Assembly: GCF_000381745.1 (NCBI RefSeq)
Contig: NZ_KB906977.1
Location: forward strand, 1 to 64,000
Reading direction: 5' to 3'
Length of the DNA stretch: 64,000 nt
Source: Psychromonas ossibalaenae ATCC BAA-1528
GTDB taxonomy: Bacteria; Pseudomonadota; Gammaproteobacteria; Enterobacterales; Psychromonadaceae
A model generated the notes under the pieces. The model searched no databases. It was not told the DNA's origin and saw nothing but the letters and a program-made list of their open reading frames with translations. Each line of letters starts with the position of its first letter. The first letter of the stretch is position 1. A program made the position numbers and the translations under genes. This document shows, piece by piece, positions 1 through 64,000 of the stretch.

Positions 1-36
1 CGAAGGTCGTAGGTTCAAATCCTGCTCTCGCAACCA
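1..36 (+). tRNA. 3' half of initiator tRNA (tRNA-fMet), cut by window start
   Basis: These 36 bases match the anticodon-stem 3' strand, variable loop, T arm and acceptor 3' strand of gammaproteobacterial initiator tRNA, ending in an encoded CCA. The T stem pairs GTAGG with CCTGC around TTCAAAT. The same 36 bases recur exactly at 168-203. The 5' half lies outside the window, so it may be either an intact gene or another decayed copy. Confidence 0.65.
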
Positions 37-133
37 ACTCCTAGAACACCTCAAAATCAAAACATCTCCTATATAGAATCCATTTGTTTTTAATAAAACT
101 ACTGCAGTTAATTTATCTATTTGCTTTCAAGCA

Positions 134-203
134 AAGCTCGTCGGGCTCAGTTCTTTATAAACACTGGCGAAGGTCGTAGGTTCAAATCCTGCTCTCGCAA
201 CCA
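134..203 (+). pseudogene. Decayed tRNA-fMet copy with disrupted anticodon loop
   Basis: The stretch starts with AGCTCGTCGGGCTCA, typical of the D-arm/anticodon 5' part of initiator tRNA, and ends with the same 36-base 3' half found at 1-36. Between them the normal anticodon loop and stem are replaced by about 18 unrelated bases (149-167). Bases upstream of 134 do not resemble the initiator 5' end and no proper acceptor partner is visible, so it should not fold as a tRNA. The spacing to the first copy (about 167 bp) suggests a decaying tandem tRNA array. Confidence 0.65.
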
Positions 204-339
204 ATTGATTTAAAATCTAAAAAACACATTTCCTCTCGTATTCTCCTTTTAAAACCTCCTATAGATAATTTTTATTTCCCTTATTTATTTACTACTATGA
301 TTGTTTTTTGTCTTCCTTTATTATACCAATCACAATAAA

Positions 340-492
340 TTGCTGATCTATTTTTCTGGTTAAAATGACTTATTTATACGTTATAAGTTTCATTAAGGGA
401 ACAATCATTTAGATCAACTTAGGCCTTGAATTAAGCCATCTTTCCTATAAAAAATATAGATCATATTATTAATGTAACTGGTATTAAACTAG
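340..492 (+). repeat. Degenerate copy of a ~150-bp interspersed repeat
   Basis: The segment shares a head (CTGGTTAAAATGA) and a tail (TTTCCTA, ATAGATCA, TTAATG, GGTATTA in the same order and spacing) with better preserved copies at 45346-45496 and 50194-50368. The middle has diverged. It is non-coding and lies downstream of the LysR gene. The rest of 204-528 holds nothing I recognise. Confidence 0.4.
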
Positions 493-528
493 GTGTCGAA
501 AATGCGAAATTAAAAAATTTGAATTAAA

Positions 529-1434
529 TTACTGCAGAGTATCAATAATTTGTTTAATTTCTGTATAAAGCCACTCAGAGAGTGGATCCGCACTATTTCT
601 TTGATTAGTAAAGAAAACGAGTGGTTTTTTGAAAAGCCTAGGATTCATTTCTGGTGGAAGGGGTTCACAGCGGATACCGCTTGGTAGAGCATTTTTATAA
701 AGGCTGGAGGTTGTTCCAATAAACTCAGAGGTGCTGAGTAATTTAAACATTGAGTTCATATCACTTAACCTCGCATTCACTTGTTTATCCATTTTGTATC
801 GTTTAATCAGCATTTCCATTCTAGACCCTTCTGTAAATCCGGGAATAATGGTGACACAGACTGGATAATTGAGTACTTTATTTAAGTGATTAGAGGTAAG
901 CGGGTGATCTTTCCCCATGATAAACATGAAGTTATCTTCATATAGATGCTTTTCAAGTAAATTTTTGCTTGAGCTCACTGGTAAATAGCTGACGCCCCAA
1001 GAGTGCTTATCTTGTTCTAGTGCTTGAATGGTATCTGATGTCCAATTTGCACACTCTACGGTTAAATTAGGAGCATGTGTACAGAGTTTGTTTATAAGAA
1101 GGGGGGCAATAATGTCGATCAAAGGGGCGGGTAGATAAAGCTGAATTTCACCCGAAAGGTTCGCGATACTCCAATCTGCTCTAGAAGAATATAAAGCTGA
1201 TATCTGGTCGAAAATACCGGGAAGCTGCAATAAAATTTCTTCGCATTTTGGCGTGGGTTCAAGGTGGTTTTTATTGCGAAGAAAAAGCTCGTCATTAAAT
1301 TCAATACGTAATTTTTTTAACATTGCACTGATTGTTGGTTGGCTTAATCGAAGGTATTTTGCGGCTAGTTTAGTTTGACGCTGTTCATTTAAAACCATCA
1401 ATAAACGCAAGAGATTTAAATCTTTATCAACCAC
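529..1434 (-). CDS. LysR-family transcriptional regulator
   Basis: This 301-residue protein has the LysR layout: an N-terminal winged helix-turn-helix (about residues 4-63, with the recognition stretch around LRLSQPTISAMLKKL) and a C-terminal effector-binding domain of periplasmic-binding fold (about 90-300). Such proteins bind DNA as tetramers and respond to a small ligand, which cannot be read from the sequence. The next genes (secreted protein, PhoD-like phosphatase, porin) are on the same strand upstream of it, with 67 bp between this start and the nearest stop. It could regulate them, but LysR genes are more often divergent from their targets, so that is only a possibility. Confidence 0.85.
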   Translation of the reverse strand: MVDKDLNLLRLLMVLNEQRQTKLAAKYLRLSQPTISAMLKKLRIEFNDELFLRNKNHLEPTPKCEEILLQLPGIFDQISALYSSRADWSIANLSGEIQLYLPAPLIDIIAPLLINKLCTHAPNLTVECANWTSDTIQALEQDKHSWGVSYLPVSSSKNLLEKHLYEDNFMFIMGKDHPLTSNHLNKVLNYPVCVTIIPGFTEGSRMEMLIKRYKMDKQVNARLSDMNSMFKLLSTSEFIGTTSSLYKNALPSGIRCEPLPPEMNPRLFKKPLVFFTNQRNSADPLSEWLYTEIKQIIDTLQ

Positions 1435-1501
1435 AATGATGCCCTAATTTATGACTCAAAAAAGCAGTATAACATTCCCCTAATAAGATTTTTAATCGAA
1501 T

Positions 1502-1954
1502 TTAATGACAGGCGTCATTACAAACTGTACTAACCACTTGTTCGTCTTGAACGATTATATCAAAGGAACGGATATAGAAAATATTATCGACACTATATGA
1601 ATTTAGCTGCAAAACGGCCATCGCATTATTGCTACTGAGGATTCGATATGTTTTATCTATTATCAACCCTCTAACCAGTTCTTTCGTTGACATGGACATT
1701 ATTGATATTACATGTCCTTCTCTTAGCCATTCATCTAACTGTTTTTTTAACTGCGGAGTAGTAAAGACAGGTTTTTCTTCGCCTAATCTAGCTTCAATGG
1801 CGTTTGTAATACATTGGCTTCCATTCCCTGTTTCAGCTGCTAGACATGTTTCTATTTGCATCTCAAATTCACTGATAAACTGATAACCCGTTGCCATCAC
1901 TGTCACTGAATAAGTCATTGTGAGCAATACCATTATTAATTTATGAAAACTCAT
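1502..1954 (-). CDS. Small secreted protein of unknown function
   Basis: This 150-residue protein begins with a classical Sec signal peptide (hydrophobic core about residues 6-20, likely cleavage after VMA near residue 21). The mature part is about 128 residues and has five cysteines (CLAAE, QCITNA and two close to the C-terminus, TVCNDACH), consistent with periplasmic disulfides. I do not recognise the family. It sits between the LysR gene and the PhoD-like phosphatase, about 170 bp downstream of the latter's stop. Confidence 0.55.
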   Translation of the reverse strand: MSFHKLIMVLLTMTYSVTVMATGYQFISEFEMQIETCLAAETGNGSQCITNAIEARLGEEKPVFTTPQLKKQLDEWLREGHVISIMSMSTKELVRGLIIDKTYRILSSNNAMAVLQLNSYSVDNIFYIRSFDIIVQDEQVVSTVCNDACH

Positions 1955-2121
1955 ATTTGCTTACCTAAACTGGGAAAAATAGGTGCACTAAATATTGAGT
2001 GCACCTTATTAACAATGAAACTAAAAAGGTGTTCATCCTTGCTGGTTAAAACTGCCCTTAGCTGCATTGTTCGTTTTGAAGTGAAAGCATCGACCTCCTG
2101 CAGCTCACGACTTGCTAGCCA

Positions 2122-3780
2122 TTATTTAACAGGGACTTCGTAAATAATGGTTGGTTTCATTGTATCTATTTCTCTTACATCCTGTGGTGGACGCCAGGTA
2201 TACACTGAACAAGTCAGTTTATCTGGAGTAATATCAATAATAGTAAAGCCATTTTTTTCAGTAGGATCTAATGCACTGTCTATACCAATCAACCCAGAAG
2301 ACTGACTTTCGATACTACGCTGGAAAGAAGGGTATCCGAGATCACCCGTTCCTAACGCACCCGATGTAATGACATGTACAGGGTTATCTGACAGATCTAA
2401 GCTTCCACTACGATGTATTTTACCGGCGGCACTTGCATGAAAATCCCCCTGTACGATTAGTGGTGTTCTTTGTTTTTGCTTGCTCATTGCTTCAATGAGA
2501 CGTTGGTGTTGAGCAAACCAACCCGACTGCCAGCCCATTTTTTGTTTATACAGAACTAGGCGGTTTGCTTGGGCATCTAATACGTCAGGGTACCAATCAC
2601 CAAGCTTGCCACTTGAATAAGCGAAAGGTAAAGAGGGGCAATGCATAAAGTGCTTCGTGTCTTCTGCCAGTGTTCTATTAATCAGCCAGTCTTCCGTCCA
2701 TTGCGGTAACAGCTTGGCATGGTTTCCTTTGTAATCAGCGTAGCGGCGACAATCATAGAGAACCGCTTCTATTAGGTCGCCATAGCGAATGGTGCCGCAC
2801 ACGGTATTCGCGCCCCTCACTGTATGTGCGTCATTACCGCCTTGAAGCCATTCTGGGCGGTTAGTATCAGGCAAAAATTCAGGGTAATACAACGATTGTG
2901 TTTCCATCATGCCACGTAAACCATAATCATCTGGTGGCATCACGGCGAGATCATTTGTATATTCATCATTTTCAAAATAATCATGGTCATCAGTAATAAA
3001 GAACGAGGGGGTAGAGCGCAAAGAGACGCCGTAGAGTTCACAGATCTGATAATCACATATTGCTAAAAAGGTATCTCTATTCTCTTCGGCTAACATTGGT
3101 TTTGAGTAATCAATCGGTGCACCGTATGTAGGCCAAAACTCTTTTTGTAAATAGTTAGCTGCAAACTCTTTATTTAAAAAGGTTTTAAGATCCCAATATA
3201 TATGGTCACCGTTGGCGATGACAACATCGGGGTTGAACGACATGCCTCTGTCTAAGAGCTGACGACGTGCCCCCATATCCAGCCAACTTGTTTTACCTGG
3301 AATAGGTGACATTTTTTCATCTCCCCCAGCACATGTATAAGCCAAGATAGTCATTTTTTTAGGAAGAGTACCTGCTGCTGGGAATGTCTTTAACGGCCAA
3401 GCATCGCATAGAACGCTGCCGTCTCCGTCAATAAGCTGCAGATTATAACGGGTATCTGGTGTTAATCCCTGCACATCAAAACGCCAGAATCGGCCAATGG
3501 GATCTGTTTGCTCACCTAAGATTCGACGGCCTCCAACACTCAGTTCAGGCACGCTTTTACGGCGACTATTAAACGATACTTTGATTAAAAAACGATTATG
3601 ATTAGAGGTTGGAATAATATGTGCGATATCGCCTTCATTCCAGTTTTCATTACCTTTGACAGCATTGCTTGCTTCTGCTTGATTTGGTAATGCAGCACCA
3701 ATGACAGCACTACCCGCAGCTAGCCCTGCTAGTTTCAATATTGAACGTCTACTCGTATTGATATTTTCATGTTCTTTCAT
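2122..3780 (-). CDS. PhoD-like alkaline phosphatase, Tat-exported
   Basis: This 552-residue enzyme carries a twin-arginine signal (SRRSILK at about residues 10-16, then a hydrophobic stretch and AEA-S near residue 37), so a folded metalloenzyme is exported. The body has PhoD-family metal-ligand motifs: NGDHIYWD (about 190), DDHDYFEND (about 262) and QGDFHASAAG (about 448). PhoD enzymes hydrolyse phosphomonoesters and diesters with iron and calcium in the periplasm or outside. The upstream neighbour is an OprB-like porin on the same strand, 77 bp away. The pair would fit uptake and hydrolysis of an organic phosphate, but the exact substrate is unknown. PhoD-like relatives include phospholipase D-type enzymes. 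Confidence 0.88.
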   Translation of the reverse strand: MKEHENINTSRRSILKLAGLAAGSAVIGAALPNQAEASNAVKGNENWNEGDIAHIIPTSNHNRFLIKVSFNSRRKSVPELSVGGRRILGEQTDPIGRFWRFDVQGLTPDTRYNLQLIDGDGSVLCDAWPLKTFPAAGTLPKKMTILAYTCAGGDEKMSPIPGKTSWLDMGARRQLLDRGMSFNPDVVIANGDHIYWDLKTFLNKEFAANYLQKEFWPTYGAPIDYSKPMLAEENRDTFLAICDYQICELYGVSLRSTPSFFITDDHDYFENDEYTNDLAVMPPDDYGLRGMMETQSLYYPEFLPDTNRPEWLQGGNDAHTVRGANTVCGTIRYGDLIEAVLYDCRRYADYKGNHAKLLPQWTEDWLINRTLAEDTKHFMHCPSLPFAYSSGKLGDWYPDVLDAQANRLVLYKQKMGWQSGWFAQHQRLIEAMSKQKQRTPLIVQGDFHASAAGKIHRSGSLDLSDNPVHVITSGALGTGDLGYPSFQRSIESQSSGLIGIDSALDPTEKNGFTIIDITPDKLTCSVYTWRPPQDVREIDTMKPTIIYEVPVK

Positions 3781-3857
3781 TACTTATGTCTCCGATTTTT
3801 TGTACAAAATTGCTCAACCGTCAGCAGAGCAGTTTTAAAAATGCCATTATGCAAATA

Positions 3858-5063
3858 TTAGAAGCGTATATTGCTGCGAATTCCCATCAGAATATTTGTA
3901 TCATCGTGGTTAACAGCTGGTTTTATAAACTGAATATCAGTCGTGATGCTTACAGCAGGTGTTAAGGCATAGCTGTAATAAGCTTCAACACCTTGTTCGT
4001 CAGCAAGCTCAAAATTAGCGTTCTGCTGCTTAATCGCGCTTTGAAAATCATCAGAAATATCATTATAGAAATACCCCACTCCCCATTGATCATTCGCTCT
4101 AGAAGCAAGTAGGGCATTACCACCAATACCGGCGCTAAACGTGCCGTTTAGTGCATTCGGATTACCATCAGCGACCGCCGCCCGCATATAGACACCCCAA
4201 GCCAAACTTGGATCTGTTTCCGATTGATAAATATTGTGTGAAGCTTGTACACGAAGGTTGTATTTACCGGATGAAATCGCTTGTGTATCGGTAGGGTTAC
4301 TTAAGTCTCGCCCTTCAGAGGTACTGTATGTCCCGCTTAAAGATATGTTACTTTTACGGCCTGCGATGTCCCTTGTATGTGAAGCGGTTAATGACATATT
4401 TAGGCCATTAGCGAAAGGATCGGAAAACCCGCTATCGGTATAGCGGTCTTTAGGGTCAAAAAGCATAAACGTCCAGTTTATGCTCTCTGAACGCCAGTTA
4501 ACTAAAGCACCTAAAAAAGCAGGGGGAACAACGCCGCTAGGAGGAGCCGCCAAGGCTAGATTCATGAAGCCATATCGTCCTGCACCACCGTAGAAGTCCG
4601 CATTTTTTAATAGTTCAAATGCATCTATTTTACCAATCATGAGTCCTGCGCTTTCAAACTGATGCAGGTAATAAAGTGATGATAAAAACAGGTCTTCACC
4701 CATAAACCCTGCTGTGTTAGGGGCAATATACGGGGTGCCTAGGTAGTCAAAATCATTACTTTGACCATGGTGTGCTTGCATTTGAGTATGAAAAGAACCG
4801 CCTTTCCAAAGTCCGAGCTTTTCCGTATCAAAACTTGCAAAAATATCAAAGCGGCCAAAGTTGTCACCACTTTCATCAGTTGATGCAGCACCTTGGTAAA
4901 CAGAAGTGTATTCAGCGTCTAGTTTAATACCTTTATTCTCAGCAGCAGATCTGTGCCCATTTACATCACCAAGCAATTTACCCCTTTCTAAAAATGACTC
5001 TTCCTGAGCTGTGACAAATGGAGCAATCAGCAAAGAGGCTAATATGCTTTGTTTTAATTTCAC
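3858..5063 (-). CDS. OprB-family carbohydrate-selective porin
   Basis: This 401-residue protein has an N-terminal signal peptide (cleaved near FVTA-QEE, about residue 19) and then alternating amphipathic strands rich in aromatic and glycine residues, ending in a beta-strand with a C-terminal Phe (GIRSNIRF), the usual outer-membrane barrel signature. Features such as LDAEYTSVYQG near the N-terminus, FASFDTEKLGLWKGGSFH and the long FYGGAGRYGFMNLALAAPP stretch resemble the OprB family. It would let small solutes across the outer membrane. It lies immediately upstream of the PhoD-like phosphatase on the same strand, so they may be one unit. Substrate is not determinable. Confidence 0.75.
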   Translation of the reverse strand: MKLKQSILASLLIAPFVTAQEESFLERGKLLGDVNGHRSAAENKGIKLDAEYTSVYQGAASTDESGDNFGRFDIFASFDTEKLGLWKGGSFHTQMQAHHGQSNDFDYLGTPYIAPNTAGFMGEDLFLSSLYYLHQFESAGLMIGKIDAFELLKNADFYGGAGRYGFMNLALAAPPSGVVPPAFLGALVNWRSESINWTFMLFDPKDRYTDSGFSDPFANGLNMSLTASHTRDIAGRKSNISLSGTYSTSEGRDLSNPTDTQAISSGKYNLRVQASHNIYQSETDPSLAWGVYMRAAVADGNPNALNGTFSAGIGGNALLASRANDQWGVGYFYNDISDDFQSAIKQQNANFELADEQGVEAYYSYALTPAVSITTDIQFIKPAVNHDDTNILMGIRSNIRF

Positions 5064-5210
5064 TATTTAGTATTCCAGTTGAACAGATTTTAATTAGGGA
5101 ATAATGCTAGCATTAAGCTGGTGAAATTAAGCAAATACAGAGAATCAGGTTACTTGATACAGAAGTGAAGGACTGTTAACTTTTCTCCTCAGTTTGGCAG
5201 AGTCGCCATT

Positions 5211-5271
5211 GGACTCTGCTCTTAATAAACACTAGCAAAGGTCATCGGTATAAATTCTGCTTTCGTAACCA
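5211..5271 (+). pseudogene. Strongly decayed tRNA-fMet 3' fragment
   Basis: This stretch aligns with 145-203: the odd anticodon replacement (ATAAACACTAGC against ATAAACACTGGC), the variable loop AAAGGTC, the T arm and the CCA end are all recognisable but carry several substitutions. Sharing the replacement shows that it descends from the same decayed copy rather than directly from a functional tRNA. Confidence 0.55.
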
Positions 5272-5360
5272 ATTTATAGAATACCTTCAAAATCAAAAAC
5301 TTTGCCATGCAGAGTTTATTAGTTCAGTTTTTAGAAAGCTGATTTAGTAAATCGATCTCT

Positions 5361-5383
5361 TTGCTTTCAAGTAAAGCTCGTCG
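5361..5383 (+). repeat. Head fragment of the decayed tRNA-fMet unit
   Basis: TTGCTTTCAAGTAAAGCTCG repeats 121-140 with one change, at nearly the same distance (about 90 bp) from the preceding tRNA 3' end as in the first unit (85 bp). Similarity ends after 5383. The remainder of 5064-5582 contains no gene that I can support. Confidence 0.5.
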
Positions 5384-5582
5384 ATTTATTATTAATGGTC
5401 TTAAACTACGAAGGGGAAATGAATAAGAGCAAGACGTCTGATTGAGCGATAAGCAAAGCGTTAGTTTGTTTTGCACCACGTACTGTTAGTCAAATAGAAT
5501 CGCTGGTTATTGAGATTGAAAATAACGAAACGAGCATTAATTTTAAGCAGTAAGGCTGAGCAGATATTTAAGCGGGCTGATA

Positions 5583-6680
5583 TTATTTCACATGCGGGTC
5601 AGAATAGCGAAAAGCATGCTTAATGAACTTTTCTATCTCTAATGGACTGGTTTTTGAGGTGACCAGTTTAAACTCACCGGAATAGACCACTGGAACTAAC
5701 TCTTCTTTTTTCTCAAGTACAAGTTTGACAGCTTCTGCCATCGCGACGCCGTTGTCATCATTCATGCGCATTACTGTGACATCTAATTCTCCTTTAGCTA
5801 ACGCTTGTAATTCCATTGAGCCGCCTCCCCAGCCGTTAACTTTAATATCTTCTCTGCCGAGTCTCTGCAGCGCTTTGCTTGTGCCGATAGCAATATCGGT
5901 TGCGCTGGCGTAAATAAAATTAAGTTTCGGGTAAAGATCGACCAAATTCAAAGCATTACTGCGCGCTGAGCCCTGAGTAGCATCTGTGTAAACGTGGCTT
6001 AGCAGTTCGAAACGGGAATTTTTCTCCAGCATGGTAATAAAACTATGTCCGCGTACATCACTGATATAACCAGGATAGAAATTGTTAACGGCATATTTAG
6101 TTTTGCCGGGAAAGGTTTTTTTAAAGTATTCTGCAAGTATTTTGGTGCCGCTTTCATGGTCAAACCCGACATAAAGCAGCGGTGGATTTTCATGCCAGGA
6201 TTTTACTGGATTAGTCACATTCTGAACGATTATACGCGTCTTTTTCTGGTTTAGAATCCTGCGGATAAAGTCATGCTCCGGAGCCGTATCCAGCGTCAAA
6301 ATAAGAAAGTCAGGGTTCTCTGCCAGGGCCCGCTGCATTAGCTTACGTTTTTGCGCTTCCTGACTGGTTGCTTTTGTATCATAACTTTTTATTTTGTATT
6401 TTATGCTTAGCTCGTCCAGACGCTCTGTAAAAGCCGTTCTGCTTCGGCGCCAGTAATCGGAAAGCTGACGACTGGGAGTGATAAAGTAGATAAAAACCGG
6501 GTTATCTTGTGTAAAAGATAAAGGAGTAGGGGGATTTTCGACTATATTTGAAAATGATTCGCTGAGTTCCTGTTGATATGGGTATTTCTGCCAGTATTCT
6601 TCAAGGCGCCAGAAATCAGAACGGGAATGAGCTTGTGCAGTGCACAAGAAGAACAGAGATAATATAGTAATACGCAGCAT
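5583..6680 (-). CDS. luxP: LuxP-like autoinducer-2 binding periplasmic protein (orphan)
   Basis: The protein (365 residues from the ATG at 6680; a GTG lies nine bases upstream) has a signal peptide ending near CTAQA and a sugar-binding type periplasmic fold. Residues known to contact borated AI-2 in Vibrio harveyi LuxP are all recognisable: QLSDYW (Gln, Ser, Trp), YISDVRG (Arg), SATDIAIG (Thr, Asp), NGWGGGS (Trp) and VMRMNDDNG (Arg). The C-terminus AFRYSDPHVK also matches LuxP. In vibrios LuxP pairs with the sensor kinase LuxQ, usually encoded next to it. No luxQ is adjacent here: the neighbours are ptsG and tRNA relics. Start chosen because AAGGTG sits six bases before the ATG. Confidence 0.9.
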   Translation of the reverse strand: MLRITILSLFFLCTAQAHSRSDFWRLEEYWQKYPYQQELSESFSNIVENPPTPLSFTQDNPVFIYFITPSRQLSDYWRRSRTAFTERLDELSIKYKIKSYDTKATSQEAQKRKLMQRALAENPDFLILTLDTAPEHDFIRRILNQKKTRIIVQNVTNPVKSWHENPPLLYVGFDHESGTKILAEYFKKTFPGKTKYAVNNFYPGYISDVRGHSFITMLEKNSRFELLSHVYTDATQGSARSNALNLVDLYPKLNFIYASATDIAIGTSKALQRLGREDIKVNGWGGGSMELQALAKGELDVTVMRMNDDNGVAMAEAVKLVLEKKEELVPVVYSGEFKLVTSKTSPLEIEKFIKHAFRYSDPHVK

Positions 6681-6689
6681 ATTCAGCAC

Positions 6690-7026
6690 CTTATCTATTA
6701 TTCATCAGATCATAGCTTAATATGGGACTGTTGCCATCGTAGAGTTAGTATACTTTGAAAATTAAGAGTCCGTTCCTGGGTGTAAAGGTTATGTGATAAA
6801 TTTGTATTTAAAATGACTGTGTATGGATTACAGTAATGGTATCACCTGTTTCAGGTGTTAAAAGGGGGATGGTTAATTACTTTTGGAAATTAATACTGTC
6901 TGGACAAGATAAGCAGTGGAAAGGGAATTACCATATCAGAAAGGGCGACTGTGTATGATGATAATTACCCTGAAAATAAGCCAGATTAATATTAGAATTA
7001 ACCCGGCTTATTATATTCTTTTATTA
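6690..7026. other. Intergenic region between ptsG and luxP
   Basis: The 337 bp upstream of luxP hold the ptsG terminator (6975-7012) and AT-rich sequence that should contain the luxP promoter. I see no clear operator, open frame or further repeat. Confidence 0.4.
6975..7012 (-). terminator. Terminator-like hairpin downstream of ptsG
   Basis: On the minus strand AATAAGCCGGGTTAAT pairs with ATTAATCTGGCTTATT around a six-base loop (one two-base mismatch) and is followed by TTTTC. It lies 15 bp after the ptsG stop. Confidence 0.6.
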
Positions 7027-8478
7027 CTAAGCAGGTTTAGCGTCTGCTTTTAAGCTGCCTGATTCATTACCAATGGTTGCTAGGTAAGCTTCCATATCTG
7101 TTTTTAAGTTATCAGACTTAGTACCGAAGATTGCCTGAACACCGTTACCAGAGATAACAACACCAGCTGCACCTAGTTTCTTCAGCTCAGCTTTATCAAC
7201 TAAGGCAATATTGTGAACACTGATACGTAGACGTGTAATACATGCATCTAAGTTTTCAATGTTGGCTTTACCGCCGAATGCCGCAACAAGAAGAACCGGG
7301 ATTTCAGAGCTGCCTAGTTGTACAGCTTCTTCAGCTTCTTCTTCTTCACGGCCTGGCGTTTTAAGGTCTAGCGCTTTAATGACAACACGGAATACTGTGT
7401 AGTAAACAGCTGCGTAAATAAGGCCGATAACAACGAAGTAAATCATTTTTTCAGCGTTTGCAGAAAGCACTAAGAAATCAATTAAACCATGTGAGAAAGA
7501 AGTACCGTGAACCATACCCAGCATGTTAGTTACAACAAATGCAGAGCCTGCAAGTAGAGCGTGCACTGCGTATAACACTGGTGCTACGAATAAGAATGCA
7601 AATTCAATCGGCTCAGTAATACCTGTCAGGAATGAAGTTAACGCGGCAGATGCCATGATACCCATTACTTTAGCGCGGTTTTCCGGCTTAGCTGCGTGCG
7701 CAATTGCGATTGCAGCGGCAGGAAGACCAAACATTTTGAACATGTAACCACCGGCTAGTTGACCGAAACCGTTACCCGCAGCACGGGTTGTATCATCAGC
7801 AGACAGGTAACAAGTTAAAATACCGTTAAGCTGTTCGCCTGTTGCACTTGTACAAGAGCCTGCTTCAAAGAAGAAAGGTACGTTCCAGATATGGTGAAGA
7901 CCAAATGGGATTAATGAACGCTCAACTACGCCGTAAATACCAAATGCAACCGTTGGGTTCTGATGTGCAGCCCAGTCAGAGAATGATGCAATAGCAGAAC
8001 CGATTGGAGGCCAGATAACAGCAAGAACAGCACCCATAATGATAGCTGATAAGCCGGTCATGATTGGAACCGCACGTTTACCAGCAAAGAAACCTAAGTA
8101 ATCAGGTAATGTGATGTTGTAGAAACGGTTGAACATGGCAGCCGCGATACCACCAGCGATAATACCGCCTAGTACACCTGTGTTTGCACCTGGTGCAAGT
8201 GTTTCAACTGTCTGCATCATGATGTAGTAACCTACCGCAGCAGCAAGACCGGCAACACCGTCATTTTTTGTAAAACCTAAAGCAACACCAATGGCGAATA
8301 ATAATGCCATGTTACCAAATACAGCACCGCCGGCTTGTTCCATTAGTTGTGAAACAACGTCCGGTAATACGCTGAATTTAGCAGCACCTACACCCAGCAG
8401 AATACCAGCTATCGGTAGTACTGATACAGGAAGCATTAATGACTTCCCTACTTTTTGCAAACTTCCAAATATGTTCAT
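7027..8478 (-). CDS. ptsG: PTS glucose-type EIICB permease
   Basis: This 483-residue inner-membrane protein has the EIIC channel domain (about residues 1-370, with [16 protein letters not shown] and the [15 protein letters not shown] motif that marks the EIIC sugar site) followed by an acidic linker and an EIIB domain (about 390-470). The phosphorylated cysteine lies in [12 protein letters not shown]. There is no fused EIIA, so it depends on a separate Crr. It phosphorylates glucose or a close relative during uptake. The gene stands alone, with GGAGAG seven bases before its ATG. N-acetylglucosamine specificity (NagE type) cannot be excluded without comparison, but the length and missing EIIA fit PtsG. 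Confidence 0.85.
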
Positions 8479-8787
8479 AACAACTCTCCAGTTAGTTTTT
8501 TTAGTAAAATTGAACGTCTATAAATTTAGTGGGGCAAGTATATCGGAGCTAAAAACAGTTTTTTGATGGAGTTATCATGTTATTCATTAAGTTACAATTG
8601 TTTACATACTCGGGGGCTTTGTTACTTTTTCTTACGAACTTATGGTTGAAAATTAATCATTCCTGTTCTATGGACAGCAGCTAAATAATGAAAACTCATT
8701 ATTTAGCTGCTGTTGTCCTACTTTATTATTCTGCTTAGATTTCAGTATTTATAGTCTTGCTGATTTTTGTATATTGAGACCGCCTGG
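8479..8787. other. Intergenic region between sypG and ptsG
   Basis: About 310 bp that should carry the ptsG promoter (8480-8640) and the end of the syp regulatory operon. The visible structure is the long perfect inverted repeat described at 8672-8718. Confidence 0.4.
8672..8718. terminator. Long perfect hairpin downstream of sypG
   Basis: GCAGCTAAATAATGA pairs perfectly with TCATTATTTAGCTGC around a four-base loop, extended outward by a bulged GGACA/TGTCC. It lies 70 bp after the sypG stop. No U-tract follows on either strand, so factor-independent termination is uncertain; it could act as a transcript-stabilising hairpin. Confidence 0.45.
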
Positions 8788-10188
8788 TTATAAACCTTCC
8801 CATGCTTGTTTTTTTCGATAGATTGTCGACGGGCTGACATCAAGCAGGGCGGCTGCTTTTGGGATATTCCCGTCACAAAAATTAATTGCATTTTCTATTG
8901 CATCTTTTTCTACATCCGCCAGCGGTTTGACTGCTGAAAACGAATTATCATCGCTAATTTCACTTTTATCGTAGGACCGCGAGATTTTATTGACAATGCC
9001 CTTATCCTGCACCGTATTTAAAGGTGCGGGCAGGTGTCTTAAATTAACCATCTGATCGTTATGTAAAACGACAATATTGCGAATGACATTCTGCAGCTGC
9101 CGGACGTTACCCGGCCAATCGTATTGATGGACTAGGAAGTTTTTGACTTCAGGTGAAAAAGCAGCAAATGCTTTGCCTTCCTCTTGTGCATAGTCAGTCA
9201 GGAAGCTGGATGCAATTTCAATAATATCATTACCGCGCTCTCGTAAAGGGGGAAGCTGCAGTGGCAGTACATGCAGGCGGTAGTATAGATCTTCCCTAAA
9301 GCGTCCGCTGCTGACATCATCCAGAGGATTACGGTTAGTGGCGCAGATAAAGCGTGCATCCACTGTTTCTAGTTTATTGCTGCCGACTTTTTTAAAAGTG
9401 CCGGTTTGTACAAAGCGTAATAGTTTGGTCTGCAGATCTAAATCCATTTCGCAGATTTCATCTAAAAACAGACTTCCTCCATCCGCCTGCGATGCTGCTC
9501 CCTGGCGATCTGAAAATGCACCGGTAAACGCGCCTTTTACATGGCCGAATATTTCGCTTTCCATCAAGTCGCGTGGAATTGCACCGCAGTTTAATGCAAC
9601 AAACGGTTTTTTAGCCCGCGGCCCTTGTGCATGAATAGCTTCAGCGCAAACCTCTTTACCACTGCCGCTTTCGCCTGTGATAAATACCGTGGCTTTACTT
9701 GGCGCCGCCGCATCAATGATTCGATATACGGCCTGCATCGGCAGGCTGGAACCGATAAAGCCGTGATAATTCTTACGTTCAAATGTACTCTGATAGTTAT
9801 TCAGCAGACTCTGCAGACGCGCCTGTTCAAGCAGATTTTTCACGGAGGTTTTCAGTCTGCCGGCAGTGACCGGTTTTTCCAGAAAGTCATCGGCTCCGCT
9901 GCGCATCATATCGACAGCGACATCAACAGAGCTGTGTGCAGTGATAACAATGACAAAGCAGGAAAATTTTTCCTGCTTCATCCATTTGAGAATATCCAGC
10001 CCGTCCATGTCGGGCAGTTTATAATCAAGCAGTATTAGATCCGGCGGTGTTTCTTTAATAAACTCCTGCATCAATAGACCGGTACACACTACCGACAGTT
10101 CAATGTTCTCGTTTTTTAAATATTGTTCATACAGCCTTGCCTGGGGAGCCGAGTCCTCTACGATTAATACTTTAGGTTTATCATTCAT
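8788..10188 (-). CDS. sypG: Sigma-54-dependent response regulator, SypG/LuxO type
   Basis: This 466-residue protein has an N-terminal receiver (about 5-120, phosphoacceptor Asp in LILLDYKLPD), an AAA+ sigma-54 activation domain (about 140-370; Walker A GESGSGKE, the sigma-54 contact loop GAFTGA, Walker B SLFLDE) and a Fis-type helix-turn-helix at the C-terminus (NIPKAAALLDVSPSTIYRKK). The AAA+ and DNA-binding parts are very close to Vibrio LuxO, and SypG of V. fischeri is known to be LuxO-like. Its position as last gene of a sypA-G set, 27 bp after the hybrid kinase, favours SypG. It would activate the sigma-54 promoters described at sypA, sypH, sypI and sypM through TTGCA-N3-TGCAA sites. Confidence 0.88.
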   Translation of the reverse strand: MNDKPKVLIVEDSAPQARLYEQYLKNENIELSVVCTGLLMQEFIKETPPDLILLDYKLPDMDGLDILKWMKQEKFSCFVIVITAHSSVDVAVDMMRSGADDFLEKPVTAGRLKTSVKNLLEQARLQSLLNNYQSTFERKNYHGFIGSSLPMQAVYRIIDAAAPSKATVFITGESGSGKEVCAEAIHAQGPRAKKPFVALNCGAIPRDLMESEIFGHVKGAFTGAFSDRQGAASQADGGSLFLDEICEMDLDLQTKLLRFVQTGTFKKVGSNKLETVDARFICATNRNPLDDVSSGRFREDLYYRLHVLPLQLPPLRERGNDIIEIASSFLTDYAQEEGKAFAAFSPEVKNFLVHQYDWPGNVRQLQNVIRNIVVLHNDQMVNLRHLPAPLNTVQDKGIVNKISRSYDKSEISDDNSFSAVKPLADVEKDAIENAINFCDGNIPKAAALLDVSPSTIYRKKQAWEGL

Positions 10189-10215
10189 TAATACCGCCTG
10201 TATGCTTAAGTTATT

Positions 10216-13200
10216 TTAAAATCCCTGCCGGGCACACTCTGCCAGCCGGCTGAATGATTTATCTGCCGTCTCTGACAACAGCATTGCCTGCTCAACTGCC
10301 TGCTGGTAATCCTGGTTCCTGCAAAGTTGTTCAACGTTTCGACACAACGAGTGCAGCTTCGTATTGCCGTGTGCGGCTGCACTGCTGCCGACGGTATGTG
10401 TTTCAAATTCTAAGGTGCTGAAATCTTGTTTACTGAGAGCTTCCAGGATCAGCTTCATTCTTATCTGGCTGTCTTCTATATACATTTTTATTAATTCCGG
10501 CACTATCTCTGCACTGGTATCCTGCACCAGCTGCTCCAGTACGGCTTGATCCACATAATCATTTTGCTTATCCTGCATGGATGTCTCGCTGTCAGAGCCG
10601 CTTTGCTGCTGTGCTGCTATGCTCTCGGTCCAGTGTGCAATACAACTTAAGACCGCGGCTCTGTCTATCGGTTTGCTTAGATAGTCATTCATGCCGGCCT
10701 GTAAAAAACGATCTTTATCGCCGCTTAAGGTGTGTGCAGTGAGTGCGACGATAGGAATACTGCATGCGTCACATTTTAGTTTGCGGATCCCTGCTGTTGC
10801 TGTCATGCCGTCCATTTCCGGCATAGAGATGTCCATTAAAACAATATCGTAAGGCAGGTTTTGTACCGCCTCTACAGCTTCATAGCCGTTAGAGACAACA
10901 TCGACCTGAAGATCAGCAAACTCAAGAATACTCTTAATGACCATCTGGTTAGCCGGGTTGTCTTCGGCCAGCAGGATGCGGGTATTGGCCCGCGGCTGTA
11001 TCTGCGTTTGTATTAATGTATCTTTACTGTCGTCTTTATCGGCGCTTTGTAGTTCGATAGTAAATTCAAAGGTACTGCCTTTTCCAAGCTCACTGCTGAC
11101 TTTAATATGGCCGTTCATCAGTGTTACTAGCCGTCTGCAGATAGCCAGACCTAAGCCTGTTCCTTCATACTTTCTGGAATGGGTCTGATCAACCATGGTG
11201 AACTCGTCAAATAACGCGGCCTGGTTTTCTTCCCGGATACCAATGCCGGTATCAGTTACCTGAAAGCGTAGAATGATTACTTCGGCGCAGATTGAATCAA
11301 CAGAGGCGGCAACACTGATGCTGCCTCTGACGGTGAATTTAATCGCATTATTAATCAGATTGATTAGAATTTGTCTTATCCGGTCCGGATCGCCTTTTAC
11401 AAACTGTGGAAGATCTGCAGACTGCTGCAGGGTCAGCTGCAATGACTTTTTATCTGCAAGGTGCTGGAGCAGTTCATTGCAGTTTGCCAGTAACAGATGT
11501 AAATCAAATCCGCTATTTTCCAGCTGCAGTTTATCAATATCCATTTTAGTGAAATCGAGAATATCATTAATAATGGTTAGTAACAGCTCGCCGGAGTCGC
11601 GTGCTGTTGTAACCAGCTCTAGCTGTCTGCCGCTCAGACTTGTATCTTTGAGCAGTCCAAGAATACCCAGCACGGCATTCATAGGGGTGCGAATTTCATG
11701 GCTCATCGCCGCTAGAAAGCGGCTTTTGGATTCATTACTTGCTTCTGCTTCAAGGCGCGCTTTACGTAAATTTTCTTCGTTTTGCTTTTGTTCACTGATA
11801 TCCATAAAGTGAGCAATATAGTGAGTGAGTGTACCTGCTGTATTTTTTACTGAAGAAATGTTCAGGTACTCTGGATATATTTCACCGTTTTTACGTTTAT
11901 TATAAATCTCGCCGCTCCATTTACCCTGTTCAGCTAAGGTAGCCCACATTTTTTGATAATACTCTGGCGGGTGCTGGCCGGAGGATAAAATGCGCGGATT
12001 TTTACCTACAACATCTGCATTGTCATAACCGGTTATACGGGTAAAAGCATGGTTGGTGCGGATAATACTGCCGGCAGCATCACAGATAAAGATCGCTTCA
12101 CTGGATTCAAAGGTTTGAGCCGCCAGGCGTAATTCTGTTTCAGCTTGTAAACGTCTGCTGATATCGCGAATAAAGGCGGTAAACATAGTACCCTGATCGG
12201 TTTCGATGGGGGAAATATTAATTTCAATGGGAAAACAGTGACCGAACTTATGTAGTGCTGTCAGCTCTAATCGTTGATTTAGAATCGATGAGTTTTTAGT
12301 AATAAGGTAGCGCTCCATACCTTTATGGTGAGCATGGCGCTTGTCAGCGGGAATAATGAAGTCCGCTAAATTTTGTCCGAATATTTCATCATAAGACCAG
12401 CCGAAAATATGTTCAGCGACTTTATTGTAGTCAGACACTTTACCTTGTTCATTAATGGTTATTAAGGCATCCAGAGAAGCTCTGAGAATAGCATTGTTTT
12501 TTGCTTGATTGCTGTTGGCTATCGTGCTCATTTTTCTTTCTGCCTCGATACTTCTGGACAGTTCTGAGTAACTTACAGCCAGGGTTGACGACATACTGTT
12601 AAAGGCATGAGCAACTTCGGCTATTTCATCTCTGCCGGCGACCTTTATCTGATGACCGGGACCTGACTGGGCAATGGTTTCTGATGCTTTTCTTAACTGC
12701 AGCAGCTGCCGGGTCAGATAGGTACCCAGTACAAATGAGAAGATGGCAACCAGTGCAACTTCGAGGCTGGCAATTGCGACAGCCCAGCGCTGCGCTTTTG
12801 ACAGGGTACGTTCAATAGGTTTAGTGGACAGTCCTATTTCAACAATACCGTAGACGCTACTGCCTTCTGTTATTTCAATACTGATATCAAAGACTCCGTC
12901 CGTGACATCGGCAAGTCGATTGTCGGGATCATGTAGGCGGTACAGGGATTCTGGGTCACCGCCTTCTGCTAATATATGCTTGTTGCTGCTGATCCTGGTA
13001 TAGACAATATCAGGTGTATTGAGGATATCTTCAACAAAGCTCTCCAGTGTCGCAAGGTCGGTAGAAAGAACCGCATTTTTAACTGCTTTGCTGAACAGTA
13101 TCGAGGTTGTTTCTGCACGTTGTATTAACTGCTCTTCGTTAGAGACGCTGAGGAAGTTCAGGCCGCTAAAAACTAATACAATAAGCAGCATTGATTCGAT

Positions 13201-13239
13201 CAATGCTATGCCGAGAATTGTTTTTAAGCGGAAGCTCAT
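10216..13239 (-). CDS. sypF: Membrane hybrid histidine kinase with HPt domain (sypF position)
   Basis: The order in this 1007-residue protein is: TM1 (about 8-28), a periplasmic sensor of about 120 residues, TM2 (about 152-174), HAMP (about 176-230), two PAS domains (about 250-365 and 370-490), HisKA with the phosphorylated His in AMSHEIRTPMNAVLG (about 515), HATPase (NLINNAIKFT; TGIGI; GTGLGL), receiver (Asp in DIVLMDISMPEMDG, about 810) and HPt (His in ETHTVGSSAAAHG, about 945). This chain can run a full phosphorelay to SypG and SypE. It starts one base after the stop of the PhnD-like protein, so the two are translationally coupled. The SypF name rests on position and architecture; the tandem PAS domains and length should be compared with V. 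fischeri SypF and RscS. Confidence 0.85.
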   Translation of the reverse strand: MSFRLKTILGIALIESMLLIVLVFSGLNFLSVSNEEQLIQRAETTSILFSKAVKNAVLSTDLATLESFVEDILNTPDIVYTRISSNKHILAEGGDPESLYRLHDPDNRLADVTDGVFDISIEITEGSSVYGIVEIGLSTKPIERTLSKAQRWAVAIASLEVALVAIFSFVLGTYLTRQLLQLRKASETIAQSGPGHQIKVAGRDEIAEVAHAFNSMSSTLAVSYSELSRSIEAERKMSTIANSNQAKNNAILRASLDALITINEQGKVSDYNKVAEHIFGWSYDEIFGQNLADFIIPADKRHAHHKGMERYLITKNSSILNQRLELTALHKFGHCFPIEINISPIETDQGTMFTAFIRDISRRLQAETELRLAAQTFESSEAIFICDAAGSIIRTNHAFTRITGYDNADVVGKNPRILSSGQHPPEYYQKMWATLAEQGKWSGEIYNKRKNGEIYPEYLNISSVKNTAGTLTHYIAHFMDISEQKQNEENLRKARLEAEASNESKSRFLAAMSHEIRTPMNAVLGILGLLKDTSLSGRQLELVTTARDSGELLLTIINDILDFTKMDIDKLQLENSGFDLHLLLANCNELLQHLADKKSLQLTLQQSADLPQFVKGDPDRIRQILINLINNAIKFTVRGSISVAASVDSICAEVIILRFQVTDTGIGIREENQAALFDEFTMVDQTHSRKYEGTGLGLAICRRLVTLMNGHIKVSSELGKGSTFEFTIELQSADKDDSKDTLIQTQIQPRANTRILLAEDNPANQMVIKSILEFADLQVDVVSNGYEAVEAVQNLPYDIVLMDISMPEMDGMTATAGIRKLKCDACSIPIVALTAHTLSGDKDRFLQAGMNDYLSKPIDRAAVLSCIAHWTESIAAQQQSGSDSETSMQDKQNDYVDQAVLEQLVQDTSAEIVPELIKMYIEDSQIRMKLILEALSKQDFSTLEFETHTVGSSAAAHGNTKLHSLCRNVEQLCRNQDYQQAVEQAMLLSETADKSFSRLAECARQGF

Positions 13240-13240
13240 A

Positions 13241-14047
13241 TTAATAACTTAACAGGCTAAGTTTCAGGGCGCGGATATCATTCCAGTCGGAATCCTCTGC
13301 GCTTTCAAAACCTTTTATATTAATAGTGTTTAATAATTTTTTACCCGTTTCCTGCTGCTCCATTGCTGTTAAAGCCTGCTGGATTTTTTGTGCATTTTCG
13401 GCTTTTACTCTAGGATGAATCGCGACTGCATGCGGTGTATAACCCTTAGTTGTCCATATAACTCTTAACTGCTCGCGTATTTCCGGCGCAACATTTTTAA
13501 ATGTCCGTACAACACCGCCGCCTGCGGGGTAAATACCTTTAGCAACGGTGCGGTAAACAGAATCATGTGAAGAAACATATTTTGCAGTGAAAGTGACTTG
13601 ATCTGCAGCCAGGTCAGACTGAGTCAGTATTGTGGCTGCAAAAGCTGCCGGTGCCGGGAAGGCTAAGGTGCTTTTTTGTAAATCATTGAGTGTTTTGATG
13701 TCACTGTTTTTAGCGACAACAATGATGCCCTTGATCGATTTATCTCGTGCTTTTGCTAATGCCTGATAACCAAAAGATTTATTAAAAACAACATAATGAT
13801 AAGGATTCATATAGGCAATATCATACTCACCGGCTGCCAGGCGTTTTTCAAAGGTGGGAATATCCGGCGCAGTGGCAAAATGTATTTTTACACCGCTTTT
13901 ACGGCTGATTTCTTCAAAAATCGGGTTCCAAAGCTGCGCCAGTTTACTGGCTGACTGCTGCGGTACTATACCGAAGGTAAGGCTTTGCTGTGCGCTAATG
14001 AAGGCCGAATAAAGCAGCAGAAAAAAGGGTAAAATAATCTTTTTCAT
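13241..14047 (-). CDS. PhnD-like periplasmic substrate-binding protein, likely kinase partner
   Basis: This 268-residue protein has a signal peptide (cleavage near ISA-QQS, about residue 19) and the fold of phosphate/phosphonate ABC binding proteins of PhnD type: LTFGIVPQQSASKLAQLW at the N-terminus, the middle LAAGEYDIAYMNPYHY motif, FPAPAAFAATI, and a late VIWTTKGYTPHAVAIHP. No permease or ATPase genes are near. Its stop is one base before the ATG of the hybrid kinase, and it lies inside the syp regulatory operon between sypE and sypF. PhnD-like proteins without transporters that neighbour hybrid kinases are often ligand-sensing partners, by analogy with LuxP-LuxQ. I infer that role. The ligand is unknown. 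Confidence 0.8.
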   Translation of the reverse strand: MKKIILPFFLLLYSAFISAQQSLTFGIVPQQSASKLAQLWNPIFEEISRKSGVKIHFATAPDIPTFEKRLAAGEYDIAYMNPYHYVVFNKSFGYQALAKARDKSIKGIIVVAKNSDIKTLNDLQKSTLAFPAPAAFAATILTQSDLAADQVTFTAKYVSSHDSVYRTVAKGIYPAGGGVVRTFKNVAPEIREQLRVIWTTKGYTPHAVAIHPRVKAENAQKIQQALTAMEQQETGKKLLNTINIKGFESAEDSDWNDIRALKLSLLSY

Positions 14048-14094
14048 GGTGACATCCTTTTATGGCTTATTTTTTAATCTATTGGAAGTTCCTG

Positions 14095-14478
14095 TTATTT
14101 CATTAATCCTTTTGATTTTTCACCCAGCTTCTGTAATGAGAAGGGTTTGTACATATAAGCGTCGGCGCCTCGTGCGAAGGCATCTTCTACGTCACCGATT
14201 TTGTTGTGCCCGGTGAGCATCAGAATAGGAATGTTTTTGGTCTTTGGTGCTTTTTTAAGCGTAATTAACAGATCGATTCCCTGAATATCCGGTAGTGTCC
14301 AGTCGAGAATAATCAAATCTGGACGCTGCTTGACAGCTTCAAGTAACCCGTCTTCACCATTATCTGAAATGACGATATCGAACCCTTTGTACTTTTTCAA
14401 GTGGAAAGCAATCTGTCTTAGCAGAGTGCGATCATCATCAATGATAAGTACTTTTTTGTTATTATTTCTAAACAGCAT
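14095..14478 (-). CDS. Single-domain CheY-like response regulator
   Basis: This 127-residue protein is a lone receiver domain: acidic pocket IIDDDRTLL (about 14-20), phosphoacceptor Asp in LIILDWTLPD (about 55-60), conserved Thr in LMLTGH and Lys in MYKPFS. There is no output domain. It lies 45 bp after sypE and 47 bp before the PhnD-like gene, inside the operon. As far as I know it has no counterpart in the V. fischeri sypA-G order. It could shuttle or drain phosphoryl groups from the hybrid kinase's HPt domain. Confidence 0.85.
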   Translation of the reverse strand: MLFRNNNKKVLIIDDDRTLLRQIAFHLKKYKGFDIVISDNGEDGLLEAVKQRPDLIILDWTLPDIQGIDLLITLKKAPKTKNIPILMLTGHNKIGDVEDAFARGADAYMYKPFSLQKLGEKSKGLMK

Positions 14479-14523
14479 AGTTGCTCCTTAACCATTGGTA
14501 AACACTTGATCTATATTTAATAT

Positions 14524-16071
14524 TTAAGACTCAATGGGTTCGATTAAAAGTAACAGGGCATCGTCGCAGGGCTGCGAATCTGTTATCTGGTCAAATAATT
14601 TCATTACCTGCTGCAGCGCCTGTGCAATAGGAATATGAAGTGTATCTAACAGAGCCTCGGTTATTCGAGCCTGCAGTCTGTTCCGTGTTTCACTGCTGTC
14701 TGCTGATTCAAAAAGGCCGTCTGTATACAGGGCAATACGTTCGCCCGGATTAATGGTCAGCTCGGTATTTTTATAATGAACATCTGCAAGTAATCCCGGT
14801 AAGATGCCCGCTGTTTTCAGTACAGTGATCTTTTGCGGCGAGATAAGCAGCGGGGCAGGGTGTCCTGCACTGGCGACACTTATACTGCCTCCTGCAGAAA
14901 GTTGTACCGAGCAGCAGGTTAATGTCACCTGTGAGAGCAGCTGATCGCGCATCGCACAGTTAGACAGTTGTTCAAGCAGGCGCGCCGGACCATTGCTGCT
15001 GTGCATCGCCTGGATTAACCCGTGCATATAACCGCCGTATGCATGAGAAAAGAATTTTGCGCTGTCGTCATGTCCCATAATATCGGTTAACAGCAGCTGA
15101 GTTTTACTTTCAAAGCGCTTATGCAGGAGCAGATCTCCACCACCGGAACCGGTGTCGCGGCTTGCCGCCTGTAAGCGCCAGCCGTGAGAACTCTCGGGCA
15201 GGCAGGGTTTTAATGAAGCGCTGATGCGTTCATCAATACGCTCGGTCAGGCGCTGATAGACCTGTGTTGACCGTCCTAGAATCCGCTGAATAACTTTCAT
15301 CAACTGCGGTTTATTGACCGGCTTTATCAGGTAATCATCAATACCCAGTTCAGCAGCCTGCTCTTGAATCATTTCATCCTCTTCCCCGGTAAGAAAAATA
15401 AAAGGAATTAATTCACAGCGGCTCTGCTGATTAATTTTCTTACGTAAAGATAATCCGTTCATCTGCGGCATTTTTATATCGGATAATACTAAGTCTATTT
15501 GTTGGGTATTCAGCTGTTCAATAGCCTGATAACCGTTAGCGGCAGTCAGCACATTGAACTTATCTGCAAGGTAAGCGCTATAGAGTGAACGCAGGCTGTT
15601 ATTGTCTTCTACTATCAGAATAGTCTGCTGTTTATTTTGTCTAGGATATTTCCACAGCAGGCGCAGCTGATTGGGTTGATTGCCGTCACCTTGAACATAC
15701 CGCCCTGGAATGTAGCTGATTTTATCACTCTGAGCATGGATCAGAGCAATGCCCCGGCCTTGCTCTACTTCACTAAATTCGGTTAGAAGAGCATCATTGA
15801 GGTTTTCTGTCGGATCCCATGCCCGGCTGTCATCAAAAATATCCAGCACCCAGCCTTTAGTATTACTGCTGAAAGTCATGCTGATTTTAGAGGGGATCGG
15901 CTGTGCATGAAACAGCAGGTTTGTTACGTGTTCAGAAAGGCACAGCAGCATATGCTGACCGATTGAGGCATGTGCAACAGACTCTTTTATTACCGCTTCC
16001 AGGGCATGACGAAGCTGACGCGGTGTTTCCCGGGTAACGGATGTCTGCATTTCTAATAGAAGATTATCCAT
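14524..16071 (-). CDS. sypE: SypE-like kinase-receiver-PP2C partner-switching regulator
   Basis: The 515 residues show three parts in the unusual order known for V. fischeri SypE: an N-terminal RsbW-like HATPase (about 10-130, with LSEHVTNLLFHA as the E/N box), a central receiver (about 180-300; Asp in LVLSDIKMPQMNG) and a C-terminal PP2C/SpoIIE-type phosphatase (about 320-512; GSGGGDLL, LLTDIMGHDD, AGHPAPLLIS, YTDGLFES, DDALLLLIE). SypE phosphorylates or dephosphorylates a serine in the STAS protein SypA according to its receiver state. Metal-binding aspartates of the phosphatase look intact. The HATPase glycine box is not clear to me by eye. The gene begins four bases after the sypD stop. 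Confidence 0.9.
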   Translation of the reverse strand: MDNLLLEMQTSVTRETPRQLRHALEAVIKESVAHASIGQHMLLCLSEHVTNLLFHAQPIPSKISMTFSSNTKGWVLDIFDDSRAWDPTENLNDALLTEFSEVEQGRGIALIHAQSDKISYIPGRYVQGDGNQPNQLRLLWKYPRQNKQQTILIVEDNNSLRSLYSAYLADKFNVLTAANGYQAIEQLNTQQIDLVLSDIKMPQMNGLSLRKKINQQSRCELIPFIFLTGEEDEMIQEQAAELGIDDYLIKPVNKPQLMKVIQRILGRSTQVYQRLTERIDERISASLKPCLPESSHGWRLQAASRDTGSGGGDLLLHKRFESKTQLLLTDIMGHDDSAKFFSHAYGGYMHGLIQAMHSSNGPARLLEQLSNCAMRDQLLSQVTLTCCSVQLSAGGSISVASAGHPAPLLISPQKITVLKTAGILPGLLADVHYKNTELTINPGERIALYTDGLFESADSSETRNRLQARITEALLDTLHIPIAQALQQVMKLFDQITDSQPCDDALLLLIEPIES

Positions 16072-16075
16072 AGAG

Positions 16076-16825
16076 TTAGATTTCCAGCGTTAATAGACGG
16101 TTGTTAACAATAAATTTTTTCAAACGGCATCGCAGTCCGCGGAACAGTGCCGGCAGCCGCTGAGTTTCACGCAGTAATTCATTTTTTAATGACGGATTAT
16201 CACGGTCATTAAGCACGCATCCCAGCAGCTGTGCACCTGCTGTATTGAGCTTATTCACTGCGCTGCTTACCGCTGCTTCATTAGTATTGCCGGCAAGTAC
16301 AATTAAAACGGCGCCGTCACAGGCGGCTGCCGCGCGCTCTGCGGGAATGTTTTGTGCGTTAATGCGGTTAATTGGAGAGGTATCAAGGATCACCGTATCG
16401 TAGTGTTCCAGCCAGGCGCTGATACATTGTTCAAGCGCACCCGTCTGGCGTAGTTTAATAATATTCTCACGTTTCAGCGGTGCAGTAATACCAGTCAGAA
16501 CAACAGGGCTTTGACTGGTGCTGATAAGCTGCGGCGCCGTTAACAGTGTTGTATTTATCGGCTGAGTTGATATTTCCCGACTGTCAGAGAGGTTTAACGG
16601 GCTGTTTTCAATGCCCAGCAGGCTTTGCAGCGCAGGACGATAGAGGTTGAGATCCACCAGTAGTGTTGAATGTCCAGCCAGCAGATTACGCTGTGCTAAT
16701 GCGCAGGCAAGGCTGGTTACTCCTTCTCCTGATTCCGCAGAGCAGACCGCAATAGAGCGTCTGCAAGTGCCGAGAACCTGCGAGTAAATCTGTTCTATTT
16801 CAATGTTCTGGTAAGGTATATTCAT
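16076..16825 (-). CDS. sypD: SypD-like CpsD/MinD-type ATPase with altered P-loop
   Basis: This 249-residue protein aligns with the cytoplasmic ATPase (BY-kinase) partners of Wzz-type chain-length regulators: an altered Walker A (SAESGEGVTSLA, about 29-40), Walker A' (LLVDLNLYRPAL) and Walker B (YDTVILDTSPI). The usual P-loop Lys (GEGK[ST]) is Val, the second Asp of Walker A' is Asn, and there is no C-terminal tyrosine cluster. ATP hydrolysis or tyrosine phosphorylation may therefore be lost or changed. It sits 94 bp after sypC and 4 bp before sypE. Confidence 0.78.
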   Translation of the reverse strand: MNIPYQNIEIEQIYSQVLGTCRRSIAVCSAESGEGVTSLACALAQRNLLAGHSTLLVDLNLYRPALQSLLGIENSPLNLSDSREISTQPINTTLLTAPQLISTSQSPVVLTGITAPLKRENIIKLRQTGALEQCISAWLEHYDTVILDTSPINRINAQNIPAERAAAACDGAVLIVLAGNTNEAAVSSAVNKLNTAGAQLLGCVLNDRDNPSLKNELLRETQRLPALFRGLRCRLKKFIVNNRLLTLEI

Positions 16826-16919
16826 TTTAGCACTCCTGCTGCCGGCTCTGAGCCGCTAGTAAATGCTGAGTAAATCAGTGCTGCTTCCGAATTTTTTATA
16901 TTCCGGCATTGTATATTCA

Positions 16920-19040
16920 TTACAGAAGTCCTATTAATGCACCGAGTGCAACAACCTGGATCACGTCAGTCAGGCCGTTACGGATTTTTTCATAAGTACT
17001 TTGGCTGCGGTAAGGAATATATACTGTGTCTCCTGCGCGTAGAACAGGCAGATCAGCAAAGGCGGCGCTGCGGCTGAATTCACCGAGATCAAAGCTGCGT
17101 GCCTGATCCTTACAGCAGGACAAATTAACCACGGTAATATTTTCAATATGTGCATCTTCCACTGTACCGCCGGCTTCTGCGAGCAGATCCAGCAGGGTCA
17201 TTGTGTCATCGAAACGGTAGCGGCCCGGTTTATTAACCGCACCGAGTACCCGTACCGTGCTCTCCTTTGACTGATCTAACCAGATACGGTTTTTTTCCGG
17301 GATATAGATGGTATCGCCGGTTTTCACGACAGGCAGTAAGTGGTCATCACCGGTTTCAAAATACAGTGCCAGGTCTAGTTTACTCACCCCTTTTTGCATA
17401 TCATCACGATGATTGATACGAATATTGCGCAGATCGGCCTGGTCAGTGGGGCCGTCTGCCGCAGCGAGAATATCCAGAAAGTTCATTTCATTGGAAAACA
17501 TATAGCGGCCCGGTGCACCGACCTGACCGAAGATATAAATCGATTTTTCAGATGACTGGCGGACCCACTGAGATTTGTTGTTGCTCGGGTCCTGCGGCAG
17601 CTCCTGGATCATGATAGTGCTGCCGGCCTTGATAACAGGCAGATCCTGATCACTTTGTCCTTGTTTAAGAAATGCGTTTAAGTCAAAGTTATAAACTTTA
17701 CTGCCGCCGTTATTTTGTGGAATAACAATCTCAATATTATTAGTATCCGCACGTGGTGTCGGGCCTCCAACGTGGGCGAGCAGATCCAGCAGCGACATTT
17801 CATCGGACCACTCAATGCGGCCTGGACGAACAACTGCCCCGAGCACTCTGACTGCACGGTTGGGAGTTACTTTCAGCCAGGATTTTTCATTCATATCGGT
17901 TTTTTCGGGAACAAATATCGCATCACCAGGAGAAATCGCTGGTGGTTTGCTGCCCCTGCCGCCTTCGGTATAAGCGCTAAGGTCAAAAGCAACAATGCTG
18001 GTGTCTGCTTTAATAATGCGGATCTGGCGGGATTCGGCAAAGCGAGTCGGGCCACCTGCATTCGCCAGAATATCCATAAATGTAGCGCCGTTTTTACTTT
18101 CGTAAGCGCCTGGTTTAGCGACTTCGCCCATCACATAAACCATATGTGCACCGCTTTTAATCTCTTCCTGCTGTTTAGGCACAAAGATAGTGGCGCCTGC
18201 CGTAATCTTAGGCAGGTGCTGTTGATCGCCTGTATCAAGATATTTTCTAAGATTAAACAGAGCTGGTCTGCCCTGGGTAATAACGCGAATCTGTTCAACA
18301 CCGGCGTAACGTGTAACGCCGCCGGATCCCATCAGCAGATCAACAATATCCATTGATTCGCGATAAGCAAAACTACCTGGCCGGTTAACTTCGCCGAACA
18401 CTTTAATCGCATCACTGTTATTGGCGGAGTCTCCGGCATTAGCCATGTCTGCCGGATTAAACTCAACTTCCACATTGCCGGTCATCGGAGAAGCGGGAAT
18501 AAACAGGGCATCCATCGATTTAAGCTCCGGAAGCAGTGTTCTGTCCCCGCTGTCCAGATATTGTTTATAGTTAAATACCGTGGTGTTTTGACCGCGTATT
18601 AACTGTATGCGGTCCAGCTGGGCGCCGCTGCGCAGTCCGCCGGCCGCATAAATTGCTAACTGTATCGAGGCATCGGACTGCAGTGTGAATTCTCCGGGTT
18701 GAATCACATAGCCGCGTACATTAATTATTAACTGCTTTTTAAGCAGATAGATATTGAGGTTGTCTAAATCCAGAAACAGCTTATCTAATTTACTACTGAC
18801 CAGAGAGGTGATCTCTTTGATCGACAAACCGCCAACCTGTAGTGCACCAACTTCAGGCAGGATAATTCGTCCCTGCCTGTCCACCTGAAAAGGTGTTTGT
18901 AATGTCTCTTCTCCGGGCAGGGAAATCTGCAGCAGATCGCCGTTCTGAATTTTGTAATCCAGTGTCTCGGCCGATGCGCTCTGCTGCAGAATAAGCACAG
19001 CAATCAGCAGTAAGCAGCTTTTTAGCTTCAGAATAATCAT
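16920..19040 (-). CDS. sypC: SypC-like outer-membrane polysaccharide export protein
   Basis: This 706-residue Wza/polysaccharide-export protein has a signal peptide (cleavage near ASA-ETL, about 24), a Poly_export domain (about 25-110: YKIQNGDLLQISLPGE) and then six tandem SLBB repeats, each with a core like V-G-V-PG-Y and a late LLA.AGGP (starts near residues 108, 210, 300, 395, 497 and 598). A short hydrophobic helix ends the chain (VIQVVALGALIGLL). It should form the periplasmic and outer-membrane channel for the polymer. There is no clear lipobox, unlike classical Wza. Its ATG overlaps the sypB stop (ATGA). Confidence 0.85.
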   Translation of the reverse strand: MIILKLKSCLLLIAVLILQQSASAETLDYKIQNGDLLQISLPGEETLQTPFQVDRQGRIILPEVGALQVGGLSIKEITSLVSSKLDKLFLDLDNLNIYLLKKQLIINVRGYVIQPGEFTLQSDASIQLAIYAAGGLRSGAQLDRIQLIRGQNTTVFNYKQYLDSGDRTLLPELKSMDALFIPASPMTGNVEVEFNPADMANAGDSANNSDAIKVFGEVNRPGSFAYRESMDIVDLLMGSGGVTRYAGVEQIRVITQGRPALFNLRKYLDTGDQQHLPKITAGATIFVPKQQEEIKSGAHMVYVMGEVAKPGAYESKNGATFMDILANAGGPTRFAESRQIRIIKADTSIVAFDLSAYTEGGRGSKPPAISPGDAIFVPEKTDMNEKSWLKVTPNRAVRVLGAVVRPGRIEWSDEMSLLDLLAHVGGPTPRADTNNIEIVIPQNNGGSKVYNFDLNAFLKQGQSDQDLPVIKAGSTIMIQELPQDPSNNKSQWVRQSSEKSIYIFGQVGAPGRYMFSNEMNFLDILAAADGPTDQADLRNIRINHRDDMQKGVSKLDLALYFETGDDHLLPVVKTGDTIYIPEKNRIWLDQSKESTVRVLGAVNKPGRYRFDDTMTLLDLLAEAGGTVEDAHIENITVVNLSCCKDQARSFDLGEFSRSAAFADLPVLRAGDTVYIPYRSQSTYEKIRNGLTDVIQVVALGALIGLL

Positions 19041-19861
19041 TGTTGAATCTCCTGCTGTGAGTTATTTGTATTGATTAACTCAATACTGACTCGTCTGTTA
19101 ACCAGTCTTACTTGTGGTTCACTGCCGGCAAACAACGGATCCGCCGCGCCGCTGCCGTCAACCAGGATATTACCGGGGGCCAGTCCGAATATCTGCAGAT
19201 AACGCTCTACCTGGCTGGCACGTTCCAGGGACAGTTTCAGGTTGGCGGATTTACTGCCTTGTGAATCTGCATGACCGGTGAGTTTAAGGTGATATTGCGG
19301 GTGAGCGCGAAGCATCAGTGTCACTTCGGCCAGTTGAGCAATGTATCTTGGGTTAAGCTGTGATGAATTAAAGACGAACTGATTGTTATTATTCAATAAT
19401 GACATTATCAGCTCCAACTGCTCTTTACTTAGGGCTTGTGCCTGTACAAAATCCGTTGTCTCCTGAGGCTGCTTTTGGTTCGGCAGGCAGGTTTCCTGCA
19501 TCTGCACGTAATTAAGGCGGCGCTCCAGACGGTTCAGCTTATCGCGCTGTATAATCAAATCGTCGGCGGCATCGCTGTCTAGCCCTCCCTGTAGTTCTCG
19601 TGCAATACGCGTCTGGCGTATCTGTGCGGTGCGCACCGCTGCCGGAAAGCAGATATTTGCGCCGGCTGCCAGCAGTGCATCTAAATGTCTGCGGCTTAAC
19701 TGCTGTTCAAAATACAGTGCGCTTTCTAAACCAACCGGATGCTCAGGCATATTACTCAAATTATGCTCCGCAAAACCTCCCTGTCCTTTCGGGGGGCTGC
19801 TTGTACAGCCTGAGACCGCCAGTAATGCAGCCATAGATAAAACGGTCATTAATGCGCGCAT
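19037..19861 (-). CDS. sypB: SypB-like OmpA-family lipoprotein
   Basis: The 274-residue precursor has a lipoprotein signal (lipobox AVSGC, Cys about residue 19), a middle helical region containing two further cysteines, and a C-terminal OmpA-like peptidoglycan-binding domain (about 165-265) with LTGHADSQGS, LSLERASQVERYL and VRLVNRRVSIEL. It would tether the export apparatus to the cell wall. The start overlaps the sypA stop by 13 bp and its stop overlaps the sypC start, so the three are coupled. Confidence 0.85.
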   Translation of the reverse strand: MRALMTVLSMAALLAVSGCTSSPPKGQGGFAEHNLSNMPEHPVGLESALYFEQQLSRRHLDALLAAGANICFPAAVRTAQIRQTRIARELQGGLDSDAADDLIIQRDKLNRLERRLNYVQMQETCLPNQKQPQETTDFVQAQALSKEQLELIMSLLNNNNQFVFNSSQLNPRYIAQLAEVTLMLRAHPQYHLKLTGHADSQGSKSANLKLSLERASQVERYLQIFGLAPGNILVDGSGAADPLFAGSEPQVRLVNRRVSIELINTNNSQQEIQQ

Positions 19862-20193
19862 CTTATGCTCTCCTGCTGTGCATTGGCCAGTGATAGAGGG
19901 ATTGCAGAATCAATACGCAGCAACTTCATTAATTCCTGCGGCTGGCCCTGCACGCCGATGATTTCCATTGAACGCTGTTGTTCTTTAAGGCGTTTAAACA
20001 GAAATACAATGGCGCCGATACCCGAGGAGTCGATAAAGCTGATGCTGCTGATATCGAGAATTATATGGCGATGCGCCAGAGTGGTTATCTCTTCCAGATT
20101 CGGACGTATTTTACTGCATCCGAGGGCATCCATTTCACCGCTTAACTTAATCATGAGATTATTTTTAGTTGTATCAAACTGTTCAATATTCAT
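19849..20193 (-). CDS. sypA: SypA-like STAS anti-anti-sigma-type protein
   Basis: This small protein (114 residues from the ATG at 20193) is a single STAS domain: MIKLSGEMDALGC, HIILDISSISFIDSSGIGAIV, KLLRIDSAIPL. The regulatory serine is in DSSG; in V. fischeri SypA the equivalent Ser is the target of SypE and its unphosphorylated form promotes biofilm. An ATG four codons upstream (20205) is possible, but GGATGGA lies just ahead of the second ATG. It heads the operon A-B-C-D-E-receiver-PhnD-F-G and is preceded by a sigma-54 promoter (20230-20246) and LuxO-type sites (20321-20352). Confidence 0.88.
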   Translation of the reverse strand: MNIEQFDTTKNNLMIKLSGEMDALGCSKIRPNLEEITTLAHRHIILDISSISFIDSSGIGAIVFLFKRLKEQQRSMEIIGVQGQPQELMKLLRIDSAIPLSLANAQQESIRCAH

Positions 20194-20228
20194 AATTCCA
20201 TCCATTTTCAGAGAAGATATATGAGTTA

Positions 20229-20246
20229 TTGCAGAGTTCGTGCCTA
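20229..20246 (-). promoter_or_regulatory. Sigma-54 promoter of sypA operon
   Basis: The minus strand reads AGGCACGAACTCTGCAA, with GG and GC separated by exactly 10 bases as required for the -24/-12 elements. It is about 35 bp upstream of the sypA start and about 80 bp from the operator pair at 20321-20352. Confidence 0.75.
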
Positions 20247-20320
20247 ATTTGTTTTATTTAATTAAAACAAGTTGTTACCTGTTTTTCTATGTGTGTTTGT
20301 GGTGTTTTTTTTAAAGTTTT

Positions 20321-20352
20321 TTGCATAATGCAAATCCTTTTGCAAAGTGCTC
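20321..20352. promoter_or_regulatory. LuxO/SypG-type operators upstream of sypA
   Basis: TTGCATAATGCAA (20321-20333) is a perfect match to the LuxO consensus TTGCA-N3-TGCAA. A second, weaker site TTGCAAAGTGCTC follows at 20340-20352, 19 bp away centre to centre. Placement upstream of a sigma-54 promoter is as expected for an enhancer of the SypG-type activator. Confidence 0.75.
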
Positions 20353-20357
20353 AGTGA

Positions 20358-20622
20358 TATACCCGTTATCATTCAAGATGCAAAAATCAGCAAGCCGTGA
20401 GGTGAACAGTTTCTAGGCGTGAAGGTGAAGATCTAACGGGTTAAATCAATACTTCACAACAACGAAAATGTTTGCCTCACGGCTTGCCCCGTGGGTCACT
20501 AGCTCGAAAACCAATACTGCGTTGCAACATTCGATAAGGGCTAGCCATTGTCATCATGTTACGCCTTGTCTTGGTGTCCGAGCTAGCGACTGATAAATGC
20601 ATTTTGATTGGTAACGGGTATA
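20358..20622 (-). mobile_element. 265-bp MITE-like element, copy 1
   Basis: The element is bounded by imperfect terminal inverted repeats (TATACCCGTTATCATTCAA on the left; the complement of the right end reads TATACCCGTTACCAATCAA). It has no coding capacity of its own. Internally GCAAGCCGTGAGG (20390-20402) pairs perfectly with 20475-20487. A copy in the opposite orientation lies at 37237-37500 and looks about 90 percent identical by eye. Its right end overlaps the 3' end of the adjacent endonuclease-like gene. Confidence 0.8.
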
Positions 20623-21615
20623 GCTAATTCAGTCAGCAGCAGCAGGTGATCTGAACCCTGGATCGTTTTATATTGTTTGTTTAAAACTATAAATGCATTA
20701 CTGATCAGGCAGTGATCGATATATGCGCTGCTAAGCATGTGCATCACATAATTATCCTTGCTGTAGGACCAGCTGGCAATGTAGCCGAATCCTTCGGCGC
20801 TGTTTTTTAAACGACTGTTTTGCTGTAAAGATTTAAATTCACCGGACCAGGGCGTACTGTTGAAATCGCCTATAACAATTTTATAGGGTAAAGAGGAAGC
20901 GGAGACCTGCTCAGCTGCATAAGTAAGCACGGCATTTCTTAGCCGCCATAGTTTTTCTGTGCGCGGGGAGGCCGGATGCAGCGCATAGATCTGCACAGGT
21001 GCGGCATCTTTCGGGCTTTGGATAATAACTTCAAGAATATGACCGCCTTTATAACCTAAATTATGAATCTTTTTTTCAACAATCGGCCACCTTGAGAAAA
21101 GTGCCAGACCGGAAGGCGTGGACTCTAAAGGGTCTATGCCGAACGAGTAGGGATAATATTGTGACAGAGCCTTTATCTGCTTATGCTGATGATCTGCTGC
21201 TTCCTGAACTACCAGCAGATCAAAATCAGGATCGCTTAATGTTGATATCAGCATATCCAGATGCGGATTTTCATAGCGGAGATTTAACTGCGCAATTGTT
21301 AACGCTGTCATTTTAGATAACAGTTGATTCTGCTGCTGTGCTTTAGATGACAGGTATAACGGCAGCTGGTTATAGGCGATTATCATTAAATATAAAACTG
21401 CACAGGGCAGTGTAGAACTGTGCATATATTGGATATTTATTAGTATTAATACTATCGCCAGTAAGGACCACTGCAGCTGCAGACTGATCTAACCACCACA
21501 GTGAAATATCGGCTGACAGGGCCGGCATCAGGAGCAGGATAAAAACGCTAAGGTTAAGCAGGTAAAAAGCATAACGGACCGCTAGAGACCGGCTAACCTC
21601 TGCGTCTTTAACCAT
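20583..21615 (-). pseudogene. Endonuclease/exonuclease/phosphatase-fold membrane protein, frameshifted
   Basis: Two overlapping frames make one gene. The first (21615 to about 21485) encodes a hydrophobic N-terminus ending in ISLWWLD; the second, open from 21488, continues with LQLQWSLLAIVLILINIQY and then an EEP catalytic domain: LNLRYENP, DLLVVQE, YALHPASP, VIGDFNSTPWSG and GSDHLLLL. Together they give about 340 residues with three membrane segments and a C-terminal hydrolase, the usual shape of this family. A single-base shift near 21485-21491 joins them; it could be a real mutation or a sequence error. The first frame overlaps the sypR stop by 8 bp. The last dozen residues (IPVTNQNAFISR) and the stop are encoded by the end of the MITE. 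If intact it would be a phosphodiesterase or phosphatase accessory to the locus; function unknown. Confidence 0.7.
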
Positions 21616-22291
21616 TGCACTTTATTACCGTTAATATCGTCTTTAAAAAAATCTGCGCATCTGTTTTCAGCCATGATAAAGGTGTGCTTATTGCCAGGGA
21701 ATAAGCATGATCAAAGGCGAGCTTTTGATCGAGATTATTAACACTGCCTAAATAGCTCTGGTTAATCTGCGCAAGCCCGGTTAGGCCGGGTAATACCTGA
21801 TAGGTTCTTTCGCTGAAAAACGGCATTTTCTTTTCTATTTCGCTGGTTAATTCTGGCCTTTCTGGTCTCGGGCCGATAAGCGACATATCACCAGATAAAA
21901 TATTAATCAGCTGCGGTGTTTCATCAAATCTTGTTTTGCGTAAAAATTTACCGACCCGGGTGATGCGTGGATCTGACTTTGCGGCTAACAGTGCGACGCC
22001 GTCAATTTCAGCATCTGTATACATGCTGCGAAATTTGAAAATACTGAACTGATGGCGAAAACCGAGCCGGGATTTACCTAAGCGCTGCTGCTGGTAGAAA
22101 ACCGGGCCTTTACTGTCTATTTTTATCAGCAGCGCAATAAACGGCAGTAAAGGCAGCAGCGCAAACATTGCGCTTAATGAGAAAACTACATCAAATAAAC
22201 GTTTTCCATATTTTACCGTCGGGTGAATATAACCGCCGGCATTGCTTTTATAACTGTTATTTACAGTTGTTTCAGAGATATTTGCAGACAT
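21608..22291 (-). CDS. sypR: SypR-like undecaprenyl-phosphate sugar transferase
   Basis: This 227-residue initiating glycosyltransferase has one N-terminal hydrophobic segment (about 34-54) and the bacterial sugar transferase signature: KRLFDVVFSL, GPVFYQQQRLG, FKFRSMYTDAE, LRKTRFDETPQLINI, DMSLIGPRPERPEL and PGLTGLAQIN. It would attach the first sugar phosphate to undecaprenyl phosphate at the inner membrane. It follows sypQ by 14 bp and is the last of the H-R series, as in V. fischeri. Confidence 0.9.
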   Translation of the reverse strand: MSANISETTVNNSYKSNAGGYIHPTVKYGKRLFDVVFSLSAMFALLPLLPFIALLIKIDSKGPVFYQQQRLGKSRLGFRHQFSIFKFRSMYTDAEIDGVALLAAKSDPRITRVGKFLRKTRFDETPQLINILSGDMSLIGPRPERPELTSEIEKKMPFFSERTYQVLPGLTGLAQINQSYLGSVNNLDQKLAFDHAYSLAISTPLSWLKTDAQIFLKTILTVIKCNG

Positions 22292-22305
22292 GATCTGTTC
22301 CTTAT

Positions 22306-23493
22306 TTAATTGATTTTTGTCCAGCGGCCTTTATCCAGACGTAAGGCGTAGCGCAGTGTGCCGATCAGTCCGGCGATATGTCCGCCGACTAAATAGGCGA
22401 GTAGTTTACTGATCTTGTTAGTTCGTTGTGGTTTGTATAAAAGCTCCCATGATGCCAGTAAATAAGCGAGCAGCTGCAGGCCCGCCAGAAGTGTAAAAAG
22501 AACATAATCTGCCGCCAGCAGCAGACTGCCCAGCAGCGCACTGATCATTAAAAACGGCATTAAAACCCGCAGTCCTTTCCCGGAAATAAAAGCAAATGCG
22601 ACGCCGCCGTAACGTGGTAAAAACAGTTGTTTTAATCTCAGCAGCTGTTGAAAATTACCGGCTGCAATACGACGGCGGCGCAGATGGTCCTGACTGCTGC
22701 TGGATTTTTCTAGTTCAAGCGCATTAATGTTGTTTTCATAATCAGCGCGGTAACCTGCCGCCACAATTTTCATCGGTAAGATAAAATCATCATTAATAGT
22801 GTCGGGTGCTAACGGCTCAAACAAGGCTCGTCGGAAAAGATAGAAAGCGCCATGTGCGCCAAGCGTCGAGCCCAGTGCTGCTTCGCTGGCTTTTATGCTG
22901 CTTTGATAATTCCAGTAAGCAGCTTCTCCAGCTGAACCGGGTGAGAGCAGGCGGTAGTGTCCGTTAAGCACGCCGATATCAGGATCTTCAAAACGCTGTG
23001 CGGCAATCAGAAGAGAATCAATGGAGAGCAGGGCAGAGGTATCACTCAATGCGATTAACTCACTGTCGAGTGAGGCTATCAGCTCGTTAAGCACTGCAAC
23101 TTTGCCTCGGTTGCCGCTGAAATTAATTATTTTAACTCTCAGGTGAGCGCACTCCGGCTCTTTAACGGCAGCGGATGCGGCTGCAAAAGTCTGATCGCTG
23201 CAGCCGTCACAGCCGATAATTATCTGTACACGGTTACTCGGATAATCGAGCGCAGCCAGGTTACGGATTTTCTCTGCAATCCACTGCTCTTCGTTATAAG
23301 CCGGTATTACAATCGCGATTGACGGCAGGGAGCTGTCTTGCGGCGAACTTGTATAATGGCGCAGAGCGGTTGGCTGCGTATTTTTCGGCTGCTGTTTATG
23401 AAAGGCGCGTAATATCAGCGGGTATCCGAAGTGATGATAGATAATTAAAAAGCCGCTGAGCAGGGTGATGCTGATCACAATGATATCATTCAT
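22306..23493 (-). CDS. sypQ: SypQ-like family 2 membrane glycosyltransferase
   Basis: This GT2 enzyme (395 residues from the ATG at 23493, which follows AGGAG and overlaps the sypP stop) has an N-terminal membrane helix, a GT-A domain (IAIVIPAYNEEQWIAEKIRNL; IIIGCDGCSDQT; ALSDTSALLS; a late SSQDHLRRRRIAAGN, which resembles the Q/R-RRW motif) and two or three C-terminal membrane segments. It adds a sugar to the lipid-linked chain at the inner membrane, as hyaluronan- or cellulose-synthase relatives do. The same frame stays open further upstream, but that would overlap sypP by 98 bp and lacks a ribosome site. Confidence 0.85.
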   Translation of the reverse strand: MNDIIVISITLLSGFLIIYHHFGYPLILRAFHKQQPKNTQPTALRHYTSSPQDSSLPSIAIVIPAYNEEQWIAEKIRNLAALDYPSNRVQIIIGCDGCSDQTFAAASAAVKEPECAHLRVKIINFSGNRGKVAVLNELIASLDSELIALSDTSALLSIDSLLIAAQRFEDPDIGVLNGHYRLLSPGSAGEAAYWNYQSSIKASEAALGSTLGAHGAFYLFRRALFEPLAPDTINDDFILPMKIVAAGYRADYENNINALELEKSSSSQDHLRRRRIAAGNFQQLLRLKQLFLPRYGGVAFAFISGKGLRVLMPFLMISALLGSLLLAADYVLFTLLAGLQLLAYLLASWELLYKPQRTNKISKLLAYLVGGHIAGLIGTLRYALRLDKGRWTKIN

Positions 23494-24586
23494 AGTATTC
23501 TCCTGAAGTGACCAACGGCCCGCGTAATCCAGCATAGGATCTGGCCATTGCGCGCACATCGCCATGCTGTTTAACAAAAGCACGAGGTTTGTTATTACTG
23601 GGGTTGTGGAGCATTTTCAACAGTGTTTCAGCCATGCTGGTGCAGTCATCGGCGGCTATAAATTCACCGCTGTCCGGGCAGAGTGTTTCTTTTGCGCCGC
23701 CGACATCGGTGACTAAAGCCGCAATATTGCAGGATTGTGCTTCTAGTGGAGAAAGCGGCAGCCCCTCATTTAATGAAGGCAGACAAAACAGATCTAATGC
23801 CTGATAAAAGGTCGGCATATTATCAATATGACCAAGGAAATGGACGCGGTTATTAAGCCTAAGCAGATCAACTAAGGTCCGCAAAGCGGTTTCCGTACTG
23901 CCGCTGCCGGCAAGGGCAAGATGAACAGTCAGGGGTAATTTACTCAGAGCATGAATCAGTACACTTTGTCCTTTTACTTTTTCCATTCGCCCGCTGCAGC
24001 CGATCAGCTGTACATCTGCCGGTAAGCTGAAAAAAGCTCTAGCCATTATTTTATTGCCGGGAGTAAAGTATTTACTGTCAATACCGTTGCGGATAATGGT
24101 TATTTCATTCTTATATTGAAGAAAAACTCTCATATTATCAGCCACGTTTTGCGCGTCGGCGACCAGTATCGGGCGTAGAAGATTAACTGCGCAGCGCTGC
24201 ACAAAACGGCGTTTACTGTTTTTAAGATGCCAGGCATCATGTTCGGTGTGAATCAGATGTTTAACACCTGCCAGACGAGCCGCTAGACCCGCATATAAAA
24301 GCGGGCCGATATGATGAGTGTGCACGGCGTCCGCCCCGGTTTTGCTGATGATACGGAGCAGCTGCATCACCAGTATCGGTCTTAAGCCTGGCTGTTTATT
24401 AAGAAATATCAGCTGCCTGGCAAAGGGTTTTAATTTAGGCCATGCCGCGACTGCGCTTTTTAGATCACCTTCGAGGCTGATAATGATGGTTTTTTCGTCT
24501 GCCTGCGCAAAAGAAGCCAGATCCAGGGCGATAATCTCGATGCCGCCGGGGCGCAGGTGCTGTACAACTTGTATCACTGTTTTCAT
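23486..24586 (-). CDS. sypP: SypP-like family 1/4 glycosyltransferase
   Basis: This 366-residue GT-B enzyme has an N-terminal acceptor domain (VVQHLRPGGIEIIALDLA; the DAVHTHHIGPLLYAGL stretch) and a C-terminal donor-binding domain with GCSGRMEKVKGQSVLIHAL, FLGHIDNMPTFYQALDLFCLPS and the EX7E-type motif SLNEGLPLSPLEAQS. It would transfer one sugar in the cytoplasm during repeat-unit assembly. Its ATG overlaps the sypO stop (ATGA). Confidence 0.85.
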   Translation of the reverse strand: MKTVIQVVQHLRPGGIEIIALDLASFAQADEKTIIISLEGDLKSAVAAWPKLKPFARQLIFLNKQPGLRPILVMQLLRIISKTGADAVHTHHIGPLLYAGLAARLAGVKHLIHTEHDAWHLKNSKRRFVQRCAVNLLRPILVADAQNVADNMRVFLQYKNEITIIRNGIDSKYFTPGNKIMARAFFSLPADVQLIGCSGRMEKVKGQSVLIHALSKLPLTVHLALAGSGSTETALRTLVDLLRLNNRVHFLGHIDNMPTFYQALDLFCLPSLNEGLPLSPLEAQSCNIAALVTDVGGAKETLCPDSGEFIAADDCTSMAETLLKMLHNPSNNKPRAFVKQHGDVRAMARSYAGLRGPLVTSGEYYE

Positions 24587-26034
24587 AAAGCGTCTCCTGA
24601 ACTTGTCGGGTATAGAATGTAGGGAATGCGGCTTAAAACCGGAACGCCGCTCAGTGCTGCCAGGTGGTCACGTCTGCGTAGTGTGCTGTCGCAGACTTCC
24701 TGGATAACTGCCAGTCCGCATCCTAGCAGCAGCCCGCCTAACAGACCGCTGATTAGAAATAGAATTAAAGGTTTGTTGGAAGGTGAGCTGGGAGTAAAGG
24801 GGCGATCAATCACCTTAACGCGTTTGTCGCGCTCAAAAACGCCTAATGAGGCGGTAATACTGGCTTTTTCATAGCGCAGTAAAATGTCGTCATAGAGATC
24901 CCGTTTTACGGCAAGATCGCGTTCAAGTTTGGATAACACACTGGCATTCGCACCGTATCCGGACATCTGTGCTTCTAACTCATTAATCATGCTCTGCAGA
25001 CTGTTAACCTCTTCGCGCAGTCCGTCGACTTTACCGCTGGTCCGCTGCATATTTTCAAGCTGGGAAATTAACAGCGGCTGCTTCTTCGGGTCACTGCTCA
25101 GCTGGTAATTACTGCCGATAGCCCAGAGTTTTTCGATACTTAAATTTTCATCGCTGCTGCCGAGCAGGCTTTGTCTCTCCTCTTCCAGGCGTTCAAGGTT
25201 TTTCAGTGCGCCGAGCACTAGACTGTGCTGATCGGTGTAACGGGCTCTAAGTAACGCCAGTTCGCCCTGTAGTCTAATAATTTTCTGTTCGATAAGTCCG
25301 ACAACCGGATTCGTTTTTGACAGCTGCTGATTTATGCCTCCTAGACTGCGGCTGGCACCGGCCATTTCCGCCTGCCGTTCTGAAAGGCGCTGTTTCATCT
25401 GCGCCAGACGAGAAATATTAGTAAGGTGCATTTCAGGTAATTCCGATGCGTACCTGTCTTTAAAATCGGCCATCGCTAATTCTGCTTTATCTAGTTCTAT
25501 CTGACGACTGCGCAGGTGCTTAGATAAAAAATTACTTGAATCGGTCATGGATGAACGTTCGGGAGCCAGAACTTGTTCAACAAACTGCTTACTGACCGAT
25601 TCAAGCATCTCCTTCATGCCCGCAGGATTATTTGCTTTGTAGTCAATACGGATAAGATCTTTGCCGAGCATCACAATGGTCAGTGCGCCGGACAGCTGAT
25701 TTATGACCTGATCATGCTTTTCTGCTGTTGTGCTGCTGTTAACTAAGCCGCGTTCCTGTGCAACCGCCCCTAAAATATGACGGCTGTGAAGCAGTATTTT
25801 CAGAGAGTTGATACGCTCATTGAGCATTGAAGATACCGCTAGATCTTCTAGAAACGGGTTTAGTTTGGCTGTTTCCTGAATCAGCATACTGGTATGAGAT
25901 GCATAATTTTTTGCACTCAGCATGCTCATTAATACAGCAAAAACAGGCAGTATTAATACCGGTATCAGAATGGTGTAGCGTCTGCGCCACGTGCCTGCCA
26001 GTATAATGTAAAAGCGCTGCTGCAGGCTGTTCAT
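24583..26034 (-). CDS. sypO: SypO-like Wzz/chain-length determinant
   Basis: This 483-residue protein from the ATG at 26034 (overlapping the sypN TGA) has two membrane helices (about 18-40 and 425-447) enclosing a long periplasmic region with coiled-coil sequence (about 160-390), and a proline-rich VKVIDRPFTPSSPSNKPLI just before the second helix, the hallmark of PCP/Wzz and GNVR proteins. It sets polymer length and would partner SypD and SypC. No fused kinase domain is present, so SypD is the likely cytoplasmic partner. Confidence 0.87.
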   Translation of the reverse strand: MNSLQQRFYIILAGTWRRRYTILIPVLILPVFAVLMSMLSAKNYASHTSMLIQETAKLNPFLEDLAVSSMLNERINSLKILLHSRHILGAVAQERGLVNSSTTAEKHDQVINQLSGALTIVMLGKDLIRIDYKANNPAGMKEMLESVSKQFVEQVLAPERSSMTDSSNFLSKHLRSRQIELDKAELAMADFKDRYASELPEMHLTNISRLAQMKQRLSERQAEMAGASRSLGGINQQLSKTNPVVGLIEQKIIRLQGELALLRARYTDQHSLVLGALKNLERLEEERQSLLGSSDENLSIEKLWAIGSNYQLSSDPKKQPLLISQLENMQRTSGKVDGLREEVNSLQSMINELEAQMSGYGANASVLSKLERDLAVKRDLYDDILLRYEKASITASLGVFERDKRVKVIDRPFTPSSPSNKPLILFLISGLLGGLLLGCGLAVIQEVCDSTLRRRDHLAALSGVPVLSRIPYILYPTSSGDAL

Positions 26035-27173
26035 AATGCTTCCAGCCATGTTGACACTTCTGCTGCGCGTGCTTCCCAGCTTTTTGTGATCACAGTACTG
26101 CGCAGCACATCTGGGAAAAGGGCAAGGTCGTGAAGGTGTTCACTTGCTGATAAAGCTTCAACCATAGCGTCGCTGTTATTGGCTGTCTGTACTAAACCGC
26201 GGTAAGGCTCAACGGCAGCAAATGAGGTGCAGATAATTGGACTGCCGGCTGCCAGGTACTCGGTTAATTTGAGCGGATTACATGCCTGAATCTGCGCGTT
26301 GTCGATAAAAGGTAATAATGAGGCTGTCCAGTGCTGACTGTAGGACGGCAGCTGCTGATGAGGGCGCTCACCTAAAAAACTGACATTGTCAAAACAGCTT
26401 ATTCTGCTGACATCTACAACTACTTTACCGATAAATACGAAATGCCAGTCGGGCATTTTCCTTATGGTGTTGCGCAGTAATTCAATATTTAACCACTCGG
26501 AAATACTGCCGTAAAAACCAGCAATATTACGACCGTCGTCGGGCAGATCCGGCGCGCGTTGTACCGGGGCTGAAAACAGTGAGTAATCAACACCGTGAGT
26601 GAGCAGGTGTGTGCGAGATACTGGAAAACTATATTCCAGGTGTCTGCTGGCCGCCATTATTAAATCGGCTTTATCACGCAGTTCATTTTCGCGTTTAACG
26701 ACGGTATCGTGATCCACGCCGGCCAGCCCGGAAAAATCATCGCCGCAGTAGTAAACAAGTGCAGCTTCATCTAAATGACCCGCTAGGTCAACCGCAGTTG
26801 GTAGAGATGTCCAAAGTATGGGGGAGTTTAACCCTGCTTTTTTTATCACTGGTTTAATCTGTGAAAGCAGCAGCTGCACTGCAATATATCGTGCCGTCCG
26901 GCTGCGCGGTGCAGGCAGTGTGCGCGGATTAATAATATGAAAGCCGCTGTTTTCAGGCGCGCTGGTCAGCTCCGTTTTATCGTAACAGACCTTAGGGGCG
27001 GTTAATTTATGCCACAGACGTTTTAGATCATGCAGGCTTAAAGTAGGGCGGCGTAAACCAATTGAATTAACCCAGACAACTTTACGGGTTTTAGACAGCT
27101 GTTTTATCAGGTGCTGAGTACTGCTGGGTAATCCACCCCAGTCTTCAGCAAATACAATCAGATCATGAGTCAT
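26031..27173 (-). CDS. sypN: SypN-like glycosyltransferase
   Basis: This GT-B family protein (380 residues from the ATG at 27173, preceded by GGAG at good spacing) begins LIVFAEDWGGLPSSTQHLI and has the donor domain features FYGSISEWLNIELL, FLGERPHQQLPSYSQHWTASLLPF and LKLTEYLAAGSPIICT, as in glycosyltransferases related to TuaH-like or WsaF-like enzymes. Substrate unknown. It follows sypM directly and is coupled to sypO by an ATGA overlap. Confidence 0.82.
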   Translation of the reverse strand: MTHDLIVFAEDWGGLPSSTQHLIKQLSKTRKVVWVNSIGLRRPTLSLHDLKRLWHKLTAPKVCYDKTELTSAPENSGFHIINPRTLPAPRSRTARYIAVQLLLSQIKPVIKKAGLNSPILWTSLPTAVDLAGHLDEAALVYYCGDDFSGLAGVDHDTVVKRENELRDKADLIMAASRHLEYSFPVSRTHLLTHGVDYSLFSAPVQRAPDLPDDGRNIAGFYGSISEWLNIELLRNTIRKMPDWHFVFIGKVVVDVSRISCFDNVSFLGERPHQQLPSYSQHWTASLLPFIDNAQIQACNPLKLTEYLAAGSPIICTSFAAVEPYRGLVQTANNSDAMVEALSASEHLHDLALFPDVLRSTVITKSWEARAAEVSTWLEAL

Positions 27174-27174
27174 T

Positions 27175-27918
27175 TTATTTATCCTCCAGGTCAGGTGTGT
27201 CTGCCTGCTCAATAGAGCGGATCACGCAGGCGGGAATACCGCCGGCCAGCACCAGCGGAGGCAGGTCATGTGTTACTACGCTGCCGGCCGCCACGATACA
27301 GCCGTGACCAATGCGGACCCCTGCCATGACAGAGACGCCGGTTGCCAGCCAGACATCTTTTTCAAGAATGATCTCTCCAACCTGGTCATCACTCTCCGGC
27401 AGACCCTGAGCACGCGCCTGCGGGTCTAACGGGTGGCCGGGATAACCCGCTAATAAAGCCCGCCCGGCAATACGCACGTTATCACCAATTTCAACACGGG
27501 AGCCTGCGGCTATGGTAGTCATCCAGCCGATATCGACGTTATTGCCGACCACTAAAACCGGGGCCGTCTGCGCGCAGCTGCGTCCGCTGAAAGTCGATTG
27601 TCCTGAGACTCGGCAGTTATCTCCAATACTGATGACTAGCGGGCCGCTGATATAGGGCAGTCCGCCGTACAGGTTAAGATTACGCCCGACGCTTTGTAAG
27701 CGGCCTTTTAATAAAGGTGTCCAGCACAGGATGCGCATCAGTGTCGACAGCAGTGTGCGCAGCAGCAGGTACAAAGAATAAAAAATACGGAGCAGAAATT
27801 TAGGCGCCGGCAGCTCAAAACTAAGCAGAGTTTTAAGCTGCCTGAAGAGAATTTTAGCCAGTGGATTATCACTGGTTTTCAGCCATTGCTTAGTCTGGTT
27901 TAAAGTGAATGTTTTCAT
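27175..27918 (-). CDS. sypM: SypM-like hexapeptide-repeat acyltransferase
   Basis: This 247-residue protein (ATG 27918; GGAG nine bases upstream) has a short N-terminal helical part with a hydrophobic stretch (about 45-65), then a left-handed beta-helix of hexapeptide repeats (about 75-240), e.g. ISIGDNCRVSG, VLVVGNNVDIG, VEIGDNVRIAG, VSVMAGVRIGHG and IVAAGSVVTHD. It resembles WcaF/CysE-type O-acetyltransferases and would modify the polysaccharide repeat. It is the first gene of a unit with its own sigma-54 promoter and operators between it and sypL. Confidence 0.87.
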   Translation of the reverse strand: MKTFTLNQTKQWLKTSDNPLAKILFRQLKTLLSFELPAPKFLLRIFYSLYLLLRTLLSTLMRILCWTPLLKGRLQSVGRNLNLYGGLPYISGPLVISIGDNCRVSGQSTFSGRSCAQTAPVLVVGNNVDIGWMTTIAAGSRVEIGDNVRIAGRALLAGYPGHPLDPQARAQGLPESDDQVGEIILEKDVWLATGVSVMAGVRIGHGCIVAAGSVVTHDLPPLVLAGGIPACVIRSIEQADTPDLEDK

Positions 27919-27977
27919 AAAATAGCACTCCACAGTTTTTAACTTATTAATAAAAACGTCATCTGTATCAGTGTGTT

Positions 27978-27994
27978 TGCAGAGATCAAGCCAA
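27978..27994 (-). promoter_or_regulatory. Sigma-54 promoter of sypM unit
   Basis: The minus strand reads TTGGCTTGATCTCTGCAAA. GG and GC are 10 bases apart. It is about 60 bp upstream of the sypM start. Confidence 0.7.
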
Positions 27995-28066
27995 GTTTTT
28001 ATATTGATAAAAATCAGTGGGTTAGTTGTTTTTTAAGTGCTGTTAACGCGTGCAGTTTAAGATGAT

Positions 28067-28092
28067 TTGCAAAGTGCATTCGCAGAATGCGA
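28067..28092. promoter_or_regulatory. LuxO/SypG-type operators upstream of sypM
   Basis: Two adjacent near-consensus sites: TTGCAAAGTGCAT (28067-28079) and TCGCAGAATGCGA (28080-28092), the second a perfect dyad that extends to TTCGCA/TGCGAA. They lie about 85 bp upstream of the sypM sigma-54 element, just past the sypL stop. Confidence 0.65.
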
Positions 28093-28100
28093 ATTGAGTA

Positions 28101-29495
28101 TTATTTAACAGTCAGCGTTTGCGGCAGGTTGTTGTCACACCACTGTGCAATCGCGACGACCAGCGCAGCTAGAATATAAATCGGCCAGGTGAACCCCTGA
28201 GTTAAAAAAGTGGCTGAAACAATTGTCCCGACCAGACCCGCAAATACTGCTTGAGCCGCCACATGTACAGCAGGATTTACCTCACTGATATTTTGTTCAA
28301 TTCTATTAAGGCTGCGCATTGCTGTTTTAATCAGCTGAGTCATGGTGATTATGAAGACCAGCAGGCCGACAAATCCGGTCTCTGCAAGCACGCCGAACCA
28401 GGTGCTGTGTACCGCATGATTGAGTCCGTCCCAGTGTGGACTGTAGTAATAATAATTAGAGTAAAAATTATTGATGCCGACTCCGCTGAACGGGTTGTGC
28501 ACTGCCATACCGAATGCGGCTTCCCATGCATATAAACGGCCCATAGCGGAAGCGTCGATACCCGCTTCAGCTGCGCCCCCTGAAGCGCGGTCGGAAATGC
28601 CGGCAAAGACAAAAAGTGCGCAGGCGGCAATAACTGCAATAGTAATAAACAGTATTTTAGAGTGCATGCGCCGGTAGCCGTAAACTGCGAAGATAGCCAT
28701 CATGCCGAGCAGACCGCCGCGGCTTTGGGTGGCGATAATCGCGAAAAACAGGATCAGCACACTGACCCCTCCTAACAGTTTTGCTCCGTGTCCGACGTTT
28801 GCGGTCATTATTAAGCTGGCGGCAAATGCAACGGGAAACATCAGTACCAGTGCGAGATCATTAGGGTCGCCCAGAACAGATCCTATATCCCGGCCGATGG
28901 TGACACGTGTCCCTTCGACTAAACCAATCGCATTAATCTGGTTGGAGATAGCGACTAGTCCAACCAGCATGCCGAAAAAGGTGATCAGCTTTGAGGCTAA
29001 AGCAAAATCTTTTTCACTGCGCGAAAGCCAGGCAATCGCAAAAGTCATAATGATTATTTTCCAGTAAATACCTTTAAAATATTCAATAGCGACAGGGCGG
29101 TTGCTTGCCAGTAATACCCCGACTACAACCAGCGTAAAAAACACACTGATAACGGTTAGTTCCGAACGCCAGTAAATATCCACCTTACGGGTTAACCCGA
29201 CATGCCATAACAGGGCCCCGAGTGAAGCCATCGATAATAATAACGGGATTTTAAAATTATAGATTTGCGGAAAGACTTCATGAATACGGAAAAAGGAGAA
29301 AATAACAAATAACAGCACAAAAAAGAAAGGCTGGCGCAGCACTATTAACACTGCAAGCGGCACCAGTCCGATAACTATCATGATCAACGGATTCGGTATA
29401 AACCGCCATGCCAGACTAATCAGCACACAAACTGACAGGCACACAAACAGCGGCATTACTATCTGCCTGCTGTGGTTATTGCGCTCCGGATTCAT
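28101..29495 (-). CDS. sypL: SypL-like Wzy/O-antigen ligase-type polymerase
   Basis: This 464-residue polytopic inner-membrane protein has about 11-12 predicted helices and the Wzy_C region in the second half (TQSRGGLLGMMAIFAVYGY, then a large periplasmic loop with NPFSGVGINNFYSNYYYYSP and HAVHSTWFGVLAETGFVGLL). These match O-antigen ligase/polymerase proteins that join lipid-linked repeat units in the periplasm. The ATG overlaps the sypK stop (ATGA). Confidence 0.87.
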   Translation of the reverse strand: MNPERNNHSRQIVMPLFVCLSVCVLISLAWRFIPNPLIMIVIGLVPLAVLIVLRQPFFFVLLFVIFSFFRIHEVFPQIYNFKIPLLLSMASLGALLWHVGLTRKVDIYWRSELTVISVFFTLVVVGVLLASNRPVAIEYFKGIYWKIIIMTFAIAWLSRSEKDFALASKLITFFGMLVGLVAISNQINAIGLVEGTRVTIGRDIGSVLGDPNDLALVLMFPVAFAASLIMTANVGHGAKLLGGVSVLILFFAIIATQSRGGLLGMMAIFAVYGYRRMHSKILFITIAVIAACALFVFAGISDRASGGAAEAGIDASAMGRLYAWEAAFGMAVHNPFSGVGINNFYSNYYYYSPHWDGLNHAVHSTWFGVLAETGFVGLLVFIITMTQLIKTAMRSLNRIEQNISEVNPAVHVAAQAVFAGLVGTIVSATFLTQGFTWPIYILAALVVAIAQWCDNNLPQTLTVK

Positions 29496-30919
29496 TGCTC
29501 TGCTGCCTTGGCAAATAAGCTGATCGGCAGGTTGATTAATTTAAGCAGCTGCGCGCTAAGCACAATCGTTATGAATGCGCTGAACAAGGCTAGAATCAAC
29601 TGCCACAAAGCATTTGTTTGTGAGCCGATAAGCAGCCACAGCATACTAATAGTAAAGAGCACCATAAGCGGCCTGACGGGGTAGTTGAGAGGCAGAAAAT
29701 ACTGACTTATTTTATAAAAAAGCACCAGACGAATAAACTGCGCTAACAGCAGAGAAAAAATAATTCCCCATACCTGATAGTCGGGGGTTAACCACAGCAT
29801 GGCGGCGATGCCGGCGGCTGCACCGGTTAAATTAATCAGCAGCTGGCTGTTTGTGGTCTCACCGCTGAAACAGCCTATATTGAATAGTTCTACCAGCTCT
29901 TTTAATAACATAACCAGCACTAGAGCAAGTGCATATTTTCCCGCTTCCTGGTAGCTTGGCGGCAGTAAAGCACTGATCAATGCGGGAGCAAGTAAACCGA
30001 CTACAACAGCTGTCAGCAGCGCCAGACTGGCACCCATTGCAATAAAATCAGCCGCTTTCTGTCTGCCGTTAGCTTCATTGATTACCTCAAATCTGCGCGG
30101 GGACCACCACATACCGAATGGCTGGAATATCAGTACGGCAGCCAGAGCAAATTTGGCTGCAATAGCGAATTCCGCGACATCGGTTAAGGAGGCATTATCT
30201 GCTAAAATCCAGCGGTCCAGTCCGTTCAGCGTAAAGGCGACCAGACCGCTGCCGACTATCGGAAGGCTGTAAATAAATGCGCGTCTGCCGGTTCTTAGGC
30301 TGAAACTGAGCCTCGTATCTCGGATCTGCAGATAACTGAGTATTAGTGTTTGGGCCGCCGCTGCCGCCAGTCCTGCTTCTAAGATGCCCGCTACACCTCT
30401 GCCGGAATAAAGTAAAATAACAACCAGCAGCGCCTGCAGCAGTGCGCGTCCGGTGGTGGCAAAGAAAAAGCTTATTGCGCGGTTATTCATACGCAGCCAG
30501 CCTAGCGGAACAGCAATACAGCCCTCTAATGCCAGTACGGCTAAAACTAAGCGCAGTTCATAAACCTGTACATTTCCCGGCATCCAGGCTGCAACAAAAG
30601 GTGCTGCAAACCATCCGCCAATAAGTGCAGCTAAGGCGATTATCAGGGTTAAACTGAAAATTTCAGATGCTATGCTGCGTTTCTGCTGCTCTGTCTGAGC
30701 CGGGCCTGCAAAACGAAACAAGGTATCTTCGAGTCCCATGCCGACCAGAATGCTGCCGATTACTGCGATTGTGCTGATCACTTCAAGGCGTCCGAATTCC
30801 TGGGCTGATATTTGATTAGCAACAAAGGGCAGTACCAGTAATGAAACACCTTTCATTAAGGCAATGCTGGCGCCGTAGAGAATGCTTTGTTTAATTCCGT
30901 TATTAAGCTGCAGTTTCAT
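29492..30919 (-). CDS. sypK: SypK-like polysaccharide flippase (Wzx family)
   Basis: This 475-residue protein has about 12-14 hydrophobic helices spread over the full length and the MATE/MOP-type N-terminus of Wzx translocases (SILYGASIALMKGVSLLVLPF, SAQEFGRLEVISTIAVIGSIL). It should flip the lipid-linked repeat unit across the inner membrane. ATGA overlaps link it to sypJ upstream and sypL downstream. Confidence 0.87.
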   Translation of the reverse strand: MKLQLNNGIKQSILYGASIALMKGVSLLVLPFVANQISAQEFGRLEVISTIAVIGSILVGMGLEDTLFRFAGPAQTEQQKRSIASEIFSLTLIIALAALIGGWFAAPFVAAWMPGNVQVYELRLVLAVLALEGCIAVPLGWLRMNNRAISFFFATTGRALLQALLVVILLYSGRGVAGILEAGLAAAAAQTLILSYLQIRDTRLSFSLRTGRRAFIYSLPIVGSGLVAFTLNGLDRWILADNASLTDVAEFAIAAKFALAAVLIFQPFGMWWSPRRFEVINEANGRQKAADFIAMGASLALLTAVVVGLLAPALISALLPPSYQEAGKYALALVLVMLLKELVELFNIGCFSGETTNSQLLINLTGAAAGIAAMLWLTPDYQVWGIIFSLLLAQFIRLVLFYKISQYFLPLNYPVRPLMVLFTISMLWLLIGSQTNALWQLILALFSAFITIVLSAQLLKLINLPISLFAKAAEQ

Positions 30920-32055
30920 AGTCTTGATCTCCTAACCAGACTTTTTTTATCTAGCTGTGTATCTATTTGTTCAATGCTGTTTTTAATATTTGCGTATTGT
31001 TTTTCAGCTCGGTAATCCTGTGCGATTTCTGCCGCACGTCTCCCCAGTTCAATGACTTGACGCATATTACGGCTGATCATTAACAGTTTATCTTTGAGAT
31101 CTTCAGGATCATCTGCCTGATACTTAATACAATCGCTATTGTTTTTTAATGTGCGGTCCCAATACGCTCCGTCGGCAGGGATCACGATACAATGTGCGGC
31201 CGCCATCGCTTCGAGAATTGACAGGCCGAAGGGTTCGTTTTTGCTGGTGGAGACAAAAATATTAGCGCTGGCCCGCAGCTGATCAATATTGACCGGGTTT
31301 TCATACCAGTCGACCTGCTGTATAGCAACGGGTGCCTGACTGACCGGCAGTTGAGTGCCCTGCGGTTTGATATAACAGATATGAGTCAGCGGGCGCATCT
31401 CTGGTTCGATCTGGATTAATGCATTAAGCAGTGTTTCCAGTCCTTTCCATTTTAAAAGTGATGCTGCCCAGAAAATAACCGGGTATTGAGACTGACAAGG
31501 TGTCGGCCATTGCTGATCACAAAGACCATTGTGCAGTAAATAAAAATGAGCGGGTATTTCGGTCTGTGCCGGACTGATGGTTGACAGAGCCTGCAGTAAC
31601 GAAGCGTGGCTGCTGCTTAGATAATGAACCTGATCAGCTGCATTCAGGCAGCGGGCAATGGTACGGGAGCGGGCAACCGGGCCATGAATGAGCTGAATAA
31701 TTTTCATCGTCAACAGCGGTCTGAGCAGATAAAGTGCTAAATCAACCCCTGGTCCAGAGGCCCCTAAAGCAATATCAAAACGTCCGAAACGTAAACGAGT
31801 AATCAGTAAATTAAGGGCAATAAGCGCATGACGGAAAAAATAGCTCAAACCCTGCTCTTTTTCAGTAAGCCATTTAGGCTCATATAAGCGTACGCGTTTT
31901 AACGCAGAATATTTCCATGAATGTTTGTCTGCTGTCAGTACGGTAATACGGATCTGCTTTTTATCAAGCTGACGCAGTATGCTTTCGGTGGCAGTTTTAG
32001 ATCCGCCGCAAAATGCAGTAGGGTCTATAACGATAAGGTGGCGTTTATCTGTCAT
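30916..32055 (-). CDS. sypJ: SypJ-like glycosyltransferase
   Basis: This 379-residue GT-B enzyme of family 1/4 type has an N-terminal domain (LIVIDPTAFCGGSKTATES) and a donor domain with VIFWAASLLKWKGLETLLNAL, ANIFVSTSKNEPFGLSILE (EX7E motif) and MAAAHCIVIPADGAYWD. It probably adds one residue of the repeat unit at the cytoplasmic face. The start overlaps the sypI stop by 11 bp. Confidence 0.84.
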   Translation of the reverse strand: MTDKRHLIVIDPTAFCGGSKTATESILRQLDKKQIRITVLTADKHSWKYSALKRVRLYEPKWLTEKEQGLSYFFRHALIALNLLITRLRFGRFDIALGASGPGVDLALYLLRPLLTMKIIQLIHGPVARSRTIARCLNAADQVHYLSSSHASLLQALSTISPAQTEIPAHFYLLHNGLCDQQWPTPCQSQYPVIFWAASLLKWKGLETLLNALIQIEPEMRPLTHICYIKPQGTQLPVSQAPVAIQQVDWYENPVNIDQLRASANIFVSTSKNEPFGLSILEAMAAAHCIVIPADGAYWDRTLKNNSDCIKYQADDPEDLKDKLLMISRNMRQVIELGRRAAEIAQDYRAEKQYANIKNSIEQIDTQLDKKSLVRRSRL

Positions 32056-33286
32056 GAATTAATCCTCTTTCAATGAACCGTTTATACCCGTTACTTAAAG
32101 AGGCATAGATAGAATCGTTTTTATACCAGGGTTGATAGACGGTAGGCGTTTCAATTAGTTTGTCGTACAGCAGTTCAAACTGTCTGGTGTTCTTTTCTAT
32201 GGTGAAGTTCTTTAATACATGCTTGCGGCCGGCTTTTCCCATTTTGCTGCTCAGTGTCGGATTGAGATAGAGTTTATGAACGGCAGCCGCAAGTGCATCG
32301 ACATCTTCTGAGGGCACTAACAGCCCAGTCCTGCCGTCGACAACAGCATCGGCAATGCCGCCTGTTTTAGGGCCGACTACCGCAAGCCCGGCAAGGCCGG
32401 CTTCAGTAAATACCAGGCCGAATGCTTCTTCTCTGGCTGCGGAGACAAACAAGTCTGTGCTGCCTCGCAGTATGCCGATAACATTATCCTGTTCGCCGAG
32501 CAGTGTTACCTGACGCTGCAGGCCGAGCTGCTCAATCTGCAGTTTTAAATTATGGGATTCGGGACCCTGACCTATCACAAGAAGATGAACCGGCACCTGT
32601 TTTTCTAATAATTTAACAACTGCTTGAATAATCAGATCTACTCCTTTACGGCGGATCAGGGAGCCGACGACGGCCAGAACAAAATCACCAGCGCCTATTT
32701 TTAAAGAATCACGAAGATTAATGATTTTCTGACTCAGCAGGCGCTGCGTATCAATGCCGTTGGCAATAACAGCGGTACGGGTGTTGGGCATTTTATCTTT
32801 AACTAAAGGCTCGATAACATAGCTGCTGACACCAACCGCCATGGTGACCTGATAGAGGCCAAGCGTCAGTCTGTCGCGCAGCTGGTAAATTGAGTGCATA
32901 TGGCATAATAATGGGACGCCGCATCTGCGCGCTGCAAAATTGAGCCACTGACAGGGAGCTGCACTGTTTGCATGAAGCAGTTTGATATTGTGTAGTTGTA
33001 TTAGTTTAACGGCCTGCTTGATCAGACCGATAAAAGCGCTTGTATGAAAGTGCGGGCTGCGCCAGCCAAGCAGTAAAGGGAAATCTGAACAGTAAACTGT
33101 GATGCCGAGTGCTTTAGCCTGATCTGCCATTACCTGCTGGTTGCACCACAAAACCGCAGTGAATCTGTTTTTATCGAGATGCTGAATAAGATCCAGCAGG
33201 CAGCGTTCACTGCCGCGTATCCAGTTATCGCCGTAATGGGTAAAGAGAATGGTATCTGCTTCCTGGTTCATTTTAAGTTTATGCAT
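32045..33286 (-). CDS. sypI: SypI-like glycosyltransferase
   Basis: This family 1/4 GT-B enzyme has HYGDNWIRGSERCLLDLI at the N-terminus and the donor-site set VVGSLIRRKGVDLIIQAV, LLGEQDNVIGILRGSTDLFV and SAAREEAFGLVFTEAGLAG (EX7E). The same frame is open 15 codons further up to 33331, but the predicted sigma-54 start site (about 33317) lies inside that extension, so I choose the ATG at 33286 (413 residues). It has its own promoter and operator, as does V. fischeri sypI. Confidence 0.84.
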   Translation of the reverse strand: MHKLKMNQEADTILFTHYGDNWIRGSERCLLDLIQHLDKNRFTAVLWCNQQVMADQAKALGITVYCSDFPLLLGWRSPHFHTSAFIGLIKQAVKLIQLHNIKLLHANSAAPCQWLNFAARRCGVPLLCHMHSIYQLRDRLTLGLYQVTMAVGVSSYVIEPLVKDKMPNTRTAVIANGIDTQRLLSQKIINLRDSLKIGAGDFVLAVVGSLIRRKGVDLIIQAVVKLLEKQVPVHLLVIGQGPESHNLKLQIEQLGLQRQVTLLGEQDNVIGILRGSTDLFVSAAREEAFGLVFTEAGLAGLAVVGPKTGGIADAVVDGRTGLLVPSEDVDALAAAVHKLYLNPTLSSKMGKAGRKHVLKNFTIEKNTRQFELLYDKLIETPTVYQPWYKNDSIYASLSNGYKRFIERGLIHDR

Positions 33287-33327
33287 GGCTGTTATGCTCT
33301 TATTGCTGAATCGGTATGCTGAGTACT

Positions 33328-33344
33328 GCAAGAGCTGAACCAGA
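33328..33344 (-). promoter_or_regulatory. Sigma-54 promoter of sypI unit
   Basis: The minus strand reads CTGGTTCAGCTCTTGCAGT: TGG and TTGCA elements with 10 bases between GG and GC. It is about 45 bp upstream of the chosen sypI start and 100 bp from the operator at 33441-33453. Confidence 0.7.
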
Positions 33345-33440
33345 CTTGTTAATAGATTGAAATTTAAGGGAATGTAGCTGTAAATAGAGGTGAAAAGTGT
33401 ATTTTGAAGATGTTGTTATAGCGCTTATTATTATCCTGCA

Positions 33441-33453
33441 TTGCAGATTGCAA
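33441..33453. promoter_or_regulatory. LuxO/SypG-type operator upstream of sypI
   Basis: TTGCAGATTGCAA is a perfect match to TTGCA-N3-TGCAA. It lies in the sypH-sypI gap. The identical 13-mer, with flanks on both sides also conserved (GCA before, TATTA after), recurs upstream of sypH. Confidence 0.75.
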
Positions 33454-33504
33454 CTATTACAGGCTGCGCCTTACTGCCGCCGCCTGTTTAACAACAGGCC
33501 GCTT

Positions 33505-34521
33505 TCATTTACAGCTCGATATTTTCCTGTAAGCGGCGATAAGTTTCGGTATGGCTGTTTCACTGGAAAAGTTATCTGCGATGGTATTCTTAGCTACAGA
33601 CTGTAGAGCTGTTTTTTTCTGTTCGCTGATATTATTCCATAAGCTGATATGCCGGCTTAAATCTGCAAAATTTTCCGGTTCAACTAACCAGCCGTTACTG
33701 CCCGATGTGATTAACTTATCAAGCGCACCGACCTGAAAAGCCAGCACCGGAATACCTCTTGCCATTGCTTCTAATGCGGCCATAGGCAAACCTTCGTATC
33801 GTGAAGGAATGACCAGTAAAGCAATCTGTGACCAGACCGCGTTCATATCGTCCTGCTGGCCATGAAGATGCAGATTAGCGGGGCTGGATTCTTGTAGTTG
33901 CGGCAGCTGCGGACCGTCGCCGTAGAGATGGAAGTCTAATACTGGAAAGCGCCTCGCCAGAGCCATAAAATGATCTGGACCTTTTTCTATACTTACCCGC
34001 CCTACAAATGCAGTCTGTCCGCCATTTGAATGATTTATGCCGGCGGTATTCACGAAATTATTAAAAACTTCAGCTTTTTTCGATAGACGCTGCGCTATCT
34101 GCGGGCTGACTGCGTAAACATGGTCGGCAAAGACCGAGGTGAGTCTGTCTAGGTAATCGTATAATGCAAGTCTGCCACTGCTGATTTCGCCGGCGTGATA
34201 GGTGCTTATGACCGGAATCTTAGTTAACCAGGCAGAGAGCCGGCCGAATATTCCGGCTTTATAACCATGGGTATGCAGTACAGAAGGGCGCTCACGCCGC
34301 AGTCTTTTGTAAAGTGTAATAAAAGAGCCGTCTAGGGTTTTAGTGGTTATACCCTGTTTGAGTAACAAGTCCCGCATCGGATGTCTGCCGTAGTCAGTCA
34401 GGAAAAAAACGACTATTTCCTGACCATGTTGATGCAGACCTTCAGCCAGCTGCAGAACATGAGATTCTATTCCGCCTGCTTTACTACTGTCTAGAAGTAA
34501 CCATATTGTCTGTTTTTTCAT
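33505..34521 (-). CDS. sypH: SypH-like glycosyltransferase
   Basis: This 338-residue family 1/4 GT-B enzyme has an N-terminal SSKAGGIESHVLQLAEGL, a central TAFVGRVSIEKGPDHFMAL, and VWSQIALLVIPSRYEGLPMAALEAMARG (EX7E) in the donor domain. It is the first biosynthetic gene of the H-R block. A strong sigma-54 promoter lies 40-55 bp upstream and a perfect operator about 180 bp upstream. The next gene, sypI, has a separate promoter. Confidence 0.85.
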   Translation of the reverse strand: MKKQTIWLLLDSSKAGGIESHVLQLAEGLHQHGQEIVVFFLTDYGRHPMRDLLLKQGITTKTLDGSFITLYKRLRRERPSVLHTHGYKAGIFGRLSAWLTKIPVISTYHAGEISSGRLALYDYLDRLTSVFADHVYAVSPQIAQRLSKKAEVFNNFVNTAGINHSNGGQTAFVGRVSIEKGPDHFMALARRFPVLDFHLYGDGPQLPQLQESSPANLHLHGQQDDMNAVWSQIALLVIPSRYEGLPMAALEAMARGIPVLAFQVGALDKLITSGSNGWLVEPENFADLSRHISLWNNISEQKKTALQSVAKNTIADNFSSETAIPKLIAAYRKISSCK

Positions 34522-34560
34522 TACAGCCTCATTTTATAAACGAATTTTAACTGTGCCTGG

Positions 34561-34577
34561 TGCAATTTTGGTGCCTG
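34561..34577 (-). promoter_or_regulatory. Sigma-54 promoter of sypH
   Basis: The minus strand reads AGGCACCAAAATTGCA, almost the textbook element (GGCAC-N5-TTGCA), with exact spacing. The predicted start is near 34550, about 30 bp from the sypH ATG. Confidence 0.8.
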
Positions 34578-34701
34578 TTAGGTTTTTGATGGTTTTATCA
34601 AAGTCAGCGACGGGCGCTGTTTCTAGCGCGGCCGAGGTAAGCAGGACGCCGAGTGAGTTTAAAAAGCTGCGCTTATTAGAAAGTATGCGGTGCAGTGCGC
34701 A

Positions 34702-34714
34702 TTGCAGATTGCAA
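34702..34714. promoter_or_regulatory. LuxO/SypG-type operator between sypH and the LruC gene
   Basis: TTGCAGATTGCAA is a perfect consensus match, about 130 bp upstream of the sypH sigma-54 element. It could also serve the divergent sigma-54-like element at 34895-34910. Partial half-sites (TGCGCA, ATGCAA) flank it. Confidence 0.75.
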
Positions 34715-34893
34715 TTATTATGCAAAAGCATCTGTACATAGAGTGCTTTTAGAAAAGAAAAAACATCTCCCGTACCTACAGCGGGTATCTGCCAGTCCAG
34801 CTCTGGCCTGCTCTGCACAGGATAATGACTGTTTTTTATCTGAATTGGCACAGGAATTGAAATAGTCAGTCTAGCTGTTACTGCAATAAGTCA

Positions 34894-34911
34894 GTGGAGC
34901 TGTTACTGCAT
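34894..34911 (+). promoter_or_regulatory. Sigma-54-like promoter facing the LruC gene
   Basis: GTGGAGCTGTTACTGCAT has GG and GC separated by 10 bases, with TGG and TGCA cores but a weaker middle than the syp elements. The predicted start is near 34921, about 60 bp upstream of the ATG. Confidence 0.45.
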
Positions 34912-34980
34912 AAACCCTATAAGTTCACTTTTATAAAGCGGGACTGTGACGGGTTAAATTTCGTTTAAGGGAGTCATATT

Positions 34981-37233
34981 ATGAAGCGTACAAGTTGTAC
35001 AGATAACATCCGTGATAACCGACATAATGAGCGTCTTTGTTTGCCATTCCAGATAAAAAACAGCCGTATCTTTTATGTCCTGTTACTGCTGTTGAGTTAT
35101 ACGGCAGAGCCGCTTTATGCTGCGCCGTTCAGCACTTGTCCAAGTAAAGCTTTTTTATTTCAAGGTAAACCGGTGGCGAGCTACGGCGTAAACCTGGTTA
35201 CCGGAAGTTACCAGTTAATTGAAGATAATCCGGGCATTGACGCTAATATTAACGGCCTGGGTTTTGATCAACAGGACAGGTACCTGTACGGTTTTAATAC
35301 CACACATTTACAAATGGTGCGCATGGGAGGGGATTTTCAAGTTGAAACACTGAATCTTAGCGGACTGCCGCAAAACACTTCATTTTTTGTGGGTGATGTG
35401 GCTGAGCATTATTATTATCTATACCGCAAAGGGGCTGGTTTATATAAAGTGGACCTTAGTCCTTTAGATCAGTCTGTCGATGCACAGCTTAATGCTCAGT
35501 TAATTACCTCCAGCAGTAGTATCCGCTTAACCGATTTCGCTTTTCATCCGAATACTAACAAGCTCTATGGCGTTGATAACAGCAGCGGTATTTTGTACCA
35601 AATCGATCCTGATACGGGGGCTTCCCTGGCAATGGGAGATAGTGGTGAAACGGGAACATTCGGGGCTATGTACTTTGATGTTAATGGTTATTTCTACCTC
35701 TCCCGCAATCAGGATGGAAAGATTTATCGTATCGATCTGTCTTCTCTAGATTCAAACAGCAGCATCGAGCAGTTAACCTCTATTGACGTCAGTGCGGTGA
35801 AATTTTCTGACGGACCCAGCTCAAGCCAGAATGACGGTGCGCGTTGTGCGAGTGCGCCTTTAATTGATGAGGATACACCCTCAAATATTGATTTTGGGGA
35901 TGCGCCGGCAAGTTACGCTACAACTCTCGCAGATAACGGCCCGCGCCACCTGCTTGATGGTGAAACCTATTTAGGACTAACGCCGCCGGATGGTGATTAC
36001 GACGGATACACTGGTGCCGACTCCGATGACAGTAGTTTAGTTAATCTGCAAAGTTATGATGATGAAGACGGCATTAATTTTGTAACGGCTTTTGAAATTG
36101 GTCTGGATTCCGTGGTTAGTGTTTATGCATCGGGCGATGGTGTTTTAAGTGCCTGGTTTGACTGGAATCGTGACGGTGATTTTGATGATGCTGGTGAACA
36201 AAGTGTTAAAGATGTCCACTTAAGCGGCGGTTTTAATAGCGTCTCTTTACGTGTGCCGCAAAATGCAGTCGCAGGTAACAGCTGGAGTCGTTTTCGTTTT
36301 AGTAAACAGAGCGGGCTTGATTACAGCGGCGGCAGCAGCAGTGGTGAAGTTGAAGATCACGCGATTACTATCAGCGAGTCCGGTTTAACCTATCGTTATT
36401 ATCCCGGAGTAAACAGCTGGCTGACACTGGCTTATGAAGACCAATGGCCGGTAAGTGATGATTACGATATGAACGATGTGGTTATGCACTATCGTACGGT
36501 GGAAGTTATCCGTGACGACAAAATTGTTCGTATTGATATTCTCGGCGAACTGCTGGCTTTAGGGGGAGATTATCATAATGGTTTTGCTGTGCAGTTGAAA
36601 AATATTGCTTCAGAAAATGTCAACAGCCAGACACTTCGTTTACTGCATAACAATATCAAGCAGCAGTACAGTGGTTCTAACGGGGCGACAACTTATGAGA
36701 TCCTTGAAAGTGGTAACAGCAGTGCGGTTATTATGATAAGTCAGGATTTATGGAAAGAGGTCTCCAGTGTGTGCCTTTATTACCGCAGTGAAACCGGCTG
36801 TGCTCAAGAGCAGGTTTTTGATTTTGAAGTGAGTATTCCATTTATAACGCCAGTTGATTTAGAAAGTGCAGGTGCTGCTCCTTACGATCCCTTTATATTT
36901 GCCACAGAAGGACTTTATCATGGCGACATTTTTAGCTCTCATCCTGGGCGTGGATTAGAAATTCATCTAGTTGACCATGCTCCGACGGAGAAATTCAACA
37001 GCAGTTATTACGGCTTAGCCGATGACAGCAGCGATCCTCAGTCCGGGCGCTACTTTCGAAACAGTAACAATTTACCCTGGGCTTTAGAAATTGTCGAACA
37101 GTGGCAATGGCCCAGTGAAAGGAAGGATCTGCTGCAGGCGTATCCCTATTTTCAATCCTTTGTTGAATCCCAAGGGCAGGAAAGCAGTGACTGGTTTGAA
37201 CCGGACCAGGCTGTACAGCAGAGCCTATTTTAA
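34981..37233 (+). CDS. LruC-domain secreted protein, candidate matrix protein
   Basis: This 750-residue exported protein has an unusually long charged N-terminus (about 30 residues) before the signal hydrophobic core and cleavage near LYAA-PFS (about 47). It then has a beta-propeller-like region with repeated YLYGFN, KLYGVD and KIYRIDLS strands (about 60-300), a GEVEDHAITI domain (about 390-465) and a C-terminal LruC-type domain (YEDQWPVSDDYDMNDVVMHY, about 484-503). LruC proteins are extracellular proteins of unknown role. It is divergent from sypH, shares the operator region, and is inside the MITE-bounded block. AAGGGAG precedes the ATG. A matrix role is my inference. Confidence 0.72.
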   Translation: MKRTSCTDNIRDNRHNERLCLPFQIKNSRIFYVLLLLLSYTAEPLYAAPFSTCPSKAFLFQGKPVASYGVNLVTGSYQLIEDNPGIDANINGLGFDQQDRYLYGFNTTHLQMVRMGGDFQVETLNLSGLPQNTSFFVGDVAEHYYYLYRKGAGLYKVDLSPLDQSVDAQLNAQLITSSSSIRLTDFAFHPNTNKLYGVDNSSGILYQIDPDTGASLAMGDSGETGTFGAMYFDVNGYFYLSRNQDGKIYRIDLSSLDSNSSIEQLTSIDVSAVKFSDGPSSSQNDGARCASAPLIDEDTPSNIDFGDAPASYATTLADNGPRHLLDGETYLGLTPPDGDYDGYTGADSDDSSLVNLQSYDDEDGINFVTAFEIGLDSVVSVYASGDGVLSAWFDWNRDGDFDDAGEQSVKDVHLSGGFNSVSLRVPQNAVAGNSWSRFRFSKQSGLDYSGGSSSGEVEDHAITISESGLTYRYYPGVNSWLTLAYEDQWPVSDDYDMNDVVMHYRTVEVIRDDKIVRIDILGELLALGGDYHNGFAVQLKNIASENVNSQTLRLLHNNIKQQYSGSNGATTYEILESGNSSAVIMISQDLWKEVSSVCLYYRSETGCAQEQVFDFEVSIPFITPVDLESAGAAPYDPFIFATEGLYHGDIFSSHPGRGLEIHLVDHAPTEKFNSSYYGLADDSSDPQSGRYFRNSNNLPWALEIVEQWQWPSERKDLLQAYPYFQSFVESQGQESSDWFEPDQAVQQSLF

Positions 37234-37236
37234 AGT

Positions 37237-37500
37237 TATACCCGTTACCAATCAAAATGCATTTATCAGTCGCCAGCTTGGACACCAAGACAAGGCGCAG
37301 CATGATGACAATGGTCAGCCCTTATCGAATGCTGCAACGCGGTATTGGTTTTCGAGGTGGCGACCCGCAGGGCAAGGCGTAAGGTAATCATCTTCGTTGT
37401 TGTGAAGTCTCGATTTAACCCGTTAGATCTTCACCTTCACGCCTAGAATCTGTTTACCTTACGACTTGCTGATTTTTGCATCTTGAATGATAACGGGTAT
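37237..37500 (+). mobile_element. 264-bp MITE-like element, copy 2 (inverted)
   Basis: This is the reverse-complement relative of 20358-20622, starting three bases after the LruC gene stop. The same terminal inverted repeats are present (TATACCCGTTACCAATCAA and, at the right end, the complement of ATACCCGTTATCATTCAA). The internal hairpin is kept although its bases differ: GTAAGG pairs with CCTTAC where copy 1 has GTGAGG with CCTCAC. Confidence 0.8.
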
Positions 37501-37532
37501 CAATCATTAATTGAATTATTAGAGGTGATCAT

Positions 37533-38033
37533 ATGTTTAATATAGAGGTAAAAACTACGCTTGGTTTAGTTGTTTCCTTTGTCCTTTTGGGCTGTGGTGG
37601 TTCCGGTGGCGGGGAAACAAATGCCGCTGTGCCTGCTGTAGCTTCCGCTAGCAACGTGCAGGCTGCTAGCGCAGATACATCTGTTGAAGTGGAAGTTGAA
37701 AAAACAGCAATGCAGATGAGCTCTCTGGTTGCGGATCCCGGTTTTAATTTCACCAGCAAGAAGCAGATTCAGGTGGCGCTGAACTTAAGTGAACATCAGG
37801 ATCAACGTGCATATGTTTCTGTTTATCGAAAATATAAGCGGCTGGAGTCCGGCAGTTATTATCCGGATGCGGCAAGCCGCGTGCTTGGCGGCGTTTTACA
37901 GGACGGTTTGTTTAACAGTTCATTTGTCGGACTGAATAAACAATCTGCTTACCTTATTGAAGTGTGGTTTTATGACGGTACTGAGCCGCTGCAGAAAGAG
38001 TGGTTAGTGAATGGTGCCGCTTTGACATGGTGA
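37533..38033 (+). CDS. Secreted lipoprotein of unknown function
   Basis: This 166-residue precursor has a lipoprotein signal peptide with lipobox VLLGC (Cys about 20), followed by a Gly/Ser and Ala-rich linker to about residue 60 and then a small beta-rich domain (QIQVALNLSEHQDQRAYVSV, SSFVGLNKQSAYLIEVWFYDG). GAGGTGAT precedes the ATG. It lies just beyond the MITE downstream of the LruC gene and on the same strand; it may have been cotranscribed with it before the insertion. Family not recognised. Confidence 0.6.
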   Translation: MFNIEVKTTLGLVVSFVLLGCGGSGGGETNAAVPAVASASNVQAASADTSVEVEVEKTAMQMSSLVADPGFNFTSKKQIQVALNLSEHQDQRAYVSVYRKYKRLESGSYYPDAASRVLGGVLQDGLFNSSFVGLNKQSAYLIEVWFYDGTEPLQKEWLVNGAALTW

Positions 38034-38231
38034 GCATAATTGCAATGCCGGGCTGGAGGGGATTGCGCATCGTACCAGTCTAGTGTTTTAGTTATTAAGT
38101 GATAATTAAAGGAGATGAAAATAGATACTTTATTTGTTCTTTTAACTAGTCAGAAATTAACGTAGGGATAATAGAGGTTAAGGGGTATAATACGCCTCAT
38201 TTTATTTTCTATTAATCGTTTGAGAGCCAAT

Positions 38232-40478
38232 ATGTTAAGTTACTTTATTCCAACCGCCAAAGGTTTAGCCCCTCTACTTGAAGTTGAGTTGAAGGAGATG
38301 GGTATTGAAAATACCAAACAAATGAATGGTGGTGTGACTTTCGACGGCACATTAGAAGCGGGCTATAAAGTTTGTTTATGGTCGCGTTTTGCTTCTCGTG
38401 TACTGTTAAAGCTGAGTGAGTTTAAAGTAATAGACTCACTGGACTTGTATTTAGGCTGCAGCAATATTCCCTGGGAAGAGCATTTTGATGTAAACAGCAC
38501 CTTCTCGATCGATTTCTCCGGCACTAACGATGAAATTCGTAATACCCAGTTTGGCGCCCTAAAAATCAAAGATGCAATTGTGGATCGCTTCCGCAAGAAA
38601 TGTGATGACCGTCCAAGCGTTGAAAAGCGTGATGCTGATATCCGTTTTAACGGACGCTTATGGAAAGATAAAGCAACTATCTATTTAGATCTTTCCGGCT
38701 CTCCGCTGCATCTGCGAGGTTACCGCACCATTGCCGGTGAAGCGCCGATGCGTGAAACCTTAGCCGCCGGTATTGTTAAACGCAGCGGCTGGAAAGGCGA
38801 AGCACTTTTAGATCCTATGTGTGGTTCAGGTACGATTGTGATTGAAGCTGCTATGATGGCGCTGAATATTGCACCGGGTTCACTGCGTCAGACTTTTGGT
38901 TTTGAAAAGTGGAAAAAACATGACTTGGAGTGCTGGCAGACATTAAAAACTTCTGCTCAGGTTTATGGTAAACGCGCAGTTAATCAGTGTGAAACACGTT
39001 TTTACGCTTCTGATTTAAGCAAAGATATGATTGAAATTGCCCGCAAAAATGCACAGCGTGCGGGTGTTGCCGAGTTAATTGAGTTTTCCGTTGCCGATGC
39101 GAAAAAAGTACTGCCGCCGGTAGAGTTAGAGACCGGCATGGTGGTGACTAACCCGCCTTACGGTGAACGTTTAGGCGGTTTCAGCGACACTATTACCCTG
39201 TACACTGAACTTGGTTACCATTTCAAAGATGCGTTTGCCGGCTGGAATCTGTCAATGTTTGCTATGGATACTGAACTGCTTAGTTGTTTAGGAATGCGTG
39301 CAGGCAAGAGTTTTAAATTCTTTAATGGTCCGATTGAGTGTGTCCTTAAAAATTACCGTATTTCTCCTAAACGAAATGTAGTTCAGGTTGAAGAAGTCGC
39401 GCCGGTTGTTGAATCGAAAAAGTCAGAGCCGCTTAACCCATGGACAATGGGTCGTGATGATGATCCGCTGAAAATGGGCGAAGAAACAGAATCAGAACTG
39501 GTATTTAAAGAAGTTAAACAGATTAAACCTGCTATCTATTCTGAAGCATTTGCTAACCGTTTAACTAAAAATCTGAAGAAGTTAGAGAAATGGGCAAAAC
39601 GCGAAAATGTTGAATGTTACCGCATGTATGATGCCGATCTGCCTGAATATAATGTAGCGATTGACCGTTACGGTGAATACATCATTATTCAGGAATACCG
39701 TGCGCCGAAAGAGATTGAAGCAGGTAAAGTACGCCGTCGCTTCTTAGATGTTGTTTCTACCGTGCGTTATATGCTGGATCTTTCCGATGACAAGCTGGTG
39801 ATTAAAGTACGTGAGCGTCAGAAAGGGCGCCAGCAGTACGAAAAACTCGACACTAAAAAACAGTCTTTAGTGGTACGTGAAGGTCAGGCTAAGTTATTAG
39901 TTAACCTGCAGGATTATTTAGATACCGGTCTGTTTTTAGATCACCGTCCAACCCGTTTACGCATCTCGAAAATGGCGCAGGGCAAAGATTTCTTAAACCT
40001 GTTCTGTTACACCGCAACGGCCTCTGTGCACGCTGCATTAGGCGGCGCTAAGTCAACAACCAGTGTTGATATGTCGAAAACCTATTTAGCCTGGGGTGAA
40101 GATAACTTTGCAGAAAACGGCATTAAAGGTAAACATGAGTTTATCCAGCAGGACTGTATAAAATGGCTGCAGCATGCTCATGAGATGTTTGATCTGATCT
40201 TTATCGATCCGCCGACATTCTCAAATTCAAAACGCATGAAAGATGTGTTTGATGTCCAGGATGATCATGTTGAACTGTTAACTTCTGCAAGTAAGCGTTT
40301 GAATGCCGGTGGCGAGATTATTTTCTCCAATAATAAACGCGGCTTTAAATTAGATAACGATGCGGTTAAAGCATTAGGTTTTTATGTTAAAGATATCAGC
40401 CAGTCATCTATTCCTGAAGACTTTAAACGTAACAGCAAAATCCATCAGTGCTGGATTTTAACTAAGCATGATAAGTAA
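38232..40478 (+). CDS. rlmL: 23S rRNA m2G2445/m7G2069 methyltransferase RlmKL
   Basis: This 748-residue bifunctional enzyme has an N-terminal THUMP domain (about 40-150), an N6/N2-type methyltransferase (about 160-375: LLDPMCGSGTIVIEAAM, the catalytic NPPYGERLGG) and a C-terminal SAM methyltransferase (about 440-745: FLNLFCYTATASVHA, DPPTFSNSKRM). In E. coli the two halves make m2G2445 and m7G2069 in 23S rRNA. The frame also offers a TTG four codons upstream; I prefer the ATG at 38232. It is followed closely by the glutaredoxin-like gene and uup. Confidence 0.95.
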   Translation: MLSYFIPTAKGLAPLLEVELKEMGIENTKQMNGGVTFDGTLEAGYKVCLWSRFASRVLLKLSEFKVIDSLDLYLGCSNIPWEEHFDVNSTFSIDFSGTNDEIRNTQFGALKIKDAIVDRFRKKCDDRPSVEKRDADIRFNGRLWKDKATIYLDLSGSPLHLRGYRTIAGEAPMRETLAAGIVKRSGWKGEALLDPMCGSGTIVIEAAMMALNIAPGSLRQTFGFEKWKKHDLECWQTLKTSAQVYGKRAVNQCETRFYASDLSKDMIEIARKNAQRAGVAELIEFSVADAKKVLPPVELETGMVVTNPPYGERLGGFSDTITLYTELGYHFKDAFAGWNLSMFAMDTELLSCLGMRAGKSFKFFNGPIECVLKNYRISPKRNVVQVEEVAPVVESKKSEPLNPWTMGRDDDPLKMGEETESELVFKEVKQIKPAIYSEAFANRLTKNLKKLEKWAKRENVECYRMYDADLPEYNVAIDRYGEYIIIQEYRAPKEIEAGKVRRRFLDVVSTVRYMLDLSDDKLVIKVRERQKGRQQYEKLDTKKQSLVVREGQAKLLVNLQDYLDTGLFLDHRPTRLRISKMAQGKDFLNLFCYTATASVHAALGGAKSTTSVDMSKTYLAWGEDNFAENGIKGKHEFIQQDCIKWLQHAHEMFDLIFIDPPTFSNSKRMKDVFDVQDDHVELLTSASKRLNAGGEIIFSNNKRGFKLDNDAVKALGFYVKDISQSSIPEDFKRNSKIHQCWILTKHDK

Positions 40479-40493
40479 TAACGAGATAAAATA

Positions 40494-40733
40494 ATGGCGG
40501 ATAAAAATCTGTTGTTATATTTCACTGACGGCTGTCATTTGTGTGATGATGCCGTCAAATTATTACAACAAACAAACTGTTCATATTCCAAAGTCGATAT
40601 TATCCACGATCAGAGATTAGTGGATTTATACGGTTATTCTATTCCTGTTATTGAAGATAATAACGGGAATACCATTAACTGGCCATTCAGCCTGCAGGAG
40701 CTGAACGATTTTATTCATATTCACACCCAATAA
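40494..40733 (+). CDS. Glutaredoxin-like small protein (DUF836)
   Basis: This 79-residue protein has a thioredoxin-fold start LLLYFTDGCHLCDDAVKLL with a CxxC pair (Cys14, Cys17), a cis-Pro region YSIPVIED and a C-terminal helix, matching the DUF836/glutaredoxin-like family commonly found between rlmL and uup in marine gammaproteobacteria. It is probably a cytoplasmic thiol redox protein. It starts 15 bp after rlmL and ends 14 bp before uup, so the three form one unit. Confidence 0.82.
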   Translation: MADKNLLLYFTDGCHLCDDAVKLLQQTNCSYSKVDIIHDQRLVDLYGYSIPVIEDNNGNTINWPFSLQELNDFIHIHTQ

Positions 40734-40747
40734 AAAAGAGTATTTAC

Positions 40748-42664
40748 GTGGCATTATTAACTTTACATAACGCAGAACTCGCCTTTGGTGACAGTGCATT
40801 ATTAGATAAATCCAACCTGGTGATTGAACCTAACGAACGTGTTTGTTTAGTAGGGCGCAACGGTGCAGGAAAATCAACTTTATTAAAAGTGTTAGACGGC
40901 CGTATTCAGCTTGATGACGGCAGTCTTCTGATTAATACCGATGTAAAAGTGGCGCGTTTAGAGCAGGATCCGCCTACCGCAAATACGATGAGTGCCTACG
41001 ATTTTGTTGCGTCGGGTATGGAAAATGCGGGTGAAGTATTAAAAGAGTATCACCATCAGCTGCATGTTATTGCTGAAGACTGCAGTGAGAAACAGTTAAA
41101 TAAATTAACCAAACTCCAAGAGCAGATAGATCAGCTAGATGCATGGCAGTTAGACAGTAAAATCAATCAGATTTTAGATCGTTTAGCGATCGATCCGGAT
41201 ACCATGCTGGATCAATTGTCGGGCGGCTGGTTACGTAAAGTTGCGCTGGCTAAAGCATTAGTAAATGACCCGGATCTGCTCCTGCTTGATGAGCCTACCA
41301 ACCACCTGGATGTCGGTACAATCGAGTGGTTAGAGCAGTTTTTAATAAGTTTTCAGGGTTCAATTGTCTTTATTAGTCATGACCGTGAATTTATCCGCCG
41401 TTTATCAACGCGAATTATCGATATTGACCGTGGTAATTTAAGTTCATGGCCGGGCGGTTATGATGATTACCTGATTGCTAAAGAAGAAGCATTACGTGTT
41501 GAGGAAGAGCAGAATTCAGAATTTGACCGTAAATTAGCGATTGAAGAAAAATGGATCCGTCAGGGGATTAAAGCGCGTCGTACGCGTAACGAAGGGCGTG
41601 TTCGTGCACTTAAATCTCTGCGTAATGAACGCGCTGCCCGTCAGAATGTGCAGGGCAAAGCTAAAATTAATATTGATGTTGCCAGCCGCAGCGGAAAAAT
41701 CATTTTTGAAGCTGAAAATGTCGCTTACAGTTACGATGATTTATGTATTGTGCGCAACTTCTCTACCACTATTATGCGCGGTGATAAAATTGCCTTAGTG
41801 GGACGTAACGGCTGTGGTAAGAGTACTTTACTCAAACTATTTTTAGATCAGCTGCAGCCTGACAGCGGCAGTGTGAAATGTGGTACTAAATTAGAAGTTG
41901 CATACTTTGACCAGTATCGCGATACCCTGGACCCTGAAAAATCTGTGATGGACAACCTTGCTGAAGGTAAACAGGAAGTTGAGGTTAATGGTTTAAAACG
42001 TCATGTGCTTGGTTATCTGCAGGACTTCTTATTCCACCCGGTACGTGCGCGTACACCGGTAAAAGCTTTATCTGGCGGTGAAAAAAATCGTCTTTTACTT
42101 GCCAAAATTTTCTTAAAACCGAACAATTTATTAATCCTCGATGAACCTACCAATGATCTCGATGTCGAAACGTTGGAATTATTAGAAGAGCTTCTGTCAA
42201 ATTATCAGGGAACTCTGCTGCTGGTAAGTCATGACCGTAGTTTTGTTGATAATACTGTTACCCATACTTGGTTCTTTGACGGTAATGGTAATGTTGAACA
42301 GTTTGTCGGTGGCTACAGCGATGCCGTTCGTCATAAAACACAAAGCGAAGCTGCGCGTCAGCCTGTTATTACTGAAGCTAAAGCTCAAGTTAAAAAAGAC
42401 AAAGCACCAGTAAAAGCAGCTGCAAAGAAAAAGTTATCATACAAACTGCAGCTCGAACTTGACGGTTTACCGCGCGTTTTAGAAGAGTTAGAAACAAAAG
42501 TTTCCGATCTTCAGAAAAGCATAAATACGCCTGAGTTCTTTACTAAAGATAAAACTGAAGCGGATAAATTCTTAGCGGAGCTTGCTGATACAGAAGCGCA
42601 GCTGGATGAGGCATTTATGCGCTGGGAAGAGTTAGAAGAATTACAAAATGGAGAAAACAGTTAA
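40748..42664 (+). CDS. uup: ABC-F ATPase Uup
   Basis: This 638-residue soluble protein has two ABC domains (Walker A VGRNGAGKSTLLK and VGRNGCGKSTLLK; signatures LSGGWLRK and LSGGEKNR; Walker B LLLLDEPTNHLD and LLILDEPTNDLD) joined by a helical linker (about 240-320), and a C-terminal coiled-coil domain (about 560-636) typical of Uup, which acts on ribosomes and branched DNA. There are no membrane segments. The start is a GTG (40748). It ends directly against the next gene. Confidence 0.95.
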   Translation: MALLTLHNAELAFGDSALLDKSNLVIEPNERVCLVGRNGAGKSTLLKVLDGRIQLDDGSLLINTDVKVARLEQDPPTANTMSAYDFVASGMENAGEVLKEYHHQLHVIAEDCSEKQLNKLTKLQEQIDQLDAWQLDSKINQILDRLAIDPDTMLDQLSGGWLRKVALAKALVNDPDLLLLDEPTNHLDVGTIEWLEQFLISFQGSIVFISHDREFIRRLSTRIIDIDRGNLSSWPGGYDDYLIAKEEALRVEEEQNSEFDRKLAIEEKWIRQGIKARRTRNEGRVRALKSLRNERAARQNVQGKAKINIDVASRSGKIIFEAENVAYSYDDLCIVRNFSTTIMRGDKIALVGRNGCGKSTLLKLFLDQLQPDSGSVKCGTKLEVAYFDQYRDTLDPEKSVMDNLAEGKQEVEVNGLKRHVLGYLQDFLFHPVRARTPVKALSGGEKNRLLLAKIFLKPNNLLILDEPTNDLDVETLELLEELLSNYQGTLLLVSHDRSFVDNTVTHTWFFDGNGNVEQFVGGYSDAVRHKTQSEAARQPVITEAKAQVKKDKAPVKAAAKKKLSYKLQLELDGLPRVLEELETKVSDLQKSINTPEFFTKDKTEADKFLAELADTEAQLDEAFMRWEELEELQNGENS

Positions 42665-44530
42665 ATGAATTATAAAGTTACAATAGCCGGCATGGCAGTA
42701 TTGTTTGCTGCTAACAGCTGGGCTGCCGATCAGGCCGCTTATTATACAGTAGAGAAAATCACTGAAGCCCCCGCCGATGGTGCCAGCTTTGGTGCATTTC
42801 CGTCTGCACTTTCAGCTGATAATGAATTTATCGGTACTTACTCACTAAAAGCTAACCTTTCCCGTGATATTGATATCGGTCTTCCTCTGACTTTTAACCG
42901 TGAATGTCAGTACGATGATGTTTATTGTGACCTTGATTATTATGGGTCAGAAAATGCGGGTGACTTAAGCTATGAAAACGGCTATCAGGCATGGCGAAAT
43001 GCTCAGTCTGATGTTTCATTAAACAGAACAAATAGTTACAGCAGTTATTTTATGGGTAATACGTTGTTAAGCGGCAGCGACCAGGCGCAGAACCCGTACA
43101 CCGAAACAACGGGGACTGATACTACCGATGTGAAAGTAACTGATACCAGCGATGAAATTTCTGGGGATCGTTTTTTGACCGGTTACTCTTCTGCACCCTA
43201 TGACAGCAGCGGTAACCGCGAGTTTGTCCGCCGTGCATTTATCAAATCATCAAGCGGCGGCAGTGTAACTTCTTTACTGCCAGAGTTTCTTGGTGATAGT
43301 AACGGTGAGTTTGCTCATCTGGGCAGTAAAGGCGGCTTTACTAGTGCTTATAAATTAAAGGAAGTTACCTATTCAGGCGGCACGACTAAGACCTTAGTTG
43401 TTGGTGCAGCCAGTGTTTCTTACCCTAAAGGTAACACTGATATTTTTAGACGTTGTTATGCCAGCGAGACTGAAGAGGATCGTTATAACAATAATGAATT
43501 AGACAACTGCCCTGGATTTGATACTCAGGCATTTGCCTGGGATGTGAGTACATTAGTCGCTGGTGGTTCTGAAGCGGAATTGACAGGATTTAAACTAGCT
43601 ACTACCTGGCTGCATGGCAATACGACCAATGAAAATAGAAATGTCGTTTTCGCAGGCAGCGCGTTAGATATCAACAGTTCGGGTATTGCAGTCGGTGTAT
43701 CTACGACTGAAGATGAAAGATACAATTATGCCGGACGTCAGCGCGCAATTATTATGGTACCTGATGCAGATGGTAATTATGGCGAGCCGATTACTTTAAC
43801 AGCGGCGACTGCTGATATCGGTGATGATGATGATCAAAAGACGGGTATATATAATACCTGGGCATCAGCGGTTAATGACAGCAGTATAATTATGGGTAAC
43901 CGTGAGTATAATAATGCCAAAGGCAGCAATAAACCCACTGAACTTTTTGTTTATGACAATACAAGTGCCGCGATTAAGTTCCCTCTCCTAGACAAAAAGG
44001 TACTGACTACCAAGCAGCGTTTAGCGGGCGAAAGTAACTATAAGTATGGTGCTAACAGCCGTGGTTTTGATATGAATAATGCCGGTTTAGTGGTTGGTGA
44101 AGCCGATGATTACGATCAGGATAAACCTGTTGTTGACGGCTCTCCGCGTGGTCAAACTGCTTTTTTATATGATAATACCAGTGGAGAAAGCTGGAGAGTT
44201 AATGATCTCATCTGTAGTCAAACGGCTGATGTTGTTACTTCGCCTTATTACCGCATTAGAAGTGCGCGTGTGATTAATGAAAGCGGTGTAGTATTAGCGG
44301 AAGGTTTTGAGTATCCGAATGCCAGTGACTATAAGAATATGGTTAATGCACAGCAGGTATCGTTTAAACTGACACCTACTGCTGGTATGTCTCCAAATGA
44401 CAGTCCGAACTGCTGGAACTCTGATCTGTTAAACGCAGAAGAAGAAACTTATGACCGTCAAGGTGGAGCAGGTTTCTGGTTATGGTTATTTGCACTGCCG
44501 TTATTATTGGTTCGTCGCTTCTGTAAATAA
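42665..44530 (+). CDS. DUF3466 secreted protein with GlyGly-CTERM tail
   Basis: This 621-residue protein has a signal peptide (cleavage near SWA-ADQ, about 21), a long beta-rich, acidic, Asn/Asp-rich body (GNTLLSGSDQAQN; GVSTTEDERYNYAGRQRA; VVGEADDYDQDKP) and a C-terminal GGAGFWLWLFALPLLLVRR segment. The tail (Gly pair, transmembrane helix, Arg pair) is the GlyGly-CTERM signal processed by rhombosortase for release or surface attachment. The DUF3466 family often follows uup in Vibrio-like genomes. The ATG immediately follows the uup stop. Function unknown. Confidence 0.75.
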   Translation: MNYKVTIAGMAVLFAANSWAADQAAYYTVEKITEAPADGASFGAFPSALSADNEFIGTYSLKANLSRDIDIGLPLTFNRECQYDDVYCDLDYYGSENAGDLSYENGYQAWRNAQSDVSLNRTNSYSSYFMGNTLLSGSDQAQNPYTETTGTDTTDVKVTDTSDEISGDRFLTGYSSAPYDSSGNREFVRRAFIKSSSGGSVTSLLPEFLGDSNGEFAHLGSKGGFTSAYKLKEVTYSGGTTKTLVVGAASVSYPKGNTDIFRRCYASETEEDRYNNNELDNCPGFDTQAFAWDVSTLVAGGSEAELTGFKLATTWLHGNTTNENRNVVFAGSALDINSSGIAVGVSTTEDERYNYAGRQRAIIMVPDADGNYGEPITLTAATADIGDDDDQKTGIYNTWASAVNDSSIIMGNREYNNAKGSNKPTELFVYDNTSAAIKFPLLDKKVLTTKQRLAGESNYKYGANSRGFDMNNAGLVVGEADDYDQDKPVVDGSPRGQTAFLYDNTSGESWRVNDLICSQTADVVTSPYYRIRSARVINESGVVLAEGFEYPNASDYKNMVNAQQVSFKLTPTAGMSPNDSPNCWNSDLLNAEEETYDRQGGAGFWLWLFALPLLLVRRFCK

Positions 44531-44547
44531 GAAACCGGGCTGAAAAT

Positions 44548-44587
44548 AAAAAGGCTTGTTATGGTTATTCATAACAAGCCTTTTTTG
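44548..44587 (+). terminator. Rho-independent terminator after the rlmL-uup unit
   Basis: AAAGGCTTGTTATG pairs perfectly with CATAACAAGCCTTT around GTTATT and runs into a T tract; the A tract on the other side makes it bidirectional, also serving the convergent DUF4136 gene. Confidence 0.9.
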
Positions 44588-44594
44588 TATGTCA

Positions 44595-45134
44595 TTATTT
44601 TTCCTGCGGAGGATAAGTACTCAGCATTAATTCAACCTGGGTCTTAATAAATTCTGCTCGTTTTTCCGGTCCCATTGTCTCACCTAACTGGCTTTGAGAA
44701 ATAGAATGCCATACGACAGAGCTGCTTAATGGATTTAAAAACTCAATGACTATCTTGCCGTATTTGCGCTCGCGATAATGGCTGGGCGTACTCATGCCAA
44801 TAGTGCCTACTCCTCTGCCTCTACCTCGAGATACGCCAATACCTATGCTGCTGCCGTATGATTCCAGTTCAGTCGCACTGTCGATACGATAATCCACTAA
44901 CAAATCTGCCTGCTGTCGACCTGTCTGTTTAATGCCTTTTCGGCTTAGTTGTAGTGCAACTGCTTTTTCTATGCGTGAACCGTCAATACTGACAGTTTCG
45001 TCTTCAAGCGGGGCTGCAAATGCAAAGTTTTTATACTGAGAAAAATCATGACCTATAACATAGTCAGTAGCAGGTTTTATGGTACAAGCTGATATTGATA
45101 AAACTAATAAAAAAGCGGTAAAAATACGTAACAT
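44595..45134 (-). CDS. DUF4136 lipoprotein
   Basis: The protein (179 residues from the ATG at 45134, with GGAG eight bases upstream) has a lipoprotein signal with lipobox SISAC and a DUF4136-type domain: DFSQYKNFAF near the start, RIEKAVALQLSRKGI, QADLLVDYRI, and a C-terminal IVIEFLNPLSSSVVWHS. A Gly/Arg-rich loop (GVSRGRGRGVG) lies in the middle. Such proteins are envelope lipoproteins of unknown role. It is alone and convergent with the DUF3466 gene. Confidence 0.75.
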   Translation of the reverse strand: MLRIFTAFLLVLSISACTIKPATDYVIGHDFSQYKNFAFAAPLEDETVSIDGSRIEKAVALQLSRKGIKQTGRQQADLLVDYRIDSATELESYGSSIGIGVSRGRGRGVGTIGMSTPSHYRERKYGKIVIEFLNPLSSSVVWHSISQSQLGETMGPEKRAEFIKTQVELMLSTYPPQEK

Positions 45135-45345
45135 TAAATACTCCAATGGTAATGAAAGACGTTATAACAGATGCTATGACAAGAATAGTTGAGAAACAGC
45201 TGAATGTTTGTAGCCAGGTTTAAAATACTTTTTATTGTGTATCATAATGTATAGCAACAGCTGGTTATCGCTTACTATGTAATAGTGTTCTACACTAGCT
45301 GTCATTAAAGTGTCATATTGTTAGTGCATATTATAGCAAACTCAC

Positions 45346-45496
45346 TAATTTCCTATTCATTTACGCTTGTTAAAACGGCCGCTAGCTTCGTTCTTGATTT
45401 TGTAATTAGAAGAACTAGTTACTGCAGTCAACGCCTTGCTCTCATCCATTTTTTCTACGCCTAAATAGAGCATCAAATTAATGGAATTGGTATTAC
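45346..45496 (+). repeat. Interspersed ~150-bp repeat, copy A
   Basis: This segment matches 50194-50368 over most of its length: a head TCTATTCATTTA-type block, a core AACTAGTTACTGCAGTCAA, CCTACGCCTAAATAGA-type sequence and the tail TTAATGGAATTGGTATTA. It ends 40 bp before the PstS-like start. It is non-coding. The rest of 45135-45535 shows no gene. Confidence 0.65.
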
Positions 45497-45535
45497 CTTA
45501 AGTATAAGCAAGTATTATAAAGATTGGAGTTCGGC

Positions 45536-46498
45536 ATGAAATTTAAGACCTTAGCTGCAGCCGCATTTAGCGCAGCTTCACTATTCACAGCTAGCGCTGC
45601 AGCCGAGATGACTCTGCCAAGTTATGAAAAAGTGAGAGGTGTTTCAGGAAATTTTTCCTCTGTCGGCTCTGATACATTAGCAAATATGATGACATTCTGG
45701 GCTGAGGAGTTTAAACGTAATTACCCGAATATTAATATTCAGATTCAGGCTGCTGGTTCGTCAACTGCTCCTCCGTCATTAACCGAAGCTACCTCGCAGT
45801 TCGGCCCTATGAGCCGCAAAATGAAGTCCAAAGAGATTGAAGCTTTTGAAAAACGCTACGGTTATAAACCTACCCCGGTCCGTGTTGCTATTGATGCATT
45901 AGCAGTATTTGTTAATAAAGACAATCCGATTGAAGGGCTGACCATTAAACAGCTTGATGCGATTTTCTCGGTAACTCATAAATGCGGTGTGCCTAAAAAT
46001 GTACTGCGCTGGGCTGACGTTGGTTTAACCGGCCGCTGGTCAGGCAGAGATATGCAGCTGTTCGGACGTAATTCGGTTTCTGGTACCTATGGTTTCTTTA
46101 AGAAAAAAGCCTTATGTAAGGGAGATTTTAAGAATTCTGTAAATGAACAGCCGGGATCGGCATCTGTGGTTCAGTCGGTTGCATCATCTCTTAATTCAAT
46201 TGGTTATTCAGGTATTGGTTACCAGGTAGCAGGCGTTAAAGCTGTTGCACTGTCTAAGAAAGGAGGGCCTTTTGTTGAAGCTTCTCTGGAAAATGCAGTA
46301 TCAGGAAAATATCCGTTATCTCGTTTTTTATACGTTTATGTTAATAAGCACCCGAATAAACCTTTATCACCGCTGCAGGCTGAATTTTTAAAAATGATAC
46401 TGTCACAACAGGGGCAGGCAATTGTAAAAAAAGATGGTTATATTCCATTGCCGGGAAGCATAGCAGCCAAAGAGTTAGCTAAATTAGGTTTGAATTAA
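45536..46498 (+). CDS. PstS-like phosphate-binding periplasmic protein (orphan)
   Basis: This 320-residue protein from the ATG at 45536 (a TTG four codons upstream is less likely; GGAG sits in between) has a signal peptide (cleavage near AAA-EMT) and PstS-family phosphate-binding sequence: [48 protein letters not shown] and SIGYSGIGY. No pstCAB genes are near, so it could feed a distant transporter or act as a binding protein in its own right. A clear terminator follows. It lies 40 bp downstream of interspersed repeat A. Confidence 0.85.
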
Positions 46499-46511
46499 TT
46501 TATCGAACAAC

Positions 46512-46544
46512 AAAAAAACAGCGCTTAAAAGCGCTGTTTTTTTG
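46512..46544. terminator. Terminator after the PstS-like gene
   Basis: ACAGCGCTT and AAGCGCTGT pair around AA, flanked by A and T tracts of seven bases, giving a bidirectional hairpin 15 bp after the stop. Confidence 0.88.
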
Positions 46545-46573
46545 TTACTTAGTTTATCAACTATGATTGAAAG

Positions 46574-46850
46574 TTAATGCTCACTAAATTTGGTCGGCTA
46601 CAGCCTAAATATTTAGCTATGTACAGGCTGAATTATCGGTGCAGTTTTAATGTTCACTAATTCCTATCTGGTTACGCCCAGAATCTTTCGATATATATAG
46701 GCTGAATTATCGGTGCAGTTTTAATGTTCACTAATTCCTATCTGGTTACGCCCAGAATCTTTCGCTATATATAGGCTGAATTATCGGTGCAGTTTTAATG
46801 TTCACTAATTCCTATCTGGTTACGCCCAGAATCTTTCGCTATATACAGTC
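46574..46850. repeat. 74-bp direct repeats duplicating the 3' end of a GGDEF gene
   Basis: Starts at 46647, 46721 and 46795 are 74 bp apart; the first two units are complete and almost identical, and the third is the real 3' end of the GGDEF gene. A diverged unit begins at 46574. Each unit carries the antisense of the codons for AKDSGRNQIGISEH plus stop, then GGCTGAATTATCGGTGCAG. The diverged unit encodes a different tail (YIAKYLGCSRPNLVS). The repeats are outside the live reading frame. Confidence 0.85.
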
Positions 46851-47751
46851 CTAAATCAGCAGTCTTAATCCATGTCTGATAATCTGGAATATTACCTGTG
46901 ATATGTGCAATGCCGATGCTTGCTGTGATTTTTACCTCTTTGCCCTGATATTGGAACTCAGATGACTCTATTGATTCACGAACACGCTCGGCAACCAGTT
47001 GGGCACTTTTAAGATCTGTGTCTACTAGAATTAGGGTGAACTCTTCACCGCCGTAGCGTCCGGCAATATCGGTTTCACGCATGTTTTTACGTAAACAGTT
47101 AGCAACTTCGCGTATCACTTCATCACCGAACGGGTGACCGTAAGTATCGTTAACCTGCTTAAAGTGATCAATATCCAGCATAATTAATGATGACGGCTGC
47201 TGTGTTCTAGTATGGCGTTTATATTCCTGCTGGCAGCATTCACGCCAGTAACCCTGATTGTTTAACTGTGTCAGCGTGTCTGTATGGCTGAGATGCTCTA
47301 ACTTTCTATTCGCCTCCTCGAAGGCCTGTCTGTTTATTGCGACATCTGTGACATCGTAAATGATCATGCAGATTTGTGTTACTTTGCCGACGATGTCTGT
47401 TAACGGCAGGAAGGTGACGTTCTGGTACATAAATTCAGCACTGCTGGTAATCGGCCGGTAGCTTTTAAATTTAAACAGATACGGACGCTGTTCCCAGGTT
47501 GTGAATGCTTTGTTTTTTAACAGACAAACACTGTTAATCTTCTGCTGCAGCCAGTCACTGGGAATATCACCAAACAGGTCTACTAATTTTCGATCCACCA
47601 CATGGCTGGTTAATAACCCGGAATGATTTTCCATAAAACCATTCCAGACCTTAACATTCATATCAAGGTCGATAATCACCAGTCCCACATCGATATTCTG
47701 AACCATATCAATAAGCCAATGGATATCTTTAAGCTCTATACTAGTACTCAT
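46795..47751 (-). CDS. PAS-GGDEF diguanylate cyclase
   Basis: This 318-residue soluble protein has an N-terminal PAS domain (about 10-130) and a GGDEF domain (about 155-318): TDTLTQLNNQGYW, MLDIDHFKQVNDTYGH, the catalytic GRYGGEEFTLIL and, five residues ahead of it, an RxxD inhibitory site (RETD). It should make cyclic di-GMP under product control. Its start overlaps the stop of the receiver-CheC gene, so the two are one operon. Its 3' end is duplicated downstream as 74-bp repeats. Confidence 0.9.
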   Translation of the reverse strand: MSTSIELKDIHWLIDMVQNIDVGLVIIDLDMNVKVWNGFMENHSGLLTSHVVDRKLVDLFGDIPSDWLQQKINSVCLLKNKAFTTWEQRPYLFKFKSYRPITSSAEFMYQNVTFLPLTDIVGKVTQICMIIYDVTDVAINRQAFEEANRKLEHLSHTDTLTQLNNQGYWRECCQQEYKRHTRTQQPSSLIMLDIDHFKQVNDTYGHPFGDEVIREVANCLRKNMRETDIAGRYGGEEFTLILVDTDLKSAQLVAERVRESIESSEFQYQGKEVKITASIGIAHITGNIPDYQTWIKTADLGLYIAKDSGRNQIGISEH

Positions 47752-48749
47752 TATTTCAACAGGTATCCTATTTTGTTAGTGAGAGTGTCGATCGAATCTT
47801 CAGTAAATAAAAGTAATAAATCACACTTAATATTGTAATTATCAATTCTGTAATTAACTTCAATGGCTAAGGTTTTCTGCCAGTGGTCCTGTCTGTTTTT
47901 AATCAGTTCTTCAACCCGGCGGTGTTGTCCGAGTACACTTGGCTGTCCCTGACTGAAGCTGATATCAAGCTGCTCTGCAAGCCCGTTTAAAAATGCGCCG
48001 ATTAGAATGTTTGAAATATCGTTCATTACTTCAATTTCAATATGATCATTGAGTGTTTCGTTGTACTTAAGCAGTTTGGCCATGTCATTGAAGCTGGAGT
48101 CATGGAAAATCATAATAGCTTCACCGCTGATACCCGAGCTGATAAATCCCTGACAGACCGCTGACACATTATCGCTGCTGGCAATTGACGTTAATGCCAT
48201 GTGCAGCTCACTGGTTTCCAGCGTGTTTACATTAGGAATCGGCAGTAAAACAAACACATCAAGTAGACGCGCAAGTAAGTCACCTGCTCGGCCCATAGCG
48301 ATATTTGAAACCTCCTGCAGTGCGTCGCGCAGGCCGATATTTTCCGAACTTTCGGCCTCAGCAAGTGAATGATGACTGCCGGCTTTATAAATGCCGTATG
48401 AGGCAAGTAATGTGGTAAGTACTTCCTGATTGATTGGTTTCTGGATAAAGTCAATGGCACCCATTTCGCGCACTTTTTTATGCGCTTCGGGCTGAATATC
48501 ACCAGATATAACAATAACAATTGCCGGAAGGTCTTCTTTACAAATTGCTTCGAGTACCTCATAACCGTCCATTACCGGCATGTTGAGATCTAAAAAGACT
48601 ATATCGCCTTTTCCCTCTCGGATAGCGTCAATGCCTAAGGCTCCGTTTTCGGCAAAGCTGATAGTGATATCCCAGTCTTTGGGCAGGGAGCGTGCAATTG
48701 ATTTGCGGGCAAGCTTTGAGTCGTCACAAATTAAAACGGGTAATGACAT
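47751..48749 (-). CDS. Receiver-CheC fusion response regulator
   Basis: The 332 residues begin with a receiver (about 4-118; acidic pocket ICDDSK, phosphoacceptor Asp in IVFLDLNMPVMDG, Lys in IQKPIN) followed by a CheC/CheX-type phosphatase-like domain (about 140-330). Both CheC active-site patterns are visible: LQEVSNIAMGRAGDLLA and EVMNDISNILIGAFLN, each with the E-xx-N or D-xx-N arrangement. It could remove phosphate from CheY-like partners or be a sensor of phosphorylation. It is translationally coupled to the GGDEF gene and divergent from the NrtS-methyl-accepting protein. Confidence 0.85.
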   Translation of the reverse strand: MSLPVLICDDSKLARKSIARSLPKDWDITISFAENGALGIDAIREGKGDIVFLDLNMPVMDGYEVLEAICKEDLPAIVIVISGDIQPEAHKKVREMGAIDFIQKPINQEVLTTLLASYGIYKAGSHHSLAEAESSENIGLRDALQEVSNIAMGRAGDLLARLLDVFVLLPIPNVNTLETSELHMALTSIASSDNVSAVCQGFISSGISGEAIMIFHDSSFNDMAKLLKYNETLNDHIEIEVMNDISNILIGAFLNGLAEQLDISFSQGQPSVLGQHRRVEELIKNRQDHWQKTLAIEVNYRIDNYNIKCDLLLLFTEDSIDTLTNKIGYLLK

Positions 48750-48985
48750 AATGTTCCTAGAATATATCTTTGTTTCGCGTAATGTTTCGTCCGTGAAATC
48801 ATGTAGTGAATGTAATAATATTAATAGCGTAAGGATAGGCCATCTGTGGGGTTTAGCGCTATTATTTTTTAGTGTAAAGGATAATTATTACTTATTATTC
48901 GATAAAAATGTGAACTCTAATTCCGCAAAGTTTTTATTTGCAGTGATAATGAATATCTTTAGTTATTAATAAATTGGAAATAATA

Positions 48986-50023
48986 GTGACTTCATTACAT
49001 AAAAAATCATTTGTGGTTGCCTTAATTGTCGGCACTGTTTTAAATCTGATTAACCAGTACCCGCAGTTGTTTTCTGATTTATCTGTTAACTGGCTTCAGG
49101 TTGCAACAACTTATTTAGTTCCTTATTTAGTCTCGTTCTTTAGTTCAAAAAGTGCTGTTAATCAACACCAGACAGCAGCTGCAGATGTACAGAATCAGCA
49201 GCCGGAACATTGTGAGAAACTGCTCGAAATCACTGGAAATGCGAATGTCAAAGTAACTGAAATTGCAGAGAATGCTAATGATGTAAATCAACGTTCTAAA
49301 GCCCGGGTCAGATTTGTTGATGAGACTCTGAATGAGGTTAAATCAATGGCTGATGAATCCCACTCGGTTGTAGATCTGTCACAGGAATCATTACTGGGAA
49401 TCGAGATGGTGAATAAAAGCTTTTCACAGCTTGAGCAGCAGCAGGCGCAGTTTATGAATGAATTTAGACAGTCGGGAAGCTGGGCTGAAGACTTATTATC
49501 TGAAACACAGGCGTTTACTGAGGAATTCATGAAAATTGAAGAGATGGCAAAAACCATTACTGCGATCTCTTCACAGACAAATTTATTAGCTTTAAATGCC
49601 TCAATTGAAGCCGCGCGTGCGGGAGAGGCCGGGCGGGGCTTTGCAGTTGTTGCTGACGAAGTTAAGAATCTGGCCAATAAATCCGGCGAACATGCAGGTG
49701 AGATTAATCAGTTAGTCGCCTCATTATCGGAAGCGAGCAGCTGTTTATCTGCTAAGGTGAATAGTTTTTCTAAGCAGATGACTGCGTTGCTCGGTCAACA
49801 GGATAACGCAGCTAGCGAAGTGGTTATGCAGTCAATTGCCGCATTACTTGATAATATTAACCAGATGTCCGGCAGTGCAGGCAGTCAGTTAGGCCTGGTT
49901 GACGGTATGGTGCCGAAATTTGAGCAGATAGCTGAAGATACAAGAGCCGCTGTTGCGGGCTCGCAGCGGAATATAGAGTTAAGCAGTGCCATCTTAGCTG
50001 ATCTTGCTAAAATAAATAAATAA
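48986..50023 (+). CDS. NrtS-domain/methyl-accepting signalling fusion protein
   Basis: The protein (345 residues from GTG 48986, with GGAA upstream) starts with two membrane helices whose sequence ([18 protein letters not shown] and [13 protein letters not shown]) resembles NrtS, a small nitrate/nitrite transport protein, and continues into a cytoplasmic methyl-accepting signalling domain (about 90-340) with the hairpin tip [20 protein letters not shown] and [15 protein letters not shown]. There is no periplasmic ligand domain and no HAMP. The fused NrtS part may sense or carry nitrate or nitrite and signal to a chemosensory kinase. It is divergent from the receiver-CheC/GGDEF operon. Confidence 0.75.
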
Positions 50024-50193
50024 TTATCGGCCGTTTACTAAAGGCTTTAAATTCATACTGATAATAACCGTATTTCCTATGCGTTTATCCCCAGCCCATT
50101 TTATCCGCTTGTGAGAATAATTTATGTTATCGAATTGACTAGCAGCAGTTATACTGCGCACCAAAAGGTGCTGATGCCTTTACAGCAAATCCA

Positions 50194-50368
50194 ATAATTT
50201 TCTATTCATTTATGCTGGTTAAAATGAATCCTAGTTAGACATAAAACTATGTTTTAGTCTTTGTTATTGACTTTGTAATTAGAACAACTAGTTACTACAG
50301 TCAATGCCTTGCTTTCATTCATTTTTCCTACGCCTAAATAGATCACCTAATTAATGGAATTGGTATTA
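50194..50368 (+). repeat. Interspersed repeat, copy B
   Basis: This is the longest copy of the family (see 45346-45496 and 340-492), with the same head, core (AACTAGTTACTACAGTCAA) and tail (TTAATGGAATTGGTATTA) and extra bases in the middle. It ends about 20 bp before the dusC start, so dusC transcripts may start in or near it. Confidence 0.65.
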
Positions 50369-50389
50369 ATCAAGTTAAAGGAAATGTTT

Positions 50390-51313
50390 GTGAGAGTCAT
50401 ACTAGCACCTATGGAAGGTGTTGCTGACGCCTTTATGCGTAATCTGCTGACTGATATCGGTGGTTATGATATGTGCGTTAGTGAGTTTATTCGTATTGTT
50501 GATCAGTTATTACCGCGAAAAGTATTCCGCCGCATGTGCCCGGAACTGCATAACGGCAGTAAAACAGAAGCTGGTGTACCGGTAAGGGTGCAGCTTTTGG
50601 GACAGGATCCTAACTGGATGGCTGAAAATGCCTACCGGGCTGTGTCCATGGGCTCGCAGGGCTTAGATCTGAATTTCGGCTGCCCGGCACGAACAGTGAA
50701 TAAAAACCTTGGCGGTGCTTTATTGCTGAAAGAGCCGGAGCTTATCTACCAGATTGTCAAACAGGTCAGTGAAGCCATTCCCGATGATCAGGTTTTGTCC
50801 GCTAAAATTCGCCTCGGCTGGGACTGTAAAAGTCAGTGTGTAGAGATTGCACAGGCGATTCGTGATGCCGGTGCTAAAGAACTGACGGTTCACGCCAGAA
50901 CCAAAGAAGAGGGTTATAAGCCGCCTGCACACTGGCAGTATATTAAGCTGATTAAAGACTCCATTGATATTCCTGTTATCGCTAATGGTGAAATATGGAC
51001 CAAGGCTGATTACATAAAGTGTAAAGAGATAAGCGGCTGCGAAGACGTGATGATCGGCCGCGGCGCAGTGGCTGTCCCGAATTTAGCTAAAGTGTTAAAA
51101 GGCGAAATTAAGATGCCGTGGCATGAGGTTAAACAGCAGCTGCTTAAATACAGTGATTTTGAAACAACGGGGTCAAAAGAAAGATATTATCCGCAGCGGA
51201 TTAAGCAGTGGCTGCGCTACATTGCTATGCAGTACAGCGAAGGTGAAGAGTTGTTTGTTCAAGTCCGATCTATCAAGTCTACTACTGACATTATCAAGGT
51301 GTTAAGTACCTAA
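50390..51313 (+). CDS. dusC: tRNA-dihydrouridine(16) synthase DusC
   Basis: This flavoprotein of about 307 residues has the Dus TIM barrel: LAPMEGVADAFMRNLL at the N-terminus, DLNFGCPARTVNKNLGGALLL with the catalytic Cys, ELTVHARTKEEGYKP, PVIANGEIWT and VMIGRGAVAVPNL. The variant VQLLGQDPNWMAENA and overall pattern fit DusC rather than DusA or DusB. I prefer the GTG at 50390, spaced eight bases from AAAGGA and matching the E. coli N-terminus; an ATG at 50384 is also possible. Confidence 0.9.
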   Translation: MRVILAPMEGVADAFMRNLLTDIGGYDMCVSEFIRIVDQLLPRKVFRRMCPELHNGSKTEAGVPVRVQLLGQDPNWMAENAYRAVSMGSQGLDLNFGCPARTVNKNLGGALLLKEPELIYQIVKQVSEAIPDDQVLSAKIRLGWDCKSQCVEIAQAIRDAGAKELTVHARTKEEGYKPPAHWQYIKLIKDSIDIPVIANGEIWTKADYIKCKEISGCEDVMIGRGAVAVPNLAKVLKGEIKMPWHEVKQQLLKYSDFETTGSKERYYPQRIKQWLRYIAMQYSEGEELFVQVRSIKSTTDIIKVLST

Positions 51314-51629
51314 GTTGAGCTGGCCTGCAGTATTTTAGCCGTTGTGTTTTGATTCGTAGTGCCATATTTTTGTGTGATATGTTTCACGGTTTTTGTTTCT
51401 GCTGTTGAAGTGAAAATATGACATTTACGGATAAATTAGGAAAGTGCCTAACAATCAATAAGATGCACAAACCTCTCTTGTAAGAACATGTTTTTTTTAG
51501 AAAGTTGGCTTTTAATTGATGCTTGGCTAAGGTTGTAAAGACTTACAGATAAGAATGCATATTACTTCTCTGTAAGTGCTGATTAGCATCAACGGCTATT
51601 TTTAAACAAATATGAGCAGAGAGGAAACC
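51314..51629. other. Intergenic region after dusC
   Basis: This stretch of about 315 bp is AT-rich. An imperfect inverted repeat (TTACAGATAAG ... CTCTGTAA) lies at about 51543-51575, upstream of the small gene. No gene is evident. Confidence 0.35.
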
Positions 51630-51794
51630 ATGAGTATAGAGCAGATAGAGCTGACATTACATGACGTTTTTGATCATATGGTATTGAACAAGCATTTGCG
51701 GGAACTTGCACGGAAAGCATCAAAAAATTATGTCATGAAAAAAGGTTTTTCATTACGCGTCGCCGATCAGGTTGTTGAACACATTTTCCACTAA
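51630..51794 (+). CDS. Small acidic/basic protein of unknown function
   Basis: This 54-residue protein from the ATG at 51630 is preceded by AGAGAGGAAA at ideal spacing (an ATG six codons upstream overlaps that site). It has no signal or membrane segment; it is predicted helical, with DVFDHMVLNKHLRELARKA and VADQVVEHIFH. Family not recognised. It stands alone between dusC and apt, with a weak hairpin after the stop (51793-51829). Confidence 0.55.
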   Translation: MSIEQIELTLHDVFDHMVLNKHLRELARKASKNYVMKKGFSLRVADQVVEHIFH

Positions 51795-51831
51795 AGTGCT
51801 TATTGTGAATAATCACAACACTTTTACCCCC

Positions 51832-51894
51832 TCCTATTTTCCTCTGTCATTTATGTAAAAATCAATTTACATAGAAAATAGAGGAAAATTTCTG
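51832..51894 (+). promoter_or_regulatory. Long imperfect hairpin upstream of apt
   Basis: CCTATTTTC with ATGTAAA on the left pairs with TTTACAT and GAAAATAG(A)GG on the right. It lies 100-160 bp upstream of apt and could be a terminator or leader structure. Confidence 0.35.
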
Positions 51895-51995
51895 ATTTTA
51901 ACCTGCTCAACGGCGAATAGTTGAGACAACTGCTTGCACATAATCATGCAACTATTTACCCTTAGCGGATACAATTTCAATAAGAGTAATAACTG

Positions 51996-52541
51996 ATGAC
52001 CTCAAGCACACTGCAGCTAATAAAAAACAACATAAAAAGTATCCCCGATTACCCGCTTCCCGGCATTATTTTCAGAGATGTCACCAGTTTAATTGAAAAT
52101 GGTGATGCGTTTGCAGCAACCATTGATCTATTTGTTGAGCGTTATAAAGGTAAGGGCATCGATAAAGTCGTCGGAACAGAAGCCCGTGGTTTTATTTTCG
52201 GCGCGCCGCTGGCTGCTGCAATTGGTGCAGGGTTTGTTCCGGTGCGTAAGCCTGGAAAACTGCCTCGTGATACGATCCAGGAAAGCTACGCACTTGAATA
52301 TGGAACGGATACTTTACAAATCCACCATGATGCGATTAAAGAAGGGGATACAGTGGTTCTCGTTGATGATTTGTTAGCAACCGGCGGAACAGCTGAAGCT
52401 TCAGTGAAGTTAATCCAGCGTTCAGGCGGGATCGTCATTGAATCAGCTTTTGTGATTGAATTACCTGGATTAAAGGGTGCTAAAAAATTAGACACGCTGG
52501 ATGTCCCGCATTTTTCTTTAGTAGAATTTGAAGGCGAGTAA
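51996..52541 (+). CDS. apt: Adenine phosphoribosyltransferase
   Basis: This 181-residue enzyme converts adenine and PRPP to AMP (purine salvage). Visible motifs: [17 protein letters not shown] at the N-terminus, [28 protein letters not shown], and the PRPP-binding loop [16 protein letters not shown]. Length is normal for Apt. It starts the conserved apt-dnaX-ybaB series with 5 bp to dnaX. Confidence 0.97.
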
Positions 52542-52546
52542 ATTTA

Positions 52547-54967
52547 GTGAGTTATCAAGTTTTAGCACGGAAATGGCGGCCTCGTAACTTCCAGGAAGTG
52601 GTCGGTCAGCAGCATGTATTAACGGCTTTATCAAATGGTTTGGCGCAAAACAGATTACACCATGCCTACCTGTTTAGCGGTACCCGAGGTGTTGGTAAAA
52701 CGACGATTGCTCGAATTCTGGCAAAAAGTCTTAATTGTGAACAGGGGGTTACTGCAACGCCTTGCGGGCAGTGTGCAAACTGTCAGGCAATTGACCAGGG
52801 GCGTTTTGTTGATTTACTGGAAATCGATGCGGCTTCGCGTACAAAAGTCGATGATACGCGTGAATTACTTGATAACGTACAGTACAAACCGGCGCAGGGG
52901 CGTTATAAGGTTTATCTAATCGATGAAGTACATATGCTTTCTAAGCATAGTTTTAATGCTCTGTTAAAAACCTTAGAAGAACCGCCTGAATACGTGAAGT
53001 TTTTGCTGGCAACAACGGATCCGCAAAAACTGCCGATCACGGTTTTATCTCGTTGTTTACAATTTCATTTAAAAGCGATTTTACCGCAGGAAATTGAAAA
53101 TCAGCTGGTGCATATCCTGCAGCATGAGCAAGCAACTTTTGAACATGCCGCCCTGGCGGTTATTGCCAAAGCCGCTGACGGCAGTATGCGTGATGCTTTG
53201 AGCCTGACAGATCAGGCGTTAGCATTCGGCTCTGGAAATATTGAACATCAGTCGGTATTAAAGATGCTCGGCACAATAGATCACAGTCATCTGTATTATC
53301 TGCTGCATTTTATCGCCTCGGGCAACGTGCAGAAAGTATTTCAAAAAATCGAAGAGTTTGTCCATCTGGGCGCAGACTTTGCCAGCCTTCATCAGGAACT
53401 GGCAGGCTTATGTCATGAAATCGCACTTGAGCAGCTGCAGAATGCCGCTAATATCAGCGAAAAGACTGCAGTACAGTTATTAGCTGAGCGCCTGAGCCCG
53501 GAAGAAGTACAGCTTTATTATCAGATAGCGGTGCAGGGTTATAAAGATTATGAATTTGCACCTAACGGTAAAATCGCGCTGGAAATGACAGTGATGCGTC
53601 TGCTTGCTTTTAAGCCGGCAAATTATATTACATTGGATGAAAATCAGCTTGAACCGGCTGAACTTCCTGCCGTCTCAACAGCTGCACCTCAACAGGTGCC
53701 GGTGAATCCCGCTGTCGTTGAGCCGTTAACAGCCGAGCCTGTCAATCCAGCTCCGCTATCGCAGCTAATGCCTGAACCGGTGCCGATGGAGCCTGCTGCT
53801 GCGCCGCTTGAACAGAGTCAGGTTAACCCGGTTACGACGTCATCAACAATGCCGCCAATGCCCGAACCGGTGCCGGTGGAACACAGCACGCTGACAACTC
53901 CACTCGAACAGCCTGAAGTATCTTCTGTAACGGCTCCGCCACAGTTTGAACAGCTACCCGCCGGTATCGTACCGCCGTCAGCCACCGAATCTGAACAGTC
54001 CGAGCCGCATACGCAGGAAACGACAAGCCCTGTGGCCGAGTCTCTCCAAAGTGCGCCGCTACAAAATATTACCCATTCTCGAAATATGCTTCGCAGTCAC
54101 AGGTTAAAGCGAGAAGAAGTAAAAAAGTTACAGGCGACAACAAGTAATCCGGAAACCTCTATTAGGCAGGAGGTAAGCGTAGAACAGACGCCTAAACCAC
54201 TTGAACAGAGTACCCCACATGTTGTCGCAGAAAAAACAGCCACAGTAGAAGTGTCGCCGAAAGTTCAGACTCCTGCGCCGGCCGCTAAACCTGCTTCTCA
54301 GGAGAAGCAAAGTGAAGACAGCTGGATGAATAGTGATCAGCTGCCGCCGCTTGATACTTATCAGGATGAGATGAGCGCTGCATCCAGCCATTTTGCAGAC
54401 TCAGCGCCGCCCTTTGCTGCTGATATGCCTGAACAGCAGATGCCGATTCCAGTTCCTGCAGTGTCCAGCATTCCGCCTGTGCCGATAGACAACAGCTCGG
54501 CGGCCGACTTTTCTGAAACTCCGTTTTTTACTGATGAGCAGATTGAACTACCTGAAATTGATGTTGCCAAATATGTTGAAGATAAATTAACAGACCCCTG
54601 GTCTTTGGCTATTCAGCAGATGCAGCTGTTCGGACTGGTTAAGTTGTTAGCTAAAAATAGTGTGATGAAGAAAGTTGATCAGCAGATCATTTTAACCTTA
54701 AAAGCCGATCAGCAGCACCTTCTTAATGACAGCAATTTGTGCGAACAATTACAGGCTAAACTCAAGGCTCATTTTGGGGAACAGGTCAGTATGTATATTG
54801 AAGTAGGGGATGTGCCTGGACAACTGACCGCATTTGAATCTGAACTGGCAATTTTTCAGCAGTATTTAGATAATGCTAAACGCTCAATAAAAGAAGATGT
54901 GAATATACAAACTTTCGTACGTGATTATGGTGCAAAGATCTATGAAAATAGCATCATACCGTTATAA
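52547..54967 (+). CDS. dnaX: DNA polymerase III tau/gamma subunit
   Basis: This 806-residue clamp-loader protein has an AAA+ ATPase (about 1-240; Walker A GTRGVGKTT, zinc site with CGQCANCQ, Walker B LIDEVHMLS, sensor LATTDPQKLPITVLSRC), domain III (about 245-365), a long Pro/Glu/Gln-rich linker (about 370-680) and a C-terminal alpha-contacting domain (about 680-806). An A-AAA-AAG slippery heptamer lies in frame at 54121-54127; a -1 shift would add six codons (VTGDNK) and stop, giving a gamma-like product of about 533 residues. The linker is longer than in E. coli. Confidence 0.96.
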   Translation: MSYQVLARKWRPRNFQEVVGQQHVLTALSNGLAQNRLHHAYLFSGTRGVGKTTIARILAKSLNCEQGVTATPCGQCANCQAIDQGRFVDLLEIDAASRTKVDDTRELLDNVQYKPAQGRYKVYLIDEVHMLSKHSFNALLKTLEEPPEYVKFLLATTDPQKLPITVLSRCLQFHLKAILPQEIENQLVHILQHEQATFEHAALAVIAKAADGSMRDALSLTDQALAFGSGNIEHQSVLKMLGTIDHSHLYYLLHFIASGNVQKVFQKIEEFVHLGADFASLHQELAGLCHEIALEQLQNAANISEKTAVQLLAERLSPEEVQLYYQIAVQGYKDYEFAPNGKIALEMTVMRLLAFKPANYITLDENQLEPAELPAVSTAAPQQVPVNPAVVEPLTAEPVNPAPLSQLMPEPVPMEPAAAPLEQSQVNPVTTSSTMPPMPEPVPVEHSTLTTPLEQPEVSSVTAPPQFEQLPAGIVPPSATESEQSEPHTQETTSPVAESLQSAPLQNITHSRNMLRSHRLKREEVKKLQATTSNPETSIRQEVSVEQTPKPLEQSTPHVVAEKTATVEVSPKVQTPAPAAKPASQEKQSEDSWMNSDQLPPLDTYQDEMSAASSHFADSAPPFAADMPEQQMPIPVPAVSSIPPVPIDNSSAADFSETPFFTDEQIELPEIDVAKYVEDKLTDPWSLAIQQMQLFGLVKLLAKNSVMKKVDQQIILTLKADQQHLLNDSNLCEQLQAKLKAHFGEQVSMYIEVGDVPGQLTAFESELAIFQQYLDNAKRSIKEDVNIQTFVRDYGAKIYENSIIPL
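54121..54127 (+). promoter_or_regulatory. Candidate programmed -1 frameshift site in dnaX
   Basis: A AAA AAG in the correct phase is the same heptamer used by E. coli dnaX to make gamma. Upstream purines (GCGAGAAGAAG) may act as the Shine-Dalgarno-like stimulator, and ACCTC/GAGGT could pair about 30 bases downstream. The -1 frame stops at TAA after six codons. Confidence 0.6.
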
Positions 54968-55014
54968 TCAGACCACACTCGTAAATAGTTATTTTTAAGA
55001 TAAAGAGAGACAAT

Positions 55015-55344
55015 ATGTTTAATAAAGCTGGAATGGGCGACTTAATGAAAAAAGCCCAAGAGATGCAGGAAAATATGCAGAAAGCACAAGCAGAGATCGC
55101 GAATACAGAAGTCGTAGGTGAGTCTGGTGCCGGTCTTGTAAAAATCACCTTATTAGGCAATCACAATGTACGTAAAGTTGAAATTGACGAAAGCTTAATG
55201 GAAGATGACAAAGAGATGATTGAAGATCTTATTGCCGCTGCAATGAACGATGCAGTGCGTCGCGTTGAAGAAGTTAACAAAAGTAAAATGAGCGGTTTAA
55301 CAGGTGGTATGGACTTACCGCCTGGTTTCAAAATGCCTTTCTAG
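55015..55344 (+). CDS. ybaB: YbaB/EbfC nucleoid-associated protein
   Basis: This 109-residue protein has the YbaB pattern: [20 protein letters not shown] (helix 1), [22 protein letters not shown] and [16 protein letters not shown]. It binds DNA as a dimer. In most gammaproteobacteria recR follows directly; here a terminator and about 5 kb of other genes intervene. Confidence 0.95.
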
Positions 55345-55385
55345 AGGTATTTTACTTTAAAGCGATACGTTGCTTTTTTAGTTTT

Positions 55386-55416
55386 AAAGGGGCCTGATTA
55401 AGCCCCTTTATTTTTT
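55386..55416 (+). terminator. Terminator after ybaB
   Basis: AAAGGGGC pairs perfectly with GCCCCTTT around an eight-base loop, followed by ATTTTTT. It closes the apt-dnaX-ybaB unit. Confidence 0.9.
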
Positions 55417-55560
55417 CTGGCTTATAGCTGCTCTTACAGTTCAATTTAACCTAATAAATATTGGTGCAATAATTCTAAAATAAGCGTAAAGCCTTATCAT
55501 TCATTGTGGGAAATGTTTCCACTCATTCAGTCCTTTTAGGGTGTTAACTTCTCCATAAAC

Positions 55561-55758
55561 TTAGACGGTACAAGTTGGTGGAAACATCACTCTGCTACTC
55601 CCCCCTATAAAACGATAATGCTGCAGGTAACATTTTCCATTATATCCGATAGCATCTGGAACTCTATTTTGTGAGCGTATTAAATTTAGCTTCTCTTGAA
55701 GAAATTTATCTGCCTCCGCTTTGAAATTGTTTGTTTTTGATATTGTGTTTATTTGTCA
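55561..55758 (-). pseudogene. Open frame without start codon, probable gene relic
   Basis: Between a TGA (55756-55758) and a TAA (55561-55563) runs a 64-codon open frame with protein-like composition (KAEADKFLQEKLNLIRSQN, DAIGYNGKCYLQHYRFIGG) but no ATG, GTG or TTG near its start. It may be the 3' remnant of a gene or chance. Nearby GTGGAAACATCAC and GGGAAATGTTTCCAC form an inverted pair. The family is not recognised. The rest of 55417-55838 shows nothing else. Confidence 0.25.
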
Positions 55759-55838
55759 CAAAAGCATCTGGTAAAATATGTGGTATCTAATGTATTATTA
55801 TTTTTTGGAAATGACTTTAGATACAAGGAATTACTTTC

Positions 55839-56054
55839 ATGGGAATGTATGAGAGCAGGAAAAATAGAAAAAAATCTGCTAAGGATACAGAAGATGCGAT
55901 GTTAATTGCTTCTGGTGATTGGTTTGCTGTCAGATCAGCTCAAGAAATCGCAAAATCCTGGAAGCGAATAGTTGTCATATCTGTGTTAGCATTTTTCATT
56001 CTTTGTGCACCAGCCATAGGGCCGTTAATTCGGCTAGTAAGTTCATATCTATAA
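55839..56054 (+). CDS. Small single-pass membrane protein, unknown
   Basis: This 71-residue protein with a basic N-terminus (YESRKNRKKSAKD) and one hydrophobic helix (about 46-67, VVISVLAFFILCAPAIGPLI) has AAGGA about 11 bases before its ATG. It would be an inner-membrane protein with its N-terminus in the cytoplasm. No family recognised. It lies in the accessory stretch between ybaB and recR. Confidence 0.5.
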   Translation: MGMYESRKNRKKSAKDTEDAMLIASGDWFAVRSAQEIAKSWKRIVVISVLAFFILCAPAIGPLIRLVSSYL

Positions 56055-56157
56055 TATATGGCATGTTGAACCATTAAAGTGTGGACAGATATCCTTTTTT
56101 TGATTTCACTACTTGAGTAGAATTTATTATTGGTGAGCACAGAGCAACAGAATAAAT

Positions 56158-57153
56158 TCAGTTGATCTTACTTTTTAGTTTGGAAGCCCGTTTTTCAGCA
56201 TACATACTTTGATCTGCTTGATGGAGTAGTAAATCTGGAGATAAGTAATCAGATTCTCCTGTCTGAGCATAACCAATGCTCAGTGAAAGATCTTTCTCAT
56301 TATTATGCAGTTCATCGCTTAGGCGTCGTCCAAAAATGCTTTTCGCCTGGTCTATTGCACAATTAGTTAAAATGATGCAAAACTCGTCGCCACCATAGCG
56401 AAAGGGGTAATCTTCTAATCTGGTAACGCTTTTAATCGCTTTTGCCACAATAATCAGAATTTCATTGCCGCGTTGATGACCTTGAATGTCGTTGATTGCT
56501 TTGAAGTCATTGATATCGATGTAAACAATCGTTACAGGTTGTGAACATTGTTTCGCGTTTTGTAAGACATAAGTGAGTGTTTGGGTTAGAGTTCGAACAT
56601 TTAATAATCCCGTTAGTGGATCCTTTGCTGCCATGATCTGTAAACGGCCAACTACGATTTCACGTTTAGATTCATAAATATGGGCCATTGTCCAGATCGC
56701 TATTGCGCAGAAGCCAAAGTTAGCCAGTGCAATCCAGTGTACTTCTGGATCCTGCCGCCATACCCGCCACCCAATAATGCCTAATCCCCCCAAAAGACCC
56801 ACTGTCGTTATCTGCATTCCAGCTCTGCGTCCTAACAGCAGGTAGGATAAAATTGGAAAAATTAAAATCCATGCAAATAACCCGGTTCGAAAACTTGTAT
56901 GAGAAATACCAAGCAGAATAATACAATAAGCGCTAAGCAGGTAGACAAAAGAGCATTGCTGCAGGTATCGGGTCGTTTTAACAATACTTAGTATGACAAT
57001 CCACTGGAAAACAACGGCTGCTTCAATCAATGCATAAGTTTTATACCCGGCCATCCAATTAACAACACTGAAAAAGCTTACAAACAAAATGGTGATGATA
57101 AGTAATACCCGTAATAATAAGTGGCGGTATTCATATTCATCTGATAACAGCAT
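56158..57153 (-). CDS. Membrane-bound GGDEF diguanylate cyclase
   Basis: The 331 residues comprise five or six N-terminal membrane helices (about 12-165) with little loop sequence, and a cytoplasmic GGDEF domain (about 172-328): AAKDPLTGLLNVRTL, YIDINDFKAINDIQGHQRG and the catalytic RYGGDEFCIIL, preceded by RLED as an RxxD inhibitory site. It should make cyclic di-GMP. It is a second diguanylate cyclase in the window and is not adjacent to the syp block. Confidence 0.9.
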   Translation of the reverse strand: MLLSDEYEYRHLLLRVLLIITILFVSFFSVVNWMAGYKTYALIEAAVVFQWIVILSIVKTTRYLQQCSFVYLLSAYCIILLGISHTSFRTGLFAWILIFPILSYLLLGRRAGMQITTVGLLGGLGIIGWRVWRQDPEVHWIALANFGFCAIAIWTMAHIYESKREIVVGRLQIMAAKDPLTGLLNVRTLTQTLTYVLQNAKQCSQPVTIVYIDINDFKAINDIQGHQRGNEILIIVAKAIKSVTRLEDYPFRYGGDEFCIILTNCAIDQAKSIFGRRLSDELHNNEKDLSLSIGYAQTGESDYLSPDLLLHQADQSMYAEKRASKLKSKIN

Positions 57154-57177
57154 TGGATATTCCTTTCTTTCATTGAC

Positions 57178-57366
57178 TTAATCTGTCTGTAGATACAGTA
57201 CTGTAGTAATCATCGAATAGTCGTCAAAAACTTCCATGCTTACGTCATTAAGTTCGAAATAATATACCAGGCCGCTGAAAAAAATAGCGCTTCTCATCAC
57301 GTTGTCACTGAAAGGTGAATTGTTGGCGAGGTTAACTGCTTTTATTGGTTCATGAAACTCTATTCA
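57178..57366 (-). pseudogene. Open frame without start, likely 5'-truncated gene
   Basis: A 61-codon frame from TGA (57364-57366) to TAA (57178-57180) reads as a convincing C-terminal domain (AVNLANNSPFSDNVM, AIFFSGLVYYFELNDVSM, MITTVLYLQTD) but has no good start. It ends 24 bp before the GGDEF gene on the same strand and could be what is left of an upstream operon partner. Family not recognised. The remaining bases of 57154-57565 hold the pepP-like upstream region. Confidence 0.35.
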
Positions 57367-57565
57367 AGCCGGGCCGTGTAGCGAAGTTAAGAGTTTGCTT
57401 TTTAATATATATTTTCTAACTTGATTCGAGGAAGATAAGGTCTTGAATAATTTGCAGACAGCTCTAATAACATAGCCAAATTTACGGTACAGTAGCATTC
57501 TAATTCGATAAGAAAAAAGAAACCTCTGCTGTTTGTTTTTTCTGCATACCAATATGGACACAACT

Positions 57566-59356
57566 ATGATTCAGAGCATAGAGCAAAAACTTCACGCTAT
57601 TCGCCAGTACATGCAGGCCGCAAATCTTGACGCATTCATTGTCCCCCGCGCCGATGAGTATCTGGGGGAATATGTTCCTACACATAATCAACGTCTACTG
57701 TGGTGTAGTGAGTTTACCGGATCTGCCGGTACAGTTATTATTTTAAAAGATCGTGCTGCTATTTTTACCGACGGCCGTTATACCATTCAGGTTAAGCAGC
57801 AGGTGAATGCTGAGTGCTTTGAGTTTTATCATCTTATCGATACCCCGCATATGAAGTGGTTGAGTGAACAGCTTGGCACTGATGCAAATGTTGGTTTTGA
57901 TGCCAAAGTACATAACTTAAACTGGTATAAAAGCAGTGTTAAAACGCTTTCTGAAAAACAAATAAACCTTGTCGCGGTAAAGCAGAATCCAGTAGATCTC
58001 AGTTGGACAGACCGCCCGCAGCCGACCCAAAATATGGGGTTATTACTAGAGCAGAAATATACTGGTCTCTGCAGCCTAGACAAACGCCGAAAAATTGGGG
58101 CTGAAATTGCAGAACAGGGGGCTGATGCTGCTGTTATCAGTGCACTTGATTCTATTGCCTGGTTATTAAATATTCGCGGTAAAGATATCCACTGTTTTTG
58201 TGTCATTTTAGGCAGTGCCGTCTTAATGAAAGACGGTTCAATGACCTTCTTTGCTGATCCGGCTAAAATCCCGTCAGGTTTTGATGCACACGTTGGTGAA
58301 GGGGTTACATTAGCAGCAGAGTCAGAGGCCGCCGCCGCTTATCAGTCATTGGGTGAACAAGGTTTAAAAATACTTGCTGATCCAGAAACATCAAACGCAT
58401 TCTGCCAGTTAACCGCAGAAGCAGCCGGCGCGGTACTTATCCCCGGTACTGATCCGGCGGCAGCAGCAAAAGCCTGTAAAAACAGTACTGAGTTAGCTGG
58501 TATGCAGCAGGCTCATATTCGTGACGGTGCATCAGAAGTGCGTTTTCTTGCCTGGTTAGAAAATGAAGTTGCGCAGGGAAATCTGCATGATGAAGCATTT
58601 TTGTCAGATAAACTAAGCGCTTTTAGAGCAGGTAACGAGCACTTTGTAGAATTGAGTTTCGATACTATTTCTGCCGCAGGCTCTAATGCTGCCATGTGTC
58701 ATTATAACCACATGAACGGCACACCGGCACAACTGCCGATAGACAGTATATACCTGGTGGATTCTGGTGCTCAATACCTGGACGGCACTACAGACATTAC
58801 CCGTACAGTTGCAGTAGGCAGTGCATCTGATGAACATAGAAAAATGTTCACCTTAGTCTTAAAAGGCCATATAGCATTAGCGCAAATGAAGTTCCCTGCG
58901 GGTACTAACGGTGGTCAGCTGGATTCACTTGCGCGTCAATTTTTATGGCAGCAGGGTTATGATTATGATCATGGAACTGGACATGGTGTAGGCTGCTTCC
59001 TCAATGTACATGAAGGCCCGCAGCGTATTGCCAAAAACTCAGTCGGTGTAGCATTAGAGCCGGGAATGGTGGTATCTAATGAGCCCGGTTACTACAAACA
59101 AGACGAGTACGGGATCCGTTGTGAAAACCTCATCTACGTGGTGGATAAAGGCGAGGGACATGATGGTAAAACATTCTATCAATTTGAAACATTAACACTT
59201 GTTCCTTTTGACCTGCATCTTATCGAACAATCCTTGTTGAGCAGAGATGAAGTTAACTGGATCAATGATTACCATGCACAAGTTAAAGACAAAATTTCCC
59301 CGTTGTTAAGCGGTACGGATCTTACTTGGTTAGAACAAGCGACACAAAGAATCTAA
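57566..59356 (+). CDS. Xaa-Pro aminopeptidase (aminopeptidase P, M24B)
   Basis: This cytoplasmic metallopeptidase of about 596 residues has two N-terminal creatinase-like domains (about 1-300: DAFIVPRADEYLGEYVP, AAIFTDGRYTIQV, ISALDSIAWLLNIRG) and a C-terminal pita-bread catalytic domain with metal ligands in VDSGAQYLDGTTDITRT, GTGHGVGCFLNVHEGP, SNEPGYYKQDEYGIRCEN and a late FETLTLVPFD. It removes N-terminal residues ahead of proline. Length matches the large three-domain type rather than E. coli PepP. I choose ATG 57566; ATG 57554 is also possible. Confidence 0.9.
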   Translation: MIQSIEQKLHAIRQYMQAANLDAFIVPRADEYLGEYVPTHNQRLLWCSEFTGSAGTVIILKDRAAIFTDGRYTIQVKQQVNAECFEFYHLIDTPHMKWLSEQLGTDANVGFDAKVHNLNWYKSSVKTLSEKQINLVAVKQNPVDLSWTDRPQPTQNMGLLLEQKYTGLCSLDKRRKIGAEIAEQGADAAVISALDSIAWLLNIRGKDIHCFCVILGSAVLMKDGSMTFFADPAKIPSGFDAHVGEGVTLAAESEAAAAYQSLGEQGLKILADPETSNAFCQLTAEAAGAVLIPGTDPAAAAKACKNSTELAGMQQAHIRDGASEVRFLAWLENEVAQGNLHDEAFLSDKLSAFRAGNEHFVELSFDTISAAGSNAAMCHYNHMNGTPAQLPIDSIYLVDSGAQYLDGTTDITRTVAVGSASDEHRKMFTLVLKGHIALAQMKFPAGTNGGQLDSLARQFLWQQGYDYDHGTGHGVGCFLNVHEGPQRIAKNSVGVALEPGMVVSNEPGYYKQDEYGIRCENLIYVVDKGEGHDGKTFYQFETLTLVPFDLHLIEQSLLSRDEVNWINDYHAQVKDKISPLLSGTDLTWLEQATQRI

Positions 59357-59401
59357 CTTTCAGGCTTAATCTGCTGCAGACCTTTTACTCCCTCAATTGT
59401 T

Positions 59402-60217
59402 TTATTTACTTGAACCGTTGCGGGAGGGAACGTATTTTTCAAATGTGCTCTGCAGCTTACCCGACTCTTTTAATTTAAATATACCGGAATCAAGAATGGT
59501 TTTGAGCTCATGAGCATATTTAAAATTTCTGGAAATCATGATATAAAATTTTTCCGGCTCTACATTCGGTATAGGGGCATGACCGAAACGTCTGTCAGAG
59601 ATAAAGTCTTGTCCAATATAAGACAAACCCGTAAACGCTTCGTAGCGGGCAAGAAAAATATCACAGCGTCCTATTAAAGTCATATTAACAAGACTTTGAT
59701 ACGTTCTGGACCCCTTGCACACATCATCGTTTTCAAGTCCGAAATTCACGTAGTTATATCCATGACGTCCGCAGATTTTGCCCAGTTTTTTCAGCTCAGA
59801 AGCATTTTTTATGGTTAAACCTAGGGGGTGTTTTTCCTTTAGGTAGAAATAACTCGGGGTCATAGTGTAATAGGCTTCAGAAAGAAGATAGTCTTTTTCT
59901 CTTTGCGGATTCTTTGATGCACTGGGCACCGCTTGGTAAACCCCTTTCCGGGTGCGCATTAGGCAGCGTTTCCAGGGTAATATTACAAATTCAGCTTTAA
60001 TCCCGTGATCAGAAAATATCATATTAATCACGTCGACATCGTATCCCATCGTCTCTGATGTTTTTTGTCCGTTTATTCGTTTAGCAAAATTAAAGGGCGG
60101 CCATTCCCCTTCTTCTACACAGAATATGACTGTTTGGCCGTTTAAAGGCGCGCTCTGAGATAAGCTTACTATTGAAAATAAACTTAATAATATTAAACAG
60201 CTGTATAATATTTTCAT
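59402..60217 (-). CDS. Family 3 periplasmic solute-binding protein
   Basis: This 271-residue precursor has a signal peptide (cleavage near SQSA-PLN, about 23) and the SBP_bac_3 fold: CVEEGEWPPFNF, MGYDVDVINMIFSDHGI, FVILPWKRCLMRTRKGVYQAV and a C-terminal LKTILDSGIFKLKESGKLQSTFEKY. No ABC permease or ATPase is adjacent, so it may be an orphan amino-acid-type binding protein. Four cysteines in the mature chain could form disulfides. It is convergent with the aminopeptidase gene and divergent from recR. Confidence 0.8.
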   Translation of the reverse strand: MKILYSCLILLSLFSIVSLSQSAPLNGQTVIFCVEEGEWPPFNFAKRINGQKTSETMGYDVDVINMIFSDHGIKAEFVILPWKRCLMRTRKGVYQAVPSASKNPQREKDYLLSEAYYTMTPSYFYLKEKHPLGLTIKNASELKKLGKICGRHGYNYVNFGLENDDVCKGSRTYQSLVNMTLIGRCDIFLARYEAFTGLSYIGQDFISDRRFGHAPIPNVEPEKFYIMISRNFKYAHELKTILDSGIFKLKESGKLQSTFEKYVPSRNGSSK

Positions 60218-60603
60218 TGATTATTGTCCTGAATCGGCTGTAGACAGGCTAAATCCAAATAACATGGTCAAATCCTTAGTATCTCACATACATTCAGCTT
60301 AGCATTTGTTGTAGATAAACGCTTAACTGGCTCTGATTTATGCAGTTTCACTCCAGAGTCAAAATTGATCACTTACTTTTGCAGAATGATGCAAAAGTGA
60401 AGTTTAAAGTGCGAGTACTGATATTGAGTGATAAAGCTGCATTTTCTCACAACAAAATCGCGGTTAAAAAAATAGTTAAAAGTCTGCGATTTAATGTAGT
60501 ATGCCTGTTTTGTTAACAGCTTAATGTCAGATGATATTCAACAGTCATTCAACTTTTATATGCTGGTTTTTAGCGTTTTAAATTTACATAAAAAGAAATT
60601 ATT
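60218..60603. other. Intergenic region upstream of recR
   Basis: The 386 bp between the binding-protein gene and recR should hold two divergent promoters. AT-rich sequence just upstream of recR (60540-60600) is compatible with a promoter, but I see no conserved operator or open frame. Confidence 0.35.
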
Positions 60604-61206
60604 ATGAGCTCAAACTCCCTACTTGATGAATTAATGCAGGCACTGCAGTGCCTGCCGAGCGTCGGCCCTAAGTCTGCGCAGCGTATGGTTTACCATCTTT
60701 TAGATAAGAATCGTCAGGGTGCATTAAAATTGAGTAATGTACTGGAAAGGGCTGTTAATGAGATTGGGCATTGTCAGCAGTGTCGTACTTTTACTGAACT
60801 GGATTACTGCGAAATATGCAGTAATGAGAAACGCAAACAAAATGGAAGTATCTGTATTGTTGAGATGCCGGTTGATGTACTGGCGATTGAACAGACTGCG
60901 TTGTTTTCCGGCACATACTTTGTTTTGATGGGACACCTGTCTCCACTTGACGGTATTGGACCTGAGCAGCTAGGCTTGACGCTGCTGGAAACTCAGCTTG
61001 CAGCTGGTAATGTGAGTGAAATAATTTTAGCGACTAATCCGACCGTTGAAGGTGAAGCGACAGCTTATTATATTGCCGAGATTGCTAAAAAGTATTCTAT
61101 TCAAGTCAGCCGAATTGCACATGGTGTGCCGGTTGGCGGCGAGCTGGAGTTTGTCGACAGCACAACACTGTCACATTCGTTCTCCGGTCGTTCAATTATA
61201 AAATAA
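60604..61206 (+). CDS. recR: Recombination mediator RecR
   Basis: This 200-residue DNA repair protein has a helix-hairpin-helix region ([20 protein letters not shown]), a C4 zinc finger ([16 protein letters not shown]), a Toprim domain with [16 protein letters not shown] and [17 protein letters not shown], and the C-terminal Walker-like [20 protein letters not shown]. With RecF and RecO it loads RecA on gaps. It is separated from ybaB by an insertion of about 5 kb. Confidence 0.97.
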
Positions 61207-61210
61207 AAAA

Positions 61211-61230
61211 AGGGCGCTGTTATGCGCCCT
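61211..61230 (-). terminator. Terminator of the YgiQ-family gene
   Basis: On the minus strand GGGCGC pairs with GCGCCC around ATAACA and runs into seven T bases. It overlaps the end of recR and so also closes that gene from the other side. Confidence 0.85.
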
Positions 61231-61253
61231 GTGTAATGCCGGTATAGTATGAA

Positions 61254-63614
61254 TTATCTCGGCTTTTTGTTGTTAGTGGTAAATTTACCTGCTTTTTTTA
61301 CCCCGCCTCTCTGCGGCTTGCCGGCTCCTAATTTTACAGGTTTACTACTGCCGGACTTAGCTGATTTATTTGCTCCAGGTCTGCCTGCTTTACCACCTTC
61401 CTGTTTAACTGTTTTGTTGTCACTGTTATTTTTAAACTGCGAAGAGCCGCTGTGTCTTGTGACAGCACGCTGCGCGGGTTTGTTATTGGTTGTAAATTTA
61501 CCCTGCGCCGCTATTCCCTGTTTTTCATTACGAGACTCAGGGGGCACTAAATGATTGGGACCTTTACCAATCAGTTTTCGTGCTAAGCCTAATTTTTTCA
61601 AGGTTTCACGAATCAGCGGCCAGTTTTCCGCTACATGGTAACGTAAAATGGCTTTATGAATTTTACGCTGGCGTCCGCCCTTAGCCGTAAATACCTCTTC
61701 ACTGTCTTTACTGATTTTATGCAGAGGATTTCTTTCTGAATGGTACATAGTGGTTGCATTTGCCAGCGGTGACGGATAAAAGTTCTGCACTTGATCCAGT
61801 TTAAAATTATTACTTTTTAGCCATAGAGCAAGATTGATCATATCTTTATCAGTTGTGCCGGGATGCGCAGAGATAAAGTAAGGTATTAAAAACTGTTTTT
61901 TACCGGCAGCTTTTGAATACTTTTCAAACATCGCTTTAAATGTGTCATAGGTACCCATACCCGGTTTCATCATTTTATCCAGCGGCCCTTTTTCAGTATG
62001 CTCCGGTGCTATTTTAAGGTAACCGCCGACATGATGCTCGACCAGCTCTCTTACATAACGAGGATCCTCTACTGCGATGTCGTAACGGACACCTGAGGCG
62101 ATTAATATCTTTTTAATACCGGACAGTTTACGCGCACGTCGATATAGGTTGATGGTATGTTCATGGTCGGTATTCATGTGATGACAAATATCAGGGAATA
62201 CGCAGCTTAAGCGGCGGCAGGTCTGTTCGGCCTTGGGGCTTTTACATTTCAAACGGTACATATTGGCAGTCGGGCCGCCCAGGTCGGAAATAACACCGGT
62301 AAATCCAGGCACTTTATCGCGAATTGTTTCTATTTCTTTAATAATCGAATCTTCAGAACGGCTTTGTATTACTCGTCCCTCATGCTCGGTAATGGAGCAG
62401 AATGTACAGCCGCCGAAACAGCCGCGCATAATGTTGATTGAGAAACGGATCATATCGTAAGCAGGGATTTTAGCATCGCCGTAAGCCGGGTGCGGTATAC
62501 GCTGAAAAGGTAAAGCAAAGACGCTGTCAATCTCTTCGGTGGTAAGCGGGTAAGCCGGCGGGTTGATCCACACTAAACGTTCGCTGTGAAACTGCGCTAA
62601 GGCACGTGCACAGCCCGGATTTGTTTCCTGATGCATAATGCGTGAAGCATGGGCATAAAGTACTTTATCTTTGCTGACTTTTTCATAACTCGGCAGCTGA
62701 ATATAAGTGTTTTCCCAGGGTTTCTGTTTTTTAGCTTTTGCCATAGCCGGCTGAACGGTAATAACTTGTGCCGGATCTTCATTTTGTTCTGCAGCTTCAT
62801 TTAATGACGGATCTGCCAGCTTTTGAGTTGCACAGCTGACGTTAATATCGGCATAGGGGTTAATAATCGGATCTATTTTACCCATTTGATCTACTTTACG
62901 TGAATCAATACCATCCCAGTTAGGCAGTGCCTGCTTACATAAAATAGCTGTGCCGCGGATCTCGGTAAGGTCTTTGATCTGCTCGCCCTGTGATAAACGG
63001 TGGGCAACTTCTAATAATGGCCGTTCAGCATTACCGTATAATAGAATATCGGCTTTAGCATCGAGAAGCACTGAACGGCGTACTTTATCGGACCAGTAAT
63101 CATAATGCGCAATACGGCGTAAACTTGCTTCAATACCGCCGATAACCACAGGTACAGATTTATAAGCTTCTTTACAACGCTGCGTATAAGCAAGTACGGC
63201 ACGATCAGGACGTTTTCCGCCCTCATTGTTGGGAGTGTAGGCATCATCGTGGCGCATACGGCGTTCTGCGGTATAACGGTTGATCATTGAGTCCATATTA
63301 CCGGCAGATACGCCGAAAAACAGATTTGGTTTACCCAGCTTCATAAAGGCATCTTTGCTGTGCCAGTCCGGCTGGGCAATAATACCCACACGGTAACCCT
63401 GTGCTTCTAATGTGCGGCCGATAATAGCCATGCCGAAACTTGGATGATCGACATAAGCATCACCCACGACTAAGATAATGTCGCAGCTGTCCCAGCCGAG
63501 TTTTTTCATCTCTTTGCGGGACATTGGTAAAAATGGCGCTGCTTTTTCAGACCTTGCCTGGTATTGCGGATATGAGAAAAGGGGTCTTTCAGCTTGTAAT
63601 AAATCAACGCTCAT
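61254..63614 (-). CDS. ygiQ: YgiQ family radical SAM protein
   Basis: This 786-residue protein has an N-terminal YgiQ domain (about 1-300, [38 protein letters not shown]), the radical SAM cluster motif [10 protein letters not shown] (about 397), a middle [21 protein letters not shown] and the C-terminal DUF3362 part. The last 85 residues are a low-complexity Lys/Gly/Ser tail that contains KFTTNNK twice. YgiQ-type proteins have no established reaction. Isolated gene, with its terminator against recR. Confidence 0.9.
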
Positions 63615-63811
63615 TGTAATAACCTAACTTGCTTGTTATGGGGGTAAAGAGGGCGGATTATACAGAAGAAATAATTATCTGCGACGCTTTCTTAACCGCG
63701 AATAATATGTGGAATATTAAGTGTATGAATTTAAGACAATATGTATGTTCATGTTGTGGCAGTCGAGCTAGTGCTTGACAAAATATCTTGAGGTAACGTG
63801 AGTATATGAGC

Positions 63812-63839
63812 CGGACAAGTCATTAAAATGACTTGTCCG
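63812..63839. terminator. Perfect hairpin between ygiQ and the partial gene
   Basis: CGGACAAGTCAT pairs perfectly with ATGACTTGTCCG around TAAA, followed on the plus strand by TTTAT. It lies 27 bp beyond the stop of the partial minus-strand gene. Only a weak T tract is present. Confidence 0.5.
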
Positions 63840-63865
63840 TTTATCTGATTAACTTGAAGGGGATA

Positions 63866-64000
63866 TTATTCGGAAATAATAAGGGGGTCTGCAAGCTTAC
63901 CGATTAACTGGCTGCTTTCGACTTTAACATTATTAAGCATGACATCGATTACATCACCAAGCTGCATCTCCGTCTGCTCTGCAACAATAACTTTTCCTAA
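63866..64000 (-). CDS. C-terminal part of an unidentified gene, cut by window end
   Basis: The last 135 bases encode 44 C-terminal residues on the minus strand (ending VMLNNVKVESSQLIGKL then ADPLIISE and TAA). The frame is open to the window edge. The hydrophilic/hydrophobic alternation suggests a small beta domain, but it is too short to identify. Confidence 0.55.
   Translation of the reverse strand, partial: LGKVIVAEQTEMQLGDVIDVMLNNVKVESSQLIGKLADPLIISE

Follow-up and report, generated by a model that had tools for sequence, protein, structure and literature searches.

The window, as we call the whole 64,000-nucleotide stretch of Psychromonas ossibalaenae DNA analysed here, carries a syp locus on its minus strand, in which the genes run from sypH to sypR and then from sypA to sypG, so that sypH opens one run, and the run begun by sypA ends in sypG. 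By Pfam matches and, for sypI to sypR, open reading frames, the first part comprises the glycosyltransferase gene sypH (33505-34521), sypI, J, K and L (28101-33331), and sypM, N, O, P, Q and R (21608-27933), with sypO and sypP overlapping at 24583-24586. An endonuclease/exonuclease/phosphatase-family gene (20583-21425; PF03372) lies between sypR and sypA. The second part holds sypA, B, C and D (16076-20205), of which sypA (19849-20205) encodes a STAS protein and has an ATG at 20193 that is invariant in six of six aligned species, and sypE (14524-16071), whose product has the domain order HATPase_c_2, REC and SpoIIE phosphatase. Genes for a single-domain REC protein (14095-14478), a PhnD-like periplasmic binding protein (13241-14047; PF12974, 2e-63) and a hybrid histidine kinase (HAMP-PAS-HisKA-HATPase-REC-Hpt, 10216-13239) come next, and sypG (8788-10188) follows. 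On the plus strand, divergent from sypH, stands a gene for a LruC-domain protein (34981-37233; TIGR04456/PF16130).

Palindromes paired with sigma-54-like elements

A motif scan of the 64-kb window finds a GG-N10-GC element on the minus strand at each of four syp units, sypH, sypI, sypM and sypA, with a TTGCA-N3-TGCAA palindrome upstream of it, the arrangement by which the LuxO regulon is recognised. The palindrome, TTGCANNNTGCAA, is perfect at sypA (20321-20333), sypI (33441-33453) and sypH (34702-34714); at sypM it reads TTGCAAAGTGCAT, with one mismatch, and a second, weaker palindrome with two mismatches (28080-28092) directly adjoins the first, the tandem spanning 28067-28092. The sigma-54-like -24/-12 elements are AGGCACGAACTCTGCA at sypA (20230-20245), TGGCTTGATCTCTGCA at sypM (27978-27993), TGGTTCAGCTCTTGCA at sypI (33327-33342) and AGGCACCAAAATTGCA at sypH (34561-34576, matrix score 14.3), and the distance from the start of the palindrome to the start of the -24 element is 88, 86, 111 and 138 bp, respectively. 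For sypI, the TTG start in the ORF list (33331) lies within the -12 element, and the in-frame ATG at 33286 is more likely to be used. A sequence-only reading of this DNA had proposed the same four pairs; all were found again, its GG-N10-GC positions were right within 2 bp, and its spacing of 80-130 bp was slightly narrower than the 86-138 bp measured. It had also noted a promoter at sypH and none at sypP, and our scans of the window agree, giving no palindrome and sigma-54 pair at sypP; the overlap of sypO with sypP, together with the H-first gene order, is the likely and simple cause.

The arrangement is conserved, since a palindrome with 0-1 mismatch and a sigma-54-like element occur at sypA, sypM, sypI and sypH in all six Psychromonas that have the locus, window included, at a spacing of 76-145 bp, except for one sypH pair at 246 bp (G008). 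At sypA, 9 of the 13 palindrome columns and the GG and GC of the promoter element are invariant in six species; at sypM, the corresponding figures over six species are 8 of 13 columns for the palindrome at 28067-28079 and 11 of 16 for the -24/-12 element, with GG and GC in all; at sypI, 10 of 13 palindrome columns, GG and GC are invariant in five. The sypH palindrome has 0-1 mismatch in the five other Psychromonas. Its -24/-12 element has the identical 16 letters in P. aquimarina and a variant form, 113-145 bp downstream of the palindrome, in each of G010, G014 and G016; the element is not aligned in all species, two of the four GG/GC columns being invariant. An extra half-site, TTGCAAA at 20339-20345, just upstream of the sypA palindrome, is invariant in six of six.

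Rarity of the pairs

Perfect TTGCA-N3-TGCAA palindromes number six in the 5.2-Mb genome, three at syp promoters and three inside ORFs. A strict pair pattern (palindrome plus sigma-54 element), written from the four syp sites themselves, has five matches in this genome and none in the reversed control; four matches are the syp sites, and the fifth, C42:2243, lies inside long ORFs. Such pairs are not equally common elsewhere in the genome, which was the comparison with random positions that the sequence-only reading had proposed. Across 24 Psychromonas genomes the pattern has 32 matches, of which 15, from six genomes, fall at syp promoters and 17 do not; the reversed control has 3. Scoring the window with a sigma-54 weight matrix, as that reading had also suggested, recovers the four elements, but loose palindromes and the sigma-54 score alone are uninformative: palindromes with two mismatches or fewer show no excess in the window (42 against 61 expected), those with at most one number 125 in the genome against 101 for the reversed control, and the sigma-54 matrix, a consensus-based one, gives 29 matches in the window, with the sypI element tied tenth. 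The case for the sites rests on the combination of palindrome and sigma-54-like element, plus conservation.

Operator words across syp loci

We surveyed 80 named syp loci, the best 80 of 211, all from species other than V. fischeri itself; 53 are from Vibrio, Enterovibrio and Grimontia and 27 from other genera, a grouping chosen post hoc, with the operators already looked at. Since the sigma-54 matrix was only consensus-based, we ran the operator test again without sigma-54 positions: all 1,024 N3 palindromes were scored with the window excluded and genes too near a locus end omitted. (The companion test, which uses sigma-54 positions, includes the window and four further genomes, and omits promoters that score <10 or are short of upstream DNA.) Outside Vibrio, Enterovibrio and Grimontia, among these best 80 of 211 loci, TTGCA ranks first, in 36 of 96 upstream regions and 21 of 27 loci, ahead of TCGCA (16), with TCTCA at 2. 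Within the three genera TCTCA ranks first, in 91 of 221 regions and 49 of 53 loci, ahead of TTTGA (31), with TTGCA at 0. In the within-gene control for the same loci, TTGCA has 0 of 82 (other loci) and 5 of 219 (Vibrio group), and TCTCA 0 of 82 and 10 of 219. The window's own sypH, sypM and sypA sites match the TTGCA palindrome at 9-10 of 10 letters and the TCTCA one at 6-8 of 10, and are thus not enhancers of the V. fischeri type.

That the palindromes arose by chance or serve some other factor, the syp promoters being ordinary sigma-70 promoters, is highly improbable: relaxed palindromes no commoner than chance, the 29 matches of the matrix alone and the 17 non-syp pairs speak for it, and against it stand the location of half of the genome's six perfect palindromes at syp promoters, the strict-pair control, the conservation in Psychromonas and the 1,024-palindrome test.

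The activator of the locus

SypG, with REC, sigma-54 AAA+ and Fis-type HTH domains by Pfam, is a group I sigma-54 bacterial enhancer-binding protein and the presumed reader of the four palindromes. Its HTH head (residues 421-464, encoded on the minus strand at 8797-8928 and aligned to Fis 54-92) is LuxO-like, NIPKAA...SPSTIYRKK, with residues 442-444, Ile-Pro-Lys, encoded at 8857-8865; its body is of SypG type. In trees of the REC and AAA domains it falls in the SypG clade: the SypG fork has 94 SH-aLRT and the LuxO fork 99 in the first, which omits an Enterovibrio SypG interrupted by a stop codon (L172), and 96/91 and 100/99 in the second, which covers a selection of 31 LuxO/SypG sequences together with 5 variant activators and 7 of the genome's own. 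SypG is the single LuxO/SypG-family activator, and no LuxO was found, among the 85 of 85 candidates scored in this genome; the next-best activator is 39% identical to it, with an unrelated head. There is one rpoN match. The sequence-only reading was right that SypG is encoded within the same locus.

Might LuxO, the quorum-sensing protein, read the palindromes instead, and syp be a quorum-sensing output here? The 13-mer is the LuxO consensus, and of the NCBIfam models it is a LuxO one, NF041946, that fits the window activator best, though at 656.7 bits, under its 800-bit cut-off. However, the one family member present groups with SypG, it has the SypG-type YRKKQ rather than LuxO's YRKLQ, and an Rfam scan of the window at gathering scores gives no match, to Qrr or to any other family. 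With LuxO not found in the genome, we set this explanation aside as quite improbable and retain SypG as the presumed reader.

Heads and operators go together

An assigned regulator is present in 45 of the 50 genomes searched, the remainder being those of loci L055, L066, L082, L085 and L118. Among 20 genomes with Pro-type heads, 16 have TTGCA only, 1 has both words and 3 have neither in the regions read; among 22 with Leu/Ile-type heads, 21 have TCTCA only (one assigned by eye) and 1 has neither; three genomes have other head types. The opposite pairing occurs in none of the 42 Pro- or Leu/Ile-type genomes. Head and operator changed in what is nearly a single evolutionary event, and the concordant genomes are therefore not independent. 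Alteromonas sediminis and Psychromonas Urea-02u-13 carry both words. Loci L082 and L085 (P. galatheae) show sites of the TTGCA type, yet the highest-scoring activator in either genome, with all candidates scored, carries an unrelated head. By analogy with Fis, the recognition helix probably reads the bases through SPST-YRK; since these residues are identical in both head types, the determinant of operator choice is not obvious.

One account of the split, which we hold at nearly even odds, is simple descent of whole loci, with head and site drifting together and avoidance of LuxO cross-talk playing no part. It fits the single main transition in the tree, as well as Photobacterium lipolyticum, which has LuxO beside a Pro-type SypG with TTGCA sites, and co-existence therefore does not force a change. 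Against it, a second, LuxO-clade copy occurs in 20 of 22 Leu/Ile-type genomes and in 1 of 20 Pro-type ones, among the best 32 first-look candidates scored per genome (16 of 16 in one), a search in which misses are possible; a further activator search, with at most 61 candidates scored, may likewise have missed some.

The alternative that we propose, tentatively and at rather less than even confidence, is that the window has the ancestral operator, and that SypG and LuxO sharing a cell in the Vibrio line led to recoding of the head (at residues 442-444 of the window's SypG, from Ile-Pro-Lys to Val-Leu-Asn/Lys) along with the operators (TTGCA to TCTCA), which would supply the missing cause of insulation; separately, the head-operator pair would outlive the protein, with some Psychromonas, Thalassomonas and Psychrobium having replaced the whole sensor/ATPase body while retaining the head. 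We infer the direction of this change, and insulation as its cause. The variant bodies (G014, P. hadalis, Thalassomonas and Psychrobium) are 35-36% identical and their heads 73-74% (70-74% over the genomes with such a body), with TTGCA sites kept; heads of seven unrelated own activators are 18-32% identical. In a REC+AAA tree the variant body sits on a long branch next to LuxO/SypG (support 94/93), and it may stem either from an exchange of the head or from divergence.

Discussion

Taken whole, the best explanation, to which we give a probability of roughly 0.83 on sequence evidence, is that the four elements act as sigma-54 promoters for the syp (symbiosis-polysaccharide-like) biofilm locus, driven by SypG through LuxO-type operators. 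In this model, whose operon structure, SypG binding and promoter activity we infer, phosphorylated SypG would bind the TTGCA-N3-TGCAA palindromes and make contact, by looping, with the sigma-54 RNA polymerase positioned on the GG-N10-GC elements, so that sypH, sypI-L, sypM-R and sypA-G would be turned on together. Because sypG sits in the last of these runs, SypG would also activate its own transcription. The input likely comes from the adjoining hybrid kinase and the PhnD-like binding protein. The LuxO-type operator would be explained here because SypG keeps a LuxO-like DNA-reading head, and is probably the ancestral state of the SypG-sigma-54 regulon. In Vibrio, Enterovibrio and Grimontia, head (NVLxAA) and operator (TCTCA-N3-TGAGA) would have changed together, with LuxO nearly always co-existing, and this joint change would separate the SypG and LuxO regulons.

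In V. fischeri, SypG/sigma-54 promoters stand before sypA, sypI, sypM and sypP. The window shares with that system the syp gene set, sigma-54-like promoters, a SypG in the locus and promoters at sypA, sypI and sypM. It differs in its operator, TTGCA-N3-TGCAA rather than TTCTCA-N3-TGC; in its order, H-R then A-G, with a sypH promoter instead of a sypP one; in having a PhnD-like protein and a single REC gene inside the locus; and in that LuxO was not found in the genome. With LuxO and the UAS-LuxO of qrr genes it has in common the 13-mer palindrome and the NIPxAA-SPSTIYRK head, but its activator is SypG by body, its targets are polysaccharide genes, and no Qrr RNA was matched in the window. The scv and rbd loci of V. 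parahaemolyticus and V. vulnificus (ScvE, RbdG) are homologous polysaccharide loci that also have a sigma-54 activator; Psychromonas already figures among the scv-positive genera in the available portion of PMC8941931, which gives no operator for them.

The sequence-only reading had merged LuxO and SypG sites. According to the accessible sections of PMC10162802, the V. fischeri SypG site, TTCTCANNNTGMDWN, starts TTCTCA and is distinct from LuxO's TTGCAWWWTGCAA, LuxO does not activate the syp promoters, SypG can work from the LuxO sites of qrr1 as well, and the mechanism that insulates the syp promoters from LuxO is named as still to be determined. The LuxO-type nature of the window sites is the informative point. 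A LuxO-type word in Psychromonas, against a changed word and a changed regulator in Vibrio, suggests how sister regulators could stay apart, and the comparison offers a testable answer to the insulation question, in a single operator word plus three residues where the HTH begins. The comparison further provides a natural series for the joint change of paired regulators and sites, including a body changed while the head is kept. Searches of the open-licence literature gave no paper on how the operators of SypG or LuxO have evolved, nor one on how syp is regulated in Psychromonas.

The LruC-domain gene is a candidate further target of the regulon, and may possibly share the sypH palindrome. Before it lies a conserved motif, TTGGCACAGGAATTGAA (34845-34861, plus strand), sigma-54-like minus the C of the -12 GC; the form TTGGCA[CT]R-N4-TTG is found in all five Psychromonas with the gene at this place, at a distance of 118-152 bp from the palindrome of sypH. 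A search of the open-licence literature on LruC domains and biofilm gave nothing on syp. A conserved pair in two syp-less Psychromonas genomes (G009:C25, G019:C2) was considered as a Qrr-like RNA and rejected, with no Rfam match up to E 0.1; this pair overlaps the 5' side of a gene that resembles, by eye, a transporter binding-protein gene.

The syp locus and its paired sites

The window lies in a 5.2 Mb Psychromonas genome and carries, on the minus strand, sypH, I, J, K, L, M, N, O, P, Q and R, followed by a phosphatase-family gene and sypA, B, C, D and E; the series ends with genes for a single-domain REC protein, a PhnD-like binding protein and an Hpt-bearing hybrid kinase, and with sypG itself. 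We take the syp letters from domain and order, following the sequence-only reading. Among the best 80 of 211 loci, the nearest named one is that of P. aquimarina, whose SypP and SypG are 92% identical to the window's. The layout at 10216-14047 (PhnD-like periplasmic binding protein, Hpt hybrid kinase, LuxO-family activator) resembles LuxP-LuxQ-LuxO; it was also found in the loci of Agarivorans (L065) and Photobacterium lipolyticum (L075).

The sequence-only reading had claimed four palindromes and four sigma-54-like GG-N10-GC elements, and all were found at the places named, with 138, 111, 86 and 88 bp from palindrome to -24 at sypH, sypI, sypM and sypA. Counts of looser palindromes speak against it: two-mismatch forms are fewer in the window than in shuffles (42 versus 61), and one-mismatch forms in the genome number 125 versus 101 for the reversed pattern. 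The genome holds six perfect palindromes, three in the syp locus and three outside it, the latter within ORFs. A strict pair pattern, composed from the four window sites themselves, matched the four syp sites and one other place in the genome, and its reversed control matched none. Across 24 Psychromonas genomes the same pattern matched 32 times: 15 matches fall at syp promoters, all in the six genomes that carry the locus, and 17 at other places; the reversed control matched three times. We conclude that the four site pairs are real and not a product of chance.

When detected by SypP, the syp locus is present in 5 of 23 other Psychromonas genomes searched, and all five carry a palindrome (zero or one mismatch) together with a sigma-54-like element at sypA, sypM, sypI and sypH; at sypH of one compared genome (G008) the two stand 246 bp apart. 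In alignments, invariant columns in the palindrome versus its surroundings are 9/13 versus 45/145 at sypA and 8/13 versus 29/143 at sypM (six genomes each), and 10/13 versus 25/168 at sypI and 10/13 versus 17/195 at sypH (five each). The GG and GC letters are invariant at sypA and sypM (six genomes) and sypI (five); at sypH two of the four are invariant in five genomes, and the element is unaligned in some species.

In the best-supported account, SypG would be phosphorylated by way of the neighbouring kinase and would then bind the palindromes and activate sigma-54 polymerase at the four promoters, among them that of sypG's own run. This draws on the sites, their conservation and the protein families observed here, and on vibrio LuxO and SypG for binding and activity. 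We think that sypH has its own promoter because the A-to-G block lies behind sypR, so that sypH opens the run; the overlap of sypO with sypP leaves no room for a sypP promoter.

LuxO-type sites in a locus with a SypG

PMC10162802 sets the LuxO site, TTGCAWWWTGCAA, apart from the V. fischeri SypG site, TTCTCANNNTGMDWN, which makes the window's sites LuxO-type, unlike the syp operator of the V. fischeri SypG regulon. The same paper reports that V. fischeri syp promoters respond to SypG and not to LuxO, through a mechanism that it leaves to be determined, and that qrr1 responds to both. With all 85 candidates scored, the window's genome has a single LuxO/SypG-family protein, which groups as SypG in REC+AAA trees. 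The sequence-only reading had the outline of a SypG-sigma-54 regulon right and left hidden its interesting part, the LuxO-type operator next to a SypG.

The split extends across the 80 named syp loci that were compared, the best-ranking ones of 211. We counted all 1,024 five-letter N3 palindromes in the 300 bp above those syp gene starts that have a gap of 100 bp or more, scoring a region when at least 9 of 10 letters matched; grouping by genus was chosen after the pattern had already appeared in an earlier comparison. Outside Vibrio, Enterovibrio and Grimontia (27 loci, two of them Photobacterium), TTGCA ranked top, in 36/96 regions and 21/27 loci, with TCTCA in just 2/96. In the remaining 53 loci, which include one MAG labelled no further than Vibrionaceae, TCTCA ranked top, in 91/221 regions and 49/53 loci, with TTGCA in 0/221. 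Controls within genes, outside and inside the three genera respectively, gave 0/82 and 5/219 for TTGCA and 0/82 and 10/219 for TCTCA; the commonest chance words there were A/T runs (8/82 and 25/219). Repeated with sigma-54 positions at 146 promoters, the window's included, each group's own word occurred in 36/55 and 54/91, and the opposite word in 1/55 and 0/91.

DNA-reading heads

In alignment, nearly all LuxO heads (the DNA-reading HTH) read GNIPxAA...YRKLQ, those of Vibrio SypG GNVLNAA...SPSTVYRKKQ and those of Enterovibrio and Grimontia SypG GNVLKAA...SPSTLYRKKQ; the window's SypG head is GNIPKAAALLDVSPSTIYRKKQ. The differing triplet aligns with Fis 74-76, at the beginning of the first HTH helix; this part of Fis contacts the DNA backbone. 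A regulator was assigned in 45 of 50 genomes, one motif being read from a separate head alignment. Among these 45, Pro-type heads (n=20, four of them variant-body activators) accompany TTGCA only in 16 genomes, both words in one and neither in three; Leu/Ile-type heads (n=22) accompany TCTCA only in 21 and neither in one; three heads are of other type. In none of the 45 genomes do TTGCA sites accompany a Leu/Ile head. Of the Leu/Ile-type genomes 20/22 have a second, LuxO-clade copy, versus 1/20 of the Pro-type genomes. The Pro-type head with TTGCA is likelier the ancestral state, because Agarivorans, many MAGs and LuxO itself carry that head, and the change of head and operator is close to a single evolutionary event. 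P. lipolyticum (L075) has LuxO beside a Pro-type SypG with TTGCA sites, and LuxO cross-talk on syp is therefore predicted there. In Vibrio halioticoli and V. breoganii (L179, L180) the LuxO-clade protein has an uncommon head, SIPxAA...SASTLYRKLEKW.

With all candidates scored, no ordinary SypG was found in Psychromonas sp. Urea-02u-13 (G014), P. hadalis (G016), Thalassomonas, Psychrobium or strain alter-6D02, where the best activator match reached 302-317 bits and 37-39%. Variant activators (L213, L214 in G014, L215 in G016, L216 and L217) stand in for SypG in these syp-bearing genomes, and in Thalassomonas and alter-6D02 the gene adjoins the syp locus. Their REC+AAA bodies are 34-36% identical to that of the window's SypG, the same level as seven unrelated activators of its own genome (34-40%); their heads are 70-74% identical, versus 18-32% for unrelated heads. 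LuxO-type sites are retained at sypA, sypM, sypI and sypH in G014 and P. hadalis, and TTGCA sites are present also in Thalassomonas and Psychrobium. The alter-6D02 head is GNVAKAA; the regions counted for the head/operator comparison hold no TTGCA sites in this strain, and at its sypH a one-mismatch site lies 87 bp above a sigma-54-like element. TTGCA-type sites also occur at two further syp loci, L082 and L085, yet the best activator of each genome bears an unrelated head, and a reader of the sites was not found among the genomes' activators. In P. galatheae (L085), which has such a site at sypM, all 46 candidates were scored without a SypG or LuxO among the matches, the best by E-value being 35% identical.

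Other candidate targets

The LruC-domain gene at 34981-37233 is a possible fifth target of the regulon, and its product a candidate matrix protein. Of the six Psychromonas genomes that carry the locus, five have the gene next to sypH in divergent orientation; in P. aquimarina the 2.9 kb upstream of sypH showed no such gene. On its side, 118-152 bp from the sypH palindrome, a TTGGCA[CT]R-N4-TTG element without the C of the -12 GC occurs in 5/5. In one genome (G032) an LruC-domain gene lies behind sypG with its own palindrome (one mismatch) and its own sigma-54-like element, GG and GC present.

The syp locus was not found in the Psychromonas genomes G009 and G019. Both have a distant LuxO-like activator, 49% identical (L205 1198-4337 and L206), behind an Hpt gene, the same arrangement as luxU-luxO, and a palindrome/sigma-54 pair beside an EAL-domain gene (domains by Pfam for G009 only).
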